Positions 1 through 64,000 of a DNA stretch of 64,000 nt are shown piece by piece. Positions within the stretch are counted from its first letter, which is position 1, and every line of letters starts with the position of its first letter. The notes beneath the pieces are model-generated. The model ran no database searches, had not been told where the DNA came from, and saw only the letters and a list, made by a program, of their open reading frames with translations. The DNA comes from Eubacterium sp. (GTDB lineage Bacteria; Bacillota; Clostridia; Oscillospirales; Acutalibacteraceae), in assembly GCA_017463985.1 (NCBI GenBank), contig JAFUEH010000020.1, positions 83,298 to 147,297 of the forward strand, given 5' to 3'. Both the position numbers and the translations under genes were made by a program.

Positions 1-2295
1 CAAGGGTAATAACGGTACAGCGCATAAAGGTAATTTAATGCAAGGGTATTTGAATATCACAAAGCCTTTTGACATAAACGACCCTGAGACAAGAAAAGTG
101 TTCATAAACGATTATGTTAAAGGCGGCTACGCACAGGGAATTAACCCTTATATTTCGGAAGCCGAAATTGAAAGGGCTATTGAAAACGGTATCGACTGGA
201 CAGAAAGTGATAATCTTATAGATTTCATTAAAGAACGAGTTGGAATATGACGGCTTAATACTTAATGAAGGCGCTGATGCCGTCGTTAATTCAAGTGGTA
301 CAGAAGTTTCATACCGTGGAATTAGTTATGTTGCTTTAACATCTAATCAGTTTAAAAATATTGACAACACAGCGCCAACCACAAACGACGACGTCCGGTA
401 CTCCGCTAAAGAAGGGCTTGAAGAATACGACGATTACGACAAGCCGATTACGCAAACGGATGTGGAAACGCTGCGCGGTATTGGCAGAAAGAGTGTCAAT
501 GAATTTACAGGCGAGGATATTAAAAAGGCACAGAAGTGGGCGTATAAATTCTATCAACAAATGGGTACAAAATCACCATTTTTTCGCGCATGGTTCGGAG
601 ACTGGAGAGCACATGACATCGCCAAAATTAATAGAATTGTTGTGGATACTATTGATATTGGAAATGTTGAACTGACAGAGGGAGATTATTATGTTGAAGA
701 TACAAGGTGGACTGTCCACGCTGGGAGTACGCTAAATAGCGATACCAGACATCATTCAGGCGGTAGAAGAATAAACGTTAAGGCGCTAACTGCAATAAAT
801 GATATACTAAATAACGCCATATTGCTTGACAGCATTGTTTCAGAAAGAGACAAGAAGAGAAAGTCAAAAAACACTGCGTTTTTGCACAAATTGTATTCTG
901 TAATAGAATATGAGGGTAATGAATACATTGCTAAAATTACGGTAGAAGAATTCTACAATGAAAGTATTAACGCCGATTCATTAAGGGCGTACAACTTGAA
1001 AGCAATAAAAATAGAGCCTGCCAGCGGGCGCGAGGAAACGAATTCCACAACGCCAAATGCAGGTGAAGGCTCTATAAATACAATAGCAGATCTATATGAA
1101 CATGTCAAGAAGTACGACAAAGATTTCCGACCCAGCAAGGAGGTAAATCCGGAATTACTGAACGATGACGGCACGCCAAAAGAACTGTATCATGGAACGC
1201 CAGAAGAGTTTAGCGTGTTTGATAGGTCTAAAATCGGCAGCAATTTTTCTCAGTCAGGCAGTGGCAATTATGGCGGTTTCTTTTTTACAGACAAAATGAC
1301 TCACGCAAAAAGTTATGGAAAAAATATTATGGCCGCGTATCTGTCAATGGAGAACCCATACGTCGTCGAAGCGAGTGACTTTTTCTATAACGCAGCAGAA
1401 TATTGGGACATGCACTCCGAGGCTATGCAAGAAGCAATAATGCGCGATGGATATGACGGTGTTATCATAATACATCCACGCGGCAGTTTATACGTTGTTA
1501 AAGAGTCAAATCAAATAAAATCTGCAACCGATAATATCGGAACCTTTGACATAACCCAACCCGACATACGCTATTCCCGTAAAGGGGACGTAACGGATGT
1601 GAATTCTGTGCTGTCGGAGAACGAGGAGCTGCGCGAGGCGGCAGAGGAGCTGCAAAAGGCGCTGGAGATCGCCGTGCGGAACAACGACAAGCTCAAGCAG
1701 GAGTTCAAGATCACAGGCAAGCGCAACCTGAGCGAAAACGCTACGACAAAGGTGGCGACCTACCTGCGGCAGCAGTACGGCTCCAGCATGGACAAGGGCA
1801 AGCTGACGGAAAAGCTCATGCAGCTGTACGACTACATGGTTAACGCCGGCGACAGTATCAGCATGGACTACGTCGCAAATACCGCAACGGACATTGCGCG
1901 CGAGCTGATGTCCGAGACGAATTACTGGGACGACAGCAGACGACAGGAGTTTAAGGACACAATCAATATGATCCGCAACACGCGCCTGTACGCCAGCGAG
2001 GACGTCAAGGGTATCGACGACTATAACGATTTCCGCAAGCGTTCCTTTGGCAAAATCCGGCTGGTGAACGACGCGAACGCCATGGGCGTAGAGGAGCTGT
2101 ACGATATGCTGGCGCAGCAAGGTACAAGCGTTGTCAGCGGTGAAGCCGTCGGCGTGGAGGATCAGCTGAACGAAATCCTTGATTTCATGGAGTCCACAAA
2201 GCCCGTTGTGCGTAACGCGGCGGAGGAACGGATCGCCGGTGAAGGACTGACGGTGGACGAGTATGCCAATATCATTCGTCAGAGGGGAAATATAA
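1..2295 (+). pseudogene. Phage large polyvalent protein, frameshifted, both ends incomplete
   Basis: This is the remnant of a phage or mobile-element polyvalent protein. The reading frame is open from the left window edge (a GNNGTAHKGNL stretch precedes the first ATG), so the gene starts outside. Its first part ends at base 250 with KERVGI. The next frame resumes at once with EYDGLILNEGADA, so one extra A near 244-247 has broken what was probably ERVGYDGLILNEG. The first part looks like the C-terminal half of an ADP-ribosyltransferase-like domain. A second such domain follows (YHGTPEEF at about residue 315 of the second part, then GGFFFTD and YDGVII). After it comes a helical, charged region typical of phage head-associated polyvalent proteins. 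The 3' end is lost: the frame runs into the terminator and body of tRNA-Ser, so the last roughly 45 codons are not phage-derived. The domain family assignment is by pattern only. Confidence 0.7.
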
Positions 2296-2329
2296 AAAAC
2301 GCCTTCTGTCTGTCGACAAAAGACGTTTT
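2291..2329 (-). terminator. Rho-independent terminator of tRNA-Ser(TGA)
   Basis: Read on the minus strand, 15 base pairs (2296-2310 with 2315-2329, two G-U pairs) close a 4-nt loop and are followed by a T run. It lies 3 nt beyond the CCA end of the tRNA. The phage-derived reading frame crosses it, so the host/phage boundary lies at or left of about 2295. Confidence 0.85.
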
Positions 2330-2332
2330 GCG

Positions 2333-2421
2333 TGGCGCAGAGGGTGGGATTCGAACCCACGCGCCCTTTCGGACAAACGGTTTTCAAGACCGCCTCGTTA
2401 TGACCACTTCGATACCTCTGC
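2333..2421 (-). tRNA. tRNA-Ser (anticodon TGA)
   Basis: On the minus strand the acceptor stem GCAGAGG (2421 side) pairs with CCTCTGC, followed by discriminator G and an encoded CCA (2333-2335). The anticodon loop reads CTTGAAA, giving TGA. The long variable arm (TTGTCCGAAAGGGCG) is the class II feature expected of tRNA-Ser, and the T arm has the usual GTTCGAATC. Confidence 0.96.
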
Positions 2422-2436
2422 ATTGAATGCTTAGTT

Positions 2437-2465
2437 ATATTACCATAGATAAAAACATAAGTCAA
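2437..2465 (-). promoter_or_regulatory. Sigma-A-type promoter for tRNA-Ser(TGA)
   Basis: On the minus strand TTGACT (2460-2465) and TAATAT (2437-2442) are separated by 17 bp and end 15 bp before the tRNA. The -35 is 5/6 and the -10 is 4/6 to consensus. Confidence 0.65.
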
Positions 2466-2496
2466 GAAAAAAATTGCCGTTTCGCTGAAGTTTGTC

Positions 2497-2525
2497 TTGA
2501 CTTTTTCTTCTGCTTATGCTAAAGT
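2497..2525 (+). promoter_or_regulatory. Possible sigma-A promoter for tRNA-Ser(GCT)
   Basis: TTGACT, a 17-bp spacer and TAAAGT lie about 50 bp before the tRNA. The -10 is a weak match (4/6). An alternative -10, TATTAT at 2525, would need too long a spacer. Confidence 0.4.
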
Positions 2526-2574
2526 ATTATAGCACGATGAAGTGCAACAACTTGACAGGTTACGCAAGTTACAC

Positions 2575-2665
2575 GCAGATGTACTCAAGCTGGTGACGAG
2601 GCGCCCCTGCTAAGGGCGTAGGGTGGGTAACCGCCGCGAGAGTTCGAATCTCTCCATCTGCGCCA
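2575..2665 (+). tRNA. tRNA-Ser (anticodon GCT)
   Basis: The acceptor stem GCAGATG (2575-2581) pairs with CATCTGC (2655-2661), followed by G and an encoded CCA (2663-2665). The anticodon loop CTGCTAA gives GCT. A long class II variable arm (GTAGGGTGGGTAACCGCCGC) and the GTTCGAATC T loop are present. Confidence 0.96.
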
Positions 2666-2832
2666 AAAGACCGCGAAAGCGGTCTTTTTGATTTGGAGAG
2701 ATGAGAAACGAACTCCGATTTCACAGGCCGAGCCGTATGAAATCGGGAGAAAGGTCCAGTGGACCTTTCGATAGCTGAGAGGAGAATCTCTCCATCTGCG
2801 CCAAAAGACCGCGAAAGCGGTCTTTTTGATTT
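2646..2832 (+). repeat. 49-bp direct repeat of tRNA-Ser tail plus terminator
   Basis: Bases 2646-2694 (end of the T arm, acceptor strand, CCA, terminator) recur without a mismatch at 2784-2832, 138 bp later. The intervening DNA is structured: CGATTTCA/TGAAATCG (2716-2723 with 2738-2745) and AAAGGTCC/GGACCTTT (2750-2757 with 2761-2768). The second copy has no complete tRNA in front of it. It is either one extra tandem unit or the scar of insertion at the tRNA 3' end. Confidence 0.85.
2666..2690 (+). terminator. Terminator after tRNA-Ser(GCT)
   Basis: Stem AAAGACCGC / GCGGTCTTT with a GAAA tetraloop, followed by Ts. It begins directly at the CCA end of the tRNA and is copied exactly 138 bp downstream. 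Confidence 0.9.
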
Positions 2833-2896
2833 TCAGAAGAGACAAAAGCAAATTCGCTTGTTGACGATTTCCATATTTTTCCGGTTCGTAAAGACA

Positions 2897-2923
2897 AAAG
2901 CCGCCACTTATTGTGGCGGCTTT
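2897..2923 (-). terminator. Terminator of the zinc-ribbon gene
   Basis: Inverted repeat AAAGCCGCCAC / GTGGCGGCTTT with a 5-nt loop. Read on the minus strand it is followed by TTTTGTCTTT, 15 bp after the stop codon of the minus-strand gene. Confidence 0.75.
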
Positions 2924-2937
2924 ATATCGCTTAGGTC

Positions 2938-3219
2938 TTACTCTTTTGTTTCGCTGAGCTTTGCGAAGCACTCACTGCAGTACACCGGACGGTCTTCTTT
3001 AGGCTCAAAAGGCACCTTGCAAGCTTTTCCGCACTGCGCGCATACGGCGTCATGCATCTCTCTAGGAGCTTTTGCTGCAGCCTTTCTCTTGTCACGGCAA
3101 GACTTACATCTCTGCGGCTCATTTACAAAGCCTTTTTCAGCGTAGAATTCTTGCTCGCCTGCAGTGAAAACAAATTCATTGTTGCATTCTTTGCAAACCA
3201 AAACTTTGTCTTCGTACAT
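2938..3219 (-). CDS. Small double zinc-ribbon protein
   Basis: A 93-residue protein with two putative zinc knuckles. The N-terminal one has CKEC near residue 9 and CKSC near residue 38, as in the probable zinc-ribbon (zf-trcl) family. The C-terminal one follows the CxxC-x17-CxxC spacing exactly (CAQC, 17 residues, CSEC). The rest is basic and hydrophilic, with no membrane segment or enzyme motif. A nucleic-acid or protein-binding role is usual for such ribbons, but no specific function is known. It is monocistronic, with its own terminator downstream, and lies after the sigma-factor gene on the same strand with a gap of about 110 bp. The start has AGAGAGGTAGAA upstream as a plausible ribosome-binding site. 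Confidence 0.8.
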   Translation of the reverse strand: MYEDKVLVCKECNNEFVFTAGEQEFYAEKGFVNEPQRCKSCRDKRKAAAKAPREMHDAVCAQCGKACKVPFEPKEDRPVYCSECFAKLSETKE

Positions 3220-3330
3220 TTTTTCATTTCTACCTCTCTAAAGATTTTGCCGGGGGAGTGGGTGTAAGAACTTCGGCTTATGCAGTGAATGAAAGCAGAA
3301 TTTTCTTAACCGTGGGTGCTGGGGAAATAT

Positions 3331-3900
3331 TCAAAAAGCAACTCCGTTGAGTTTCTTACGAATACGTTGAATAGCGTTATCAATAGCCTTGGGATTCTTG
3401 CCGAGCTTATCGGCAATTTCCGCATAAGAATGTCCGACGATAAAAAGTCGAAGCACCTCGTTTTCAAAGCGTGACAGCCCTTCGTACAAAATTTCTGTCA
3501 AAGCAGAAACACTTTCTTTTGCAAGAAATTCGTCTTCTGCGCTTAGTGTAAGCTGAGAATCCAGCGCTTCCTCCTCATAAGCGACAGTTGCCGAGGGGGG
3601 AACGTCCTTCATTCTCGAAAATTTTTTTAATGCTGTTTTAACAGAATTGTCAATACATCTTGATGCAAATGTGTGGAATGCAGCGCCTTTCTCGCTGCTA
3701 TAAGCGTTCATGGCGGCCAGCAGACCGATCATGCCCTCCTGCACCAAATCCTCACGCTCCAGCGGAGCGTCACGATACTTGGCGACAATGATCTCCACCA
3801 CGCTTTTATAGCGCTCGATCAGTGCGGTGATCGCCGTCTGTTCGCCGTTCCTGATTTCCGATAGCAGCTCATTATCTGTTAACGTGTTATAATCAGACAT
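3331..3900 (-). CDS. SigH-like RNA polymerase sigma-70 family factor
   Basis: A 189-residue sigma factor. Region 2 includes REDLVQEGMIGLLAA and FHTFASRCIDNSVKTA (core binding and -10 recognition). The C-terminal region 4 is a helix-turn-helix with SYAEIADKLGKNPKAIDNA. There is no region 1.1 or full region 3, and the length fits the SigH group of Firmicutes (transition-state or early sporulation factor). The ATG at 3900 was chosen because GGAGGGCATC precedes it; an upstream ATG at 3927 lacks a site. Whether it is the true SigH orthologue or another small alternative factor cannot be settled from sequence alone. Confidence 0.8.
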   Translation of the reverse strand: MSDYNTLTDNELLSEIRNGEQTAITALIERYKSVVEIIVAKYRDAPLEREDLVQEGMIGLLAAMNAYSSEKGAAFHTFASRCIDNSVKTALKKFSRMKDVPPSATVAYEEEALDSQLTLSAEDEFLAKESVSALTEILYEGLSRFENEVLRLFIVGHSYAEIADKLGKNPKAIDNAIQRIRKKLNGVAF

Positions 3901-3948
3901 GATGCCCTCCAAAACCAGTATGCACAAAATATATTATTTGTAATCTTT

Positions 3949-3977
3949 ATACTATATCAAATTTGTGAAATAGTCAA
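3949..3977 (-). promoter_or_regulatory. Candidate promoter of the sigma-factor gene
   Basis: On the minus strand TTGACT (3972-3977), a 17-bp spacer and TAGTAT (3949-3954) lie about 50 bp before the ATG at 3900. The -10 is weak. Confidence 0.4.
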
Positions 3978-4016
3978 CTATTTTTGATGAAATTAGACAA
4001 TTTAACGAAAATATCA

Positions 4017-4068
4017 GGGATTTTTTTATGAATGTTTATTAAAAACATTAAATTTCACAAAAAATCCC
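4017..4068 (-). terminator. Terminator-like structure after ychF
   Basis: GGGATTTTTT (4017-4026) pairs with AAAAAATCCC (4059-4068), with an inner AATGTTT/AAACATT stem. On the minus strand the outer stem lies about 35 bp after the ychF stop. The structure is A/T-rich and could work in both directions. Confidence 0.5.
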
Positions 4069-4102
4069 AGATTTTAATTGCCTAACTGTTGAATGATAGT
4101 TA

Positions 4103-5197
4103 TTAGACATTAAAGCGGAATAGAACGATGTCGCCGTCCTTCATGACATATTCCTTGCCTTCGCTGCGTACAAGCCCCTTTTCTTTTGCTGCCGCCATAG
4201 AGCCGCAGTCCATCAGATCCTGGTAAGCTACTACCTCAGCACGGATGAAGCCGCGCTCAAAATCGGTGTGGATTTTACCGGCGGCCTGCGGCGCTTTCGT
4301 GCCGTTCTTGATGGTCCAGGCGCGTACCTCCGGCTTGCCGGCAGTTAAGAAGGAAATCAGTCCGAGCAGGGAATAGCTCTTTTTGATCAATCTGTCGAGT
4401 CCGGATTTTTCCAGCCCCATGTCCTCTAAAAATGCAGCCTTTTCCTCTTCGTCCAGCTCAGCGATCTCAGCCTCCATCTCTGCGCAGATCGGGAAGGTTT
4501 CTGCATTTTCCTCCGCGGCGATCGCCTGCACGGCCTGATAGAATGTATTATTTTCAATGCCGTCTACAAAATCGTTTTCGCCCATGTTACAGGCGTAGAT
4601 CACCGGCTTGTCCGTCAGCAGCGATACCTCCTTCAGGTAGCCCTTCTCCTCGTCGTCCATTTCTACTGAGCGCGCGGTTTTTCCCTGTTCCATCTCGTGA
4701 ATTAGTCTTTCGAGGAAGGCCACCTCGGCGGCGATCGTTTTGTCGCCCTTCATGGCTTTTTTGCGGCTGTCAACACGGCGCTGCAAAATGTCAAGATCAG
4801 AGAGAATCAGCTCATAGTTGATCGTTTCAATGTCTCTTGAAGGATCAACACTGCCGTCCACGTGCGTGATGTCGTCGTTTTCAAAGCAGCGAACAACGTG
4901 AATGACCGCGTCCACCTCTCGGATATGCGATAAAAATTTATTGCCGAGTCCTTCGCCGTTGCTCGCGCCCTTGACTAATCCGGCGATGTCAACGAATTCG
5001 ATGGTAGCCGGTGTGAATTTGTCCGGATGATACATCTCCGCCAGCTTATCCAGCCTCTCATCGGGAACGCTGACCATGCCTACGTTCGGCTCGATGGTGC
5101 AAAACGGATAGTTTGCGCTTTGTGCGCCGGCGTTGGTGATCGCATTAAAAAGTGTACTTTTTCCTACGTTTGGAAGTCCTACAATACCTAACTTCAT
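4103..5197 (-). CDS. ychF: Redox-regulated ribosome-binding ATPase YchF
   Basis: A 364-residue OBG-family P-loop NTPase, full length for YchF. It begins MKLGIVGLPNVGKSTLFNAI (G1), has DIAGLVKGAS (G3) near residue 70 and NMGEND near residue 205. NMxE in place of NKxD is what makes YchF prefer ATP over GTP. A coiled-coil insertion (ILQRRVDSRKKAMKGDK) follows the G domain, and a TGS domain ends the protein (AWTIKNGTKAPQAAGKIHTD). YchF binds the 70S ribosome and affects translation and oxidative-stress responses. AAAGAGGAAACAAC precedes the ATG. It sits 22 bp downstream of the GH2 gene on the same strand, but the two look functionally unrelated. Confidence 0.97.
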   Translation of the reverse strand: MKLGIVGLPNVGKSTLFNAITNAGAQSANYPFCTIEPNVGMVSVPDERLDKLAEMYHPDKFTPATIEFVDIAGLVKGASNGEGLGNKFLSHIREVDAVIHVVRCFENDDITHVDGSVDPSRDIETINYELILSDLDILQRRVDSRKKAMKGDKTIAAEVAFLERLIHEMEQGKTARSVEMDDEEKGYLKEVSLLTDKPVIYACNMGENDFVDGIENNTFYQAVQAIAAEENAETFPICAEMEAEIAELDEEEKAAFLEDMGLEKSGLDRLIKKSYSLLGLISFLTAGKPEVRAWTIKNGTKAPQAAGKIHTDFERGFIRAEVVAYQDLMDCGSMAAAKEKGLVRSEGKEYVMKDGDIVLFRFNV

Positions 5198-5218
5198 GTT
5201 GTTTCCTCTTTCTTTGCT

Positions 5219-6946
5219 TTATTCTATCGCCGCTTTTTCGGTATTAGCAGCCTTAATTTGTTCATAGATGCTTTGATCGAATTTCGGTTCTCTGTCATAA
5301 GTGTATAGGCCGTTTTGCTCCTGTTCAATGTCGTAGAGCTGCGTGTAGCAGAAGCCGAAGAATTTTTCGTTTTCAATCAGTGCAGCCGTCAGGGCAGCAT
5401 ACCGTTTAGCAAACTCCTCCGGCGTTTTGACATCTGCGCCGTAGCCCCACGCCTTTACGGAACGGTCGGCCTCCCACTTGATGCCGCCGTATTCGCTGAT
5501 AAATACCGGCTCACCGCGATATACCTGCCTGCCTTCGTTTTCCAGCAGCACGTGCTGATACAGCTCGTTGTCCGTAACGAATTTGTCATAGCTTGTCCGG
5601 AAAGCAACGGGATCGTATCGGTAATCGTGTAAATCGAAGATATCCGTTTTTACATGGAAGTTTCCGCTGGTGTCGATGCAGGGACGCGTCGGATCGTAGC
5701 GCTTCGTAAAATCATATACATCCGCCAAGAGGGAGTCCCTTTGCGGTCTGCCTTTGTAGTCCCACGTTTCGTTGAACGGACACCAGCCAATGATGGCTGG
5801 ATGGTTGAAATCACGCGCCAGCACCTCCTCCCATTCGCGCAGGAATACGGCTGTGGCCTCCGGATCAGAATAGTCCAGTCCCCAGTTTGCGTATTCACCC
5901 CAAACGAGGTAACCCTCTCTGTCACAGAAATAGAGAAAGCGCGGATCAAATACCTTCTGATGCAGCCTGGCGCCGTTAAAGCCAAGCGCTTTGGATAGGT
6001 GAATGTCTCGCAGCAGCTCCGCGTCATCCTGTGCCGTATAGATGCCTTTTTTATAAAAGCCTTGGTCAAGCACCAAGCGCTGAAATACGCTTTTTCCGTT
6101 GAGCAAAAACCGCAATCCGTCCAGCGTCACATTCCGTAAGCCGAAGTAACTTTTCACCTTATCCTCGCCATACGTGAGCGTTAAGTCGTAAAGCCTGCCG
6201 GCGCCGACCTCCCAAAGGTGTGTTTCCGTCAGCTTAACAGTCAGCTCATTGCCGTTTGTTTCGGCAGAGCCGACCGGCTTTCCTTCGTAGTAAACAGCCG
6301 CCTGTAATGTTCCTGTGCCGACTAGGTCGGCTGTGACCGTGACGGTGGACTGCTGATAATCCGGTACGATCTTAAACTGCTTAATATAACTCTGCGGTAC
6401 ATATTCCAGATAAACATTCTGCCAAATACCGGTCGTCCTCGTGTAATCGCACCCTTGGCTTTTACGCTTTTCACATTGCTTGCCGCGACACACGAGAGGA
6501 TTTTTTTCATTGTCCTCGCAGTAGATATACACTTCGTTTTCACCGTCGGTCAACAGCTCAGTAATATCAAACGAAAAGGAGGTGTAGCCGCCGTAATGCC
6601 TGCCTGCCGGCTTTCCGTTGATGAAAACCGTTGTAAGATAGTCAGCAGCACCGATATGCAATATTACCCGTTGGCCATTTTTTCGGCAGGTGATCATTTT
6701 CCTGTAACGGGCAGAGCCGATGAAATCGGTATAAGCGATCCCGGACAGAACGCTTTGCGGGCAGAACGGAACATTGATCTTGTGAGAAAAATGCTCTGCT
6801 GCATATTCGTTTTGAATTTGCTGTTCCGTCCTGAAGCGCTTTGCCCTCGGCTTGGACAGCGGCGAAAAGGCAAAGTCCCATTCTCCGTTCAGGCTGATCC
6901 AGTTTCCTCTTTCAAACTGCGGATTAGGATGCTTTGAAACCGTCAT
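5219..6946 (-). CDS. Glycoside hydrolase family 2 protein (beta-glycosidase)
   Basis: A 575-residue GH2 enzyme with the standard three parts. The N-terminal jelly-roll sugar-binding domain runs from about residue 10 to 170 (SLNGEWDFAF, RKMITCRKNGQRVILHIGAA, VFINGKPAGRHYGGYTSFSF). An Ig-like domain covers about 180-270. The TIM barrel carries the acid/base Glu in CPFNETWDYKG near residue 393 and the nucleophile Glu in FISEYGG near residue 484. The start at 6946 has CGGAGGGAATTACTG upstream; an earlier ATG at 7015 has none. There is no signal peptide, so it is cytoplasmic, and it is short and compact like beta-glucuronidase-type GH2 enzymes. No transporter lies nearby to indicate the sugar. The substrate (beta-galactoside, -glucuronide or -mannoside) cannot be decided. 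Confidence 0.88.
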   Translation of the reverse strand: MTVSKHPNPQFERGNWISLNGEWDFAFSPLSKPRAKRFRTEQQIQNEYAAEHFSHKINVPFCPQSVLSGIAYTDFIGSARYRKMITCRKNGQRVILHIGAADYLTTVFINGKPAGRHYGGYTSFSFDITELLTDGENEVYIYCEDNEKNPLVCRGKQCEKRKSQGCDYTRTTGIWQNVYLEYVPQSYIKQFKIVPDYQQSTVTVTADLVGTGTLQAAVYYEGKPVGSAETNGNELTVKLTETHLWEVGAGRLYDLTLTYGEDKVKSYFGLRNVTLDGLRFLLNGKSVFQRLVLDQGFYKKGIYTAQDDAELLRDIHLSKALGFNGARLHQKVFDPRFLYFCDREGYLVWGEYANWGLDYSDPEATAVFLREWEEVLARDFNHPAIIGWCPFNETWDYKGRPQRDSLLADVYDFTKRYDPTRPCIDTSGNFHVKTDIFDLHDYRYDPVAFRTSYDKFVTDNELYQHVLLENEGRQVYRGEPVFISEYGGIKWEADRSVKAWGYGADVKTPEEFAKRYAALTAALIENEKFFGFCYTQLYDIEQEQNGLYTYDREPKFDQSIYEQIKAANTEKAAIE

Positions 6947-6995
6947 CAGTAATTCCCTCCGTATCGTCAATGAGTGATTCAGGATTGCTGAATAT

Positions 6996-7024
6996 AATAT
7001 AAACCATATTTTCATTTTTTACAA
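6996..7024 (-). promoter_or_regulatory. Promoter of the GH2 gene
   Basis: On the minus strand TTGTAA (7019-7024), a 17-bp spacer and TATATT (6996-7001), about 50 bp before the ATG at 6946. It lies back to back with the ilvB promoter, only 10 bp between their -35 boxes. Confidence 0.55.
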
Positions 7025-7034
7025 GTACAAATAC

Positions 7035-7063
7035 TTGACAAAGGCATATTAATGCAATAAAAT
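7035..7063 (+). promoter_or_regulatory. Strong sigma-A promoter of ilvBN
   Basis: Perfect TTGACA (7035-7040), a 17-bp spacer and TAAAAT (7058-7063). The expected transcript start leaves a leader of under 50 nt before the ATG at 7117, too short for a T-box or leader-peptide attenuator. Confidence 0.8.
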
Positions 7064-7116
7064 ACTATTTGATTTTTAACCAAAGCAGGATGATAACAAC
7101 ATTCAGGAGTGATTCA

Positions 7117-8778
7117 ATGAAGCTTAACGGAGCCCGTATTGTCCTTGAGGTGCTCAGGGAACAGGGAGTCGATACTGTATTCGGTTACCCGGGCGGAACC
7201 ATTCTTAATATTTTTGACGAATTATATAAAGCAGGCGATGATTTTTGTCATGTTCTGACGGCGCATGAGCAGGGCGCTGCGCACGCGGCGGACGGTTATG
7301 CGCGCGCCAGCGGTAAGGTCGGCGTCTGTCTCGCTACTTCCGGCCCCGGTGCCACTAATTTAGTGACCGGTATCGCCACGGCGTATATGGACTCTGTTCC
7401 GGTGGTGGCGATCACCTGCAATGTCGCCAATCCGATGATCGGCCGCGATACCTTCCAGGAAGTAGATATTACCGGTATCACGATGCCGGTGACGAAGCAT
7501 AACTTTTTAGTAAAGCGTGTAGGGGAGCTGGCGGATACGCTGCGCCGTGCCTTCCGGATTGCTATGAGCGGCAGACCGGGACCGGTGCTGGTAGATATTC
7601 CCAAGGATGTTACTGAGGCGCTTTGCGAATATGAGCCGGAGCCGGCACAGTCGCCGGAGCCTGCGCCGTATCCTTCCGCAGAAAGCCTGGAGGCCGCAGC
7701 GGAGCTGCTGCGTAACGCGAAGAAGCCGTTGATCTATGTCGGCGGCGGTGCGGTGCTGTCCGGTGTTGCGGAGGATTTCATTACCTTTGCCGAAAAGCTG
7801 GATGCGCCGGTTGCCTCTACCTTGATGGGGCTTGGCGTGTTTCCGAACGGTCATCCGCTCCATCTTGGTCTAATCGGTATGCACGGCCATTTTGTGTGTA
7901 ATAAGGCGGCGCATGATTGCGATGTGCTGATTGCCTGCGGCGCCCGTTTTTCTGACAGGGTTGCCGGTAACAGGGGAAAGTTCGCACCGAATGCCGAGAT
8001 TATACATATTGACATCGACGCGGCGGAGATGGATAAAAACATTAACGCAAATTATCATCTGCGCGGCGACCTGAAGGAGATCATTCCGGCGCTGACGCGT
8101 GCCGTGGAGCAGCTGGATCACAGCGAGTGGCGCAAAACATTGGCCGCTGCCGGGAAGCCGTTCCTACAGCAGCAGCTCGGTGATTACGTTAATCCGCAGC
8201 AGCTGATTGAAGCGGTTGACCGCGCTACACCGGACGATGCTATCGTGGTGACGGATGTCGGTCAGCATCAGCTATGGGCGGCGCAATTTTATCATTACAA
8301 TCAGCCGCGTACGCTGCTGACCTCCGGCGGCCTCGGTACGATGGGCTTCTCGCTTGGTGCTGCGATCGGCGGCCAGCTGGCGATGCCCGACAGGCAGGTG
8401 GTTGCGTTCGTCGGTGACGGCGGCTTCCACATGAATCTTGCCGAGATGGCGACGATGGTGGCTTACCGTATTCCGGTGAAAATATTCGTGATGAACAATA
8501 CCGTGCTCGGAATGGTTCGCCAGTGGCAAAAGTTCTTCTGCCACAATCGGTTTGCCGATACCGATCCGCACAGAAAAACGGATTTTGTCAAGACGGCCGA
8601 GGCTTTCGGTATGCAGGCCTACCGTATCACAACGAATGATGAGATCGAACCGGTCTTGCGCGAGGTGTTTGCGTGCGACGGACCGGTGCTGGTGGATTGC
8701 CGTATCAGTCCTGATTCCAACGTACTGCCGATGATTCCGCCCGGCGGCGCGCATACTGATATTGTGGAAAATCTGTAA
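7117..8778 (+). CDS. ilvB: Acetolactate synthase large (catalytic) subunit
   Basis: A 553-residue thiamine-diphosphate enzyme that condenses two pyruvates, or pyruvate with 2-oxobutyrate, in the first common step of branched-chain amino acid synthesis. Visible signatures are the N-terminal FGYPGG, the catalytic Glu in TAHEQGAAHAADGYARA (about residue 50), the FAD/central domain from about 190 to 320, and the C-terminal TPP motif GDGGFHMNLAEMATMV...NN near 450-480. The ATG at 7117 follows CAGGAGTGATTC and starts MKLNGARIV, the usual N-terminus; the upstream in-frame start at 7069 has no ribosome-binding site. The regulatory subunit follows after 12 bp. No ilvC or ilvD is present in the window. 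Confidence 0.97.
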   Translation: MKLNGARIVLEVLREQGVDTVFGYPGGTILNIFDELYKAGDDFCHVLTAHEQGAAHAADGYARASGKVGVCLATSGPGATNLVTGIATAYMDSVPVVAITCNVANPMIGRDTFQEVDITGITMPVTKHNFLVKRVGELADTLRRAFRIAMSGRPGPVLVDIPKDVTEALCEYEPEPAQSPEPAPYPSAESLEAAAELLRNAKKPLIYVGGGAVLSGVAEDFITFAEKLDAPVASTLMGLGVFPNGHPLHLGLIGMHGHFVCNKAAHDCDVLIACGARFSDRVAGNRGKFAPNAEIIHIDIDAAEMDKNINANYHLRGDLKEIIPALTRAVEQLDHSEWRKTLAAAGKPFLQQQLGDYVNPQQLIEAVDRATPDDAIVVTDVGQHQLWAAQFYHYNQPRTLLTSGGLGTMGFSLGAAIGGQLAMPDRQVVAFVGDGGFHMNLAEMATMVAYRIPVKIFVMNNTVLGMVRQWQKFFCHNRFADTDPHRKTDFVKTAEAFGMQAYRITTNDEIEPVLREVFACDGPVLVDCRISPDSNVLPMIPPGGAHTDIVENL

Positions 8779-8790
8779 GGAGGAATAGGT

Positions 8791-9300
8791 ATGGAAGAAA
8801 AATTAGTCCTTTCCGTTCTGGTCGATAATGAAAGCGGTGTACTGCAGCGTGTGGCAAGCCTGTTTTCACGTCGCGGCTACAACATTTCCTCCTTGACGGT
8901 TTCCGAGACAGAGGATCCGCTTTTTTCCCGTATGACGATCGAATGTATGACCGAGCCTGAAAACTTCCGCCAGATCAAACGGCAGCTGGCAAAGCTGGAG
9001 ATCGTCAAAAAGGTTTCCGCCCTGACAGCGGAGAATTCCGTCTCCTCTGAGCTGCTGCTCGTGAAGGTGGAGGCCAGCGGTATTCCGCAAAAAAATGCGC
9101 TTCTCTCTTTCAATCTGAAATACGGCGCGCGCGTGCTGGATGTTTCGCTGACAACTGTCACGCTGGAATTTACCGGCGCAGGCGATACCGTCGATGAATT
9201 TTTAGATTATTTGATTGCTAATTTTAAGATCGTAGAGCTGGCGAGAACTGGTATTACCTCTTTACAGCGCGGCGAAGGCTCCTTCACCGACGATCTATAA
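8791..9300 (+). CDS. ilvN: Acetolactate synthase small (regulatory) subunit
   Basis: A 169-residue regulatory subunit with an N-terminal ACT domain (LVLSVLVDNESGVLQRVASLFSRR, YNISSLTVS) and the C-terminal ALS small-subunit domain (ELLLVKVEA, LDVSLTTVTLEFTG, FKIVELARTGITSLQRGEG). The length is typical of the ilvH/ilvN family. It binds the large subunit and gives valine feedback sensitivity. The start has TAAGGAGGAATAGGT upstream, and 12 bp separate it from ilvB, so the two are co-transcribed. Confidence 0.95.
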   Translation: MEEKLVLSVLVDNESGVLQRVASLFSRRGYNISSLTVSETEDPLFSRMTIECMTEPENFRQIKRQLAKLEIVKKVSALTAENSVSSELLLVKVEASGIPQKNALLSFNLKYGARVLDVSLTTVTLEFTGAGDTVDEFLDYLIANFKIVELARTGITSLQRGEGSFTDDL

Positions 9301-9338
9301 GCCGTTTCGGCTAAAAAATACAGAAGGTTGACAAAAAC

Positions 9339-9749
9339 ATGAAAACATTTGAGGTTGATAACGCGTTGCTCCAAAAGGGATGGGGCGCAGACGGCCAATA
9401 CTGGTTTTCCCTTAATGATTACAGCGTAAAGGAACACAGCGCTTTTGCACATTATGACAGACCGCACGAAATGACGGAGGAGGCGTTTATGCTGACGCTG
9501 GGCTTTATTCCGTATTTCAGAGTGCAGCGCATTGAGCTGGCGAAGGCGTATGTTGCCACTGTCAGCAACCGTAAGCTGCAGGAAGCGCTTGCCAAAATCG
9601 ATGACGAGCACTATATCGAAGCGTTTTGGAAATATTTTAATGCGTATCCGGAGGTCTTTGCCGGTTACGAAGATTTTCAGAATGCTTATCTGCTGCAAAA
9701 AGCGGAGCGTTGGTGCACGGACAACAATATTGCATACAAGATAGTTTGA
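9339..9749 (+). CDS. Uncharacterised 136-residue cytoplasmic protein
   Basis: I do not recognise a family with confidence. The protein is acidic and aromatic-rich (WGADGQYWFSLNDYSV, EAFWKYFNAYPEVFAGYEDF), with no signal peptide or membrane segment. It lies 38 bp after ilvN and is followed by a hairpin, so it is probably the last gene of the ilv transcript. No partner in the window points to a function. Codon use matches its neighbours and the reading frame is intact, so it is likely a real gene. Confidence 0.65.
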   Translation: MKTFEVDNALLQKGWGADGQYWFSLNDYSVKEHSAFAHYDRPHEMTEEAFMLTLGFIPYFRVQRIELAKAYVATVSNRKLQEALAKIDDEHYIEAFWKYFNAYPEVFAGYEDFQNAYLLQKAERWCTDNNIAYKIV

Positions 9750-9753
9750 TCTC

Positions 9754-9774
9754 CAGGAGGGCCCAGCCCTCCTG
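9754..9774 (+). terminator. Hairpin after the ilvBN transcript
   Basis: CAGGAGGG (9754-9761) pairs with CCCTCCTG (9767-9774) around a 5-nt loop, immediately after the stop codon. The downstream ATTATTAT is A/T-rich but not a clean T run, so termination may be partial. The next ATG is only 15 bp away, and the AGGAGGG in the stem is too far from it to be an ideal ribosome-binding site. Confidence 0.5.
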
Positions 9775-9788
9775 ATTATTATGGTATT

Positions 9789-11045
9789 ATGAAGAAAATT
9801 AACAAGCTTGGAATATTACTAACTGTATTATTACTCTTCGTGAGCTTATGCAGTTGTGCTGCGGTTGATCCTGTACCGGATCAGGCGACGGACGGTACGG
9901 AACAGACCGCTGCAACCGATGCCGAATCAGCGGATGACACAGCCACCGCCTACGGTTATCAAAGCCTGAAAACAGACGCCGAGCGTGCGTTTTACGAAAC
10001 CTTTGGCGACTTTGTACGCCGCGGCGAAGCAGAGCCGCTGCGTGTTGACTATACGGACGATGTAGAGCGACTGACCCGTATTAGCGAGATGTATTGCTAC
10101 GACCATCCTGAAGTGTTTTGGGTAGACAGTACAGAGAGTATTCGCTACGTAACGGACGGTGCCAGCTATCTGGAGATTACCGTGCCGTTCAGCCTGACAG
10201 GCGCTGCACTGGAAAGCGCGCAGGGAGAATTGGAAACCGCGGTGAAAACGGCGGTTGCTACCGTTCCTGTCGGTGCCTCTGATTTTGAGAAAGAGTGTGC
10301 GATCAACGATTATCTCGTGGATCATGTTACCTATAATGAAGCGGCGGCAGCCTCGCCGCAATTTGCTGTCGGTAACGAACATAATGCTTACGGCGCATTA
10401 GTAGAGGGCAGCTGTGTCTGCGATGGCTATGCCTGTGCTTATAAGCTGCTGAGCGATCGGCTCGGCATGGACAGCTGCATCATTTTCGGCAGTGCAGTTA
10501 ACCGGAGCGGCTCGAATGAATTCCACGCCTGGAACTGTGTGAAGCTGGAGGGCGAATGGTATCACCTGGATGTCACCTGGAACGCCGCCTCCGATCAGAC
10601 GGTGCCGGCTGTCGGCAGGTATCTCAATCTAAATATGACGACGCAGCAGGCAACACAGGAGCGAACGATCCTGCCGCTCGACGGCGACCCTGCAGCGCAG
10701 GAAGAGAACGTGCTGTATAACTATTTTGTACCGGACTGTACGGCTACAAAGTATAATTACATCCGGTATAAATATGACCTGCTGAGCAGCGATGAGGACT
10801 TCTCAGTGGTCGAGAACGGCTTAACCGACGCGGCGCAGCGTGATGAAGAATACTATTGCTTCCGCGTAGACAACGGATTAGATTACGACGGTGTGTATCA
10901 GTCGCTGATCAGCTATGAAATGGCGTCAATGGTTGAGCGCATCAATGCCGGCGGCACGCTGGAGCGACCGCTTCGTGCGTCGACTTACCTTTATTCCGAG
11001 CCGACGAACCGCCTGATCATGATCCAGCTTGCCTATGAAGACTAA
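9789..11045 (+). CDS. Transglutaminase-like lipoprotein
   Basis: A 418-residue exported lipoprotein. The signal peptide (residues 1-22) ends in the lipobox LCSC, followed by a low-complexity D/T/A linker. The transglutaminase/peptidase-like core has the catalytic Cys in GSCVCDGYACAYKLL near residue 215, the His in NEFHAWNCV near 245 and the Asp in WYHLDVTWN near 260, so the triad is complete. In Clostridia such extracytoplasmic domains are thought to act as cysteine proteases or cross-link cleaving enzymes at the cell surface. The C-terminal 130 residues are not assigned. It starts just downstream of the ilv hairpin and ends at a good terminator. The true substrate is unknown. Confidence 0.85.
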   Translation: MKKINKLGILLTVLLLFVSLCSCAAVDPVPDQATDGTEQTAATDAESADDTATAYGYQSLKTDAERAFYETFGDFVRRGEAEPLRVDYTDDVERLTRISEMYCYDHPEVFWVDSTESIRYVTDGASYLEITVPFSLTGAALESAQGELETAVKTAVATVPVGASDFEKECAINDYLVDHVTYNEAAAASPQFAVGNEHNAYGALVEGSCVCDGYACAYKLLSDRLGMDSCIIFGSAVNRSGSNEFHAWNCVKLEGEWYHLDVTWNAASDQTVPAVGRYLNLNMTTQQATQERTILPLDGDPAAQEENVLYNYFVPDCTATKYNYIRYKYDLLSSDEDFSVVENGLTDAAQRDEEYYCFRVDNGLDYDGVYQSLISYEMASMVERINAGGTLERPLRASTYLYSEPTNRLIMIQLAYED

Positions 11046-11057
11046 ATACAATCTTTT

Positions 11058-11085
11058 ACCGCCGATTCGTTTCGGCGGTTTTATT
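11058..11085 (+). terminator. Terminator after the transglutaminase lipoprotein
   Basis: Stem ACCGCCGA / TCGGCGGT (11058-11065 with 11072-11079) with a 6-nt loop, followed by TTTTATTATAAT. Confidence 0.85.
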
Positions 11086-11099
11086 ATAATTTTAATATA

Positions 11100-11128
11100 T
11101 TGCAAAATGATATTGCGTATGCTATAAT
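11100..11128 (+). promoter_or_regulatory. Promoter of the ruvC-clp operon
   Basis: TTGCAA (11100-11105), a 17-bp spacer and a perfect TATAAT (11123-11128), 33 bp before the ruvC ATG. No other clear promoter was seen in the following 12.7 kb of closely spaced genes. Confidence 0.65.
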
Positions 11129-11161
11129 AAATTGATTTTTTATGATAGGATAGTGTACTAG

Positions 11162-11662
11162 ATGGTGGTTTTAGGCATTGATCCCGGCTATGCGATCGTT
11201 GGTTGGGGCGTAATTGAATATATGCACGGACGGTTCCGCGTGCTCGGCTACGGTGCCATCACTACCGAGGCGACAACGCCTTTTCCGGAACGGCTGCAGA
11301 TTATCTATAACGATATGTGCTATCTGTTTGAAAAGTATCAGCCAGACGCTATGAGCATGGAAAAGCTGTTCTATAATTCCAACCAAAAAACCGTCATTGA
11401 CGTAGCGCAGGCGAGGGGCGTGATCACCCTTTCCGCACAGATGTACGGCAAGGATATCTTTGAGTATACGCCGCTGCAGGTAAAGCAGTCGGTTACCGGC
11501 TACGGCAGAGCTGAGAAAAAACAGGTGCAGGAAATGACGAAAAACATTTTGTCCCTGCCCTCGATACCGAAGCCGGACGATACGGCGGACGCACTCGCGA
11601 TGGCGATCTGTCATGCGCACGCCAGCGGCTCCGCTTTTGCCAGACTGAACAATTTGAAATAG
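11162..11662 (+). CDS. ruvC: Holliday junction endonuclease RuvC
   Basis: A 166-residue RNase H-fold resolvase that cuts Holliday junctions symmetrically with RuvAB. The four acidic catalytic residues are visible: Asp in VLGIDPGYAIVGWG (residue 6), Glu in SMEKLFYN (about 66) and the paired Asp residues in KPDDTADALAMAICH (about 138-142). The length is normal. It is first in the ruvCAB cluster, 13 bp before ruvA. Confidence 0.97.
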   Translation: MVVLGIDPGYAIVGWGVIEYMHGRFRVLGYGAITTEATTPFPERLQIIYNDMCYLFEKYQPDAMSMEKLFYNSNQKTVIDVAQARGVITLSAQMYGKDIFEYTPLQVKQSVTGYGRAEKKQVQEMTKNILSLPSIPKPDDTADALAMAICHAHASGSAFARLNNLK

Positions 11663-11675
11663 AACGGAGAACAAG

Positions 11676-12278
11676 ATGATTTATAATGTGAGAGGAACGT
11701 TAACCTATACCGATCCGGCTTTTGCGGTGGTAGAGTGCGGCGGCGTCGGCTTTAAGTGCTTCGTCAGTATGACAACGCTGCGGCAGCTGCCCTCCGCCGG
11801 CAAGGAAGTCAATCTGTTTACCTATATGGCGATCCGTGAGGACGCTATGGATCTCTACGGCTTTTTTGAAGAAAATGAGCTGGAGGCTTTTAAACTGCTG
11901 ATTTCTGTCAGCGGCGTCGGCCCGAAGGCGGCGATGGCAATCCTGTCAGCCCTGCCGCCCGATCGGTTGGCGCTCGCGGTTTCGGGCGGTGATGTCCGCT
12001 CGATACAGCAGGCGAACGGCGTCGGCAAAAAGACGGCGGAGCGTGTCGTGCTTGAATTGAAGGATAAGATGGCCGGTATTGCCTCCGGAGGTACTGCCGC
12101 TGTTGTGGAGGGTATTCAGGCGGTGGCCTCCTCCGGTAATGCTTCCGAAGCGGTGGAGGTGCTTGTTTCACTCGGCTTTGAACGCAGTGACGCTGCTGCG
12201 GCCGTAGCAAAGGCTGATCCGTCGCTTTCAGTAGATCAGATGATTAATTTTGCCTTGAAGCAGTTTGACAGATTTTAA
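11676..12278 (+). CDS. ruvA: Holliday junction branch migration subunit RuvA
   Basis: A 200-residue tetrameric junction-binding protein. Domain I is an OB-fold (MIYNVRGTLTYTDPAFAVVECGGVGFKCF). Domain II carries the helix-hairpin-helix motifs LLISVSGVGPKAAMAILSAL and IQQANGVGKKTAERVVLELKDK. A flexible linker leads to domain III (ASEAVEVLVSLGFERSDAAAAV), which contacts RuvB. The length is full. The start follows AACGGAGAACAAG, and ruvB comes 30 bp later. Confidence 0.97.
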   Translation: MIYNVRGTLTYTDPAFAVVECGGVGFKCFVSMTTLRQLPSAGKEVNLFTYMAIREDAMDLYGFFEENELEAFKLLISVSGVGPKAAMAILSALPPDRLALAVSGGDVRSIQQANGVGKKTAERVVLELKDKMAGIASGGTAAVVEGIQAVASSGNASEAVEVLVSLGFERSDAAAAVAKADPSLSVDQMINFALKQFDRF

Positions 12279-12308
12279 CGCATAAAAAGAAGTGTTTGGT
12301 GAAAATAT

Positions 12309-13370
12309 ATGATTGAAAACGAAATGGATTTTGAAGGCAGACTGGCTGCACCGGAATACACCCAAGAGGACAGCGAGATCGAAAATTCACTGCGCCCAAA
12401 GCAGCTCAGCGACTATATCGGTCAGGAAAAGGCGAAGGCTAACCTGTCGATCTATATTCAGGCGGCGCGTCTGCGCGGTGAACCGCTGGATCACGTGCTG
12501 CTCTACGGTCCTCCCGGTCTTGGTAAAACAACGCTGGCGGCGATCGTTGCTAACGAGATGGGCGTTAATATCCGTGTTACCTCCGGTCCTGCCATCGAAA
12601 AGCAGGGCGATTTGGTAGCGATTTTGTCTAATTTGGAAAGCGGCGACGTACTGTTTATTGATGAGATCCACCGCCTGAATCGAACGGTGGAGGAGATTTT
12701 GTATCCTGCAATGGAGGATGGCAAAATTGACATCATTATCGGTAAAGGTCCGTCAGCCAGGAGCTATCAGCTTTCGCTGCCGCGCTTTACGCTGATCGGC
12801 GCTACGACCCGTGCCGGTCAGATATCAGCGCCGTTGCGTGACCGATTTGGCGTCGTGCTGCGCCTTGAGATGTATAATCAACAGGAGCTGGCGCAGATTG
12901 TAAAGCGTTCCTCCGGTATTTTGAATATACCGCTGGATGACGAGGGTGCGCTCCAGATCGCAGGCCGCTCGCGCGGTACGCCGCGTATCGCTAACCGTCT
13001 GCTGAAGCGCAGCCGCGATTTTGCAGAAGTAAAATACGACGGCGTTATTACAAAGGAGGCTGCGGAGGAAGCCCTCACCAGTATGGAAATTGACGGCCTC
13101 GGACTGGATGCGATCGACCGCAGAATGTTGACGACCATGATCCGTAATTATAACGGCGGACCGGTCGGCCTTGAAACGATTGCGGCCGCGATCGGTGAGG
13201 AAAGCGTTACGATCGAGGACGTATATGAGCCGTATTTAATGCAGATCGGCTTTTTGGCAAGAACACCGCGCGGCAGGACGGTCACACCGGCCGCTTACCA
13301 GCACCTCGGTATTCCGTGGAATCCAAACAGTAATACTGCGGCAACGGTACAAATGAGCTTTGACGATTAA
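12309..13370 (+). CDS. ruvB: Holliday junction branch migration ATPase RuvB
   Basis: A 353-residue AAA+ motor. It has [16 protein letters not shown] near residue 28, Walker [13 protein letters not shown] near 65, Walker [11 protein letters not shown] near 115, sensor 1 ATTRAG near 160, an arginine finger region [12 protein letters not shown] near 175 and the C-terminal winged helix [15 protein letters not shown] and [12 protein letters not shown]. The length is typical. Its 3' end is followed within 16 bp by the glmM start. Confidence 0.97.
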
Positions 13371-13386
13371 GAAAGGAACAATACTT

Positions 13387-14739
13387 ATGGGAAGATTATT
13401 CGGAACTGACGGAGTCAGGGGCATTGCCAATAAGGATTTAACCAATGAGCTGGCAATGCAGATCGGTGCAGCGGCGGCAACGGTGCTGCTCAGAGAAGCC
13501 AAAAGCGCTAAGCCGACGGTCTTGATCGGTAAAGATACTCGCGCTTCAGGCGATATGCTGGAGGCGGCGCTGACAGCCGGCCTTTGCTCTGTCGGCTGCA
13601 ACGTGCTGTCTGTCGGTATCGTACCGACGCCGGCGGTTGCATTTCTTGTCAGCAAATATGAATGTGAAGCAGGTATCATGATCTCTGCTTCTCATAATCC
13701 GTGCGAATATAACGGTATCAAGATTTTTCAGAAAACCGGTTATAAGCTCGACGATGCTATCGAGGAAGAAATCGAAGCAATTATCTTAGATAAAACAGAA
13801 ACACCGTCCTATAAGCTGGGCGGCGAGGTTGGCAACCGGCTGTTTTCAAAAACTGCCGTAAAGGACTATGTCAACCATGTCGTTGCTACGACGGATGTGC
13901 GCTTTGACGGTATGACGATCGCCCTGGACTGTGCGAACGGCTCTGCTTCCGTCTGCGCTAAGGATATCTTCACCGCTCTCGGTGCAAAGTGCATTATGCT
14001 TTCGGATACGCCTGACGGCACGAATATTAACGACCATTGCGGCTCTACCCATCCAGAGGAGCTGATGCGCTTCGTGAAGTCCGCCAACCTTGATCTTGGC
14101 CTTGCCTTTGACGGTGATGCAGACAGAATGTTAGCCGTGGATGAAAACGGTGAGCTGGTGGACGGCGATAAGGTCATCGCGATTTGCGCTAAGCGCATGA
14201 AGGAAGAGGGCAGACTCAAGCAGGATACCGCCGTGGTAACGGTCATGAGCAATATGGGCTTCTTTAAATTCTGCGATGCGGAGGGGATCCAGTGCGCAAG
14301 GACGGCGGTCGGTGACCGTTATGTGCTGGAGCGTATGCTTAAGGACGGCTACAATATCGGCGGCGAGCAGTCCGGCCACGTTATTTTCCTGGATTATGCG
14401 ACGACCGGCGACGGCGAGCTGTCCGGCGTGCAGCTGATTGAGACCGTTGTCAAGAGCGGTAAAAAGCTCTCTGAGCTGGCCTCTGTGATGACCGTATATC
14501 CGCAGGTGCTCATTAACGTAAAGGTATCTGCTGAGGGTAAACAAAAATATAACAACGATGAATATATTATTGCCGCTACGCAGAAGGCGGAGATGGAGCT
14601 GATGGGCGACGGCAGAGTGCTGGTGCGCGTCAGCGGTACAGAACCGCTTGTCAGGGTCATGCTGGAGGGCAAGAATATTGACCATATTCAAAAGCTTGGC
14701 GAGGATATTGCCGCTGTGGTTAAGGAGAGACTGTCATAA
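13387..14739 (+). CDS. glmM: Phosphoglucosamine mutase
   Basis: A 450-residue alpha-D-phosphohexomutase that converts glucosamine-6-P to glucosamine-1-P for UDP-GlcNAc and peptidoglycan. It has GRLFGTDGVRGIAN at the N-terminus, the phosphoserine loop MISASHNPCEYNGIK near residue 100, the metal loop AFDGDADRMLAVD near 240, the sugar-binding GGEQSGHVIF near 325 and the phosphate-binding RVSGTEPLVRVM near 415. The start at 13387 was chosen over 13360 because AAGAAAGGAACAA precedes it and MGRLFGTDG is the conserved N-terminus. The stop overlaps the next start as TAATG. Confidence 0.97.
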   Translation: MGRLFGTDGVRGIANKDLTNELAMQIGAAAATVLLREAKSAKPTVLIGKDTRASGDMLEAALTAGLCSVGCNVLSVGIVPTPAVAFLVSKYECEAGIMISASHNPCEYNGIKIFQKTGYKLDDAIEEEIEAIILDKTETPSYKLGGEVGNRLFSKTAVKDYVNHVVATTDVRFDGMTIALDCANGSASVCAKDIFTALGAKCIMLSDTPDGTNINDHCGSTHPEELMRFVKSANLDLGLAFDGDADRMLAVDENGELVDGDKVIAICAKRMKEEGRLKQDTAVVTVMSNMGFFKFCDAEGIQCARTAVGDRYVLERMLKDGYNIGGEQSGHVIFLDYATTGDGELSGVQLIETVVKSGKKLSELASVMTVYPQVLINVKVSAEGKQKYNNDEYIIAATQKAEMELMGDGRVLVRVSGTEPLVRVMLEGKNIDHIQKLGEDIAAVVKERLS

Positions 14740-15626
14740 TGCGTGTTGCAGATGGATGGAAGGATTATGAATTAATTGACTGCTCCGACGGCGAAAAATT
14801 AGAGCGTTGGACGCGAGAAATTTTGATCCGTCCCGACCCGCAGGTCATCTGGAAAAGTAAAAAGGAGCACCGTCTTTGGGCGCAGCCTTCCGCAAAATAT
14901 AACCGTTCGCGCCAGGGTGGCGGTAAGTGGACATTTTATAAGCGAATGCCGTCCTCCTGGCAGGTGAGATATAAGGACTTGACCTTCAACATTAAAACCA
15001 TGGGCTTTAAGCACACCGGTCTGTTCCCGGAGCAGGCGGTGAACTGGGACCTTGTACGTGAGCTGATAAAGCACAGCGGCAAGGAGGAGGTCAAGGTATT
15101 AAACCTTTTTGCCTATACGGGCGCTGCTACTGTTGCCTGCTTAAAGGAAGGCGCGAGCGTTGTTCACGTCGACGCTTCTAAGGGCATGACCGAATGGGCC
15201 AAGGAAAACGCCAAAGCAAGCGGTGTTGACGAAGGCAATGTACGCTGGATCGTGGATGATTGTATGAAGTTTGTGCAGCGTGAAATCCGACGCGGCAACA
15301 CGTATGATATCATTATCCTTGATCCGCCTTCTTACGGCAGAGGCCCGAAGGGCGAGATTTGGCATTTAGAGGACAGCCTGTATGATTTTATGGTTACGGT
15401 TGAAAGGGTCCTCTCCGATGAGCCAATTGCTGTTTTACTGAATTCCTATACCACGGGGCTGTCTGCCTCGGTCATGAAATACATACTGGATGACATTGTT
15501 GTCAAAAAACGCAAGGGCGCTACGGTTGCGGATGAAATCGGTCTGCCGGTAACGTCGACCGGCGGTGTGCTGCCCTGCGGCGCCACAGCCTTATGGCTGT
15601 CAAAGGAATTTTCTGAATGGACCTAA
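14739..15626 (+). CDS. Class I SAM-dependent RNA methyltransferase, RlmI/K-like
   Basis: A 295-residue Rossmann-fold methyltransferase. The SAM-binding motif I is LNLFAYTGAATVACL near residue 120, the acidic motif II VVHVDASKGM follows, then VDDCMKFV, and the catalytic-loop motif DPPSYGRGPKG lies near residue 195. The overall pattern is that of 23S rRNA methyltransferases of the RlmI/RlmK group, but the N-terminal PUA-like part differs and the target base is not evident. Its ATG overlaps the glmM stop and its end overlaps the ecfA1 start by 10 bp, so it is translationally coupled. Confidence 0.8.
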   Translation: MRVADGWKDYELIDCSDGEKLERWTREILIRPDPQVIWKSKKEHRLWAQPSAKYNRSRQGGGKWTFYKRMPSSWQVRYKDLTFNIKTMGFKHTGLFPEQAVNWDLVRELIKHSGKEEVKVLNLFAYTGAATVACLKEGASVVHVDASKGMTEWAKENAKASGVDEGNVRWIVDDCMKFVQREIRRGNTYDIIILDPPSYGRGPKGEIWHLEDSLYDFMVTVERVLSDEPIAVLLNSYTTGLSASVMKYILDDIVVKKRKGATVADEIGLPVTSTGGVLPCGATALWLSKEFSEWT

Positions 15627-16474
15627 TTAATTTTAACAACGTATCATTTTCTTATACAACGCAGGATGAGCATGGCAATAGCCATGACTATCCCGTTTTT
15701 AAAAATTTCAATTTATCGATAGAGCCGGGGAGCTTTGTGGCCATTCTCGGCCATAACGGCTCCGGCAAATCGACGATCGCAAAGCTGACGAACGGCATTC
15801 TGTTTCCAACGGAGGGAACCGTAACCGTTGACGGTATCCCCACGAAGGAGGACGACTCTATTTACGAGGTACGCCGTATTGTCGGCATGGTGTTCCAAAA
15901 TCCGGATAACCAGATCGTTTCCTCTATTGTGGAGGAGGATGTGGCCTTTGGCGTAGAGAACCTGGGTATTTCGCCCGAGGAATGTCGCGTTCGCGTGGAC
16001 GAAGCGCTGAAAACGGTGGGAATGTACGAGTATAAAGATCATTCTCCCAGCCGGCTTTCCGGCGGTCAGAAGCAGCGAGTGGCTGTGGCGGGTATTATCG
16101 CCATGAAGCCAAAGTGCATCGTGCTGGACGAGCCGACCGCCATGCTCGATCCGAGCGGCAGAAAAGAGGTACTGCAAACCGTGACGAAGCTCAACCGTGA
16201 GGAGGGCATCACGATCGTACTGATCACGCACTATATGGATGAAGCCGTGCAGGCGGACCGCGTAGTGGTCGTAGACGACGGTGAAATTAAGCTGGACGGT
16301 ACCCCACGTGAGGTATTTGCCGATGCCGAGCAGCTGCAGGCGTTGCAGCTCGATGTACCGCAGTCAGCCAAGCTCGTGAACGCGCTCGGGCTGAACCCGG
16401 CGGCGACAGTATTGAATGCACAGGAATGTGCCGACTGTCTTTATCAGAATTTACAGCAGGAATGGAACCAATAA
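15617..16474 (+). CDS. ecfA1: ECF transporter ATPase A1
   Basis: A 285-residue ABC ATPase of the energy-coupling factor (cobalt CbiO-like) family. It has Walker A GHNGSGKSTIAKL near residue 45, the Q loop VFQNPDNQIVSS, signature RLSGGQKQRVAVAG near 140, Walker B CIVLDEPTAMLDP near 165 and the switch His in LITHYMDEA. VFQNPDNQ is characteristic of ECF ATPases. With ecfA2 and ecfT it forms the shared module that powers vitamin and cofactor S-components encoded elsewhere. No S-component gene is present here, so this is a group II ECF system. Confidence 0.95.
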   Translation: MDLINFNNVSFSYTTQDEHGNSHDYPVFKNFNLSIEPGSFVAILGHNGSGKSTIAKLTNGILFPTEGTVTVDGIPTKEDDSIYEVRRIVGMVFQNPDNQIVSSIVEEDVAFGVENLGISPEECRVRVDEALKTVGMYEYKDHSPSRLSGGQKQRVAVAGIIAMKPKCIVLDEPTAMLDPSGRKEVLQTVTKLNREEGITIVLITHYMDEAVQADRVVVVDDGEIKLDGTPREVFADAEQLQALQLDVPQSAKLVNALGLNPAATVLNAQECADCLYQNLQQEWNQ

Positions 16475-16475
16475 T

Positions 16476-17345
16476 ATGCCGGTAATCGCTTGTGACAATT
16501 TAACATTTCTTTATTCCGCCGGTACGCCGTTTGAAACGGCTGCGCTGGAGGATATTCATTTTTCTGCCGAAAAAGGCGAGATCGTAGGCATCATCGGCCA
16601 TACCGGCTCCGGTAAATCAACGCTTATTCAGCATTTTAACGGCTTGATCGAGCCGAGCCGCGGCAAGGTATTTGTTGACGGCGAGGATATTTGGGATAAA
16701 AAGAACCGTAAGCAGATCCGCCGTGTGCGCTTTGCCGTCGGGCTTTGCTTTCAGTATCCGGAATATCAGATTTTTGAGGATACTGTTTTTAACGAGATCG
16801 CTTTCGGCCCTAAGCAGATGGGACTGGAGTCCGAGGAAATCAAGCGGCGCGTTTATGAGAGCATGGAGATCCTCGGCATCAAACGTAAATATGAAAATCA
16901 ATCACCCTTTGATTTGTCGGGCGGACAAAAGCGACGCGTGGCGATTGCTTCAATTATTGCGATGAAGCCCGAGGTGCTGATCCTTGACGAGCCGTGCTCC
17001 GGACTTGATCCAAAGGGACGTGAACGTATCCTGGATATCATTCGCCAGTATCAGCGTCAGGAAGGCAATACCGTGCTGTTTGTTTCTCATTCGATGGAGG
17101 ACGTGGCCAAGCTGGCTGACAGGGTGTTGGTGCTTGACCACGGAAGGGCAGCGCTGTCCGGTACGGTGAGCGAGGTGTATGCGCACGGCCGTGAGCTGAG
17201 GGAGATGGGCCTCAATGTACCGGAGGTCACAGAGGTTTTTTTGCGCCTGCACGATCAAGGCGTTCCGTGCCGAACCGATATTTATACGGTTGAACAGGGC
17301 AAAGCCGAGTATGAACGGCTGCGTGCCTTAAAACGGGAGGTGTGA
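16476..17345 (+). CDS. ecfA2: ECF transporter ATPase A2
   Basis: A 289-residue partner ATPase with Walker A GHTGSGKSTLIQHF near residue 40, the Q loop FQYPEYQIF, signature DLSGGQKRRVAIAS near 142, Walker B VLILDEPCSGLDP and switch His in FVSHSMED. FQYPEYQLF is typical of EcfA2. The start at 16476 was chosen because it begins MPVIACDNLTF, follows CAGGAATGGAACC and lies 1 bp after the ecfA1 stop. The earlier in-frame ATG at 16416 would overlap ecfA1 by 59 bp. Confidence 0.95.
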   Translation: MPVIACDNLTFLYSAGTPFETAALEDIHFSAEKGEIVGIIGHTGSGKSTLIQHFNGLIEPSRGKVFVDGEDIWDKKNRKQIRRVRFAVGLCFQYPEYQIFEDTVFNEIAFGPKQMGLESEEIKRRVYESMEILGIKRKYENQSPFDLSGGQKRRVAIASIIAMKPEVLILDEPCSGLDPKGRERILDIIRQYQRQEGNTVLFVSHSMEDVAKLADRVLVLDHGRAALSGTVSEVYAHGRELREMGLNVPEVTEVFLRLHDQGVPCRTDIYTVEQGKAEYERLRALKREV

Positions 17346-17348
17346 CGG

Positions 17349-18164
17349 ATGCTGCAAAATATTACCATCGGTCAGTATTTCCCCGGAAAATCGCTGATAC
17401 ATAAAATTGATCCGCGCATGAAAATCGTCCTGATTCTGCTGTTGATGGCGTCAGTGTTTGTCTGCACGAGCTATCCGGCGATCGTCCTTTCACTCGCGAT
17501 GACGGTTGCTGTCGTTATCCTATCCCGCATTAACCTAAAGGTTATCCTCAAAGGCATGAAGCCGATCCTCTTTATTGTTTTGATTACGGCTTTGCTGAAT
17601 TTGTTTTATTCCGCCGGTGAGCCGCTTTGGCAGTTTTGGGTGTTTAAGATCTCTCTGGAGGGTATTCACAGTGCTGTTTTTATGGCGCTGCGTGTTGTGT
17701 TGCTTGTCGTGATTGGCCTGATGCTGACGTATACGACGACGCCGACTGCGCTGACGGATGCGATCGAAGCGCTCTTAAAGCCGCTGCACGTTCTATTTAA
17801 ACTGGATATTCATTCGCTTGCTATGACAATGACGATTGCCCTGCGCTTTATACCGACGCTGATCGAAGAGGTGGATAAAATCATGTCTGCCCAGAAATCG
17901 CGCGGTGCCGATATGGAGAGCGGCAATCTGATCAAGCGCGTCAAGGCGATCGTGCCGGTATTGATTCCGCTGTTCGTCTCTGCGTTCCGCCGTGCTAACG
18001 AGCTGGCCTACGCGATGGAATGTCGCTGCTATCGTGGCGGAGAGGGCAGAACAAAAATGAAGGTGATGCACCTTGCCGCAAGAGATTATCTCTCCCTGGC
18101 GGCGGTGCTGGTGTATATTACGGCCTTAATCCTGATCAGGATTTTTGTGCCGAGTGTATTGTGA
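17349..18164 (+). CDS. ecfT: ECF transporter transmembrane component
   Basis: A 271-residue membrane protein with about five to six hydrophobic segments. It begins with the conserved QYFPGKSLIHKIDPRMKIV and has the coupling-helix motifs SQKSRGADMESG (SAQKSRGAD) and ANELAYAMECRCYRGGEGRT near residues 178-235, which contact the two ATPases. AAAACGGGAGGTGTGACGG gives a good ribosome-binding site. Its stop overlaps the truA start as TGATG. Confidence 0.95.
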   Translation: MLQNITIGQYFPGKSLIHKIDPRMKIVLILLLMASVFVCTSYPAIVLSLAMTVAVVILSRINLKVILKGMKPILFIVLITALLNLFYSAGEPLWQFWVFKISLEGIHSAVFMALRVVLLVVIGLMLTYTTTPTALTDAIEALLKPLHVLFKLDIHSLAMTMTIALRFIPTLIEEVDKIMSAQKSRGADMESGNLIKRVKAIVPVLIPLFVSAFRRANELAYAMECRCYRGGEGRTKMKVMHLAARDYLSLAAVLVYITALILIRIFVPSVL

Positions 18165-18913
18165 TGAAAAGACTGCTGTTAACAATTAAATACGACGGCA
18201 CCGCCTATCATGGCTGGCAGGTGCAGCAGAATGCTCTTTCTGTTCAGGAGGCCTTTCAGGATGCTGTCGAGCAGGTGTTTGGCGCTCGTTTGGCTGTTAA
18301 GGGCTGCTCACGCACAGACAGCGGTGTTCACGCAAACGCTTATTGCCTGACGCTGGATACCGACATGAATATCACCTGTGACGGCGTTATCATGGCGCTG
18401 AATGCGAAGCTGCCGGACGATATTGCCGTGTCTGCCTGCCGCGAGGTACCGGACGACTTCCATCCCCGTTACAGCTGTACCGGCAAGCAATATCTTTATA
18501 AGCTGTATAACGGTTCGTCGCGCGACCCGTTCCTGCGCCATTATGCCTATTATTACCGACGGCCGGTGGATGTCGTTCGGCTGAACAGAGAGGCGCAGGC
18601 CTTCGTCGGCACGCATGATTTCGCCGCCTTTTGCTCCGTAAAAAGTGATGCGGAGGATACGGTGCGTACCGTCACGGCTGCACGCGTTTACCGTGAGGGA
18701 GAGCTGGTGCTGTTTGAATTTGAAGCTGACGGTTTTCTCTATAATATGGTCAGGATCATGGTTGGTACGCTCCTCTTTATCAACGAAGGCAAGATCAAAG
18801 ACGGGGAGCTGCGCGCGATCATCGATTCTAAGGACAGAGCCCGTGCCGGCAGAACAGCACAGCCGCAAGGGCTATATTTAAACAAAGTATTTTATCAATC
18901 GTTATCGGAGTAA
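18164..18913 (+). CDS. truA: tRNA pseudouridine(38-40) synthase
   Basis: A 249-residue TruA. It begins MKRLLLTIKYDGTAYHGWQVQ, has the catalytic Asp in CSRTDSGVHANAYCL near residue 52, the mid-protein FAAFCS and the C-terminal FLYNMVRIMVGTLLFINEGK. It modifies U38-U40 of the anticodon arm. The start at 18164 overlaps the ecfT stop, and the longer in-frame reading from 18020 is out of frame with and inside ecfT, so it is not used. The truA-after-ecfT order is common in Firmicutes. Confidence 0.96.
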   Translation: MKRLLLTIKYDGTAYHGWQVQQNALSVQEAFQDAVEQVFGARLAVKGCSRTDSGVHANAYCLTLDTDMNITCDGVIMALNAKLPDDIAVSACREVPDDFHPRYSCTGKQYLYKLYNGSSRDPFLRHYAYYYRRPVDVVRLNREAQAFVGTHDFAAFCSVKSDAEDTVRTVTAARVYREGELVLFEFEADGFLYNMVRIMVGTLLFINEGKIKDGELRAIIDSKDRARAGRTAQPQGLYLNKVFYQSLSE

Positions 18914-18916
18914 GCT

Positions 18917-20092
18917 ATGGCAAGTAATGAAAGAGAAAATGCGCGTAAAGAAAAAAAGCGTAAGGCGCAGCGCCGAACAAAAATTATATTGTGGGCGATT
19001 ATCCTGGCGATCGCGGTGGCCCTGGTTGTCATGAAAATTGCCGAGCTGGATTTTGCAGCCGTTAAGAGCCGTTATATTGACAAGGAAGGCAACGTGTCCG
19101 TTACGGCTAGTGCCGCCTATCCGTACAGCCTGGATTCCTCCAAAAATGTACGGATGGTGACGGAAAATGACAAGCTCTGCATACTGACCAGTGTATCGGT
19201 CACCGTGCTGAATCCAACGAACGGTACGCAGCTTTACAGCTTTAACCATGGCTATGCCAACCCGATCATGGATACCGCCGGTAACTATGTCTGCCTGTTC
19301 GATCAGGGCGCATACCGTTTGCGGCTGGATACACTGTCCGGCGCGGTGTATGAAACGAAAACCGATCTGCCGATCTTGACGGCAGCTGTGAGCCGCAGCG
19401 GCGACGTGATTTATGCTTCCCGTTCGTCTGATAATAAATCGACGGTCTTTGTGCTGGATTCTAAGCTGAAAAAACGCATGGAGCTGGAGGTCAATGAGGG
19501 CTATGTCGTATCTGCTGCGATCGACCCATCCGGCAAAAGGTGCGCCTACGCAGTGATCAATACGGAAAACGCCGTTTTAAAAACCACTGTATTTACGGTG
19601 AATGTCGGCTCCTCTGAGCCGGTTGCCTCCTTTGATTTCAGTGGGACGGAGCTGCTCGATATGCACTATTGCCGGTCGGATATGTATCTTGTTTGTGCGG
19701 ACGGAGTTTATACCGTTTCGTCTCAGAAAAAGCTGCAGCAGGCGATCGGCACGGAAGAGCAGGGCGTCAATACGGTATGCTATACCTATACGCCGAACGA
19801 TGAAATGCTTTATGTATATTCCGGCTATTCTGCTGCAAATGAGAACTGCTTGGTGCATATAAATTCATCGGGCAAGGAAAAGCTGTCCTTGGACCTGGTG
19901 CAAAAGCCAAAGGCGGTCAGTGCTGCTTCTAATGAAATTACGGTGCTGTTTCCGGACAGCGTCGCCGTGTATTCTTTAACGCGCGGCGAGGAGAAGGGAA
20001 CGTACGCGTGCGACGATTCGGTCAGCAGCGCTGTCAAGCTGTCCTCTAAGGTGTTTGTTTGCCGTCATCAGCTGATTGATATCATAGAATAG
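18917..20092 (+). CDS. DUF5711-like membrane-anchored beta-propeller protein
   Basis: A 391-residue protein. A basic N-terminus (ARKEKKRKAQRRTK) precedes one membrane helix (IILWAIILAIAVALVVMKIA). The rest is outside, with repeated short beta segments such as NDKLCILTSVSVTVLNPTNG, VCLFDQGAYRLRLDTLSG and SPSGKRCAYAVINTENA, suggesting a WD/PQQ-like propeller. This matches the pattern of the DUF5711 family of Clostridia, whose function is unknown. It sits 4 bp after truA and 8 bp before cvpA in the operon. Confidence 0.7.
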   Translation: MASNERENARKEKKRKAQRRTKIILWAIILAIAVALVVMKIAELDFAAVKSRYIDKEGNVSVTASAAYPYSLDSSKNVRMVTENDKLCILTSVSVTVLNPTNGTQLYSFNHGYANPIMDTAGNYVCLFDQGAYRLRLDTLSGAVYETKTDLPILTAAVSRSGDVIYASRSSDNKSTVFVLDSKLKKRMELEVNEGYVVSAAIDPSGKRCAYAVINTENAVLKTTVFTVNVGSSEPVASFDFSGTELLDMHYCRSDMYLVCADGVYTVSSQKKLQQAIGTEEQGVNTVCYTYTPNDEMLYVYSGYSAANENCLVHINSSGKEKLSLDLVQKPKAVSAASNEITVLFPDSVAVYSLTRGEEKGTYACDDSVSSAVKLSSKVFVCRHQLIDIIE

Positions 20093-20100
20093 GTGAGTGT

Positions 20101-20832
20101 GTGACAGTTTTAGGAATAACGTTTAATTATGTAGACCTCGCGATTGCCGACGTGGTCTTGGTGGCTGCCGTGATCGGCTTCTGCCGCGGTATCATCATTA
20201 ATATTATCAATTTTATCCGCCTGTCGGTCGGCGCCTTTCTCTGCTTCTTTGTGGCGGAAAACGCCTGTGTGCCGGTATATGAGTCGCTGGTCAAGCCGCG
20301 CCTCGTAACAGCCGTAGAGGCGCATATTGCCGCTGCGGCAGATCCGCAGGCCATCGCGGCGCAGGTAGCGGAATTCAACGGTCAGCTGCCCAAGGTGATT
20401 GCCGATAATGTCAACCTCGACGCGCTGGAGCTGTCCTCGGCTGACATCGCGGAAAGTATCGTCACCTCTGTGTTTGAACCGATCGTAACGGCACTGGTCA
20501 AGGGCGTGCTGTTTATCGCCGTCTTTCTTGTTTTCTTTCTCTTGACCGGCGTGTTGGTGCATTTTATCAGTAAAGCGCTGAACAAGAAAAATAAGACGAC
20601 CGGACGGACGTCAGCTGTGCGTAAGACAGACCGGGTGCTCGGTCTGCTGTTTGGTATTTTAAAATCGTGCGTGATTGTGCTTGCAATTGTCGCCGTTTTG
20701 ATGTATATTTTAGAGTTGAAGCCTGAGTTGGCTGTTGAAAGCCGTCTGTGGGAGCAGATCAGCTCCGCAAGGCTGGTAGGCCTTATCAATGAAATCAATC
20801 CATTTAATGCGATTACGGAGGGGTATATATGA
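20101..20832 (+). CDS. CvpA-family membrane protein
   Basis: A 243-residue membrane protein with a GTG start (GTGACAGTTTTAGG). The N-terminal motif VDLAIADVVLVAAVIGFCRG and the following hydrophobic segments fit the CvpA (colicin V production) family. Further membrane segments are near residues 135-160 and 190-215. There is an extended loop between residues 55 and 130, longer than in the short family members. No biochemical role is established. It overlaps pgsA by 4 bp (ATGA). Confidence 0.75.
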   Translation: MTVLGITFNYVDLAIADVVLVAAVIGFCRGIIINIINFIRLSVGAFLCFFVAENACVPVYESLVKPRLVTAVEAHIAAAADPQAIAAQVAEFNGQLPKVIADNVNLDALELSSADIAESIVTSVFEPIVTALVKGVLFIAVFLVFFLLTGVLVHFISKALNKKNKTTGRTSAVRKTDRVLGLLFGILKSCVIVLAIVAVLMYILELKPELAVESRLWEQISSARLVGLINEINPFNAITEGYI

Positions 20833-21533
20833 GCGAGTTAGAAAGCAAAGAAAAGCAGGTAACAGAAGAAAAACCGGAAGAGGGCTTTTTCTATAACTGG
20901 AATACGATCCCGAATTGGCTCTGTTTTCTTAGGATTGCGCTGATTCCTGTTTTTTCGGTATTGTTCATTAAGGATCATTTCCTTTGGGCAGTGATCGTGA
21001 TGGCGGTCGCGGCGTTGACAGATCTGTTTGACGGCAAAATTGCCAGAAAATTCAATATGGTTTCCAATCTTGGCAAGGCGCTCGACCCGATTGCAGACAA
21101 GCTGTCACAGATGGCCATCGTCTGTATTCTGATCTATAAATTCTGGGATGTCATGTATTTCAGAGTACTGCTGTTCCTGTTTATTGCCAAGGAACTGATA
21201 ATGCTCATCGGCGGCGGTCTGCTGCTTTTGAAGGGCTTACGTCCTGCGGCGGCGGAAATGATCGGCAAGGTGTCCACGACTGCTTTTTACATAAGCATGA
21301 TTTTAATTATCGCACTCGGCGGTGAAAATGCACCGCTTGCAGGCAAGTGGATCTTTCAACCGCTGCCGGAATGGCTGATGGTCGTATTGATTGTGATCTG
21401 CCTGATCTTGACCTTCGCGGCGCTGTTCAGCTACGTTCCCGGCTTCGTTAAGCAAATTAAAGAGAATAAAAAGTATGTCGATGAGGACAGATATTATAAG
21501 GATCAAAAAGAACATCAGCATGATGCTGAGTGA
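20829..21533 (+). CDS. pgsA: CDP-alcohol phosphatidyltransferase (PgsA-like)
   Basis: A 234-residue integral membrane enzyme, probably CDP-diacylglycerol--glycerol-3-phosphate 3-phosphatidyltransferase, the first step to phosphatidylglycerol. The CDP-alcohol transferase signature D-x2-DG-x2-AR-x8-G-x3-D-x3-D is complete in DLFDGKIARKFNMVSNLGKALDPIADK near residues 63-90. About five to six membrane helices surround it. It has a 25-residue charged N-terminal extension and a charged C-terminal tail. It overlaps cvpA by 4 bp. PgsA and other CDP-alcohol enzymes are hard to separate by sequence, so the exact substrate is inferred. Confidence 0.82.
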   Translation: MSELESKEKQVTEEKPEEGFFYNWNTIPNWLCFLRIALIPVFSVLFIKDHFLWAVIVMAVAALTDLFDGKIARKFNMVSNLGKALDPIADKLSQMAIVCILIYKFWDVMYFRVLLFLFIAKELIMLIGGGLLLLKGLRPAAAEMIGKVSTTAFYISMILIIALGGENAPLAGKWIFQPLPEWLMVVLIVICLILTFAALFSYVPGFVKQIKENKKYVDEDRYYKDQKEHQHDAE

Positions 21534-21555
21534 TTGCAGGAGAACACATTAATTC

Positions 21556-23877
21556 ATGAAACAACAACTTTGTTCACGCTGCGGCAAACGGCCGGCAGTT
21601 GTGTTTATTCAAAAAATGGATGAAAATAACCAGGTCACGCCTGAGGGGCTCTGTATTCAGTGCGCCAAGGAGCTGAATATCGGCCCGATCAAACAGATGA
21701 TCGATAAGCTTGGTATCAGCGACGAGGAACTGGAGGCCGCTTCGGAGCAGATGTCCGCCTTTATGGAAAATATGGACGATTTTAACTTTGACGACCTGGG
21801 CGATATGTTTAATCCGGAAAATGCGGACGGTGCGCAGACAATGCCCTTTGCCAACCTGTTTAACGGTGAGGGCGGCGAAGGAGACGACGCCTCTGTTGAT
21901 GCTGACGCAAAGCCAAAGCGTCATTCTAAAAAGCGTAAAAAGGGCGCTCCCGATGATAGCAGAAAGTTTTTGAACACCTATTGTAATAACCTGACAGACC
22001 CTGCCAAAAGCGGCAAGATCGATAACATTATCGGCCGGGAACAGGAAATTGAGCGTGCGGTGCAGATCCTGTGCCGCCGTACCAAGAATAACCCGTGCCT
22101 GATCGGTGAGCCCGGCGTCGGTAAAACAGCGATTGCTGAAGGACTTGCCATTAAGATTGCCAAGGGCGAGGTGCCTGCGCGACTGGCGGATAAAGAAATC
22201 TATCTGCTCGACCTGACGGCTTTAGTAGCCGGTACACAGTTCCGCGGCCAATTTGAGGGACGTATCAAGGGCTTGGTCGATGAGGTCAAGCACGAGGGCA
22301 ATATTATTCTGTTCATTGACGAGGTGCATAACCTGGTCGGTACCGGCGACAGCGAGGGCACGATGAATGCGGCGAATATTCTAAAGCCGGCATTGTCACG
22401 CGGTGAGATTCAGGTGATTGGCGCTACAACCTTCAATGAATACAGAAAGTATATTGAAAAGGACGCTGCCTTAGAGCGCCGTTTTCAGCCGATTAAAATT
22501 GAAGAGCCGTCGATTGACGACGCTTATAAAATGCTGCAGGGCATTAAAAAATATTATGAGGATTACCATCAGGTGCAGATCAGCGATACGTTGCTGTATA
22601 AGGCTGTGACAATGTCTGAGCGCTTTGTTACCGACCGTTATTTGCCGGACAAGGCGATCGATCTTCTTGACGAAGCCTGTACGGGTGCTAATTTGCGTAA
22701 TCCGGCGATCAGCCAGCTGCAGCTGTTGATTGAGCGCCAAAAGCTGCTGGAAAACGAGGTGGAGCTTCTCTCGAATCCGGACGATGGCGAAGAAATCGAC
22801 TACGAAAAAATTACTAAATGTAAAAGTGAGCTGATTCAAATCGAAAATCAGCTGCCTGCTGTGGAAGAAAAAGCGCAGGACAATCAGGTGCTCGAAGCGG
22901 ATCTTGCGAAGGTCATTTCGCTTTGGACCGGCATTCCTGCCGCAAAAATAGAGCAGGGCGACGTTCAAAAGCTGGCGCTCTTGGAGGATGAGCTGAAGGC
23001 GCATATTATCGGTCAGGATACCGCGATTGAAAAGATTGCAAACGCCGTACGCCGCGGCCGTATCCAGATCAGCCCTAAAAAGCGGCCGCAATCGTTTATC
23101 TTTGTCGGTCCTACTGGCGTCGGTAAAACGGAGCTGGTAAAACGGCTTGCCGACGCGCTCTTTGATTCGCCGGATAACCTGATCCGACTGGATATGAGCG
23201 AGTTTATGGAAAAATTCTCGGTATCCAGAATTATTGGCTCGCCACCGGGTTATATCGGCTATGACGATGCCGGCCAGCTGACGGAAAAGGTCAGACGTAA
23301 GCCGTATAGTGTGATCCTGTTTGACGAGATCGAAAAGGCCCATAAGGACGTCCTGAACATTCTTTTGCAGATTTTGGATGAAGGCCGTATTACCGATGCG
23401 CAGGGTAGGGTAGTGAACTTTGAAAATACAGTGATTATCATGACCTCTAACGCCGGTTCAACGGACGCTAACGCTGTTGGCTTCGGTAAATCGGAAAACG
23501 ATATGACCGAAGAAGTAACGATGAAGGCGCTGGAGCGCTTCCTGAGGCCGGAATTTATCGGCCGCGTGGATGAAATCATCATCTTCAACCACTTAACACA
23601 GGAAAACTTTGAAGCCATTGCCGGTCTAATGCTGGAGGAGCTCGTTCCTTCGCTAAAGGATAAGGGGATCACGCTGACCTTCGACGAGGCGGTGAAGTCA
23701 TGCTTGGCTGCCGAGGCATACGGATCAAAGAAGAACGCGCGCGCGCTCAGCGACGCTGTCAGACGTGAGGTGGAGGAGAAAATTGCCAACGCCATCGTGT
23801 TCCGTCATGACGAGGTAATCCGTACGATTGCCCTTACGGTCGATGAAAACGGAAAAATAGTCACTAAAATTAATTAA
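21556..23877 (+). CDS. Clp-family AAA+ unfoldase (ClpE/ClpC-like)
   Basis: A 773-residue class I Clp ATPase. It has an N-terminal zinc finger (CSRCGK at residue 5, CIQCAKEL near 37) as in ClpE, in place of the double-repeat N domain of ClpC. D1 has Walker [14 protein letters not shown] near 180 and Walker [12 protein letters not shown] near 255. A short UVR-like coiled linker ([26 protein letters not shown]) lies near 415-440. D2 has [12 protein letters not shown] near 520, and [17 protein letters not shown] follows. AVGFG near 638 resembles the ClpP-docking loop, so it is likely a ClpP partner. It is the last gene of the ruvC operon. No CIRCE or CtsR site was recognised in front of it, which would be unusual for a stress-induced clp gene. 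Confidence 0.88.
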
Positions 23878-23883
23878 AAACTC

Positions 23884-23912
23884 TTGACATTTCAGCGGAC
23901 ATTAGCTATAAT
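23884..23912 (+). promoter_or_regulatory. Consensus sigma-A promoter of the tRNA cluster
   Basis: Perfect TTGACA (23884-23889), 17 bp and perfect TATAAT (23907-23912), with tRNA-Gly starting 16 bp later. It begins 7 bp after the clp stop codon. Confidence 0.92.
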
Positions 23913-23920
23913 AATGTCCG
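23896..23920. promoter_or_regulatory. Perfect 9-bp inverted repeat over the tRNA -10 box
   Basis: CGGACATTA (23896-23904) and TAATGTCCG (23912-23920) are exact inverse complements flanking GCTATAA, so the arms bracket the -10 hexamer. It could be a terminator stem for the clp operon (followed by TTGATT, a poor T tract) or a protein-binding operator. Confidence 0.6.
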
Positions 23921-23928
23921 TTGATTGT

Positions 23929-24002
23929 GCGGGTGTAGTTCAATGGTAGAATCTCAGCCTTCCAAGCTGATTGCGTGGGTTCGATTCCCATCACCCGCTC
24001 CA
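23929..24002 (+). tRNA. tRNA-Gly (anticodon TCC)
   Basis: Acceptor GCGGGTG pairs with CACCCGC, discriminator T, encoded CCA at 24000-24002. The anticodon loop CTTCCAA gives TCC, and GTTCGATTC is the T loop. Confidence 0.96.
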
Positions 24003-24009
24003 AGGATAC

Positions 24010-24086
<77 letters not shown>

Positions 24087-24092
24087 GAATGT

Positions 24093-24170
24093 GGTGGGAT
24101 TGGCCTAGTTGGTTAGGGCGCCAGTTTGTGGCACTGGAGGTCATCAGTTCGACTCTGATATCCCACCCCA
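24093..24170 (+). tRNA. tRNA-His (anticodon GTG)
   Basis: Acceptor GTGGGAT pairs with ATCCCAC. The extra 5' G (24093) faces discriminator C, the identity element of tRNA-His. The anticodon loop TTGTGGC gives GTG, and CCA is encoded (24168-24170). Confidence 0.95.
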
Positions 24171-24194
24171 TTTTTTTATGCCCATTTCAACCAT

Positions 24195-24269
24195 TGGGGA
24201 GTAGCCAAGCGGTAAGGCACCGGACTTTGACTCCGTCATTCGTGGGTTCGAATCCCGCCTCCCCAGCCA
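24195..24269 (+). tRNA. tRNA-Gln (anticodon TTG)
   Basis: Acceptor TGGGGAG pairs with CTCCCCA, discriminator G, encoded CCA. The anticodon loop CTTTGAC gives TTG. Confidence 0.96.
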
Positions 24270-24270
24270 G

Positions 24271-24299
24271 AAAAAGCACTGCTTCGGCAGTGCTTTTTT
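24271..24299 (+). terminator. Terminator of the tRNA cluster
   Basis: Stem AAAAGCACTGC / GCAGTGCTTTT closed by a TTCG tetraloop and followed by T residues, directly after tRNA-Gln. Confidence 0.95.
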
Positions 24300-24540
24300 C
24301 AATGATGTGTTCCGCTGCACGGAACGTGAGGAGCCTACTTCAATTTTGTTGTACGGATATATGTTCGCTTAGTCGAAGTTTTATATCCTGTGTTAATAAT
24401 TTTGACAAAGGGCTCTAACAACCATACAACTGTCATTAATAAGCCGTGTTCCATTGCGAACGCGGCTTATTTAATATTGCGTATTACGAAATCTTTTTAA
24501 ATACAATTAAATTTTTGATTTTTTTTCATAACATCTCAAA
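24300..24540. other. Gene-free stretch between tRNA cluster and island
   Basis: No convincing reading frame here. It contains a small hairpin, GTTCCG / CGGAAC (24309-24314 with 24320-24325), the larger hairpin at 24439-24470, and A/T-rich DNA leading into the direct-repeat promoter at 24541. This is the left border of the accessory island. No copy of the tRNA-Gln 3' end was noticed at the far side. Confidence 0.6.
24439..24470 (+). terminator. Stable hairpin, terminator-like
   Basis: ATAAGCCGTGTTC (24439-24451) pairs with GAACGCGGCTTAT (24458-24470) over 13 bp with one G-U pair, followed by TTAATATT. No gene stop lies immediately upstream, so it may be a second insulating terminator. Confidence 0.5.
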
Positions 24541-24576
24541 TTTGTTATACATTTGTTATACGTCTTATGTTATACT
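24541..24576 (+). promoter_or_regulatory. SARP-type direct-repeat promoter 1 (STAS-SpoIIE-NRPS operon)
   Basis: Repeat 1 is TTTGTTATACA (24541-24551) and repeat 2 is TTTGTTATACG (24552-24562), an 11-bp period. Eight bp later comes TATACT (24571-24576). No -35 consensus sits at the right distance; that region is occupied by the repeats. A T-rich tract followed by CATAACATCTCAA lies upstream, as at the other three sites. Confidence 0.85.
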
Positions 24577-24627
24577 CTAAATTGGTTAGGTTTATAATTC
24601 TATAATGATGTTATTGGAGGAATGGAA

Positions 24628-24918
24628 ATGGACATCAAAAAAGAAATGAATACTTCAAAGGTTACGCTTTCACTGAAGGGATGGCTTGACACGCAGACAG
24701 CACCTGCACTTAAGGCGGAGCTGGATTCACTTGAAAGCAACATTACCGAGCTTGAAATTAACTGCGCTGAGTTGGAGTATATCTCTTCTGCAGGGATCAG
24801 GCAGCTGGTTGCCGCTCATACAAAGATGAACGGAAATCTTGCACTGAGCAACGTGTCTGCTGAGGTGATGTCCGTACTGAAAATGACGGGCATTAACAAT
24901 GTTTTGAAAATAAAATGA
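24628..24918 (+). CDS. STAS-domain anti-sigma factor antagonist
   Basis: A 96-residue stand-alone STAS domain of the SpoIIAA/RsbV type. The phosphorylatable serine lies in ELEYISSAGIRQLV near residue 53, and KGWLDTQTAPALKAELDS is the usual N-terminal helix region. Unphosphorylated STAS proteins bind HATPase-type partner kinases, and PP2C phosphatases reactivate them. The ATG at 24628 has TTGGAGG 7 bp upstream; the ATG at 24622 is too close to it. It overlaps the next gene by 4 bp and is the first gene after direct-repeat promoter 1. Confidence 0.9.
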   Translation: MDIKKEMNTSKVTLSLKGWLDTQTAPALKAELDSLESNITELEINCAELEYISSAGIRQLVAAHTKMNGNLALSNVSAEVMSVLKMTGINNVLKIK

Positions 24919-26861
24919 AAAAATCAGAGTCGATCAAAAAGAAAATATTAAAGCGATTTGTTGCGTCAACATTGATAATTGTTGTTATCGTATCGCTCTT
25001 TACGCTCGTGTCGGTGCATTTTTATACGGATCATAAATACCAAGACGAGGCGGAGAAAATGTCAACACTCGTCATTAACAGTGTTTTAGATGGCGTAAAT
25101 CTCTCTTCTCTTTCTCCTGAGAAGGATAATGAGGAGTATGAACGGGTGACAGACATTTTCCAAAATTTCTGCTCTGCTTACAGGTTACACTATATGTACC
25201 TTTATACGCTTGAGGACGGAATGATTGTAAGAAAGGTGATTGCTTCCGGTAACCCTGACGCTGCTCAAAAAGTAGAACATGATGGATTAATTGAGGGAAG
25301 GCGAGAGCCTGACGAATATGAAACAGCCATCATTTCGGGAAGATCAACCCAGGCAAGTTGGGAGGAAAATAACCGATACGGTAATGTGCGTTGCTTTCTT
25401 TTCGGCATATATGATAGTGACGGAAGCCTGAAAGGCTTTCTCGGAATTGATTATACCGAATCGGATATTGCAGGCTATGTAGCCAGAAGTACAGTGGTGA
25501 TTGTTGCCATACTCGTTATACTTCTTGCGGTAATATTCAAAACGGAATACCGAACCCTCAATAAAAATATCTTTGAGCCTGTCAGTGAAATTTCTGATAA
25601 GATGAGCTGCTTTGCCTCTGAACGCGGGAATACCGGCGAGCCGCTGAAAACAGAAGCAGGCGCGGAAATTCAAAGTATTGTCAGCTCGTTTGAAAAAATG
25701 TCGGTAGATATTGAAAACTACGTTGATAACATTGAAAGTCTTACCGAGGAGCGGGCGAAGGCAGACGCCATGATGGAGGCTGCCAGGAAAATCCAAATGG
25801 GCTTTGTACCTGCCGTGCTTGAGCGCAACTGTGTAAGCGCGGGAATATATGCTATCGAAAGCCCTGCCAAAGCCGTTGGCGGTGATTTTTATGATTGCTT
25901 TGTCAAGGACGGATATTTGTTTGGCGTTGTGGGCGATGTTTCGGAAAAAGGAATTTCCGCTGCGCTCTTTATGGTGGTGCTGAAATCTAAAATATCGGAT
26001 TATATGAAAGCCGGCTTGTCGCCTGCAGAAGCACTGCTCGCGGTCAATGATGAGATGTCGCAGCAAAATCCCGAGGGGATGTTTGCAACAGCGTTTGCTT
26101 TTAAGCTGAATTTATCCGGCGGAGAAATGACCTTTGCCAACGCAGGTCACAACAGACCGATTATCATTTCGTCCAATACGCATTATCTTGATATGAACAG
26201 CGGTATGTTGCTTGGCTTAATGAAGGGAATACCCGTGAAAGACGAAACGCTTTGCCTGAAGCCTTCGGATTCCATCCTGATCTATACCGACGGTGTGACA
26301 GAGGCTGTTAATAAAAGCAAGGAGTTTTTCGGAGAAGAAAGGCTGATTTCCTTGCTGAAAGGCAATGAAGTCAAAAAGCCTAAGGATATTTCAGCGCTGA
26401 TTAAGACGCGTGTTGACGAATTTCAATCAGACGGAGAGCAGTTTGACGACATAACCGTTTTCAGCCTTCAATATTACGGCTGTGCAGCATTAACATTGTC
26501 GCCAGAGCTTTCAGCCTTTGACGAAATAACAGATAATGTTTTCTGCAGACTAGGTTGTCACGAGGCGACAAGGAAAATGCTTCTCGCCTGCGAGGAAATA
26601 TTTGTGAATATTTGCAGCTATGCTGAAGCGACGGAGGTAAAAGTAAAAATAGAGGATGAAAAAGGCGATGTTGCCATCATGTTTTCAGACAACGGCTCGC
26701 CCTTTAATCCTCTGGAATACGACAAAACAAAAACATTTGAGGAGCTTGCTGGCGGCGGCATGGGGATTTCTATGGTAAAGCAGCTTGCAAAGGAAATCAG
26801 CTATCGCTATGAAAACAGTAAAAATACTCTGAAAATGGTTTTCAGTAACGGAGGTAAGTAA
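24915..26861 (+). CDS. Membrane SpoIIE/RsbU-type phosphatase fused to an HATPase domain
   Basis: A 648-residue sensor. One membrane helix near residue 15-35 is followed by an external Cache-like domain (to about 190), a second helix (STVVIVAILVILLAVIF) and a short HAMP/coiled segment. The PP2C-type SpoIIE domain starts at about residue 290 (ARKIQMGFVPAVL, AVGGDFYDCFV, VVGDVSEKGISAALFM, NAGHNRPI). The C-terminal HATPase_c (about 525-648) has LLACEEIFVNICSYA, FSDNGSPFNPL and GGGMGISMVKQLA. So it carries both the phosphatase and the partner-kinase activities expected to act on STAS proteins. It overlaps the STAS gene and is immediately adjacent (0 bp) to the NRPS gene, implying coupling. Confidence 0.9.
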   Translation: MKKSESIKKKILKRFVASTLIIVVIVSLFTLVSVHFYTDHKYQDEAEKMSTLVINSVLDGVNLSSLSPEKDNEEYERVTDIFQNFCSAYRLHYMYLYTLEDGMIVRKVIASGNPDAAQKVEHDGLIEGRREPDEYETAIISGRSTQASWEENNRYGNVRCFLFGIYDSDGSLKGFLGIDYTESDIAGYVARSTVVIVAILVILLAVIFKTEYRTLNKNIFEPVSEISDKMSCFASERGNTGEPLKTEAGAEIQSIVSSFEKMSVDIENYVDNIESLTEERAKADAMMEAARKIQMGFVPAVLERNCVSAGIYAIESPAKAVGGDFYDCFVKDGYLFGVVGDVSEKGISAALFMVVLKSKISDYMKAGLSPAEALLAVNDEMSQQNPEGMFATAFAFKLNLSGGEMTFANAGHNRPIIISSNTHYLDMNSGMLLGLMKGIPVKDETLCLKPSDSILIYTDGVTEAVNKSKEFFGEERLISLLKGNEVKKPKDISALIKTRVDEFQSDGEQFDDITVFSLQYYGCAALTLSPELSAFDEITDNVFCRLGCHEATRKMLLACEEIFVNICSYAEATEVKVKIEDEKGDVAIMFSDNGSPFNPLEYDKTKTFEELAGGGMGISMVKQLAKEISYRYENSKNTLKMVFSNGGK

Positions 26862-29800
26862 ATGTTTGATATTATCAAAAAAATAGAGAAAAATGCGGCA
26901 GAAAATCCAAATAAAAAAATCGTTTTTGATCCGAAAGGCAGCTATACTTATGCCGAGCTGAAAAGCCTTGCAAGAAAAATTGCAGGCAAGCTCAACAGGC
27001 TAGGCATCGGTGAGGGCGATTTTGTAACGATTGAGCTCCCAAGAGAGAGAATATACGTTGCGGCGATGTACGGCGCCGTGCTTTCAGGGGCAGGCTATGC
27101 GCCGCTTTCTCCCGAATATCCCGAGGAAAGACTGGAATACATCAGGGAAAACTGTAAGGCAAAGGCGATTATTAACGAACGCTTTTTAAGGGGTATTGAA
27201 AGCGAGGCGGAATTTGCTGTTGCCGACCGCAACCCTGCTTCACCTGCGTTATTGATTTATACCTCCGGTTCAACGGGAAAGCCAAAGGGCGTTTTGCACC
27301 ACTACGACAGTATGTGCGATTCTGTTTACCGTTACGGCGATATTGTCGGATTGGCTGAGGGATCGACGGTTGCCCTCAATGCGCCGTTTACATTTATTGT
27401 TTCGTTGTTGGATATTGTCTATCCTCTTACAGCAAACATGGCAGAATTCATCATCCCATACAGCACGATGAGAGACCCGGTGCTGCTGGCAGATTTCGTT
27501 AACGAAAATAATATTAACCATCTTTTCATCAGCCCTAAAATCCTGAAAATTTTTCAGCCAAAGGGCCATTCACTGAAAAGCGTCTATACAGGAAGCGAAA
27601 GAGTATCAAACATCTATTTTGATGATTTTGACGTGATAGTATTCTATGGGCAGAGTGAATGTGCCGGCACGCTATCCTTTTTAGTTGACAAGAAATATGA
27701 AAACACGCCTATCGGCAAGGCTGCTGACGGCGTTGCTATGTATGTACTGGACGACAACGGTAACGAGGTCGAGGAGGGCGAACTTTGCCTGACAGGCACC
27801 TTCGCCTCTTGCTATCTTGGGTTGGAGGAGCAGTCCAAAAAGACCTTTGTTCCTAACCCGTTTGAGAGCAGAGACGGCCATAAAAATATGCTTAAAACGG
27901 GCGATATTGTGAAGCTTGGCGAGGACGGAAACGTTATTTTCCTCAACCGCCGTGACTGGATGGTAAAAATCAACGGTCAGCGTGTGGAGCCCGGCGAAAT
28001 TGAAGCCATCATCAAAAATACAGACGGCATTTTTGATGCTGCCGTCAAGGATTTTAAAAATCAGTACAACCAGGTATATTTGGTTGCTTACTATGTTGAA
28101 AATGAGCCTATTGACGCAGAAGACATTAGACGTGCTATCGCTAAAAAACTGCCGTCGTATATGATTCCGGCTTTCTTTGTGAAGCTGGATAAGCTACCTG
28201 TTAACCAAAACGGCAAGCTTGACAGAAGCGCTCTTATGGCACCCGAGGCAAGCGATTTCAGAAGCGAATATATTGCGCCAGAAACAGAGCTGCAAAAGGC
28301 AATCTGCGAGGCGTTTGAGAAGATATTAGGCCTTGAGAAGGTCAGTGTTGAGGATGATTTCTTTGCCCTTGGCGGTGACTCTATTAAGAGCGCGATGGTG
28401 TGCGCAGAATGTGCGCTTTATCGCCTTACCTCTGCGGATATATTTGCCGGAAAAACGCCGAGAGTCATCGAACGTATTTTGCTTGAAAAGGCCTCCAAAA
28501 ACGCCGCCTCCGAAACAAAAGAAAGAAAGAGAATTTACCCGCTTACGCCGATGGAAAGGGGTATGTATCTTGAACAGAAGCTCAATGAAAGCAGCACTAT
28601 TTACAACCTAAATGTTGCCATAACCTTGGAGGGCCCTGAAGTTGAGACTGTTAAAGCGGCGATTGACAAGGTGTTTATGGCGCACGAGGCGCTTCATTCC
28701 ACTTATGGTGAGGAGAACGGACTACCTGTCAGAATTTTAATGAATACGCTTCCCGAAATCAAGGTCGTGGAAGGTAAGCGCATTGACGAGGTAATGCAAA
28801 TTGTTGATACAAAATTGGAGCCGTTCAATCTTAACGACGGTATTCCTGCGCGTTCAACGCTTTATCCGCTGGCGGACGGAAAAATCATTTATCATCTTGA
28901 AATACATCATATCGCTTTTGACGGCGGTTCTGCGCAACCGTTCTTTGACGAGTTAATGGCTGCTGTTCAAGGTAAGGAAATCAAGCCTGCCGGTATAGAG
29001 CTTTCCGATCTATATGAGGACGCCCTAAACGCTGACAACAGCAAGGGAATGGCGTTTTATAAGGAGCTTTTCAGCGACGGCGTACCTGTTAACGATATGC
29101 CGATCAAGGGCAAAAGACCGAAGGTGCATCCGCTGGGAGACACAGAGCTTTCCTTCACTTATACTACAGATGAGATAAAGCGCATTGACCTGGCGGCAAA
29201 GAAGTACCAGATGACTGAGTTTGAACTGATTTTTTCTGCTGCTGCAATGGTGCTTGGAAAATACACTGCAAGCGAGGATGTTGTACTGGGTATTCCGACG
29301 AATATGCGTCCTGCGGGAGCGGAGGGCGTGATCGGTATGTTTGTGAATACGGCGCCCGTTCGTATTAAGCCTGAAAGGCAGCAAAAGATAAACGATTATC
29401 TTTCCGGTGTCAGCGAAGCGGTCAGGAACGCAACCTACGGTGCTTCGCTGCCGTTTGAGGAGATAGTCGGTGAGTTTGCAAAAACAAGGGATGAATCGAG
29501 AAATCCGATTTTCGATGTCAGCGTCAATTATCATTATCTCCCTGATCAATATGAGGGCGACGGCATAACCGCGTCACTGTATGTACCGCTTCAAAAGATG
29601 AGCAGGGATTTGGGAATTGTGATCGTCAAAAGAGGTAACGAACTCAAATTCACCATTCAGTATTCCTCGCTTTTGTTTGACGCTACGGTTGTAGAAAATT
29701 TTGCTGAGCAGTTAAGAGCAACCCTCACGGTACTTACAGAGGGTAGCGCCAAAACAGTTCGCGATGCCCTCGCATTGCCTGCGCCTCAGCTTCAGGCTCT

Positions 29801-32786
29801 TGAAAAATTCAGCATTACCGCCGAAAGCGAAATGAGCGAAGGCTTGCTTCATCAGCTGTTTGAAAAAAATGTTCGGGAAAATGAAAACAAAATCGCCTTA
29901 ATTGCCAAGGACGGCACGTTTACTTACGGCGAACTCAACAAAAGAGCAAATGTTTTAGCCAATAACCTTATCGCAAAGGGCGTAAAGGTTGGCGATAGCG
30001 TAGCGCTTTTACTCCCCAGAAGGAGCTGCTTCTTCGCCGCGTTGTTCGGCGTTAACAAGGCAGGCGCGGCGTTCATACCTTGTGATCCGCAGTATCCTGC
30101 CGACAGAATCAATCATATCATAACCGATTCAGAGGCTGCCTTTATCATCACCACAGAGGACAAGTTAGCAGATTATCCGAGCGAAAAGGCGATTAATATT
30201 GATGAACTGATGATCGGCGATGATACGGAAAATCCGAATGTGCCGATGAGCGATGATGAGCTTTCCTATATGATTTACACCTCCGGTTCAACCGGAAAGC
30301 CAAAGGGCGTTATGCTCCGTCATCAAGGCATTTGTAATTATCTGAATCCTCATCCTGCCAATATCCATATTCACCGCATTAAAGAGGCAGTGGGCAACTA
30401 CCTGTCAGTGACAACAGTTTCCTTTGATATGTCCTTTAAGGAGCACTGTGCGGCGCTTTGCAACGAGAAAACGCTCGTGTTCACCTCGGAGGACGAGATG
30501 AATGATCCGAGGGCGCTTGCAGAGATGATGCAAGAATATGATATTGACTGCATTAATGCAACACCCTCAAGGCTGGCGCAGTATATGGAATACGCTCCGT
30601 TTACCGAATCGTTAAAAAGCTGTAAACTGATTATGTCGGGCGGCGAGGCTTATCCGTTGTCGCTTCGTGATCACCTTAAAGCTGCTGCACCGCAGGCAAT
30701 GATTGTGAATACCTACGGACCGACGGAAATCACTGTTTCCTGTAATGCGGGCGATTTGACGAATGCAGAATATGTCACCGTCGGCAGACCGCTTTTGAAT
30801 TACAAGGAATATATTGTTGATAAGTTTGGCGATTTGGCGCCTTTCGGCGTAATCGGTGAGCTTTATATCGGCGGCGTCGGCGTTGCAAAGGGCTATAAAA
30901 ATCTGAAAGAAAAAACCGAGCAGGCGTTTGTTGATTTTAACGGTCAAAGGATGTATCGCTCAGGCGACTACTCCAAGTGGGACAAAAACGGTTTTGTCCA
31001 GATTTTAGGCAGATTGGATAATCAGGTTAAGCTGCGCGGACTGCGTATTGAGCTTGGAGAAATCGAAGGCTTAATTGCCGCTCAGCCGTACATTAAGAAT
31101 GCGGTTGTTGTCATCAAAAAAATTAACAATCAAGAAAATCTTTGCGCCTATTTTACGGCGGAAAAAGAGATTGATATTAATGCACTGCGTGAGGAGCTGA
31201 AAAAGCATTTAACGCATTATATGGTGCCTACGGCGTATCTTCAGATGAATGAAATGCCCGTCACGGCAAACGGTAAAACCGATATTAAGAACCTTCCCGA
31301 GCCGATTGCCACTGCAGTCAACGAATATGTTGCTCCCGAAACCGAGCTTGAAAAATTCTTCTGCGAAGTGTTTGAAAAAGCGCTGAAACTCGATAAAGTT
31401 GGTGCAACGGATGATTTCTTTGAGCTTGGCGGCAGCTCGCTGGTTGTTACCTCGGTTGTCGTTGCGGCCAGCGAAAAGGGATATGATTTAACCTACGGCG
31501 ATGTTTTCAAAATGACGACGCCGAGAGCGTTGGCACAGCTCTTTGGAAAAGGGGAGAAAGCCTCCACCGGTCTGTTTGATTTTGAGGACTATGACTATTC
31601 GGCCATTAACGCGCTGCTTGATAAGAACACGGTCGAGTCTTTCATCGGCGGTGATATGCGTGAGCTCGGTAATGTGCTGATAACGGGTGCTACGGGCTAT
31701 ATGGGCGCGCATCTGCTGGCGCAGTATCTTGACGAGGAGAAGGGCAGGGCATACTGCCTGATCCGCAAGGGCGAATTTAAGTCAGCCAAGAGCCGCTTGC
31801 AGGCCATGATGTTCTATTACTTTGACGATAAGTATGTTGAGGAAATTGAGCACCGCGTTGACGTGCTGGACGGTGATGTTACCAATTATGCCTGCTTTGA
31901 ACCGTTTGAAGAGCTTGAAATTAATACGATTTTTAACTGTGCGGCCAATGTAAAGCATTTCTCGAGCGGAACGGATATTGAGGATATCAACGTCGGCGGT
32001 GCCGTGAACTGCGTTACGCTTGCCGAAAGGCTCGGCGCAAGGCTGATTCACTTCTCAACGATTTCTGTCGGCGGAACCACGGACGATTTATCAAAGCTTT
32101 CCAAAAAGGTACTTGACGAGCAGGCGTTCTACTTCGGTCAGGATTTGGATAATAAATATATTTCTTCCAAGCTGATGGGCGAAAGAGCCGTGCTGGAGGC
32201 TGTTGCTGACGGAAGAATTGACGGTAAGGTGATCCGTGTCGGTACGCTGTCAGCAAGAGAGTCTGACGGTGAGTTCCAGATTAACTTCCTGACAAATAAT
32301 TTTATGGGAAGACTGCGCTCGTATAACCTGCTCGGTTGCTTCCCGTACAGTATGATCGAAAATCAGACCTGTATGGGCCCGATTGATGCCTCCTGCAGGG
32401 CGTTCCTCAAGCTTTCCAAAACGCCGAAGGCTTGCTGTCTGTTCAATGCGGTCAACAACCACACCATACCGCTTGGCGATATTATCCGCCAGATGAATAA
32501 AAACGGTATGAATATTCGCTTTGTGGAGTACAGTGAATTTGTGGATGCGCTGACAGAGGCGCAGCAGGATGCGGAAAAGGCTGCTATCCTTTCAAGTATG
32601 ACGGCGTATATGGGACACACCTCGGAAAAGCAGGTGATCACCGTGCCGTTTTCCTCGCATTATACCACGCAGATTCTCGCAAGGCTCGGCTTCTTCTGGA
32701 ACGCCGGCGGTGAAGAATATGTTAACCATTTTATCAATTCCTTAAGAGGCTTCGTCTTCTTTGATAAGGATAACCTGAACCGATGA
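26862..32786 (+). CDS. Two-module NRPS with terminal reductase (A-PCP-C-A-PCP-R)
   Basis: A 1974-residue nonribosomal peptide synthetase. Domains in order: A1 (1 to about 475; YTSGSTGKPKG near 130); PCP1 with FFALGGDSIKSA, Ser near 506; C (about 550-985) with HHIAFDGGS near 682; A2 (about 1000-1465; YTSGSTGKPKG near 1138, FDMSFKE, NTYGPTE); PCP2 with FFELGGSSLVV near 1523; and a thioester reductase from about 1600 with NADPH motif TGATGYMGAHLL and catalytic YISSK near 1765. Reductive release gives an aldehyde (or alcohol). This is the domain order of gut-bacterial NRPSs known to make dipeptide aldehydes and pyrazinones. A2 has the amino-acid-binding Asp, but A1 has Ile in its place (FIVSLLD for FDxSVWE) and FYGQSE for YGPTE, so the first building block may not be an alpha-amino acid. 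No phosphopantetheinyl transferase or exporter is in the window. TAA of the preceding gene abuts the ATG. Confidence 0.95.
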   Translation: MFDIIKKIEKNAAENPNKKIVFDPKGSYTYAELKSLARKIAGKLNRLGIGEGDFVTIELPRERIYVAAMYGAVLSGAGYAPLSPEYPEERLEYIRENCKAKAIINERFLRGIESEAEFAVADRNPASPALLIYTSGSTGKPKGVLHHYDSMCDSVYRYGDIVGLAEGSTVALNAPFTFIVSLLDIVYPLTANMAEFIIPYSTMRDPVLLADFVNENNINHLFISPKILKIFQPKGHSLKSVYTGSERVSNIYFDDFDVIVFYGQSECAGTLSFLVDKKYENTPIGKAADGVAMYVLDDNGNEVEEGELCLTGTFASCYLGLEEQSKKTFVPNPFESRDGHKNMLKTGDIVKLGEDGNVIFLNRRDWMVKINGQRVEPGEIEAIIKNTDGIFDAAVKDFKNQYNQVYLVAYYVENEPIDAEDIRRAIAKKLPSYMIPAFFVKLDKLPVNQNGKLDRSALMAPEASDFRSEYIAPETELQKAICEAFEKILGLEKVSVEDDFFALGGDSIKSAMVCAECALYRLTSADIFAGKTPRVIERILLEKASKNAASETKERKRIYPLTPMERGMYLEQKLNESSTIYNLNVAITLEGPEVETVKAAIDKVFMAHEALHSTYGEENGLPVRILMNTLPEIKVVEGKRIDEVMQIVDTKLEPFNLNDGIPARSTLYPLADGKIIYHLEIHHIAFDGGSAQPFFDELMAAVQGKEIKPAGIELSDLYEDALNADNSKGMAFYKELFSDGVPVNDMPIKGKRPKVHPLGDTELSFTYTTDEIKRIDLAAKKYQMTEFELIFSAAAMVLGKYTASEDVVLGIPTNMRPAGAEGVIGMFVNTAPVRIKPERQQKINDYLSGVSEAVRNATYGASLPFEEIVGEFAKTRDESRNPIFDVSVNYHYLPDQYEGDGITASLYVPLQKMSRDLGIVIVKRGNELKFTIQYSSLLFDATVVENFAEQLRATLTVLTEGSAKTVRDALALPAPQLQALEKFSITAESEMSEGLLHQLFEKNVRENENKIALIAKDGTFTYGELNKRANVLANNLIAKGVKVGDSVALLLPRRSCFFAALFGVNKAGAAFIPCDPQYPADRINHIITDSEAAFIITTEDKLADYPSEKAINIDELMIGDDTENPNVPMSDDELSYMIYTSGSTGKPKGVMLRHQGICNYLNPHPANIHIHRIKEAVGNYLSVTTVSFDMSFKEHCAALCNEKTLVFTSEDEMNDPRALAEMMQEYDIDCINATPSRLAQYMEYAPFTESLKSCKLIMSGGEAYPLSLRDHLKAAAPQAMIVNTYGPTEITVSCNAGDLTNAEYVTVGRPLLNYKEYIVDKFGDLAPFGVIGELYIGGVGVAKGYKNLKEKTEQAFVDFNGQRMYRSGDYSKWDKNGFVQILGRLDNQVKLRGLRIELGEIEGLIAAQPYIKNAVVVIKKINNQENLCAYFTAEKEIDINALREELKKHLTHYMVPTAYLQMNEMPVTANGKTDIKNLPEPIATAVNEYVAPETELEKFFCEVFEKALKLDKVGATDDFFELGGSSLVVTSVVVAASEKGYDLTYGDVFKMTTPRALAQLFGKGEKASTGLFDFEDYDYSAINALLDKNTVESFIGGDMRELGNVLITGATGYMGAHLLAQYLDEEKGRAYCLIRKGEFKSAKSRLQAMMFYYFDDKYVEEIEHRVDVLDGDVTNYACFEPFEELEINTIFNCAANVKHFSSGTDIEDINVGGAVNCVTLAERLGARLIHFSTISVGGTTDDLSKLSKKVLDEQAFYFGQDLDNKYISSKLMGERAVLEAVADGRIDGKVIRVGTLSARESDGEFQINFLTNNFMGRLRSYNLLGCFPYSMIENQTCMGPIDASCRAFLKLSKTPKACCLFNAVNNHTIPLGDIIRQMNKNGMNIRFVEYSEFVDALTEAQQDAEKAAILSSMTAYMGHTSEKQVITVPFSSHYTTQILARLGFFWNAGGEEYVNHFINSLRGFVFFDKDNLNR

Positions 32787-32812
32787 TAAGATTACGGTAT
32801 AGAGGCAAACAA

Positions 32813-32937
32813 ATGCAAAAGACGCTATCCGTAGTGTTTGCCGTTATGATGACACTTACTGCTTTGTCATGCAATGTGTCAATCACGACGGTGTTGCTGT
32901 AATTGATTCTATGGATAGCTTTTGCGTTGAATTTTAA
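32813..32937 (+). pseudogene. Remnant of an L,D-transpeptidase lipoprotein gene
   Basis: This 165-bp gap holds a broken gene. From ATG 32813 a lipoprotein-like signal sequence is readable (MQKTLSVVFAVMMTLTALSC). Shifting frame, bases to 32937 read FVMQCVNHDGVAVIDSMDSF before a stop, which lines up with the C-terminus of the intact L,D-transpeptidase at 52582 (YVMQHVDENTVVVIDTFEAL). The simplest explanation is a large internal deletion joining the start of a lipoprotein gene to the end of a transpeptidase gene. A 39-residue peptide could still be made from the fused frame. Confidence 0.55.
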
Positions 32938-32950
32938 TGGAGGATAAAAA

Positions 32951-33712
32951 ATGAAGAAATCAATTTTTGTATTATTTTTAACGATTGTCCTGTCGCTTTC
33001 TTTGGTAGGCTGTGGCAATACAGCATCAACTGATAGCAAGGAATCTGATACAGAAATCGCTCAGACTGCGGTTACGCCCGAGATGGATTCCTCTGATTTT
33101 GTACTGCTGACAGACGTAGTGCCCGACGCGATTTTAGAAATCCGTTATTACTCTACTTACAATTTTGTCGGCGACAGAATTGACGGCTATGAGCAGCCGA
33201 TTGCATTGTTAACAAAAGAAGCAGCCGATGCTCTTAAAAACGCAAGTGACGAGTTAAAAGAAAAGGGCTATCGACTGAAAATTTATGACGCATACCGTCC
33301 TCAAATGGCAGTAACGCACTTTATGAATTGGGCAAAGGATGTTGACGATACCAGAATGAAGGCGTATTTTTATCCTGAGCTTGACAAATCGGTGTTGTTC
33401 GATCAGGGTTATATTGCTGAAAAGTCTGGACACAGCCGCGGCAGCACAGTTGACCTTACGCTTTTTGATATGGAAACCGAAAAAGAGGTTGATATGGGCG
33501 GCACCTTTGATTACTTCGGAGAGTTGAGCCATCCCGATTATACAGACGGTATCACAGAGGAACAGTATAATAACCGTATGATTCTACGCGAGGCAATGCT
33601 GAACAACGGCTTCAAGCCGCTCGAGGAGGAGTGGTGGCATTTCACCTTGAAGGACGAACCGTATCCCGATACCTACTTTCAATTTCCTGTCAATGAAAGC
33701 GCAGTTAAATAA
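32951..33712 (+). CDS. VanX-like D-Ala-D-Ala dipeptidase, lipoprotein
   Basis: A 253-residue secreted zinc dipeptidase. The signal peptide ends in the lipobox LVGC (residue 21). The family core has the catalytic Arg in YDAYRPQMAV near 115, zinc ligands in SGHSRGSTVDL (His near 160, Asp near 167), and the base Glu plus third ligand His in EEWWHFTL near 223-226. All residues needed by VanX are there. VanX cleaves D-Ala-D-Ala dipeptide; being outside the membrane, this one more likely acts on wall-derived peptides. ATGGAGGATAAAAA precedes the ATG. It lies in the NRPS transcript and has a cytoplasmic paralogue at 45454. Confidence 0.88.
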   Translation: MKKSIFVLFLTIVLSLSLVGCGNTASTDSKESDTEIAQTAVTPEMDSSDFVLLTDVVPDAILEIRYYSTYNFVGDRIDGYEQPIALLTKEAADALKNASDELKEKGYRLKIYDAYRPQMAVTHFMNWAKDVDDTRMKAYFYPELDKSVLFDQGYIAEKSGHSRGSTVDLTLFDMETEKEVDMGGTFDYFGELSHPDYTDGITEEQYNNRMILREAMLNNGFKPLEEEWWHFTLKDEPYPDTYFQFPVNESAVK

Positions 33713-33813
33713 GAAATGATGCTGACTTGAAAAGAAAGTAAATTAGCAATAAATCTTCGCCTTTTTGGTAAAGAAAAATAACCGATGACAAACTACGATA
33801 AAGAGGTAACCGG

Positions 33814-36800
33814 ATGAAAAAAACATTAACTCTATTGCTGGCAGTAATCATGCTGGTATCGGCGTTCCCGATCAGCGTTTATGCTTCGTTTCAGTACGAG
33901 CATAATCCGATGGATAACCCGAAGGCTGCGCAGGATATTATTGAAAATCCTGACGCGGTTTACGGCTATTCACCTAATCCCGACTCCACAAGGCTCGGTG
34001 CTTATGCCGACGCGATTGATTGGACGGACGAAACGCAGGTGGCAGAAGCGAGAGAAATCCGTGCCACCTATCACGCGGCCAATCAAGAGCAATACCAAAT
34101 CATTGAGGAGGGGCTGAATAACGGCGATTCGCTCGAAACGATTGCCCGTACTGTCAGCACCAGACGCAACGAAATTCGATTAGAAGCCTGTGCTGATGAT
34201 CCTGAGGGCTTGGCGCTTGTGAAGCAAAGTAATCTTGATACTTACGGCGACGAAAACGGCCCCACGCCCGATTATCTTTATGAAAAATACGGCTCGTGGC
34301 AGACGGTCATTGAAAAGGCGTGCAGTACTAATGCCGGTATGGACGCCTGTCTTGGCTTCTATGATGAATACTATTACACCTACGGCTTAGAAACTGATGA
34401 AGAAATTGACGAGGAGATACCCGTTGATATTTCCGATAACGGTATCCCTGTTGTCTCCCTCACGATTGATGAGGAGGAATTCACGAAGGTGATCGAAAGC
34501 GTTGAACATGAATACAGAGCCGAAACAGGTTCCATCAGTATAACCGTTCCCGATGGATACACGGGTGAGTTCAGCGATACCGCGCTTACCGACCTGGAGG
34601 ATCTGCAGCTGGAATATATCAGAGGTAGAGGTAATTCTACTTGGATGACCGAGAAAAAGCCGTTTAAATTCAAGCTGAAAAAGAGCACGAACCTGCTTGG
34701 CATGGGCAAGGATAAGCACTGGGTGCTGCTGGCAAGTGCCTTCGACAATTCGCTTTTGAGAAACAGGCTTACCGGCTATATCGGCAGGGAGTTCGGCTTG
34801 GAATTTACGCCACAATTTGTGAACGTTGATTTTGTCGTCAATGGGGAATACCAAGGCAGCTATGTCCTGGCGCAGCAGGTAAGAGTCAGCAAAACGAGGG
34901 TGAATATTGACGAGCTGACGCCGGAGGACAACGAGGAGCCGAACGTTACCGGCGGCTATCTTCTGAGCCTGGAGCCTTATGCAGATGAAGCGGAAGAAAA
35001 TGTTTTTTTAACCGATCACTATGTAAGATTTCTGAGCAATTCCCCTGAGTTTACGGAAGACGAGGACGGCACACCGGAGCAGAGAGCCTATATTGCCGAT
35101 TTCCTGCAAAAAACAGAAAATGCCATTTACGGCGAGGATTTCTGCGATGAAAACGGCGTTCACTATTCCGAATACATGGACGTCACCTCCGCGGCGAAAT
35201 ATTGGCTGGTGAATGTCATTTTTAAGAACTCAGACGCCTTTGTAACGCCCAGCACCTATCTCTATAAAAAGAGAGATACCGATACCGAAATCGGCAAGCT
35301 CTATTGGGGACCGCTGTGGGACTTCGATTTAGCCTATCCCGATGATGGAACCGAGGATGATTTCAACTTCGCCGGGATGGAGTGGCTTGATTATTTAAGA
35401 GCCAACGATCCCACCTTCCAAGCGGCGCTGAAGGAGGAATGGCAGAAGCTTGATCCGATTATCACCGATATCGTGAAGGACGGCGGTGTGCTGGATGCTT
35501 ATGAAAGCGAAATTGCAGCGTCCTGGGAGGATAATTTCGCGCTTTGGAAACATAACGATTTTCGCAAAGACCCGACCACGCTGGAGGACGCCGTAGAGGA
35601 AATCAGAACCTTTGTGACGGCAAGACAGCGCTGGGTCAACGAAAACATTGATGAAAAAATCGGCAAAGTGTATTTTACGGTAACCTATATCGTGGATGAC
35701 GAGGTGTTAAGAACCGAGGTGAACCGCTGCGGCATCGGCGGCTTCGCTCTTTGTTATCCCTTAGCCGACGAGGTGCCGCAAAAGGAAGGCTATATTCTCA
35801 AAGGCTGGCTGGATGAAAACGGAAATGATCCTGTTTTTATGGATGACATGGAAGACGATATTACCCTCTATGCCTACTACATTAGCTTGGACGACGCCGT
35901 TTTTGCCGAAAAGCTCTATCTGGATGCCTATGAGCAGTGGGTGGATGTCAACGATGAGCTTTACGTGCTGGATTACGAGACATTCCCGATCTTTTCTGAC
36001 GTGGCAGAAATTACGACAGAATCCTCCGATGCAGCGGTTGTGGAGGCAGACGGAAAATATCTTTGGCTGCACGGTACCGGCGATGCGGATATTACGGTAA
36101 TGCTCAACGGCAAAGAAGCCGCACAGCTTGTTTTGCATATCTATGACGGAAATGAAATCGAACCGGGTGGTCTAGAATCGATTACGCCCGAAAGCGATAC
36201 ACTGGTAATCAAGCAAGGCGAAACTGGCCAAATGAAGCTGAGCCTTGCGCCGCAGCCGGCGATGATGTATATGCTGGAATATACATTTGAAGATGAGACG
36301 ATTGCCGATGTCGACGTCTTCGGTGTGATGACGGCGAACGCCCCGGGAACCACCACCGTCACGGTGACGGACGCTTTCAGCAATATCTCGGCACAGTTTA
36401 CACTGATCGTGGAGGGTCATGATACGGATGCGTACTACGCTGCGCTGGCTGAGGCGAACGCCCTGATGGAAACGGATTTGTCACAGTATGAGGACAGCGA
36501 CGAATTTTTGGAAGCCGTATCCGATGCGCAATCGGACTTTGCTTATGCAGTAACGCAAGCGGACGTTGACGCGGCAACGGCAAGAATCATCGCGGCGATT
36601 GAAAACCTCAAGAAGGGCTACATTGAGCCAGAATATAAGGGTACTTGCAATATCGTCGGTCTTGACGGTGTGCTGATTCAAACGAACGGCGAAGCGGAAT
36701 ACGAAGCGCAGTATGACGAAAAGGTCTACCTGCTTGCTCCTGATGCCGATGCAAAGTTTGCCTACACGAACGCCGACGGCAGCGAGATTTACGCTTACCT

Positions 36801-37209
36801 TGTAAGCAACGTACTCTATGCACCGAAGAACAACACGATCTTTATCAAAGTGGTTTCCGAGGTAACAGAGGGCAGGGCATACATCGCGGGAACAAGCTTT
36901 GACAGTGAAACGCGCAAAGCAAAGTATAACTGCCAGTATTCTGTTCCTGACAGCGCAACCGATATTGAAACAGGTATTGTGATGAGCTTCGATAAAGCCA
37001 CCACGCTGGAGCTCGGTGCCGAAGGCGCCAGAGCCTTCAAGGCGAACAAGATCGGTGCGCAGCACGAATACTCCATTGTCTTCAATATCAGCGACGGTAA
37101 TATGGGCAAAACGATTTACGCAAAGAGCTATTTAACTTACACGTTAAACGGTGAAACCGTCACCGTCTATAGTGACCAACACAATATTCAGCTTAAGGCA
37201 GCTGATTAA
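33814..37209 (+). CDS. Secreted CotH-like protein with surface modules
   Basis: A 1131-residue secreted protein with a Sec signal peptide (MKKTLTLLLAVIMLVSAFPI, cleavage after VYA). An unassigned region to about 215 precedes a CotH domain (about 215-610) with YIRGRGNSTWMTEKKPFKFK near 268, KHWVLLASAFDNSLLRN and LWDFDLAYPDDG near 500. CotH is an atypical protein kinase fold first seen in spore coats and common in cellulosomal proteins of Clostridia. It is followed by an InlB/Listeria-type beta repeat (about 617-695, TVTYIVDDEVLRTEVN and GYILKGWLDENG), a group-2 Ig-like domain (about 790-868), a FIVAR-like helical segment (DTDAYYAALAEANAL, about 869-930) and a C-terminal domain of about 190 residues nearly identical to that of the 1627-residue protein at 40382. 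There is no dockerin or sorting signal. It is the last gene of the NRPS transcript. Confidence 0.85.
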   Translation: MKKTLTLLLAVIMLVSAFPISVYASFQYEHNPMDNPKAAQDIIENPDAVYGYSPNPDSTRLGAYADAIDWTDETQVAEAREIRATYHAANQEQYQIIEEGLNNGDSLETIARTVSTRRNEIRLEACADDPEGLALVKQSNLDTYGDENGPTPDYLYEKYGSWQTVIEKACSTNAGMDACLGFYDEYYYTYGLETDEEIDEEIPVDISDNGIPVVSLTIDEEEFTKVIESVEHEYRAETGSISITVPDGYTGEFSDTALTDLEDLQLEYIRGRGNSTWMTEKKPFKFKLKKSTNLLGMGKDKHWVLLASAFDNSLLRNRLTGYIGREFGLEFTPQFVNVDFVVNGEYQGSYVLAQQVRVSKTRVNIDELTPEDNEEPNVTGGYLLSLEPYADEAEENVFLTDHYVRFLSNSPEFTEDEDGTPEQRAYIADFLQKTENAIYGEDFCDENGVHYSEYMDVTSAAKYWLVNVIFKNSDAFVTPSTYLYKKRDTDTEIGKLYWGPLWDFDLAYPDDGTEDDFNFAGMEWLDYLRANDPTFQAALKEEWQKLDPIITDIVKDGGVLDAYESEIAASWEDNFALWKHNDFRKDPTTLEDAVEEIRTFVTARQRWVNENIDEKIGKVYFTVTYIVDDEVLRTEVNRCGIGGFALCYPLADEVPQKEGYILKGWLDENGNDPVFMDDMEDDITLYAYYISLDDAVFAEKLYLDAYEQWVDVNDELYVLDYETFPIFSDVAEITTESSDAAVVEADGKYLWLHGTGDADITVMLNGKEAAQLVLHIYDGNEIEPGGLESITPESDTLVIKQGETGQMKLSLAPQPAMMYMLEYTFEDETIADVDVFGVMTANAPGTTTVTVTDAFSNISAQFTLIVEGHDTDAYYAALAEANALMETDLSQYEDSDEFLEAVSDAQSDFAYAVTQADVDAATARIIAAIENLKKGYIEPEYKGTCNIVGLDGVLIQTNGEAEYEAQYDEKVYLLAPDADAKFAYTNADGSEIYAYLVSNVLYAPKNNTIFIKVVSEVTEGRAYIAGTSFDSETRKAKYNCQYSVPDSATDIETGIVMSFDKATTLELGAEGARAFKANKIGAQHEYSIVFNISDGNMGKTIYAKSYLTYTLNGETVTVYSDQHNIQLKAAD

Positions 37210-37212
37210 CGA

Positions 37213-37388
37213 AAAAAACCGAAGTAAAATACTTCGAGCCTCAGACTGTCGACAAGCACCCATAACCATGCCGAAATTTTAATAACGCAATTGTAGGGAA
37301 CGATGCCCACATCGTTCCACGTGCGTAGCACCAATATATGAGAAGTATCACACCTTGAAAAAGGCTCGAAGCATTTTCGCTTCGAGCC
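37213..37388. repeat. Palindrome-rich intergenic element
   Basis: Three inverted repeats occur in 170 bp between convergent genes: CGAAGTA/TACTTCG near 37220, GGAACGATG/CATCGTTCC (37297-37305 with 37310-37318) and GGCTCGAAGC/GCTTCGAGCC (37363-37372 with 37379-37388). The motifs CTTCGAGCC near the left end and GGCTCGAAG near the right are complementary, so the whole unit could fold as one cruciform or be a small mobile palindromic element. The last hairpin also terminates the minus-strand transcript (followed by TTTTTC on that strand). Confidence 0.6.
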
Positions 37389-37631
37389 TTAAATATTTGA
37401 AAAATTTGGATAAACAGCGTCATCGCCTGCCGTGTCAGTATCAATAATAATCTTTCGCTTTTCTGCTTTTACGGCACTGTCCTGCACCTGTGTTGCGGCT
37501 TCTGTTGCCGTCTGTGTAGTTTCAGGCGTTTCGTTTGACTTTTCTGCTGTACAACCCGTCAGCATGGTAACAGCCGAAAGCGTCATAAGTACGGTAAGCA
37601 GTAAAGCAGTGTATCTTTTCTTAATCTTCAT
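37389..37631 (-). pseudogene. Truncated nucleoside-hydrolase lipoprotein
   Basis: An 80-residue reading frame. It has a lipoprotein signal peptide with lipobox LTGC near residue 26 and a T/E-rich linker. It then has RKIIIDTDTAGDDA, the N-terminal metal-binding signature (DTDxGxDDA) of inosine/uridine nucleoside hydrolases. The homology stops right after that signature, and VYPNFSNI runs into the palindromic element. An intact enzyme would need about 300 more residues, so this is a 3'-truncated gene. Its ATG overlaps the cstA stop (ATGA), so it was once a coupled partner of CstA. Confidence 0.7.
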
Positions 37632-39070
37632 TTTTGTGCCTTTGCTTCTTTATGCAATAACTTCGTAAGATAAACGATAAAAAACAAGATTGCCACAGCG
37701 GCGCCTGCTATATACGAAACGGTTCGGTTCAGGCGAAAGCCCTCCTGTGCCATCAGAATATAAGTAATACTGACTGCCGTCATAAAGGTTGCAGGCAATG
37801 CCGTGATGAGTGAGCCTGAACGACGCTTTCCTTTTTTCAGCAAATAAGCAGTGGATACCCATAGCGCAATCATAGCCAGCGTTTGGTTGCTCCAGGAGAA
37901 GTAACGCCAGATAATCTGGAAGCCGTTATCGTTGGCAATGGCAAACCATGTCAGCAGTCCGCCGACTATCAAAAGCGGAATGGTAATGAACAAGCGGTTA
38001 TTGATTTTCTTTTGGTCAAGCCCAAAGGTTTCGGCAAGTATCAGTCGCGCACTTCTGAAAGCGGTATCACCCGAGGTAATCGGGCAGATGATAACGCCAG
38101 CCACAGCGAGAACGCCGCCAAAAACACCGAGCACGCCTGTTGAAATTTCATAGACAACATTAGAAGCGCCGCCCTTTAATGCTTCATTTAGCAGCTGCGT
38201 TGTGCCGTAAAAGGACACGCCTGCCGCTGCCCATACCAGCGCGATGACCGATTCGGATATCATAGCGCCGTAGAAAACTCTTCTGCCTTCCTTTTCGGAC
38301 TGAATACACTTGGCAATCATCGGCGACTGCGTGGCATGAAATCCCGATACAGCACCGCAGGCAACAGTGATGAACATATAGGGCCATATCGGTGTGCCGT
38401 CAGGGTGCAGGTTTTGAAGTGTTAGTTCGGGAATGGTATATTTCCCGCCGGAGAAAATAATGCCGCCGATGACCGCGACTGCCATCACAATTAACAGCAC
38501 GCCGAAAATCGGATAGAGCTTACCGATCAATTTATCAATCGGGAGCAGCGTTGCCAGTAAATAATATACAAGAATCACGATTGCCCAAAAGGTACCGTTC
38601 ATCCAATCGGGCGTGAGTTTATCCAGCAAGCCTGCAGGGCTGGTAACAAAAACCGTTCCGCAAAGTACCAAAAGGATGACCGAAAATACACGCATAATCC
38701 ACTTGGCTGCTTTACCGAGATAAGCGCCGGACAGTTCGGCGATAGAAGCGCCGTTATGGCGGGAGCTGATCATACCGCTCATATAATCGTGAACGGCACC
38801 GCCCAAGATGGAACCGAACACGATCCACAAAAATACCACCGGTCCGAACACCGCGCCCATCAACGCGCCGAAGATAGGTCCCGTGCCGGCGATGTTGAGC
38901 AGTTGCACTAAAAACGCCTTCCACGTTTTCATCGGCACGCAATCCACACCGTCATTGATAGCAATGGCGGGTGTTTTTCTGTCATCGGGTGCGAAAACCT
39001 TTTCCGTTACCTTGCCGTAAATCAGATAGCCGATAATTAATACGGCAAATGAGATAATTAATGAAATCAT
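37628..39070 (-). CDS. cstA: CstA-family carbon starvation transporter
   Basis: A 480-residue polytopic membrane protein, the shorter form found in Firmicutes. N-terminal hallmarks are the membrane segment MISLIISFAVLIIGYLIYGK, DGVDCVPMKTW and LLNIAGTGPIFGALMGAVFGP, then GGAVHDYMSGMISSRHNGAS. About a dozen hydrophobic segments follow. The family takes up peptides or pyruvate when carbon is scarce. It is encoded opposite to the rest of the island, between a PrsW-like protease gene and a truncated nucleoside hydrolase. The ATG at 39070 follows GTGAGGTAAAAAATAAGTAT. Confidence 0.9.
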   Translation of the reverse strand: MISLIISFAVLIIGYLIYGKVTEKVFAPDDRKTPAIAINDGVDCVPMKTWKAFLVQLLNIAGTGPIFGALMGAVFGPVVFLWIVFGSILGGAVHDYMSGMISSRHNGASIAELSGAYLGKAAKWIMRVFSVILLVLCGTVFVTSPAGLLDKLTPDWMNGTFWAIVILVYYLLATLLPIDKLIGKLYPIFGVLLIVMAVAVIGGIIFSGGKYTIPELTLQNLHPDGTPIWPYMFITVACGAVSGFHATQSPMIAKCIQSEKEGRRVFYGAMISESVIALVWAAAGVSFYGTTQLLNEALKGGASNVVYEISTGVLGVFGGVLAVAGVIICPITSGDTAFRSARLILAETFGLDQKKINNRLFITIPLLIVGGLLTWFAIANDNGFQIIWRYFSWSNQTLAMIALWVSTAYLLKKGKRRSGSLITALPATFMTAVSITYILMAQEGFRLNRTVSYIAGAAVAILFFIVYLTKLLHKEAKAQK

Positions 39071-39286
39071 ATACTTATTTTTTACCTCACAGTCTTTCGT
39101 TTGCTATACAGCGTATTTTATCACAATGCGATGAATAAAACAAGCAAGATGAGAAATCTCCTCGTCTGCCATACCGTTGTCCAAGTGACAATATTTTAAA
39201 ACAATGCCGAAAAAACAGAATATGACCTTTCTATTGAGCGGAATACCTATGAGATAAAGCAGAGCTAATTACCGCACAACCTAAAA

Positions 39287-39318
39287 CACAGCCATAAGAA
39301 CGAAATCTTATAGCTGTG
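39287..39318 (-). terminator. Terminator after the PrsW-like gene
   Basis: CACAGCCATAAG (39287-39298) and CTTATAGCTGTG (39307-39318) pair over 12 bp with one wobble. On the minus strand it follows the PrsW-like stop by about 40 bp and is trailed by TTTTAGG; the other strand has TTTTTAC, so it may work both ways. Confidence 0.65.
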
Positions 39319-39361
39319 CTTTTTACGTGATATGTTATGATGAAACCAGTAAATTGGAATT

Positions 39362-40087
39362 TTATTCATGCTTTTTAAGCGGTTCTGTATAAACCTCAGA
39401 CTCGCTTCTTTTTCTGACAAAACGAATGATTAAGACTACAAAAACAATGCATACCGCCTCTAACACAAGTGACAAAAATTTCCAGTTATCATTAACTTTT
39501 ATTAGTTCCTCGCTTAATCCGAAATCATACAGTCCATGTAATATTAAAGGAATTAACAGGCTAAGTACACCGTAAATTTTCTTTCCGGTTTTTTGCATTT
39601 TTCCATAGAACCATCCCATAATAATCCCGTATCCTGCATGACCTAATGAGACACCTCTGAGTACCATCTGCATAATACCGGAATCAAAAGCGTATGTAGC
39701 GGTTTCTATACATTGAAATCCAAGTCCGACTAACATCATCAAAATCGTTAAATCATACCATGAATATGGATAGTCGTTTTTCTTTAATACCCGTTTGAAT
39801 ACTAAAAATTTAAGCAGCTCCTCTGCAAAAGCAAGAACAATTACGGTATAATAAAATTGATATAAAAGCGGATTGGCCTCTTTCAATCCTGTTAAGTTTC
39901 CTATAATGCTTAAAGCACCGGACGCAAGCGTAATCGGTAATGCGACAATGATACCGTATTTAAACGCCTTTTTATAAATTTCTTTAACCTCACCGTCTTT
40001 ACCTTTTTTAAGAACCCATTTGTATAAGATAATTGGCGGCACCAGTCCGATTATCACTCCGACTACCAGCATTAATATATCAGCCAT
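39362..40087 (-). CDS. PrsW-type intramembrane metalloprotease
   Basis: A 241-residue protein with about eight membrane segments. The PrsW active-site signatures are present: FAEELLKFLVFKRVL (EExxK) near residue 93, GLGFQCIETATYAF near 120-132, SLGHAGYGIIMGW near 150 and LILHGLYDFGLS near 190. In Bacillus, PrsW makes the site-1 cut of the anti-sigma factor RsiW after envelope stress. Here no ECF sigma or anti-sigma gene is next to it, so the substrate is unknown. AGACGGAGGAAATGAGAA precedes the start. Confidence 0.85.
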   Translation of the reverse strand: MADILMLVVGVIIGLVPPIILYKWVLKKGKDGEVKEIYKKAFKYGIIVALPITLASGALSIIGNLTGLKEANPLLYQFYYTVIVLAFAEELLKFLVFKRVLKKNDYPYSWYDLTILMMLVGLGFQCIETATYAFDSGIMQMVLRGVSLGHAGYGIIMGWFYGKMQKTGKKIYGVLSLLIPLILHGLYDFGLSEELIKVNDNWKFLSLVLEAVCIVFVVLIIRFVRKRSESEVYTEPLKKHE

Positions 40088-40133
40088 TTCTCATTTCCTC
40101 CGTCTTACATAGTCAATGCAATGCATTTTGCTT

Positions 40134-40162
40134 ATCATATCACATATTTTGAGCAAATTCAA
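40134..40162 (-). promoter_or_regulatory. Promoter of the PrsW-like gene
   Basis: On the minus strand TTGAAT (40157-40162), a 17-bp spacer and TATGAT (40134-40139), about 45 bp before the ATG. Confidence 0.6.
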
Positions 40163-40197
40163 TTGCAATTTGTATTGAGAAATGAATAAAAGCTTCA

Positions 40198-40221
40198 ATG
40201 CCTCTTGCTGACAGGAGGCAT
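40198..40221. other. Hairpin ahead of direct-repeat promoter 2
   Basis: ATGCCTC (40198-40204) pairs with GAGGCAT (40215-40221). A similar GGAGGCAT hairpin lies at the same relative place before promoter 3 (48269-48297), and a related one before promoter 4. Confidence 0.45.
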
Positions 40222-40287
40222 GATTGAAACACGCCGAATTTGTTATTATTTTTGAAATTTTTTTAATTTTTTCAAAAACACCTCAAA

Positions 40288-40323
40288 TTTGTTATACATT
40301 TGTTATACATCGTGCGTTACAAT
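40288..40323 (+). promoter_or_regulatory. SARP-type direct-repeat promoter 2 (1627-residue secreted protein)
   Basis: TTTGTTATACA occurs twice in tandem (40288-40298, 40299-40309), then 8 bp (TCGTGCGT), then TACAAT (40318-40323). Upstream is TTTTTTCAAAAACACCTC, the same context as promoters 3 and 4. No -35 box. Confidence 0.88.
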
Positions 40324-40381
40324 AAACAATGATTTAGTATATTGTTTATTAAATTAACGAAAAGCCAAAAAGGAGGACAAC

Positions 40382-43300
40382 ATGAAAAAGGTTTTAAGTT
40401 TGTTGTTAAGTGTTTTAATGGTGGTGACAATGCTGCCGCTGTCCGGCGTGACGGCATTGGCGGAGGATGCATCCGACTTTAAACACTACGATGTCACTAT
40501 CGCTGTACCCGAAACAGTGTATATGAAGCCGCAAAGCAATTATACAACCAAAGGTACAGAGGTGCAGTACTACGTGAATAATAACGTAGACGAAAGCGGT
40601 AATGTTTCCTTGGATAATTCCCGTGACGCGACAGCAGGAACCTTCTCTGTCTACGGTGAAGACATTGAAAGCATTGACAGTGTGAGCGTTGACGGTGCTA
40701 CACGTTACGGCTTTAAAATTAGCCAAAACGGAAAACGCTTTTATGACGATTCGTTCACCCTTGAGTTGACAGAGGGCATTTCTTCGGCAGAAACAAAATT
40801 GCTGGAGTGGACGATTGACTGCACCATGACGGATGGTACAAACGCTGAATTCAAGGCGTTTACGGTGGCGTACGCGCCGTATTTGGAACCGGCTGTCAGC
40901 GCAATCAGAGTAAAAAACTGTAACGGAGATGACAGCTTTTGCCAGTCCCTCGGCTATATCAGCGGTATTCAGGGAATTGGTGGTGATGGCGATTATTATA
41001 GCGCATCGAACTTCCTTCCGCTGGTGACTGCGTATGATGATATGAAGGGCAGCGGCACACAGCGTGCAGATGCCTTCCTTTCTTCATCACAGGTTGCCGG
41101 CCTGCCTAACAAAAACGTAAACTATTCCGATTACGCACCGGACAGCTGGATCGCAGCAATAAATTATGTTGAAGCGCAGCAGGTAACCCCGTGGGGCATG
41201 CTTACTATTGATACAAGCCGTTATACTAACCTGAATCAGGTGCCGAATCTCACCCTCGGCTTAAGCATTACGGACACGGAAAACGCAGATGTCGTTTACG
41301 GCTATATCGGCAAATTTGATATCAGCAATTCTTATTGGAAATATGATAGCGGTAAACCGAAGGCAGGCCAAGATTACATTAGCTATAGCACAAGTTCGAG
41401 CGAAAGTTATAATTACGTTTTAGAACATCATAAGGGAACCTATCCTTTCGGCGCTGTAAACTATTTCACTTATGGCAGACCGAATAGCAATTCGCTCTAT
41501 GATGGCGGTAATGTTGCGATCCTTTATACCGACATATTATGGTACGAAGAAATTGAAACGGGCGAGCAGAATTACTATGCCATCCAGGGTGCGCGTACCA
41601 AGCAGAATGTGGATAATGCCGTGAACACGCACATCACCCGTCTTAATGTCAACGGCGTGGATAAATCCGGACTGCGCAGTGCTGTCCAGAAGTACGAAGC
41701 CTACGGCTTGCAGCGTGAATGGTTCAGCTATAAGGCTCTTTATGATGCTTATCTTAATGAGTTGAAAGACGCCGCAACAAGACTCGGCGATCCTGTGGCT
41801 TACGATACAAGTTATGATAAACTGGAGGCGGCCTTCACAAAGCTGATGGAAACGGAGCCTTATGTTAGTACGGATAACGGTTATTACAATATCACTGCTA
41901 CAAAGACCGGAAATAAAACCTATCAGCTTTCTGCCGAGCATGTGGCTGACCCGGAGGGAAAAACGGTTCAGTATGAGTATGTACTCCACAACAATCTTCT
42001 CAAAAACGGTAACTTCGGCAGTGGCGGCAAAGGCTGGAGTAATGAGGATACCGACTTCGTTATCAATGACGGTTATGAGAGAGGCAACGCTTTTGCTACA
42101 AAGAATCAGTTGCACGAGCTTTCACAAACGGTTGCGTTAACAGATTTTTATACCGAGGAAGAATTGAACACAGGTGACATTCGCCTTACCCTCGGCGGTG
42201 ATGTTTACAATATAATTTCTTACGGTGCTCTGGCAAAACAGGCAAAACTGTATGTCGAAATACTTGACGGGAACGGCGAGCTTATCAATACCGTCTATGC
42301 TCTTAATAATGTAAGAGATAGTGATGATACATACATCAGCGAAGACGGTACGTTTAGTGAGGATTTCACTCTTCCTACGAACGCAAGAAGTTTGAATGTT
42401 GTGTGTGCAGGACAGGACGGCCTAGCCTGGATGGGCTATTACGGACCTCGCTTTGACAATATTTATCTTTCCGAAACCGGAAACGAATCGCCAGCCCTGT
42501 CCGAGGATAATACCTTTGAATTTGGCAAATTTAATATTGACATTTCGGCAAAATACACGGTACTGCAAAACTATCAGATTACTACCGAAGCTGCCGAAAA
42601 CGGTACGGTAACCACTGATAAGTCCGTTACTTATGAGACCGATACCGTTACGATTACGGCAACGGGCGACAAGGGCTACGTTGTCAATACGCTTACCGTT
42701 ACGGACGCCGACGGCAACAAGATTGCAGTAACCGACAATCAGTTCACCATGCCTTCAAGCGATGTTACCGTCAGCGCAACGTTTGTTCCTGCTGAGTATG
42801 TTGAAAGGGTAGAACCGTATATCGACGAAAACGGTGCTTACATCGTCGGCAATGTTGCCTATTATACGGATGGGAACGGCAACAATTATGCGGTAAACGA
42901 GGACGGCAGCGTAGGCGATCAGCTTGACTCCGTGGAACTCAGCTACTTTGAATTTGCGGATATCTCAGATAACACCTGCAGAGTATCGTTTTACACGGGT
43001 TCGTATGATGACCTTGAAAACGGCGAGCTTATTATTCCTAAGACCTATAACGGCAAAAAAGTAACCGCTGTCGGTGAATTTAGCAGTGAAAAATTCACCT
43101 TTATGGAAAAGACGACCGGCGAAAAGAAGCAGTTTGTGCTGACGCTGAATGAAAATATTGAGGAAATCGAATCCTATGCCTTTTATAAGGAATGGGTAAC
43201 GAAGGTGCAGGGCGATACCTCAAACCTGAAAATATTAAATAGTTATGCTTTCGCAGATGCTAACGAACCCGGCGGTTATACGCTGGATATTCAGCTTGAT

Positions 43301-45265
43301 TATCCCGGCAGAATCTATGTATACTACAGATTATTCGATGATCTATACGTAACCGCACGTATCAAGCATGATACAGAATTTAGCCAGGACGTCGGTTATC
43401 AGAAAGATATTACCTACGTTTATACCGACTCGCACTTCTACAGTGATCCGCAATGGGCTTGGGCTGACGATTATAGCAGTGCCACAGCCACCTTCACCTG
43501 CGGCTATCCTTCCTGTCGGAATGAGGAAACCGTAGACGCAACCGTTACCACGGCGCACAAGGACGGCAACACCACCTTTACGGCAACGGTAGAATTTGAA
43601 GGTAAAACCTACACGGCAACCGTTTCTCTTAATTACGTGGAAAAGGTAGAACCGTATATTGATGAAAACGGCGCCTATATCGTCGGCAATGTTGCGTATT
43701 ATTATTATACGGATAGACTCGGCTACAATTATGCGGTAAACGAGGACGGTAGCGTAGGCGATCAGCTTGATTCCGTGGAACTCAGCTACTTTGAATTTGG
43801 GGATTTTACGGACGACACCTGCAGAGTATTGTTCTACACGGGTTCGTATGATGACCTTGAAAACGGCGAGCTTGTTATTCCTAAGACCTATTACGGCAAA
43901 AAAGTAATCGCTGTCGGTAAATTTAGCGATGAAAAATTCACCTTTATGGAAAAGACGACCGGCGAAAAGAAGCAGTTTGTGCTGACGCTGAATGAAAATA
44001 TTGAGGAAATCGCTTCCTATGCCTTTTATAAGGAATGGGTAACGAAGGTGCAGGGCGATACCTCAAACCTGAAAATATTAAATAGTTATGCTTTCGCAGA
44101 CGCTAACGAACCCAGTGGTTATACGCTGGATATTCAGCTCGATTATCCCGGCAGAATCTATGTATACTACAGATTATTCGATGATCTATACGTAACCGCA
44201 CGTATCAAGCATGATACAGAATTTAGCCAGGACGTCGGTTATCAGAAAGATATTACCTACGTTTACACCGACCCGCATATCTACAGTGATCCGCAATGGG
44301 CTTGGGCTGACGATTATAGCAGTGCCACAGCCACCTTCACCTGCGGCTATCCCTTCTGTCGGAATCAGGAAACCGTAGCCGCAACCGTTACCGCGGAGGA
44401 CAAGGACGGTGTGCGTACCTATACGGCAACAGTAGAATTTGAAGGCGAAACCTATACCGATACGAAGGAAACGGCAATTCCGCTGGATACGGACGCCTAC
44501 TACGCAGCGCTGGCTGAGGCGAACGCGCTCAAGGAAACTGACCTGATGCAGTACGAGGATTACGAAACCTTCCTGGCAGAAATTGACGGCGCAGAGGTTG
44601 ATTTTGCGGCAGCCACCACGCAGGCTGAGGTTGACGCGGCAACAGCAAGAATCATCGCGGCGATTGAGAACCTTAAGAAAGGTTATATTGAGCCAGAATA
44701 TAAAGGCACTTGCAATATCGTTGGTCTTGGTGATATAATCATTATGACAAACGGAAAATCGGAATATGAAGCGCAGTACGACGAAAAGGTTTACCTGCTT
44801 GCTCCTGATGCCGATGCAAAGTTTGCCTACACGAACGCTGACGGCAGTGAGATTTACGCTTACCTTAGCAGCAATATTCTGTATGCACCGAAGAACAACA
44901 CGATCTATATCAAGGCTGTTTCCACGGTGACGGAGGGCAAGGCGTTTATCGCCGGTACTTCTTTTGAAAACCGCAAGGCAAAGTACAACTGCCAGTATTC
45001 CGTTCCTGATGGCGCAACCGATATTGAAACGGGCATTGTGATGAGCTTTGATAAGGCCACAACGCTGGAGCTCGGTGCCGATGGCGCCAGAGCGTTCAAG
45101 GCCAATAAGATCGGTGCGCAACACGAATACTCCATTGTCTTCAATATCAGCGACGGTAATATGGGCAAAACGATTTACGCAAAGAGCTACTTAACCTACA
45201 CCTTAAACGGTGAAACGATTACCGTTTATAGTGACCAACATAATATTCAATTAAAGGAGGATTAA
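40382..45265 (+). CDS. Large secreted protein with BspA-type repeats
   Basis: A 1627-residue secreted protein. A signal peptide (MKKVLSLLLSVLMVVTMLPL, cleavage near TALA) is followed by about 450 residues of unknown fold. A jelly-roll-like region (about 540-720; LLKNGNFGSGGKGW) and an InlB-type divergent repeat (about 735-805) come next. Then there are two tandem 279-residue units (from about residues 809 and 1088) holding BspA-type leucine-rich segments (LNENIEEIESYAFYKEW). A FIVAR-like segment (about 1367-1430) and a C-terminal domain (about 1435-1627) nearly identical to that of the CotH protein complete it. No cell-wall anchor is visible. An adhesive or ligand-binding surface role fits the modules, but no enzyme signature was seen. 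AAAAGGAGGACAAC precedes the ATG. Confidence 0.8.
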   Translation: MKKVLSLLLSVLMVVTMLPLSGVTALAEDASDFKHYDVTIAVPETVYMKPQSNYTTKGTEVQYYVNNNVDESGNVSLDNSRDATAGTFSVYGEDIESIDSVSVDGATRYGFKISQNGKRFYDDSFTLELTEGISSAETKLLEWTIDCTMTDGTNAEFKAFTVAYAPYLEPAVSAIRVKNCNGDDSFCQSLGYISGIQGIGGDGDYYSASNFLPLVTAYDDMKGSGTQRADAFLSSSQVAGLPNKNVNYSDYAPDSWIAAINYVEAQQVTPWGMLTIDTSRYTNLNQVPNLTLGLSITDTENADVVYGYIGKFDISNSYWKYDSGKPKAGQDYISYSTSSSESYNYVLEHHKGTYPFGAVNYFTYGRPNSNSLYDGGNVAILYTDILWYEEIETGEQNYYAIQGARTKQNVDNAVNTHITRLNVNGVDKSGLRSAVQKYEAYGLQREWFSYKALYDAYLNELKDAATRLGDPVAYDTSYDKLEAAFTKLMETEPYVSTDNGYYNITATKTGNKTYQLSAEHVADPEGKTVQYEYVLHNNLLKNGNFGSGGKGWSNEDTDFVINDGYERGNAFATKNQLHELSQTVALTDFYTEEELNTGDIRLTLGGDVYNIISYGALAKQAKLYVEILDGNGELINTVYALNNVRDSDDTYISEDGTFSEDFTLPTNARSLNVVCAGQDGLAWMGYYGPRFDNIYLSETGNESPALSEDNTFEFGKFNIDISAKYTVLQNYQITTEAAENGTVTTDKSVTYETDTVTITATGDKGYVVNTLTVTDADGNKIAVTDNQFTMPSSDVTVSATFVPAEYVERVEPYIDENGAYIVGNVAYYTDGNGNNYAVNEDGSVGDQLDSVELSYFEFADISDNTCRVSFYTGSYDDLENGELIIPKTYNGKKVTAVGEFSSEKFTFMEKTTGEKKQFVLTLNENIEEIESYAFYKEWVTKVQGDTSNLKILNSYAFADANEPGGYTLDIQLDYPGRIYVYYRLFDDLYVTARIKHDTEFSQDVGYQKDITYVYTDSHFYSDPQWAWADDYSSATATFTCGYPSCRNEETVDATVTTAHKDGNTTFTATVEFEGKTYTATVSLNYVEKVEPYIDENGAYIVGNVAYYYYTDRLGYNYAVNEDGSVGDQLDSVELSYFEFGDFTDDTCRVLFYTGSYDDLENGELVIPKTYYGKKVIAVGKFSDEKFTFMEKTTGEKKQFVLTLNENIEEIASYAFYKEWVTKVQGDTSNLKILNSYAFADANEPSGYTLDIQLDYPGRIYVYYRLFDDLYVTARIKHDTEFSQDVGYQKDITYVYTDPHIYSDPQWAWADDYSSATATFTCGYPFCRNQETVAATVTAEDKDGVRTYTATVEFEGETYTDTKETAIPLDTDAYYAALAEANALKETDLMQYEDYETFLAEIDGAEVDFAAATTQAEVDAATARIIAAIENLKKGYIEPEYKGTCNIVGLGDIIIMTNGKSEYEAQYDEKVYLLAPDADAKFAYTNADGSEIYAYLSSNILYAPKNNTIYIKAVSTVTEGKAFIAGTSFENRKAKYNCQYSVPDGATDIETGIVMSFDKATTLELGADGARAFKANKIGAQHEYSIVFNISDGNMGKTIYAKSYLTYTLNGETITVYSDQHNIQLKED
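42809..44483 (+). repeat. 837-bp tandem duplication inside the secreted protein gene
   Basis: Starting at GTAGAACCGTAT (42809) and again at 43646, two units of about 837 bp are nearly identical at DNA level over most of their length, including silent positions (for example the block ending in ACCTTTATGGAAAAGACG). They diverge mainly at both ends. This in-frame unequal duplication is recent. Confidence 0.9.
44486..45257 (+). repeat. Module shared with the CotH gene (36421-37200)
   Basis: The last roughly 260 codons (FIVAR-like segment plus C-terminal domain) match the 3' end of the CotH gene, with long stretches of identical DNA such as the region around AACAAGATCGGTGCGCAG. The sequence similarity ends with the coding region. 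Gene conversion or recent module duplication is implied. Confidence 0.85.
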
Positions 45266-45267
45266 CC

Positions 45268-45381
45268 ATGAAAGAAACCTATACCAAACCCGAAGCAAAG
45301 CTTGACGAATTTGAGACAGTCGATGTTTTGACGGCTTCCGGCGAAGGCTACGAGGACAACTCTTCGGAATACGGACTGTAA
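45268..45381 (+). CDS. 37-residue peptide with KP...EFETVDVLTASG motif
   Basis: A short frame (MKETYTKPEAKLDEFETV then DVLTASGEGYEDNSSEYGL) starts 3 bp after the stop of the 1627-residue protein. Its strong ribosome-binding site, TTAAAGGAGGATTAACC, overlaps the end of that gene, so it is translationally linked. It is acidic, has no signal peptide, and ends just before a hairpin. The layout, a charged N-terminal half followed by a Gly/Ser/Tyr-rich tail, resembles a leader-core ribosomal peptide precursor. However, no maturation enzyme (radical SAM, LanM, YcaO or similar) is encoded in the window. It may equally be a free short regulatory peptide. Confidence 0.65.
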   Translation: MKETYTKPEAKLDEFETVDVLTASGEGYEDNSSEYGL

Positions 45382-45389
45382 ATGAGTCG

Positions 45390-45410
45390 CTCCCTGCCAA
45401 AAGCAGGGAG
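45390..45410 (+). terminator. Hairpin after the 37-residue peptide gene
   Basis: CTCCCTGC (45390-45397) pairs with GCAGGGAG (45403-45410), loop CAAAA, 8 bp after the stop. It is followed by TGCTTATATA, not a strong T run, so partial read-through into the VanX-like gene is likely. Confidence 0.55.
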
Positions 45411-45453
45411 TGCTTATATATGTGCCACTGATTGATGTAGAAAGCAGGGAAAT

Positions 45454-46113
45454 ATGGCTACTGATTATAAAAGAGCGGCGGAGCTGGACTGCTCACGCTT
45501 TGTGTTGCTGTCGGATTATGTGCCGTCCATTGTGCAGGAAATCCGCTATTTTTCCACCTACAACTTTGTGGGTGACAGAATTGACGGTTACGAGGAGCCC
45601 TGCGCAATTCTCACAAAGGATGCTGCCAGAGCGCTCAAAGCCGTTGCCAACGAGGCGAATGTTGCCGGTTATCGGCTGAAAATTTTTGATACCTACCGTC
45701 CTGCAAGGGCTGTCAAGCACTTCGTTTTATGGGGAATTGAGGACTTAGACCAGCGGACAAAGCCGTTTTTCTATCCCGACCTGAATAAGACAGAGCTGTT
45801 TGAGCTTGGCTATATTGCGAGCAAATCCAGCCATAGCCGTGGCAGCACGGTCGATTTAACGCTGCTGGATATGGCGACCGGTAAGGAAGTGGATATGGCC
45901 AGTCCGTTTGACTTTTTCAGTGAAGTATCGCATCCGGACTACAAGGGCATTACCGAAGATCAGTATGAAAACCGAATGTTTTTACAAAAATTGATGGTGC
46001 GAGGCGGCTTTGAGCCAATCGACTGCGAATGGTGGCACTTCACCTTAAAGAACGAGCCGTTCCCGGATACCTACTTCGATTTCCCTGTATCGTCAGAATA
46101 TCTGAGAAAATAA
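45454..46113 (+). CDS. VanX-like D-Ala-D-Ala dipeptidase, cytoplasmic
   Basis: A 219-residue paralogue of the lipoprotein at 32951, without a signal peptide. Conserved positions are FDTYRPARAV (Arg), SSHSRGSTVDL (zinc His and Asp) and CEWWHFTL (catalytic Glu and zinc His), so it should be active. Cytoplasmic VanX removes D-Ala-D-Ala dipeptide and lowers the pool for pentapeptide precursors in glycopeptide-resistant bacteria. No vanH or vanA-type ligase is here, so classic vancomycin resistance is not indicated. GCAGGGAAAT precedes the ATG. It belongs to the promoter 2 transcript if read-through of the preceding hairpin occurs. Confidence 0.88.
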   Translation: MATDYKRAAELDCSRFVLLSDYVPSIVQEIRYFSTYNFVGDRIDGYEEPCAILTKDAARALKAVANEANVAGYRLKIFDTYRPARAVKHFVLWGIEDLDQRTKPFFYPDLNKTELFELGYIASKSSHSRGSTVDLTLLDMATGKEVDMASPFDFFSEVSHPDYKGITEDQYENRMFLQKLMVRGGFEPIDCEWWHFTLKNEPFPDTYFDFPVSSEYLRK

Positions 46114-46138
46114 CGGCTGATCCCCGGAGGGTCAGCCG
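46114..46138 (+). terminator. Terminator-like hairpin after the second VanX-like gene
   Basis: CGGCTGA-T-CCC / GGG-TCAGCCG (46114-46138) directly after the stop codon, without a clear T tract. It separates the VanX-like gene from the sensor-kinase promoter. Confidence 0.6.
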
Positions 46139-46146
46139 AAGCTCGT

Positions 46147-46175
46147 TGGACATCACAGCCGAGCTGTGCTATAAT
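46147..46175 (+). promoter_or_regulatory. Sigma-A promoter of the two-component genes
   Basis: TGGACA (46147-46152), a 17-bp spacer and perfect TATAAT (46170-46175), 35 bp before the kinase start. Unlike the four SARP-type promoters, it has a near-consensus -35 and no TTTGTTATACA repeats. Confidence 0.75.
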
Positions 46176-46209
46176 AAGGGCTGCAATTTTTGAAAAGGGG
46201 ACTATTGCG

Positions 46210-47448
46210 ATGGAAGAATACATTATTCTTATGCCAATGGGTATTCAGCTGCTCGGCTTACTGCTGGTAGTTTTGAATGATAAATATATCCGCAAAGAGC
46301 AGAAACAAACTATGACGGTTATCATCGGCCTGATCAGTCTGCTTTTAGCGCAGAATGTTGTTGATAATATTCTCGGTACAACCGTTTCTATGCCCTATCT
46401 CAGGACGGTTGTCAGCATTGTAGGCTATTCCGTCAGACCGATTATCATTGTGATGTTCTGCAAGCTGGTAAGACCAAACGGAAAAAATACCGTGGCGTGG
46501 GTTTTGGTAATTCTGAATGCATTAATATATCTTTCGGCGCTGTTTTCCCGTTTTGTATTTTATATTGATCCAGATAATCATTTTCACAGAGGCTCCATAT
46601 TCAATTATACTGCGTATGTTGTCAGTTTTATTTTGCTGGCGCATCTTATCTATTGTACGATTTCCGAATACAAAAGCCGAAAATCCTTTATCTGGATTGC
46701 CCTTATCAATGCAGCGATCATTGTTATTTCCGCCATACTTGAAATAACGCCTGCTTACTTTGATTATCCCGTAGGTTATCTGACGATTGCTATTGTCTGC
46801 TGCAGCCTTTTCTATTATATTTGGCTGCACCTTGAATTCGTCAGAGAGCACGAAAGAGCGCTGATGGCGGAGCAGCGTATTAAGATCATGATGTCGCAAA
46901 TTCAGCCGCATTTTGTGAGTAACACGCTGACGACGATTCAGTCCCTTTGTATGCTCGATCCGCCAAAGGCAGCAGAAATCACGGGAAAGTTCGGTGCCTA
47001 TATCAGAAATAATATCGCTTCTCTTGATGAAGAGAAGCTGATACCGATCAAAAAAGAAATTGAGCATACAAAAATTTATACCGAAATTGAAATGCTGCGC
47101 TTTCCCGATATCAGCGTGGAATACGAAATAGACGAGGAGGATTTTTCCGTTCCGGCGCTGACGGTGCAGCCGCTCGTTGAAAATGCGATCCGTCACGGCG
47201 TTCGCGAGATTGAGAACGGAAAGGTGAGCATTGTAACAAAAAATACAGAAAAAAGTCATATTATTACGATCCGTGATAACGGCGTCGGCTTTGATACGGA
47301 TACGCTTTCGGTGCAGGACGGCGCGCATATCGGTATCAACAATGTCCGCGAAAGAGTGAAGGCGATGTGCGGCGGCACACTAGCGATTGACAGTCAAATC
47401 GGTAAGGGTACAACGGTTACTATTACAATCCCAAGGAGAACAGCATGA
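46210..47448 (+). CDS. LytS-like membrane sensor histidine kinase
   Basis: A 412-residue kinase. The first 215 residues form about six to seven membrane helices (a 7TM-type sensor) with no large external domain. The His_kinase domain has the phosphorylated His in MMSQIQPHFVSNTLTTIQ near residue 237. HATPase_c has VQPLVENAIRHGVREI (N box) near 320, IRDNGVGFD (G1) near 360 and GINNVRERVKAMCGG near 380. This is the LytS/YpdA/YehU group, which usually pairs with LytTR regulators; here its partner has a SARP-like output instead. The gene overlaps the regulator by 4 bp. Confidence 0.92.
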   Translation: MEEYIILMPMGIQLLGLLLVVLNDKYIRKEQKQTMTVIIGLISLLLAQNVVDNILGTTVSMPYLRTVVSIVGYSVRPIIIVMFCKLVRPNGKNTVAWVLVILNALIYLSALFSRFVFYIDPDNHFHRGSIFNYTAYVVSFILLAHLIYCTISEYKSRKSFIWIALINAAIIVISAILEITPAYFDYPVGYLTIAIVCCSLFYYIWLHLEFVREHERALMAEQRIKIMMSQIQPHFVSNTLTTIQSLCMLDPPKAAEITGKFGAYIRNNIASLDEEKLIPIKKEIEHTKIYTEIEMLRFPDISVEYEIDEEDFSVPALTVQPLVENAIRHGVREIENGKVSIVTKNTEKSHIITIRDNGVGFDTDTLSVQDGAHIGINNVRERVKAMCGGTLAIDSQIGKGTTVTITIPRRTA

Positions 47449-48245
47449 AAATTATATGCGTTGACGATGAAAAGCTGATATTACAGCTGGTGATGCTTAT
47501 GTGCGAGCAGCTGCCGCAGGTCAGCGAGGTGGTGGGCTTTTCAAGCGCCCTTGAAGCGCTGGAATACCTCAAGGACAATTCGGCGGATATTGCGCTGCTG
47601 GATATTGAAATGCCAAAGATGAACGGTATCACGCTTGCCGTAAAAATCAAGGAGCTGCAGCCCAAGCTATCCGTGATCTTTCTGACAGGTTATTCGCATT
47701 ATGCGCTTGACGCACTGAAAATTCACGCCAGCGGCTATATCTTAAAGCCTATTGAAAAGGATAGGCTGGCGGAGGAAATCAATTACGCCATGTCCGCAAA
47801 GGAGCCTCCCGCGTATCCTCATATCTATGCAAAAACCTTTGGCGAGTTTGATTTGCTCGTTGACGGGAGTCCGGTGCACTTTCCGCGCTCAAAGGCAAAG
47901 GAGTTGCTTGCCTACTTAGTGGATAAGCAAGGTGCCGGCGTGAAGCGGAAGGCAGCGTTTGCTGCTTTGTACGAGGACGCCATCTATGACCGCAAAATGC
48001 AGAACAGCTTTAACGTCATTGTGCACTGCCTGAAAACCGTGCTTGCCGAACACGGCGTAGGCGAAATTTTTGAAATGAATACAGGTGAACTAAGGGTTAA
48101 CCCAACGCTGTTTGACTGTGATCTGTACCGGCTGTTACAAGGCGACACACAGGCCGTCAATGCTTATCGCGGCGAATATATGACCGCGTATTATTGGGCA
48201 AATTTGACAGAAAGCTTTATCGACAACTCCTTGAGAAATGAATAA
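47445..48245 (+). CDS. Response regulator with SARP-like DNA-binding output domain
   Basis: A 266-residue regulator. The receiver domain (1-118) has all key residues: acidic pair Asp7/Asp8 (CVDDEK), phospho-acceptor Asp53 (LLDIEMPKMNG), Thr81 (FLTGYS) and Lys101 (ILKPIEK). The output (about 128-235) is an OmpR/SARP-type winged helix: KTFGEFDLLVDGSPVHFPRS, KAKELLAYLVDKQGAGV, then the recognition-helix region YDRKMQNSFNVIVHCLKTVL and a wing. A short C-terminal helical piece (to 266) corresponds to the beginning of a BTAD domain. SARP proteins bind 11-bp-spaced direct repeats 8 bp upstream of the -10, exactly what precedes four operons here. It is therefore the prime candidate for their activator. 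Confidence 0.9.
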   Translation: MKIICVDDEKLILQLVMLMCEQLPQVSEVVGFSSALEALEYLKDNSADIALLDIEMPKMNGITLAVKIKELQPKLSVIFLTGYSHYALDALKIHASGYILKPIEKDRLAEEINYAMSAKEPPAYPHIYAKTFGEFDLLVDGSPVHFPRSKAKELLAYLVDKQGAGVKRKAAFAALYEDAIYDRKMQNSFNVIVHCLKTVLAEHGVGEIFEMNTGELRVNPTLFDCDLYRLLQGDTQAVNAYRGEYMTAYYWANLTESFIDNSLRNE

Positions 48246-48268
48246 ATATTGCAATGTCTTTTGCTGGG

Positions 48269-48297
48269 AGTGCTTTCCTGCAGGAGGCATTATTTTT
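48269..48297 (+). terminator. Terminator after the two-component genes
   Basis: TGCTTTC / GAGGCA hairpin (with G-U pairs, loop CTGCAG region) followed by TTATTTTTTG, about 25 bp after the regulator stop. Confidence 0.55.
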
Positions 48298-48333
48298 TGA
48301 ATATTTTTTAAATTTTTCAAAAAACACCCCATT

Positions 48334-48369
48334 TTTGTTATACATTTGTTATACATCGCCCTGTATAAT
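48334..48369 (+). promoter_or_regulatory. SARP-type direct-repeat promoter 3 (choline-binding-like protein)
   Basis: TTTGTTATACA twice in tandem (48334-48344, 48345-48355), 8 bp (TCGCCCTG), then perfect TATAAT (48364-48369). Upstream TTTTTCAAAAAACACCCC matches promoters 2 and 4. There is no -35 hexamer: TACATT lies at that position. Confidence 0.9.
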
Positions 48370-48422
48370 AAGATTAACATTTTTGTTTATTAGACAAATC
48401 AAACACAAGAAGGAGGACAAAA

Positions 48423-51400
48423 ATGAAAAAGATTTTAAGCTTATTGTTGAGTATTTTAATGGTGATGACGGTATTGCCGTCCTTCTCCGTCTCGGCTTAC
48501 GCCGACGGAGGCGGTTTAGGCGCTTCGTCAACCACGAGAGAGGGCTATACCTATTCTATCAGCGTCAGAACAACAGATGATGCAGACGGCTGGAATGCCG
48601 CATATTTCAGAATAGCTAAATCAGAGGATGACTATAACCAATTTCGTGAATGGGACATCAAGGATGATATTGATAACTCGGGCGAGATCTTCTATACCGA
48701 ATACACCAGCAGTATTTTTTATGACAAATTGGTGCTTTATGTTGATTTCGGCGGCGGCGTCACCTGGCGTAATTGGTCGGGTGCTGTGACGGTTAAAATC
48801 AATGATGTTAACGTTTGGTCCGCAAACGTCAGCGCTTCTTCGTCAGCCGGCAGCAGCTCAAATACACGGTTTGACACAATAGTGGATAAACCGCAGCCTT
48901 CATCATTTGATGTTTACCTGAGTAAGAATGAAAGCGGTGAAAAAGACCGCAACCTGAAATTTGTTCAGAGCAAGGATGACGCAAAGGGTGAAATTAACGG
49001 CAATTTGTATTGGGAAATCATAGACGACTATAATGCTTTTTGGAAAGCACCGAATGATAGCCCTGTCAGCGTGGAATCTAACAACGTTGTTGCCTCTGTT
49101 CAGGAGGAGCTTTCGAAAGCATACAAACTGGCTGTAAAAAGCAATAACGGTTATGACCATACCGGCACGATAACGCTGACGGCGGGAAGCCTTTCAAAAG
49201 ATTATGACATGGATTTCGTTTTCTGGCACAGTATTGATGTGGAATCTGCTGAACATGGCACGGTAACTGTGTCCGAAGAAAAGGCTTATGCCGGTGATAC
49301 GGTCACGCTCACTACGCAGCCACAGGACGGCTATGCTTTAAAAAGTGTTATCGTAACAGATGAAGACGGTAACGAGGTTGCTGTAACAGGCAATAAATTT
49401 ACGATGCCTAATAGCGACATCAAGGTAACAGCAGCATTTGAGCCGACAACCTACATAGCAAAATTCGTTTCCGACGGTAAAACTGTTGCAGAAATTCCGT
49501 ATACTGTCGAAACCGCAGAAATTGAAGAACCTGCCGTTCCCGAAAAGCCCGGCTATACCGGCGCGTGGTCGGCCTACACGCTTGCCATCGGCGGCGTTGT
49601 GGTGGAAGCCAAATATGAGAAGGAGTTCCACGATTTCCGTGTTACAGCCTCCTCACCGGCCACCTGTACCGAGGAAGGCTATGACACTTATACGTGTACG
49701 ATCTGCGGCGAGTCGTATAACGTTACGACTACACCGGCAACAGGTCATGTTTATAAGGTAACCTCCTCTACGGCAGCCACCTGCACCGCAGAGGGCTACG
49801 ATACTTATACCTGCGAAGTGTGCGGCGCAACCTATAACAAGACGACTACACCGGCACTCGGCCATGCCTTTACGGTCAAGATTGATACCGTAGCAGCTAC
49901 CTGCACTGAGGAAGGCTACGAGGTTTATCAGTGTGAAAGATGTGACGCTACTTATGAAAGAGTCACCACACCGGCAACAGGTCATGTTTATAAGGTAACT
50001 GCCTCTACGCCGGCAACCTGCACAACTGAGGGTTATGATACCTATACGTGTACTATCTGCGGTGATTCCTACCATGCTTCGACAACACCGGCAACAGGTC
50101 ATGTTTACAATGTAACTGACTCTACGCCGGCAACCTGCACTGCAGAGGGTTATGATACCTATACCTGCGAGATCTGCGGCGCAACCTACAATAAGACGAC
50201 AACGCCGGTTGCAGCCCATCTGTTTTCAACGAGAGAATTTAAGGACGCTACCTGCACAGAGCCGGGCTATACGGTTTACGAGTGCCTGAACTGCGGTACG
50301 GCCTATAGGGGCGACTTCATTTCCGCAAAGGATCATCACTTTGCGGCTGATGTCGTTGCGCCGACCTGCGCTGAGGAAGGCTACACCTATTATACCTGCG
50401 AGGTTTGCGGCGAAACCAGAAAGAACGCCGACGGCTCGCTGTATCAGACGAATATCAAAAAGCCTGTCGCTCACGTGCTGAATACGGTGTCTACCGTAGC
50501 ACCGACTTGCGGCGAAGACGGCAAGAAGGTATCCGAATGTATTAACTGCGGCTATGTGCAGGAGGAAGTGATTCCGGCAACAGGCGATCATTGGTATACC
50601 GCGTTCATGGTGACCGAGCCGACTTGCGCCGAAACCGGCGTGATGGCCTATATGTGTGCAAACTGCGACGCCCTTTATTATGAAGAGCTGCCTGTGACAG
50701 GCGACCATAATTATGACGGCACCATGGTGATCGAGGACGCTGATAATTACAGAATCAATCCTTCGCAAACCTGCACCGTATGCGGTCAGCAGGAGGCGCT
50801 GGTGCTGAACGGCTGGTGCAAGCACCCCGAAATCGGCAGATGGATGTTCCTTGAAAATAATGCAAAGCGCCGCGGCTGGCTGCATATTCCTGAGCCGTTC
50901 GACCAGTGGTATTATCTGGATAACGACGGTTACATGGTGACCGGCTTGTATGAGGTAGACGGCAAGAAGTATTATTTCGACGAGTACGGCGTCATGCAAA
51001 CCGGCTGGTATCATGATGAGGAAAACGACGCATGGTATTATGCTGACGAAGAGACTGGCGCTATGGTGACCGGCTGGAACGTGATCGACGAGCGCACTTA
51101 TTACTTCGGTGAGGACGCCGTTATGCTCACGGGCTGGCAGAAGGTAAAGGGTAAGTGGTATTACCTGTCACCTGAGGACGGCAGCATGCAGACTGGCTGG
51201 CAAAAGGTAGACGGTAAGTGGTATTACCTTGATCCGGACAACGGCGACATGAAAACAAGCTGGCAGCAGATCGACGGCAAGTGGTACTACTTAAAGGCCT
51301 CCGGCGAAATGGCTACCGGCTGGCTGAAGCAGGGAAGCACTTGGTACTATCTGAATGTGTCCGGCGCGATGGCCACCGGCTGGAAGGCCGTTGACGGCAA

Positions 51401-51626
51401 GTGGTATTACTTTGACGCTACCACCGGCGCGATGAAGACCGGCTGGCAGAAGATCAATAAGAGCTGGTACTATCTCAGCACCTCCGGCGCGATGGTTACC
51501 GGTTGGCGTTATATCGATGGCGCGTGGTACTATTTCAACAATTCCGGTTCGATGAGAACGGCATCCCTGACAGAAAACGGTAAGGTTTACCGCTTTGCTG
51601 CCTCCGGCAAGTGCCTGAACCCGTAA
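48423..51626 (+). CDS. Secreted protein with Cys-pair repeats and cell-wall-binding repeats
   Basis: A 1067-residue secreted protein with a signal peptide (MKKILSLLLSILMVMTVLPS). About 240 residues of unknown fold precede an InlB-type divergent repeat (about 275-340; SAEHGTVTVSEEKAYAG) and a second beta repeat (to about 400). Then come about nine to ten repeats of near 38-42 residues (about 400-785), each with CTxEGYxxYxC and a following CxxC (TCEVCGATY). These could bind metal or form disulfides. The C-terminus (about 795-1060) has about ten choline/glucan-binding type repeats (TGWQKVDGKWYYLDPDNG and variants), which attach proteins non-covalently to wall polymers. No catalytic domain is evident, so it is probably an adhesin or structural surface protein. 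Confidence 0.85.
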   Translation: MKKILSLLLSILMVMTVLPSFSVSAYADGGGLGASSTTREGYTYSISVRTTDDADGWNAAYFRIAKSEDDYNQFREWDIKDDIDNSGEIFYTEYTSSIFYDKLVLYVDFGGGVTWRNWSGAVTVKINDVNVWSANVSASSSAGSSSNTRFDTIVDKPQPSSFDVYLSKNESGEKDRNLKFVQSKDDAKGEINGNLYWEIIDDYNAFWKAPNDSPVSVESNNVVASVQEELSKAYKLAVKSNNGYDHTGTITLTAGSLSKDYDMDFVFWHSIDVESAEHGTVTVSEEKAYAGDTVTLTTQPQDGYALKSVIVTDEDGNEVAVTGNKFTMPNSDIKVTAAFEPTTYIAKFVSDGKTVAEIPYTVETAEIEEPAVPEKPGYTGAWSAYTLAIGGVVVEAKYEKEFHDFRVTASSPATCTEEGYDTYTCTICGESYNVTTTPATGHVYKVTSSTAATCTAEGYDTYTCEVCGATYNKTTTPALGHAFTVKIDTVAATCTEEGYEVYQCERCDATYERVTTPATGHVYKVTASTPATCTTEGYDTYTCTICGDSYHASTTPATGHVYNVTDSTPATCTAEGYDTYTCEICGATYNKTTTPVAAHLFSTREFKDATCTEPGYTVYECLNCGTAYRGDFISAKDHHFAADVVAPTCAEEGYTYYTCEVCGETRKNADGSLYQTNIKKPVAHVLNTVSTVAPTCGEDGKKVSECINCGYVQEEVIPATGDHWYTAFMVTEPTCAETGVMAYMCANCDALYYEELPVTGDHNYDGTMVIEDADNYRINPSQTCTVCGQQEALVLNGWCKHPEIGRWMFLENNAKRRGWLHIPEPFDQWYYLDNDGYMVTGLYEVDGKKYYFDEYGVMQTGWYHDEENDAWYYADEETGAMVTGWNVIDERTYYFGEDAVMLTGWQKVKGKWYYLSPEDGSMQTGWQKVDGKWYYLDPDNGDMKTSWQQIDGKWYYLKASGEMATGWLKQGSTWYYLNVSGAMATGWKAVDGKWYYFDATTGAMKTGWQKINKSWYYLSTSGAMVTGWRYIDGAWYYFNNSGSMRTASLTENGKVYRFAASGKCLNP
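49645..50780 (+). repeat. In-gene array of about nine Cys-rich repeats
   Basis: Units of roughly 117-130 bp contain the codons for ACCTGCACTGAGGAAGGCTA-like and ACCTGCGA..TGCGGC segments. They are imperfect and their similarity falls towards the 3' end, consistent with old and recent unit duplications. The reading frame is preserved throughout. Confidence 0.8.
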
Positions 51627-51668
51627 CAATCCATAGCAACCAATTTTCATTCTCAATAGAATAACAGT

Positions 51669-51700
51669 AATGCTTTCCGCTCATCCGGAAAGCATTATTT
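51669..51700 (+). terminator. Terminator after the wall-binding protein gene
   Basis: AATGCTTTCCG (51669-51679) and CGGAAAGCATT (51686-51696) form a perfect 11-bp stem followed by ATTTTTTTAAAT. Confidence 0.9.
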
Positions 51701-51728
51701 TTTTAAATTTTTTCAAAAATACCCCGTT

Positions 51729-51764
51729 TTTGTTATACATTTGTTATACATCGCCTTGTATAAT
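51729..51764 (+). promoter_or_regulatory. SARP-type direct-repeat promoter 4 (AIM24-L,D-transpeptidase operon)
   Basis: TTTGTTATACA twice in tandem (51729-51739, 51740-51750), 8 bp (TCGCCTTG), then TATAAT (51759-51764). Upstream TTTTTTCAAAAATACCCC is nearly identical to promoter 3. Confidence 0.9.
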
Positions 51765-51799
51765 TAATATATATACCGGAAGATAAAGGAGGATAATTT

Positions 51800-52486
51800 A
51801 TGAATTACAAAATTGAGGGCGGCAATCTTCCCGTTTTACTTTGTCAGCTCGAAGCCGGCGAGGAAATGAAGTGCGAAGGCGGCTCGATGAGCTGGATGGA
51901 CGACGAAATCGAAATGAAAACGCAGGGCGGCGGCATCGGCAAGATGTTCGGCAGAATGTTCACGGGTGAAAAAATGTTCCAAAACATTTACCACGCAAAC
52001 CGCCCGGGCGAAATTGCGTTTGCTTCGTCCTTCCCCGGCTCGATCAGAGCGATCGAAGTAACGCCGGATAAGCCGGTAATCGCGCAAAAGAGCGCCTTTT
52101 TGGCGAGCTACGGTAATATTGATATTTCTGTATTCTTCCAAAAGAAGCTCAAGGCAGGTTTATTCGGCGGCGAGGGCTTCTTAATGCAAAAGTTCAGCGG
52201 TAACGGTATCGTTTTCATCGAGATTGACGGCTCTGCGGTGGAATATGATATTCCTGCAGGCGACTGCAAAATTATTGATACCGGTTATTTGGCTGCCATG
52301 GACGGCTCCTGTTCTATTGACACAAGAACGGTGAAGGGCGTCAAGAATGTTCTCTTCGGCGGCGAAGGCCTGTTCAACACGGTTGTGAAGGGTCCCGGTC
52401 ATGTCATTCTTCAGACCATGCCGATCCAAAAAACCGCCATGGCGATTGATCCGTTCATCACAAAAACGACTGTTTCAAACGACTAA
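51800..52486 (+). CDS. AIM24 / TIGR00266-family protein
   Basis: A 228-residue cytoplasmic protein built of beta strands. Typical patterns are LEAGEEMKCEGGSMSWMDDEIEMKTQGGGIGKM near residue 15-50, FASSFPGSIRAIEV, KSAFLASYGNIDISVFFQKK, GGEGFLMQKFSGNGIVFIEIDGS and LFGGEGLFNTVVKGPGHVILQTMP. These fit the AIM24-like family, a widespread group without a settled molecular function; members are often encoded next to stress or envelope genes. AAAGGAGGATAATTT precedes the ATG. It is the first gene after direct-repeat promoter 4. Confidence 0.85.
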   Translation: MNYKIEGGNLPVLLCQLEAGEEMKCEGGSMSWMDDEIEMKTQGGGIGKMFGRMFTGEKMFQNIYHANRPGEIAFASSFPGSIRAIEVTPDKPVIAQKSAFLASYGNIDISVFFQKKLKAGLFGGEGFLMQKFSGNGIVFIEIDGSAVEYDIPAGDCKIIDTGYLAAMDGSCSIDTRTVKGVKNVLFGGEGLFNTVVKGPGHVILQTMPIQKTAMAIDPFITKTTVSND

Positions 52487-52581
52487 CGCTTTGGCTTTCT
52501 CTATGTTTATCGAGCATTAAGATCAATGTCGGTCTTGATGAATAGAAATAATATGATACATAAAAGGAGAGAAAATCAGAG

Positions 52582-53373
52582 ATGATCAGAAAACGTATTA
52601 TTACCTTATTGATTACTTTGTTGTTGGTTGTTGGCGCCGTTTCAGCATTTTCGGGTTGTAGCAATCAGAGCGACGCAGCTGCCCAGGCACAGACTGCCGA
52701 CTATCAGGGAATTGAAACTGCTTCTCCCGAATGGATAGGACAGCTCGATGCGGCAGCAGATGCCCAGCAGATGCTGGTGGTAGCCGCCTTCAGCGAGGAC
52801 GCAACGGATGCGTGGGTTTCGCTGCATGAAAAGCAAAGTGATGGCACTTGGCAGATGGTGATGACGACACCCGGCTTTATCGGCAAAAACGGTATCGGTA
52901 AAACCAAAGAGGGCGACGGAAAAACGCCGCAGGGCGTCTATCATTTCAACCGCGCTTTCGGTATTGCTGATGACCCGGGCTGCAAAATGCCTTATGTAAA
53001 AGTGGACGACGATTACTATTGGTCAGGTGATTACCGTGAGGGTTATCATTATAACGAGCTTGTCAATTTAAAGGATTATCCTGATTTAGATGTAGAAAAC
53101 GCGGAGCACATTATCGAATACATCTATCACTACCAGTATTGTCTGAACATCAGCTATAATGAGGAGGGTACCCCCTACGTTGGCTCTGGCTTGTTCCTGC
53201 ACTGCTTCGGTCCTGCCAAACCGTTTACCGCCGGTTGTGTGGCGATTCCGGAGGCACAAATGAAGTATGTTATGCAGCATGTCGATGAGAACACCGTTGT
53301 TGTGATCGATACCTTTGAAGCGTTATCCGGCACGGATGAATGGCCGAGCAGCTTATGGCCGCAGGAAAGATAA
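52582..53373 (+). CDS. L,D-transpeptidase (YkuD) lipoprotein
   Basis: A 263-residue exported protein with lipobox FSGC near residue 26. The YkuD domain starts near residue 75 and has DGKTPQGVYHFNRAFG, then the catalytic block FLHCFGPAKPFTAGCVAIPE (His near 212, nucleophile Cys near 224). Such enzymes make 3-3 peptidoglycan cross-links, attach proteins, or modify stem peptides independently of penicillin-binding proteins. With two VanX-like D,D-dipeptidases in the same island, a shift away from D-Ala-D-Ala-dependent cross-linking is conceivable. A dead copy of a related gene lies at 32813. AAAAGGAGAGAAAATCAGAG precedes the start. Confidence 0.87.
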   Translation: MIRKRIITLLITLLLVVGAVSAFSGCSNQSDAAAQAQTADYQGIETASPEWIGQLDAAADAQQMLVVAAFSEDATDAWVSLHEKQSDGTWQMVMTTPGFIGKNGIGKTKEGDGKTPQGVYHFNRAFGIADDPGCKMPYVKVDDDYYWSGDYREGYHYNELVNLKDYPDLDVENAEHIIEYIYHYQYCLNISYNEEGTPYVGSGLFLHCFGPAKPFTAGCVAIPEAQMKYVMQHVDENTVVVIDTFEALSGTDEWPSSLWPQER

Positions 53374-53427
53374 TGCCGGTAGATACCGGAAATGATAAAA
53401 AAGCATCATAAAAAAGGAGAATGAATT

Positions 53428-53952
53428 ATGAAAAAAGTTAGTAAAATCATGATTTCGATTCTGTTGGCAGTAGCCATCGTTATGTCCTTTGCGGCTTGTG
53501 CCTCTAACAGCAACGAGGCTGCCGAGGAAACAACACCGGTTTCTACCGCAGAAACAAGCGAAGAAGCCGTTGACGAGGGCAACGACGGACAGAATCCCGT
53601 TATGAATTTTATTGGTAATTATGAAAACGGTCTTGCCAAAATCTTGGTGGAAGCAGAGGGTAACGACGGCGCAAAATTCACGGTTGACTTAGGCTTAACG
53701 GATGACGAGGCAGAGCAGTATACCTTCAGCGGTACTATTGATCCGGATACGCTTAAGGTTACTTATTCCAATAGCACCAAGAAAATTTTAACGTTGGATG
53801 CAAACGGCAATGTAACCGATGAAAAGGTTGAATATACCGATGGCGACGGTGTTGTTATCTTCCATGAAGACGGTACGCTCGAGTGGCAGGATGAAAACGA
53901 GGCTGAAAGAATTGTGGACAGCAACGTTTTCACTTACGCCACAGTAGAATAA
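53428..53952 (+). CDS. Small lipoprotein of unknown function (paralogue of 55848)
   Basis: A 174-residue lipoprotein. The signal peptide MKKVSKIMISILLAVAIVMS ends in the lipobox FAAC. A T/E-rich linker is followed by a beta-rich acidic domain (GNYENGLAKILVEAEGND, TFSGTIDPDTLKVTYSNST, GVVIFHEDGTLEWQDENEAER). No family was recognised. Its signal peptide is close to that of the lipoprotein at 55848 (VAAIVMSFAAC), though the mature parts differ. AAAAAGGAGAATGAATT precedes the ATG. Confidence 0.75.
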   Translation: MKKVSKIMISILLAVAIVMSFAACASNSNEAAEETTPVSTAETSEEAVDEGNDGQNPVMNFIGNYENGLAKILVEAEGNDGAKFTVDLGLTDDEAEQYTFSGTIDPDTLKVTYSNSTKKILTLDANGNVTDEKVEYTDGDGVVIFHEDGTLEWQDENEAERIVDSNVFTYATVE

Positions 53953-53986
53953 TAGTTGAGATTATTAACAAGAACGGAAGGGCTTG

Positions 53987-55117
53987 ATGAACATGGAAAA
54001 CACAAAGAAGAAAAATATTTGGAAACCGCTGGCGATCGTATTCCTTTGCTTGCTGCTGATTGTCAGCACGCTTTACGGGCTTGGCGTCGGCTGGAAAACA
54101 AAAGAGGCTGCGCCTGTAGGAGACGATCCGGCAACGCAGGCAGTAGACGGCGAAACGATGCTCAACCTTTGGACGGAGGACGCAGCGGCCAAAACAGAAC
54201 TGATTGAATATATGCAGGCGGTAACCGATGAAGGCTCTGCTGATTTCATTCCTGTTGAAAGCAGAATTGCTGTTTTTGACCTTGACGGTACGCTGGCGTG
54301 CGAAACCGACCCTGTCTATTTTGACCACTTGATTTTAAAATACCGCGTGCTGGACGATCCGGAATACAAGGATCAGGCGACGGATTTTGAAAAAGAGGTC
54401 GCTCAGGATATCGTTACCTGGATTGAAACAGGGGAATCTCCTGATGATATGATGACAAGACACGGTCAGGCAGTCGCTTCTGCCTTCTCCGGCTTAACGC
54501 CCGAAGAGTTTAACGACTATGTTGTAGAATTCGCCAATACCCCCGCGAACGGCTATAACAATATGACAAAGGCAGAGGCGTTTTACAAGCCGATGCTTCA
54601 AATTATTGATTATCTGGAAGCAAACGATTTTACCGTTTACATTGTCAGCGGTACAGACAGATTTATTGTAAGAGGACTTGTGGAGGCTTCTCCGCTGGAT
54701 TTACCCAACAAGCAGATTATCGGCTCCGATGAGAATATGGTGGCTCCCGACCAGGGCGATACTGACGGACTTGACTACGTATTTGACGCTGACGACCAGC
54801 TTGTTATGGGCGGCGAGTTCCTGGTGAAAAACCTTGACATGAATAAGGTTACCGTAATTCAACAGGAAATCGGAGAGCAGCCGGTGCTTGCCTTCGGCAA
54901 TAGCTCGAGCGATTTCAGCATGGCGCAGTATGCGCTCAACGATAATCCGTATAAAGCAAAGGCGTTTATGCTCTGCTGCGACGATACCGAGCGTGAAAAC
55001 GGCAACGTCGATAAGGCGGAGAAAATGGTAGGCTTATGCGAGGAAAACGGCTTCACCGCTATCTCCATGAAGAACGACTGGAAAACCATTTACGGCGATG
55101 ACGTAACCAGAAAATAA
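53987..55117 (+). CDS. Membrane-anchored HAD-family phosphatase
   Basis: A 376-residue protein with an N-terminal membrane helix (IWKPLAIVFLCLLLIVSTLYG) and an external HAD domain of the phosphoserine-phosphatase-like type. Motif I AVFDLDGTLACETD is near residue 95, motif II YIVSGTDRF near 219 and motif IV LAFGNSSSDFSMA near 302, so the catalytic aspartates are complete. The natural phospho-substrate is unknown; exported HAD enzymes often hydrolyse phosphocholine, nucleotides or lipid head groups. The start at 53987 follows ACGGAAGGGCTTG; ATG 53993 is an alternative. It overlaps the next start region as TAATG. A decayed copy of its 3' end lies at 55733. Confidence 0.82.
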   Translation: MNMENTKKKNIWKPLAIVFLCLLLIVSTLYGLGVGWKTKEAAPVGDDPATQAVDGETMLNLWTEDAAAKTELIEYMQAVTDEGSADFIPVESRIAVFDLDGTLACETDPVYFDHLILKYRVLDDPEYKDQATDFEKEVAQDIVTWIETGESPDDMMTRHGQAVASAFSGLTPEEFNDYVVEFANTPANGYNNMTKAEAFYKPMLQIIDYLEANDFTVYIVSGTDRFIVRGLVEASPLDLPNKQIIGSDENMVAPDQGDTDGLDYVFDADDQLVMGGEFLVKNLDMNKVTVIQQEIGEQPVLAFGNSSSDFSMAQYALNDNPYKAKAFMLCCDDTERENGNVDKAEKMVGLCEENGFTAISMKNDWKTIYGDDVTRK

Positions 55118-55131
55118 TGGGAGAATATGAT

Positions 55132-55713
55132 ATGGACAATAATAAGCACAGTTTACAAAGATTGGTGATAACAGTCGTTGCGCTGATTGGCGCAGCTGTT
55201 AGTATAGTATGCTTTATTTGGCGGTTAAACAGTCTTGTATCCATAAGGTCATTTTCCTTAATTGCTGTTTACTATGGCTTCGTATTTTATTACGGTATAT
55301 TTGGATACAGAAAGCCGCATGGCAATATGGTGCGTTATCTGTTGCTGATACTGGCGGTTTATATTGCCTATTCTATTACCGTCATGGTGGAACGCTGGGA
55401 TATATCGTGGATTATTTTTACAGCAAGTAATCTTGCGGCGGTATTTATAGCGTATATTGCAGGTCGCCTGAACAAGTATAAGAAAAACGCTGTTTGGGCG
55501 GTTATTATCACCGCACTGCTGCTTGTTAAGAGCTTTTGGCCTATCGAAACAACGGGATTAAACTTCTATATCCTCTTTGTTCTGGACAGAACGCTTCCGC
55601 TATTTATGTGGGTTACCGTTATGTTTATTTACTTCTTCCGTTACAAAGAGCATAAATTGGCCGGCGCTTCTTACGATGCACAAGAGAAGACCTTGCTTGA
55701 GGATGACGAATAA
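55132..55713 (+). CDS. Polytopic membrane protein of unknown function
   Basis: A 193-residue protein with about six hydrophobic helices (LVITVVALIGAAVSIVCFIW, SLIAVYYGFVFYYGIFG, LLLILAVYIAYSITV and others) and a short charged C-terminal tail. No family was recognised. The start at 55132 was chosen because GGGAG lies 8 bp upstream; the ATG at 55117 overlapping the HAD stop has a weaker context. It sits between the HAD phosphatase and a dead copy of its 3' end. Confidence 0.65.
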   Translation: MDNNKHSLQRLVITVVALIGAAVSIVCFIWRLNSLVSIRSFSLIAVYYGFVFYYGIFGYRKPHGNMVRYLLLILAVYIAYSITVMVERWDISWIIFTASNLAAVFIAYIAGRLNKYKKNAVWAVIITALLLVKSFWPIETTGLNFYILFVLDRTLPLFMWVTVMFIYFFRYKEHKLAGASYDAQEKTLLEDDE

Positions 55714-55732
55714 GATCATTAAATGACAGGGG

Positions 55733-55835
55733 GAAATGCTCGGCTTATGCTAAAAACGGCTTTCTGGCTGTTTTTATGAAAGACGACCGAAAAACCGTTT
55801 ACAGCTATGACGTAGCCAAACAATCATTCAGATAA
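55733..55835 (+). pseudogene. Decayed copy of the HAD phosphatase 3' end
   Basis: EMLGLC, then after a frameshift KNGFLAVFMKDDRKTVY and SYDVA, lines up with the last 30 residues of the HAD protein at 53987 (EKMVGLCEENGFTAISMKND then WKTIYGDDVT). DNA similarity is visible throughout, for example GGCTTATGC and ATGAA(A/G)(A/G)ACGAC. The copy has a disruption right after GLC and no upstream gene body. It marks an older duplication of the HAD-lipoprotein segment. Confidence 0.7.
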
Positions 55836-55847
55836 AGGAGAAAAATT

Positions 55848-56492
55848 ATGAAAAAATTAAGTAAAATGACGATCGCGTTAATGCTGGTTGCAGCAATCGT
55901 TATGTCCTTTGCTGCTTGCGCCAAAAAAGGTGACAGCGCACAGGGCAGCGCCGTCTCCGGTGACATTCTTTCGGCGCAAACGCTCGGCGATATTATCAGC
56001 AATGACGGTGTAGAAGAGCAGCAGACCTCCTATTCCGGCACAAAATACGTCTATGTTTTCACCCTTGACGGCAAAAACTACCGTGCCATCGCTGACTGTG
56101 ATGAGGCGACCGGTAACGCTATTTTTGACATTGATTATTCAGACAGCGATTATGAGCAGCAGATCGCAGACCTTATCTCTCCGCTTGCCGTTGAAACGTG
56201 CGAGCTGCTTGACGATTATATTCTTCCACAAGAGGAGCTTGATCAGCTCGTTGGCAAAACCGGCGAGGATCTTCTGAATGACGGCTGGAGGATCGGCATG
56301 AGCTATAATACCGCAGATTTAGAATTTGAGCTGGAAAAGGATTGCTGGGCTTATACCGTTACTTTTGACGGTGACCCGATGGAAAATACGGATGATTTTG
56401 ATGCAGAAGAAGCCATTAAAACGCTGACTGTGAAATCCGTTACCTTCGCTGATTATTTAGGCGACGCAACCAATATTGACGTTGAGGAATAA
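55848..56492 (+). CDS. Small lipoprotein of unknown function
   Basis: A 214-residue lipoprotein with signal peptide MKKLSKMTIALMLVAAIVMS and lipobox FAAC near residue 24. The mature part is acidic (KYVYVFTLDGKNYRAIADCD near 70, ILPQEELDQLVGKTGEDLLNDG near 130). No known domain was recognised; the LVGKTGEDLLNDGWRI stretch is a common feature of small clostridial lipoproteins. AAAAAGGAGAAAAATT precedes the ATG. It follows the dead HAD fragment by 12 bp. Confidence 0.75.
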   Translation: MKKLSKMTIALMLVAAIVMSFAACAKKGDSAQGSAVSGDILSAQTLGDIISNDGVEEQQTSYSGTKYVYVFTLDGKNYRAIADCDEATGNAIFDIDYSDSDYEQQIADLISPLAVETCELLDDYILPQEELDQLVGKTGEDLLNDGWRIGMSYNTADLEFELEKDCWAYTVTFDGDPMENTDDFDAEEAIKTLTVKSVTFADYLGDATNIDVEE

Positions 56493-56518
56493 GGACACTG
56501 ATCAACCGAGAAAATACG

Positions 56519-57739
56519 ATGATTCATTTTGATACAAGAGATAAAAAACCGAAGCTCTATTCACTGGCTGCGATCACCGTTGTCTTTGCTGTTGTTGCCG
56601 GACTAACGGTGACGAAGGGCGGCAGCAGCAGTACACTGTCCGTTTGTATCCAGTGCTGCGTCTATTTTGCCGCAGCGCTGGTAATCCTTTTGTCAACCTA
56701 CATTAGGCAGGTGCAGTATAACCCATATTCTTACAATACCATTATTTACAACGGCTTCTCGCTGGTGTTTGTGGCATTGCTGTTGATGTCAGTCAGTAAC
56801 GCGGTCCAGATATACCGTGATCCTGATCTGTTTTCGATGGGCACTGCTATTTCGGATGTTCTTTTAAGAGGCGTAAGAACCACACTTTTGATACTGTTTC
56901 CGTTTACGGTCATTTTCTGTGTGGGACTTTGCGTTTCAAACCTTTCTCTGCTAAAGCACGAGGGCAAAAAAATCACCAACCTTTTAGGTGTCATTATGTC
57001 GATTGCCTTTCTCGGCTTGTATGCGTTTTTACTGTTCTTTGATTATTACGTATCCGGCAGTGAAAAAGAGGTAATGATCCACCACTTGTGGATGGGCGTT
57101 CTCTACTGTATTTTGCTCTATATGGAATGTATGCTGTTCGGTACTGTGGCAGCGAATATCCTCGTGACACGCTATCAGCCGGAATATGATAAGGACTTCG
57201 TGATTATCCTTGGCTGCGGACTTAGGAAGGACGGCACGCCGACGCCGCTGCTTCAGGGGCGAATCGACAGAGCGCTTGCCTTCTACCGCCTTCAAAAGGG
57301 GAAGACCGACAAGGAGCTGATCTTTATTACCTCGGGCGGTCAGGGCGCTGACGAAGCGGTGTCGGAAAGTGCTGCGATGAAGCAGTATCTGTTGGATAAG
57401 GGCATCCCTGAGGAGCAGATTATTGAGGAAAACCGATCTACGAGTACTTATGAAAATATGAAATTTTCAAAGGAAATCATTGATCAAATTGACCCTGACG
57501 GCAAGGTGATGTTTGCCACTACCAATTATCATCTTTTCCGCAGCGGCGTATTGTCAAGGCGTGTAAAAATGCGCGCTGTCGGTATCGGTGCTAAAACAAA
57601 ATGGTATTATTGGCCAAACGCCTCGGTAAGAGAATTTGTCGCACTTTTAACAAAACACACCGGCAAGCAGGCAGCAGTATTGATCGGGATGATCCTGATT
57701 TACTCGCTCTCGGTTCTGCTTTCCTTTTCCGCTATATAA
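56519..57739 (+). CDS. Membrane protein with YdcF/SanA-type (DUF218) domain
   Basis: A 406-residue protein. The first 210 residues form about six membrane helices. A DUF218 domain covers about 222-380: DFVIILGCGLRKDGTPTPLL, ALAFYRLQKGK, FITSGGQGADE, NRSTSTYENMKFS and ATTNYHLFRSG. A final hydrophobic segment ends the protein. Family members such as ElyC and SanA affect envelope integrity and lipid-carrier handling in other bacteria, with no reaction firmly established. There is only a weak ribosome-binding site (CCGAGAAAATACG), suggesting translation coupled to the preceding gene 26 bp upstream. Confidence 0.85.
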   Translation: MIHFDTRDKKPKLYSLAAITVVFAVVAGLTVTKGGSSSTLSVCIQCCVYFAAALVILLSTYIRQVQYNPYSYNTIIYNGFSLVFVALLLMSVSNAVQIYRDPDLFSMGTAISDVLLRGVRTTLLILFPFTVIFCVGLCVSNLSLLKHEGKKITNLLGVIMSIAFLGLYAFLLFFDYYVSGSEKEVMIHHLWMGVLYCILLYMECMLFGTVAANILVTRYQPEYDKDFVIILGCGLRKDGTPTPLLQGRIDRALAFYRLQKGKTDKELIFITSGGQGADEAVSESAAMKQYLLDKGIPEEQIIEENRSTSTYENMKFSKEIIDQIDPDGKVMFATTNYHLFRSGVLSRRVKMRAVGIGAKTKWYYWPNASVREFVALLTKHTGKQAAVLIGMILIYSLSVLLSFSAI

Positions 57740-57785
57740 GCTGAATACGATAAATAAACTTTAAGTCAAAAAGGAGAAAATGTTC

Positions 57786-58211
57786 ATGAAAAAAATCGTA
57801 CCTATCATCATGTCCATTGCCGCTGTTGTGTTCGGTATTATCTTTGTGATTGTCGGGATAAAGACTGTTTCTGAAAAAGATTTGTACGATACGCGGATAA
57901 TGGCAACGGTCGTCGATGTTCAGCAGGAGTGGGAAGAGTCAGCAGATCCGGACGAGCCCGACCACCTTGTCAACACCGCTTATATCGACTATGAGTATGA
58001 TGGCAAACCTTATGAACACGTGCTGGCACCGGAGCAGGATGACAATTTGCAGGTCGGTGACACGGTGGAAATTCTTGTTCAGTCCAAAAATCCTGATAAG
58101 ATTTCCTCGCTCAACCCGACGAAGGGCGGCGTTATTTTTATCGTCCTCGGTGCATTAGTGGCCATTGCGGGCTTGGTGACGTTGATCAGAAAGTTTATCA
58201 GCGGAAGATAA
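57786..58211 (+). CDS. DUF3592-like membrane protein
   Basis: A 141-residue protein with two membrane helices, near the N-terminus (IVPIIMSIAAVVFGIIFVIVG) and C-terminus (GGVIFIVLGALVAIAGLVTL). Between them is an external beta-rich domain (ATVVDVQQEW, TAYIDYEYDGKPYEHVLAPE, VGDTVEILVQSKNPDK). This is the DUF3592 pattern; function unknown. The ATG at 57786 lies 9 bp after AAAGGAG; the ATG at 57780 is too near it. Confidence 0.75.
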   Translation: MKKIVPIIMSIAAVVFGIIFVIVGIKTVSEKDLYDTRIMATVVDVQQEWEESADPDEPDHLVNTAYIDYEYDGKPYEHVLAPEQDDNLQVGDTVEILVQSKNPDKISSLNPTKGGVIFIVLGALVAIAGLVTLIRKFISGR

Positions 58212-58277
58212 ATGAAGGCTGTTATTGTATTGTGCAGCATATTAATTTTCGCAGCGGCGGTTTTTATTTTAAAATAA
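58212..58277 (+). CDS. Possible 21-residue single-helix membrane peptide
   Basis: ATG follows the TAA of the DUF3592 gene directly (TAAATG) with CGGAAGATAA as a weak ribosome-binding site. The frame reads MKAVIVLCSILIFAAAVFIL plus Lys, an uninterrupted hydrophobic helix. Its 3' half is also one arm of the palindrome at 58250-58288, so the frame could be a by-product of the terminator. Confidence 0.3.
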   Translation: MKAVIVLCSILIFAAAVFILK

Positions 58278-58288
58278 AAATCGCCGTT
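58250..58288 (+). terminator. Long palindrome, probable terminator
   Basis: CAGCGGCGGTTTTTATTTT pairs with AAAATAAAAATCGCCGTTG almost perfectly. The A/T-rich inner part and G/C outer part are unusual for an intrinsic terminator. It separates the promoter 4 transcript from the HD-domain gene, at least partly. Confidence 0.55.
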
Positions 58289-58349
58289 GTCTTGTATCGC
58301 GCTTTGGAATGTGTTAAAATATGATAAAAATCAAAGGATTATCTTTACT

Positions 58350-58913
58350 ATGAGCAATATTTTTGCAAAGGCGGTTGCCTTTGCAATGACGGCGCATGAA
58401 GGGCAGACCAGAAAGGACGGCGGCTGGTATATTCTGCATCCGCTGGAGGACGCGGTGATTGTCAGTACAATGACGAACGATTTAGAAGTCCTCGCCGCTG
58501 CTGTTTTGCACGACACGGTGGAGGATACAGATGTAACCGCGCAGGATATTCTTGACAACTTTGGCGAACGCATTGCCGATTTAGTGGCGCATGAAACCGA
58601 AAATAAGCATCCTGAAATTCCTGCCGGTGACTCATGGAAAATACGAAAAACGGAAAGCCTCGCTGTGCTGAAAGACAGCGGCCGTGATTCAAAAATGCTT
58701 TGGCTTGGCGATAAGCTTTCCAATATGCGCGCACTGGCAAGGGGCTATGATCAGCTTGGCGAAGCGGTGTTCAATTGGTTTAATGAGAAAAATCCAAAGG
58801 AGCAACGCTGGTATCACGCGACGATTTTGGAGTATATCAGCGAGCTTTCCGATTATCCTGCTTATCAGGAATACCAAACGCTTTTTAATCACGTTTTTGA
58901 TCAATATAAATAG
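58350..58913 (+). CDS. HD-domain hydrolase of the RelA/SpoT (MESH1-like) type
   Basis: A 187-residue protein carrying only the hydrolase half of (p)ppGpp enzymes. It has AMTAHEGQTRKDGGWYILHPLEDAV near residue 10-35, the HD pair in AAVLHDTVEDTDV near 52, and DSKMLWLGDKLSNMRAL near 113-128. It has no synthetase, TGS or ACT domain. Small alarmone hydrolases of this type cleave (p)ppGpp or related nucleotides. The start at 58350 has AAAGGATTATCTTTACT upstream; the earlier ATG at 58287 lacks one. The gene is 11 bp before the STAS-kinase gene. Confidence 0.8.
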   Translation: MSNIFAKAVAFAMTAHEGQTRKDGGWYILHPLEDAVIVSTMTNDLEVLAAAVLHDTVEDTDVTAQDILDNFGERIADLVAHETENKHPEIPAGDSWKIRKTESLAVLKDSGRDSKMLWLGDKLSNMRALARGYDQLGEAVFNWFNEKNPKEQRWYHATILEYISELSDYPAYQEYQTLFNHVFDQYK

Positions 58914-58924
58914 GAGGGCAGTGT

Positions 58925-60052
58925 ATGACTATTAAGTTGAGCGGCAGAATTGATTCCAGCAATGCTGCTGAAACAGAAGCGAAAATTAATCAGCAAATCG
59001 GCGATGACAGCGGCGAGCTTACGCTTGACGCATCAGACCTTGCATATATTTCAAGCGCGGGCTTGCGTGTCGTTCTGCGGTTAAAAAAAGCAAATCCTGC
59101 AACAAAGGTGATTAACTGCAATTCAGAGGTTTATGAAATCTTTGATATGACGGGTTTTACCGAAATGATGGATATATCTAAGGCATACCGAAAATTATCC
59201 GTGGAGGGCTGCGAGGTCATTGGTGAGGGCTCCAACGGTAAGGTTTACCGTACCGACCCCGATACGATTGTCAAGGTGTATAAAATGCCTGACTCCTTGG
59301 ACGAAATCCATCGGGAACGCGAGCTGGCAAGAAAAGCGTTTATTATGGGAATTCCTACGGCGATCCCGTACGATGTGGTACAGGTGGGAGATCTGTACGG
59401 CTCTGTGTTTGAGCTGCTGAATGCGAAATCCTTTTCTAAGCTTATCAATGCCGGCGAGAATGTTGATACGCTGGCCGAGCAGAGCATAGAAATCCTTAAA
59501 ACCATTCACGCAACAATGCTCAAAAGCGGCGAACTGCCGCACCAAAAGGATGAAGTGCTGCGTTGGGCTGAATTCTGTAAGCCGCACCTTCCTGATGAAA
59601 TCGGACGTAAGCTGGTTGAGTTGGTGGAAGCAATACCGGATACAAATAATATGCTTCACGGTGATTACCATATTAAGAACATTATGCGCCAAGGGGACGA
59701 AAACCTACTGATCGATATGGACACACTCTCTGTTGGCCATCCGATTTTTGAGCTGGGGCAGATGTATCTTGCCTATCAGGGCTTCAGTGAGCTTGACCAT
59801 GAGGTAATCAAGGGCTTTTTGGGGATTGACCGTGATACGGCAACAAGATTCTGGAACTGCTCGTTAAAGTGCTATTTTGACGACAAGGACGAGGCCTTTA
59901 TCGACGACGTTGTTATGAAGGCAAAAATTATTGCCTATACAAGACTGCTCAGAAGGACCATTAAACGTGAGCCTGATCAGCAGGATATAATTGATAATTG
60001 CAAGAAGCATTTGTGCGAGCTTGTTCCGGTAACAAACTGCCTATATTTTTAG
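58925..60052 (+). CDS. STAS domain fused to an APH-like kinase
   Basis: A 375-residue fusion. Residues 1-90 form a STAS domain with the phospho-serine site DLAYISSAGLRVVLRL near 38. Residues 98-375 form an aminoglycoside-phosphotransferase-fold kinase: glycine loop IGEGSNGKVYR near 100, Lys in IVKVYKM near 118, catalytic LHGDYHIKNIM near 243 and the metal-binding Asp in LLIDMDTLSVG near 260. The kinase part resembles a paralogous family known from fibre-degrading bacteria (TIGR02172-like). Whether it phosphorylates a STAS protein, a sugar or an antibiotic is unknown. The fusion to STAS argues for signalling. AGGAGGGCAGTGT precedes the start. Confidence 0.85.
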   Translation: MTIKLSGRIDSSNAAETEAKINQQIGDDSGELTLDASDLAYISSAGLRVVLRLKKANPATKVINCNSEVYEIFDMTGFTEMMDISKAYRKLSVEGCEVIGEGSNGKVYRTDPDTIVKVYKMPDSLDEIHRERELARKAFIMGIPTAIPYDVVQVGDLYGSVFELLNAKSFSKLINAGENVDTLAEQSIEILKTIHATMLKSGELPHQKDEVLRWAEFCKPHLPDEIGRKLVELVEAIPDTNNMLHGDYHIKNIMRQGDENLLIDMDTLSVGHPIFELGQMYLAYQGFSELDHEVIKGFLGIDRDTATRFWNCSLKCYFDDKDEAFIDDVVMKAKIIAYTRLLRRTIKREPDQQDIIDNCKKHLCELVPVTNCLYF

Positions 60053-60105
60053 TAAAAAGAAGCGGTTAGCTTCGCAGCAAGGAATATTTTACAGGAGGTA
60101 TGAAA

Positions 60106-60396
60106 ATGAAGGTTGATGTTATGAAAGACGGCGCACTGCTTACCGTGAAGGTTGACGGACGTGTGGATACCATTACGGCGCCGGAATTGGAGAAGACGGT
60201 GTTGGATAACCTGAACGGTATAACCGAGCTGATTTTGGATTTGGAAAAAATGCCGTACACCTCTTCCGCGGGACTGCGTGTTTTGCTGAAGGCTAAGAAG
60301 GCTGTTAAGAATATGAAGCTCGTCCATGTATGCAGCGATGTGATGGAAGTGCTTGAAATGACCGGCTTTACTGATATTATGACGATTGAAGCATGA
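60106..60396 (+). CDS. STAS-domain anti-sigma factor antagonist (second copy)
   Basis: A 96-residue stand-alone STAS domain (MKVDVMKDGALLTVKVDGRV) with phospho-site MPYTSSAGLRVLLKA near residue 54 and MEVLEMTGFTDIM at the end. It is a paralogue of the STAS gene at 24628. The ATG at 60106 is 7 bp after AGGAGG; ATG 60100 is too close. It overlaps the following phosphatase gene (ATGATG over TGA). Confidence 0.9.
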   Translation: MKVDVMKDGALLTVKVDGRVDTITAPELEKTVLDNLNGITELILDLEKMPYTSSAGLRVLLKAKKAVKNMKLVHVCSDVMEVLEMTGFTDIMTIEA

Positions 60397-62417
60397 TGAA
60401 AAAGCTACAAAAACTTCGCTCCAATTTAGCCATCAATATTATCAGCGCCGTTGTGCTTTTGCTATTAATATTCAGCCTTATTGTCAGCACGATTGGCTAT
60501 GTGAGCTTTACCAATGCTTTAAAAAGGGAATATGCTGAAACGACCTTCCATATAGCGGACACGGCGGCTACGCTTGTGAACGGAGACCGTATTGACGACT
60601 ATCTTGCCGAGGGCGGCACCTCAGCGGACTACCAACAAAGCAAAGAACGTCTTGATATATACTGCGAAAAGATGCAGGTTTCCATTGTGTATGTCATTAA
60701 GGTAGATACTACTGATTACAAGCGTTTCACGTCAATTTTTAATTCAGTAGGGGAGGATACAGGCTACACGCCGTGGGAAATCGGCTATCAGCAAGATACC
60801 ACTAACGAAGAATATGCGCAGATTTATCATGACATTTACAGCGGCTCGCTGGCATACGGCACCGTTTATCGCACGAAAAATCTGAACGGCGCACCGCCGC
60901 ATATTACCACCTTAGCACCGATTAATAATTCGCAGGGCGAAGTGGTTGCGCTGATGTGTATTCAGCGACCGATGGAGGAGCTGATAGAAGCCACACGACC
61001 GTATCTTATCAATATTGGCATTTCAACGCTGCTTTTGTCACTGATGGTTGCCTTCACCTCGGTGATCTATCTCCGCAAGGAATTTGTCAGTCCTCTCAGA
61101 CGGGTTACGGACGAGGCGCACCGCTTTGCAACGGAAAATACCAAGGGCGAGGATTTCGGTGACATCAGTAAAATTAATGAGATTTTAGACCTTGCGCATT
61201 CCATCGATATTATGGAGGTGGATATGCTGCGCTATATCGAAAACCTTACCTCTGTAACAGCGGACAAGGAGCGGATCGGCACAGAGCTGAACGTGGCAAA
61301 AATCATTCAGGAGAATTCCATCCCGAATATTTTTCCTGCCTTTCCGGGAAGGAATGAATTTGATGTTTACGCGTCCATGACGCCTGCAAAGGAGGTCGGC
61401 GGCGATTTCTATAACTTCTTCCTGATTGATGACGACCACTTGGCAATGGTCATCGGTGATGTTTCCGGCAAGGGTATTCCGGCGTCATTGTTTATGATGT
61501 TAACAAATATTCTTATCACTGACAGAATGCATCAGGATACAACGCCTGCGGCAATCCTGACCTCGGTGAACGAGTCTATTTGCGAACACAACAAAGCCGA
61601 TATGTTTGTTACCCTGTGGCTCGGTGTTCTTGAAATATCCACTGGTAAGATCATTGCGGCAAACGCAGGTCACGATGACCCTGCTATTTATCGCAAGGGC
61701 GAGCGCTTTGAAATCGTGAAGAGTAAGCACGGGTTGGTCGTCGGCGCCATGAGCGGCATCCAATATAAGAATTTTGAAATTCAGCTGAATAAGGGCGATA
61801 AAATATTTCTGTATACCGATGGCGTGCCGGAGGCGACCAACAGCGACAATAAGCTGTTCACGCTTGAAAGCATGGTGAAATCACTCAACGATGCAAAGGC
61901 GCAAGGACCGCAAGGCGTGTTAGAACACATCAAAAACAGCGTGGACGCTTTTGTAGGCGATGCACCGCAGTTTGACGATTTAACCATGCTCTGCCTTGAG
62001 CTGAAGGACAAAGACGAAAATACGCTGACGGTGGACGCTACAACGGACAATCTGCAGCAGGTAACGGACTTTGTTGACGGTATTTTAGAGGCAAACGGCG
62101 CGTCTATGAAAACGCTTATGCAAATTGATTTAGCCGTGGAAGAAATCTATGTCAACATCGCGAACTATGCTTATGGCGAGAGCGTAGGCAAAGCGGAAAT
62201 TACAGCGGCGTATAACGACGGCACCATTACGATAATCTTTAAGGACAGCGGAACGCCCTATAATCCGCTTGAAAAGCCCGATCCCGATATCACGCTTTCC
62301 GCTGATGAAAGAGAAATCGGTGGACTTGGCGTCTTCCTTACTAAAAAGAACATGGACACCGTTTCGTATCAGTATGAAAACGGCTATAATATCTTCACGA
62401 TGACCAAGCGCATTTAA
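60393..62417 (+). CDS. Membrane SpoIIE-type phosphatase with HATPase domain (second copy)
   Basis: A 674-residue paralogue of the protein at 24915 with the same order. There is an N-terminal helix (IISAVVLLLLIFSLIVSTIG), an external domain to about 195, a second helix (ISTLLLSLMVAFTSVIYL) and a HAMP-like segment (EFVSPLRRVTDEAHRF). The SpoIIE/PP2C domain (about 300-530) has VGGDFYNFFLI, MVIGDVSGKGIPASLFM, AANAGHDDPAI and FLYTDGVPEA. C-terminal HATPase_c (about 550-674) has DLAVEEIYVNIANYA and FKDSGTPYNPLEKPD then GGLGVFLTKK. All parts needed for STAS dephosphorylation and partner kinase activity are there. It ends the HD-STAS-kinase-STAS-phosphatase operon. Confidence 0.9.
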   Translation: MMKKLQKLRSNLAINIISAVVLLLLIFSLIVSTIGYVSFTNALKREYAETTFHIADTAATLVNGDRIDDYLAEGGTSADYQQSKERLDIYCEKMQVSIVYVIKVDTTDYKRFTSIFNSVGEDTGYTPWEIGYQQDTTNEEYAQIYHDIYSGSLAYGTVYRTKNLNGAPPHITTLAPINNSQGEVVALMCIQRPMEELIEATRPYLINIGISTLLLSLMVAFTSVIYLRKEFVSPLRRVTDEAHRFATENTKGEDFGDISKINEILDLAHSIDIMEVDMLRYIENLTSVTADKERIGTELNVAKIIQENSIPNIFPAFPGRNEFDVYASMTPAKEVGGDFYNFFLIDDDHLAMVIGDVSGKGIPASLFMMLTNILITDRMHQDTTPAAILTSVNESICEHNKADMFVTLWLGVLEISTGKIIAANAGHDDPAIYRKGERFEIVKSKHGLVVGAMSGIQYKNFEIQLNKGDKIFLYTDGVPEATNSDNKLFTLESMVKSLNDAKAQGPQGVLEHIKNSVDAFVGDAPQFDDLTMLCLELKDKDENTLTVDATTDNLQQVTDFVDGILEANGASMKTLMQIDLAVEEIYVNIANYAYGESVGKAEITAAYNDGTITIIFKDSGTPYNPLEKPDPDITLSADEREIGGLGVFLTKKNMDTVSYQYENGYNIFTMTKRI

Positions 62418-62494
62418 CTAAATTTCATTCAGGAAATTTTATATCCTTCGTTAATTCGCTTGATATTTAACAAGATTAATCGCAAAAAACGTAT

Positions 62495-62523
62495 AAGCCG
62501 ATTGAGAAATCAGTCGGCTTTTA
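62495..62523 (+). terminator. Terminator after the second phosphatase operon
   Basis: AAGCCGA-TT / AG-TCGGCTT hairpin followed by TTATATTG, about 80 bp after the stop codon. Confidence 0.75.
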
Positions 62524-62525
62524 TA

Positions 62526-62554
62526 TTGTAATCAATTTTTTCTTGTGGTATAAT
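62526..62554 (+). promoter_or_regulatory. Promoter of sortase B
   Basis: TTGTAA (62526-62531), a 17-bp spacer and perfect TATAAT (62549-62554), about 80 bp before the start codon. Confidence 0.65.
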
Positions 62555-62634
62555 GACATCTAAAATCGGATTGGCATTATCCGGATGTTGGCTGACAGTT
62601 CAATAGTGCCATAAGCGGTAAAGGAAAATCATTT

Positions 62635-63387
62635 ATGAAAAAACCAAGCAAAAAGAACATATTATGGCTGCTGGCGCTGCTGTTTTTTATCGGCGTTTTA
62701 GCGTTTTCGCTGTACCGCGCATTGGGGATCTATCTGCCGCAAAAGCAGGCACAGGAGGCCTACGAGCAGCTCAAGGAGAGCGCAACAGCGGAGGAGAGCG
62801 AGACGGCGGAGCGGGCGTTCCCGTACGCAGCGCTGCTGGCGGAAAACAGCGATTTTCAGGGTTGGCTTTCGGTGGAAGATACGGTGATCGACTACCCTGT
62901 GATGCAGTCGGGCGCGGACGATCCGGAGTATTATTTGCGCCGGAATTTTAACGGTGAGCCCTCGACGGCCGGCTGTCTGTTCATTGGCGGCGGCTGTGAT
63001 ATCGATTCTGACTGTTTTATTATTTACGGTCACAATATGTCAACGGATATTATGTTCGGCACGCTGGACCGCTATGCCGATCCTGCGTATGCCGCAGACC
63101 ATACAATAGTCCGTCTGGTGACGCCGGAGGAGGACAGGGAATATCAGGTGTTTGCTGCCTTCCAATCGAAGATTTATAATGACACAGATCAGATTTTTAA
63201 GTACTACGATGCCGTTGGCAGTCTGGCACCGGAACAGTATGGGGAAACAGTGGAAAATCTGCGCAGCCTCTCCGTGATCGACCTGGCGCAGGCACAGCAG
63301 TACCCGGCGCAGCTCTTGCTGCTTTCCACCTGTAGCTACCATACTACGAACGGTCGTTTTGTTGTTGCTGCCTACCGTGTGAAATAA
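62635..63387 (+). CDS. srtB: Class B sortase
   Basis: A 250-residue membrane-anchored transpeptidase. An N-terminal helix (NILWLLALLFFIGVLAFSLY) precedes the sortase fold: DFQGWLSVEDTVIDYPVMQS near 75, the catalytic His in IIYGHNMSTDIMFG near 132, the Cys in LLLLSTCSYHTTNGRFVV near 232 and the Arg in that same stretch near 241. GHNM and the STCSY surroundings are typical of class B. Sortase B enzymes attach a small number of surface or pilus proteins to the wall. A fragment of a possible substrate lies directly downstream. The start follows AAGCGGTAAAGGAAAATCATTT. Confidence 0.93.
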   Translation: MKKPSKKNILWLLALLFFIGVLAFSLYRALGIYLPQKQAQEAYEQLKESATAEESETAERAFPYAALLAENSDFQGWLSVEDTVIDYPVMQSGADDPEYYLRRNFNGEPSTAGCLFIGGGCDIDSDCFIIYGHNMSTDIMFGTLDRYADPAYAADHTIVRLVTPEEDREYQVFAAFQSKIYNDTDQIFKYYDAVGSLAPEQYGETVENLRSLSVIDLAQAQQYPAQLLLLSTCSYHTTNGRFVVAAYRVK

Positions 63388-63501
63388 TTATTAATACCCC
63401 CTTAGCAAACCGATTCTAAACAAAAGAATACACCACCAAAGCGAAAGGTTCGCTCAAACAAGCAATTACTCCTTCTCTCCTGTTGAAGCTGTTGGCAGTG
63501 A

Positions 63502-63822
63502 TTGTTTTTGTCTGGGTACGTGTCCGAGGTTTTGGAAAGCAAGGACAGCGAAATTTACACCGCTTCGTATATGGATAAAAATCACTCCGAGATGGAGGGC
63601 TACCATACAGAGGTAGTACAGAACTGCGCCGACTCACAGGCCACGCGAACCGTGCAAGGAACGCTGGAGGAAAATCAGACGGTGGACTATACCAATTCTA
63701 AGAACGTGCTGATTTCCACCGGCATCAAAGTAAGAACACTTCTGTTACTGATATTGATGGCACTGTGTATGGGCATCGGTTTCTGGTATTTCAAAAAGCG
63801 TTATCATGCGCAAATCACTTAA
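63502..63822 (+). pseudogene. 3' fragment of a sortase-anchored surface protein
   Basis: About 105 codons read YVSEVLESKDSEIYTASYMD and so on, ending in TVDYTNSKNVLISTGIKVRT, a hydrophobic helix (LLLLILMALCMGIGFWYF) and KKRYHAQIT. That is the C-terminal layout of clostridial Cna-B/SpaA-type surface proteins, with xxTGI in place of an LPXTG motif. A stop codon immediately precedes the frame (63499-63501), there is no ATG or ribosome-binding site, and no signal peptide. The 5' part has been lost. It follows sortase B by 115 bp. Confidence 0.65.
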
Positions 63823-63863
63823 TAAATTAACGAAGTTTAACTTATTATTTACATGAACAAAGG

Positions 63864-63900
63864 GGCTGTCTCACGGAAAACGTGAGGCAGCCGAATTTTT
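63864..63900 (+). terminator. Strong terminator
   Basis: GGCTGTCTCACG (63864-63875) and CGTGAGGCAGCC (63881-63892) pair over 12 bp (one G-U) around GAAAA, followed by GAATTTTTT. Confidence 0.85.
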
Positions 63901-63936
63901 TGCAAAGAAATATGCAAAGAAATATGCAAAGAAATA
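63901..63936. repeat. Three perfect 12-bp tandem repeats
   Basis: TGCAAAGAAATA occurs three times head to tail, directly after the terminator. Confidence 0.95.
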
Positions 63937-63961
63937 CAGGTCGGTATGGAAACCGACCTGT
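63936..63961. other. 10-bp inverted repeat
   Basis: ACAGGTCGGT (63936-63945) and ACCGACCTGT (63952-63961) with a 6-nt loop, adjoining the 12-bp repeats; no T tract follows. It may be an operator or a terminator without tail. Confidence 0.6.
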
Positions 63962-64000
63962 AAATGGTGTATGATGTAAGTAAAGAAAAAAACCATTCTA

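Follow-up and report, generated by a model that had tools for sequence, protein, structure and literature searches.

The window, a 64,000-nucleotide stretch of a Eubacterium sp. genome, encodes a two-component system together with an NRPS and large secreted proteins. The genes considered here are as follows.

24622..24918, + strand, protein with an anti-anti-sigma-type STAS domain, the first gene 3' of site 1
24915..26861, + strand, SpoIIE-type phosphatase with a C-terminal anti-sigma-type ATPase domain
26862..32786, + strand, NRPS with two adenylation, one condensation and two carrier domains and a terminal reductase domain
40382..45265, + strand, 1627-aa secreted protein with InlB-type and leucine-rich repeats
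46210..47448, + strand, sensor histidine kinase (PF06580 and HATPase_c), overlapping the regulator gene by 4 bp
47445..48245, + strand, response regulator with receiver, SARP-like DNA-binding domain and short BTA-like tail, the proposed activator; N190 and H194 lie in its predicted recognition helix
48423..51626, + strand, 1067-aa secreted protein with choline-binding repeats
51800..52486, + strand, AIM24-family protein, first gene 3' of site 4
52582..53373, + strand, L,D-transpeptidase (YkuD)
53984..55117, + strand, HAD hydrolase with an N-terminal membrane anchor (anchor judged by eye)

The first-pass annotation had placed an NRPS operon, two giant secreted proteins and an AIM24/L,D-transpeptidase operon behind four promoters of one type. 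This gene content was confirmed, with the added detail that the NRPS operon opens with STAS and SpoIIE/HATPase genes; the two secreted proteins measure 1627 aa and 1067 aa, and the shorter one carries choline-binding repeats. A second partner-switch module (58925-62417) consists of a STAS-APH fusion (58925), a STAS protein (60100) and a SpoIIE-HATPase protein (60393), and a sortase comes next, at 62635. The window also encodes two homologues of D-Ala-D-Ala dipeptidase (M15), one at 32951-33712, directly after the NRPS, and one at 45454-46113, just 5' of the kinase gene. Four tRNA genes (Gly, Arg, His, Gln) at 23929-24269 lie shortly 5' of site 1, near which G+C content, about 0.52 at 12-20 kb, drops to 0.44 at 24-28 kb, like an island edge.

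The four putative promoter sites are the following.

Site 1, 24541..24576, + strand: TTTGTTATACA and TTTGTTATACG in tandem (second unit ending in G), 8-bp spacer, -10 TATACT; STAS-SpoIIE-NRPS operon
Site 2, 40288..40323, + strand: two perfect 11-bp units, 8-bp spacer, -10 TACAAT; 1627-aa secreted protein
Site 3, 48334..48369, + strand: two perfect 11-bp units, 8-bp spacer, -10 TATAAT; 1067-aa choline-binding-repeat protein
Site 4, 51729..51764, + strand: two perfect 11-bp units, 8-bp spacer, -10 TATAAT; AIM24, L,D-transpeptidase and HAD gene run

All four tandem sites lie where they had been reported, site 3 starting 88 bp downstream of the end of the regulator gene. The reported lack of a -35 element also held, since the hexamers at 16-18 bp spacing are ACATTT, TACATT and ATACAT at all four sites, unlike TTGACA. 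Direct repeats with an 11-bp period, the 3' repeat 8 bp from the -10, are the arrangement of SARP-family sites described in passages of PMC10936776. The motif search that had been proposed for the whole genome (assembly of 2.58 Mb, 41 contigs, 97% complete) returned exactly the four window sites for the 22-mer with up to three mismatches, and none for its reversed control; a looser pattern, TTTGT-N6-TTTGT-N14-TANNNT, gave the same four sites exactly and no control match. Single 11-bp units with at most one mismatch occur 10 times in the window, compared with a shuffle mean of 1.22, and none of 100 shuffles reached 10. Sites 2-4 have their upstream A/T-rich letters and first three spacer letters in common, and CTCAAA stands directly 5' of the repeats in sites 1 and 2. 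Such common letters favor a reading in which the four sites are recent island duplications of one promoter, without regulatory meaning.

We then extended the comparison to relatives of the regulator. Eighty genomes of the genus were searched, regions around homologues were taken, and 29 homologues, including that of the window, were analyzed. A scan of named genomes added the loci of the best 80 of at least 577 relatives, mostly from rumen and gut Clostridia, giving 109 regulator loci, three of which are duplicates. Repetition at a given lag, and nothing else, was scored in the 300 bp 3' of the regulator gene. Lag 11 appeared in 17 of 29 genus loci (other lags, 0-4; shuffled, 1.4) and in 36 of 79 further loci from the best 80 of at least 577 relatives, where lag 12 came next with 13 and shuffling gave 3.6 at lag 11; in other stretches of these 79 loci, lag 11 was found at 2.2, and lag 12 was also high there, at about 9. 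Collecting tandem units without any condition on a -10 yielded 114 distinct pairs (loci of the best 80 of at least 577 relatives included), of which 104, from many genera, carried TANNNT at a spacer of 8, as against 20 each at the next spacers, 3 and 10; at least five of the six TATAAT letters stood at spacer 8 in 81 of the 114. In the same loci, pairs of TT(GG/AT)ACA were 11 bp apart 62 times after deduplication (63 before), seven other distances, none above 60, were each represented by a single pair, and one locus (L174) had three units. This constant distance in 104 of 114 pairs across genera, together with the many different genes before which the sites stand, argues against duplication within the island, a reading to which we give almost no weight.

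At least one site was found at 83 of the 109 regulator loci (best 80 of at least 577 relatives included), and 26 had none in the available sequence by the criteria used, one of which (L071) has a plausible TTTATTGGACA pair with a -10 of TATAAA; a candidate site within 350 bp downstream of the regulator, in some cases a poor one, was present at only 55 of the 109. The unit definition was fixed after the first sites had been inspected, and the 119-site set required spacer 8 and a -10, so that within this set neither the letters of the units nor these two features count as independent evidence; the lag, the unconditioned spacer count and the linkage described below do. With the best 80 of at least 577 relatives included, A/T content was 68% between 30 and 11 bp upstream of the first repeat, versus 56-59% beyond -70 (116 sites), and an extended -10 TG was present at 47 of 102 sites. 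Because only site 1 of the four in the window has it, the TG was dropped from the site claim. The loose TTTGT pattern matched in 51 of 80 genus genomes, many times away from any regulator and with many reversed-control matches, and was too permissive to be used for counts across the genus. Opposite-strand site pairs about 41 bp apart were seen at L144 (8436/8477), L145 (5563/5605) and L146 (628/668); these back-to-back sites could be divergent promoters sharing the regulator. Another tandem class, starting TTTGTCAC, was seen at L080 (4325) and in G018:C152, G034:C16, G047:C12 and G049:C6, and perhaps belongs to a more distant regulator clade (L077, L080-L083).

Twelve sites with at most one mismatch to the window 22-mer were found in 7 of 80 genus genomes. 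They were not scattered without relation to the regulator, the outcome named beforehand as counting against a regulon: all six genomes with a window-clade regulator have ATACA sites, versus one of the 74 others (the orphan G046; p 2.3e-8). Asn190 was readable in five of these six regulators, the G047 copy being broken and its helix unreadable. Matches with up to three mismatches stood at 26 places in the genus versus 12 for the reversed control, and are thus largely due to chance. Across the order (295 genomes), eight GGACA-type sites were found in five genomes, with no reversed-control match. The DNA-binding domain (E <= 1e-15) was present in 46 of the 295 genomes, including four of the five with GGACA sites (p 0.0023), and five of the eight sites lay within 2 kb of the domain on the same contig. 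This domain was also seen in open frames of 650-1112 aa (e.g., G113:C39 and G102:C1); frames of at least 650 aa hold 22 of the 57 domain matches among the matches listed, so that further architectures of SARP-like kind share it in Clostridia. Apart from the window, 88 of 108 regulator loci contained a relative of the kinase (best 80 of at least 577 relatives included). A scan of viral contigs found no homologues of the regulator.

Some sites stand apart from any linked regulator, namely those of G046 in the genus and of G098 and G155:C31 in the order, and the regulator of G315:C1 lies about 235 kb from its site. These sites, and the 26 of 109 regulator loci (best 80 of at least 577 relatives included) without a site by the criteria used, are what one would expect if an unlinked second regulator, or else an alternative sigma factor, bound the repeats and the linked regulator were a mere neighbor. 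Both the linkage in genus and order and the tracking of repeat letters by the helix of the linked regulator, even between paralogues of one genome, point the other way and render that explanation quite improbable. The GGACA sites of G098:C2 and G155:C31, from two genera, are near-identical, with one letter different, the same spacer and -10, and no domain match on the contig (E 1e-15); they are possibly mobile.

Next, we compared repeat letters with residues 190 and 194 (window numbering) of the predicted recognition helix, counting after removal of four duplicates. In loci including the best 80 of at least 577 relatives, all eight distinct Asn190 regulators were accompanied by ATACA on both units, and 30 of 37 regulators with Asp190 and Arg194 by GGACA on both units. 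Among the seven exceptions, L143 and L187 have clearly different downstream repeats, and some site calls among the rest were poor or partial. Mixed AG/GG units went with Asp190 plus either His194 or Gln194 (2/2), and two distant homologues with Arg/Ala have GC repeats. The same held for paralogues within one genome: in G019, whose paralogues have different helices, ATACA stands beside L064 and GGACA/AGACA beside L060, and in G047, GGACA stands beside L067 and ATACA beside L069, the broken copy. In a tree of 103 regulators (best 80 of at least 577 relatives included), ATACA rows lay within GGACA lineages and adjoined mixed-site rows, which suggests a stepwise shift. One or two origins suffice for the AT state on the tree, with a single origin in 32% of bootstrap trees, and the number of events behind the co-variation is therefore small. 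Ser/Gln at 188 was dropped as a setter of specificity, as L127 and L129 have Gln188 with ATACA sites. By alignment with EmbR, the letters of the AfsR helix and the AfsR contacts given in parts of PMC10936776, position 190 appears to correspond to AfsR R87 and 194 to S91, which touch the DNA backbone and neighbor T88 and R92, the residues that contact bases. That 190 and 194 themselves read bases is therefore something we infer. Linkage across genomes and the co-variation of repeats with the recognition helix support the earlier assignment of a single activator to the gene at 47445.

The receiver of this protein matched PF00072 (E 7e-25), and its phospho-acceptor D53 was invariant across 23 sequences, as is usual for OmpR/PhoB regulators. 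The C-terminal half gave no Pfam match even at E 10, and its fold was brought out by aligned relatives and structure prediction. Trans_reg_C matched 72 of 80 aligned members and was absent from the window's own protein; these matches and the fold match indicate the OmpR-type winged-helix DNA-binding domain found in SARPs. A Foldseek search with the full-length model placed OmpR-family regulators first and was swamped by receiver and OmpR-type matches, and the DNA-binding domain was therefore modeled alone; EmbR and AfsR then ranked at the top. The predicted domain extends about 36-50 residues past the stretch covered by the OmpR-type domains among the matches listed, and EmbR and AfsR match there, so that the output is not limited to an OmpR-type winged helix. 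The alignment to AfsR covers the first part of the BTA and ends at about AfsR residue 181, the AfsR BTA running to 270. The BTA domain (PF03704), which in AfsR has seven helices, was not present in full: PF03704 gave no match in 80 members at E 0.1, the window regulator ends 15 residues past W251, and the tail past the W of GEYMxxYxW is 6-39 residues in 103 motif-bearing homologues, too short for BTA helices 4-7 and the alpha-CTD residues of AfsR.

PhoB-type regulators likewise occupy direct repeats, spaced by 11 bp, where a -35 element would otherwise stand. The regulator could accordingly be an ordinary OmpR/PhoB-family response regulator acting on pho-box-like repeats, 'SARP' being a mislabel; the full-length Foldseek ranking, the DrrB domain as top profile match (E 3.5e-4) and Trans_reg_C as the sole Pfam family in most members (72/80) favor this, and passages of PMC10972967 describe the afsS repeats as common to Streptomyces PhoP and AfsR. 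We consider the mislabel unlikely. The SARP-like activator of the first-pass annotation stood as regards its predicted DNA-binding fold, for which EmbR and AfsR rank first, and did not stand as a canonical SARP. According to the model, the regulator would work like a SARP, yet it is a response regulator with its BTA cut to about a third and is not filed as a canonical member.

To describe the regulon, we collected the genes that follow the sites. In loci including the best 80 of at least 577 relatives, signal- or membrane-type N-termini were predicted for 66 of the 93 first genes that encode 150 aa or more (63 of 90 after deduplication), compared with 341 of 1216 background frames under the same crude rule (p 4e-16, undeduplicated counts), and 29 of 71 such distinct products have at least 500 residues. 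Homologues of the window HAD protein follow sites at four relatives' loci (L062, L145, L149 and L161). A site precedes a STAS gene at L143, L151 and L171 and, by eye, at L149, where the STAS protein is longer, and precedes the regulator gene itself at L131, L148, L154, L159, L168 and L204. NRPS matches (E <= 1e-60) occurred in 8 of 80 genus genomes, including that of the window. Orthologues in four relatives (G046, G016, G009 and G021) have STAS upstream, two of them SpoIIE as well, and no TTTGTT-type tandem site was found on the operon strand in the 3.3-5.7 kb 5' of the first STAS/SpoIIE gene; the upstream DNA of G046 and G009 has only unrelated repeats (8-10/11 letters). A conserved SARP-NRPS link was rejected, since a site precedes the NRPS operon only in the window genome among the five examined, and the window site looks like local recruitment rather than a conserved antibiotic circuit. 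The proposal that one activator controls all four operons agrees with the linkage of sites and regulator, and its NRPS branch is seen only in the window genome among these five.

Taken together, the tandem 11-bp sites are most likely bound by a signal-controlled regulator encoded among the four promoters, and it is very probable that these promoters belong to a single regulon, which the response regulator at 47445 activates by SARP-type sigma adaptation. In this mechanism, the membrane kinase (46210) would sense a probably envelope-related signal and phosphorylate D53 of the receiver. Two SARP-like DNA-binding domains would then bind side by side on the two repeats, one helical turn apart, and the bound pair, 8 bp 5' of the -10, would substitute for a -35 element and offer a docking surface to RNA polymerase and sigma region 4, as AfsR does. 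This last step is the most likely one because the geometry matches that of AfsR. E177, nearly invariant in the acidic turn before the recognition helix, lies by approximate alignment near the position of AfsR E76/E77, which touch sigma R4, beta and beta-prime (parts of PMC10936776).

Judged from sequence, many Clostridia of the gut and rumen have this pairing of regulator and site, and a change in one partner is matched by a change in the other. A broader reading, which we hold to be rather more plausible than not, is that these bacteria possess a large undescribed two-component family, a winged helix plus the first third of a BTA, that activates -35-less promoters via 11-bp repeats in tandem, always 8 bp away from the -10. 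The targets of the family would be envelope proteins and partner-switch modules of the STAS/SpoIIE type, and the family would be diversified by a two-residue code (194 reading repeat position 7, 190 position 8), paralogues in one genome keeping separate regulons. Activation would then have to do without the AfsR-type sigma-R4 chair helices and alpha-CTD contacts. If true, gut and rumen Clostridia would share one promoter grammar and a shortened SARP module coupled to a receiver, and a tandem repeat with a -10 at 8 bp would identify target and regulator alike, providing a regulon map for many uncultured species. It would also offer a natural series of specificity switches for studying DNA reading by such domains, and a minimal module with which to learn what polymerase contacts SARP-type activators need.

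SARPs have been described as Streptomyces antibiotic activators. SAPR response regulators (COG3947), with receiver, winged helix and BTAD, are a known class, and the Clostridia regulators probably belong to the same domain class. Excerpts of PMC10663231 count BTAD among the response regulators of gene clusters, and those of a 2024 review term SARPs a genus-specific family (PMC10972967). In the open-access literature, no binding site or regulon for SAPR-type receiver-BTAD regulators was found by titles and abstract starts, and no tandem SARP-type sites or regulon in Clostridia by titles and abstract starts; the nearest was XydS/R of C. cellulolyticum, described as an AraC-type regulator in the part of PMC3572039 consulted. 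Within that literature, so judged, the receiver-BTAD class is known, and its sites and regulon in Clostridia appear new. The regulon type is not special to this island but widespread in Clostridia.

OmpR/PhoB-type regulators (DrrB, SaeR, PhoB) resemble the Clostridia regulator in their receiver, winged helix and binding to tandem repeats, but have no BTA-like tail and match its structure less well than EmbR and AfsR. EmbR of Mycobacterium tuberculosis has no receiver domain. It also differs in its added FHA domain, and aligns with AfsR along the BTA.

The closest likeness is to AfsR of Streptomyces coelicolor on the afs box, which passages of PMC10936776 describe as two 11-bp direct repeats 5' of the -10, centered at -29.5 with the upstream repeat over the -35, sigma R4 resting on two SARP protomers instead of a -35. 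The repeats are TTTGTTATACA/TTTGTTGGACA in Clostridia versus CGTT(T/C)ATCGNN (excerpts of PMC10972967). Both regulators have an OmpR-type DNA-binding domain and the start of a BTA, and the side-by-side dimer of AfsR (PMC10936776, in part) is a binding mode that the Clostridia regulator would share. Helices 4-7 of the sigma 'chair' and the alpha-CTD residues R240, D245, E246 and L263 of AfsR are without counterpart in the Clostridia regulator, which in turn differs from AfsR in carrying a receiver before the module and having a linked histidine kinase.
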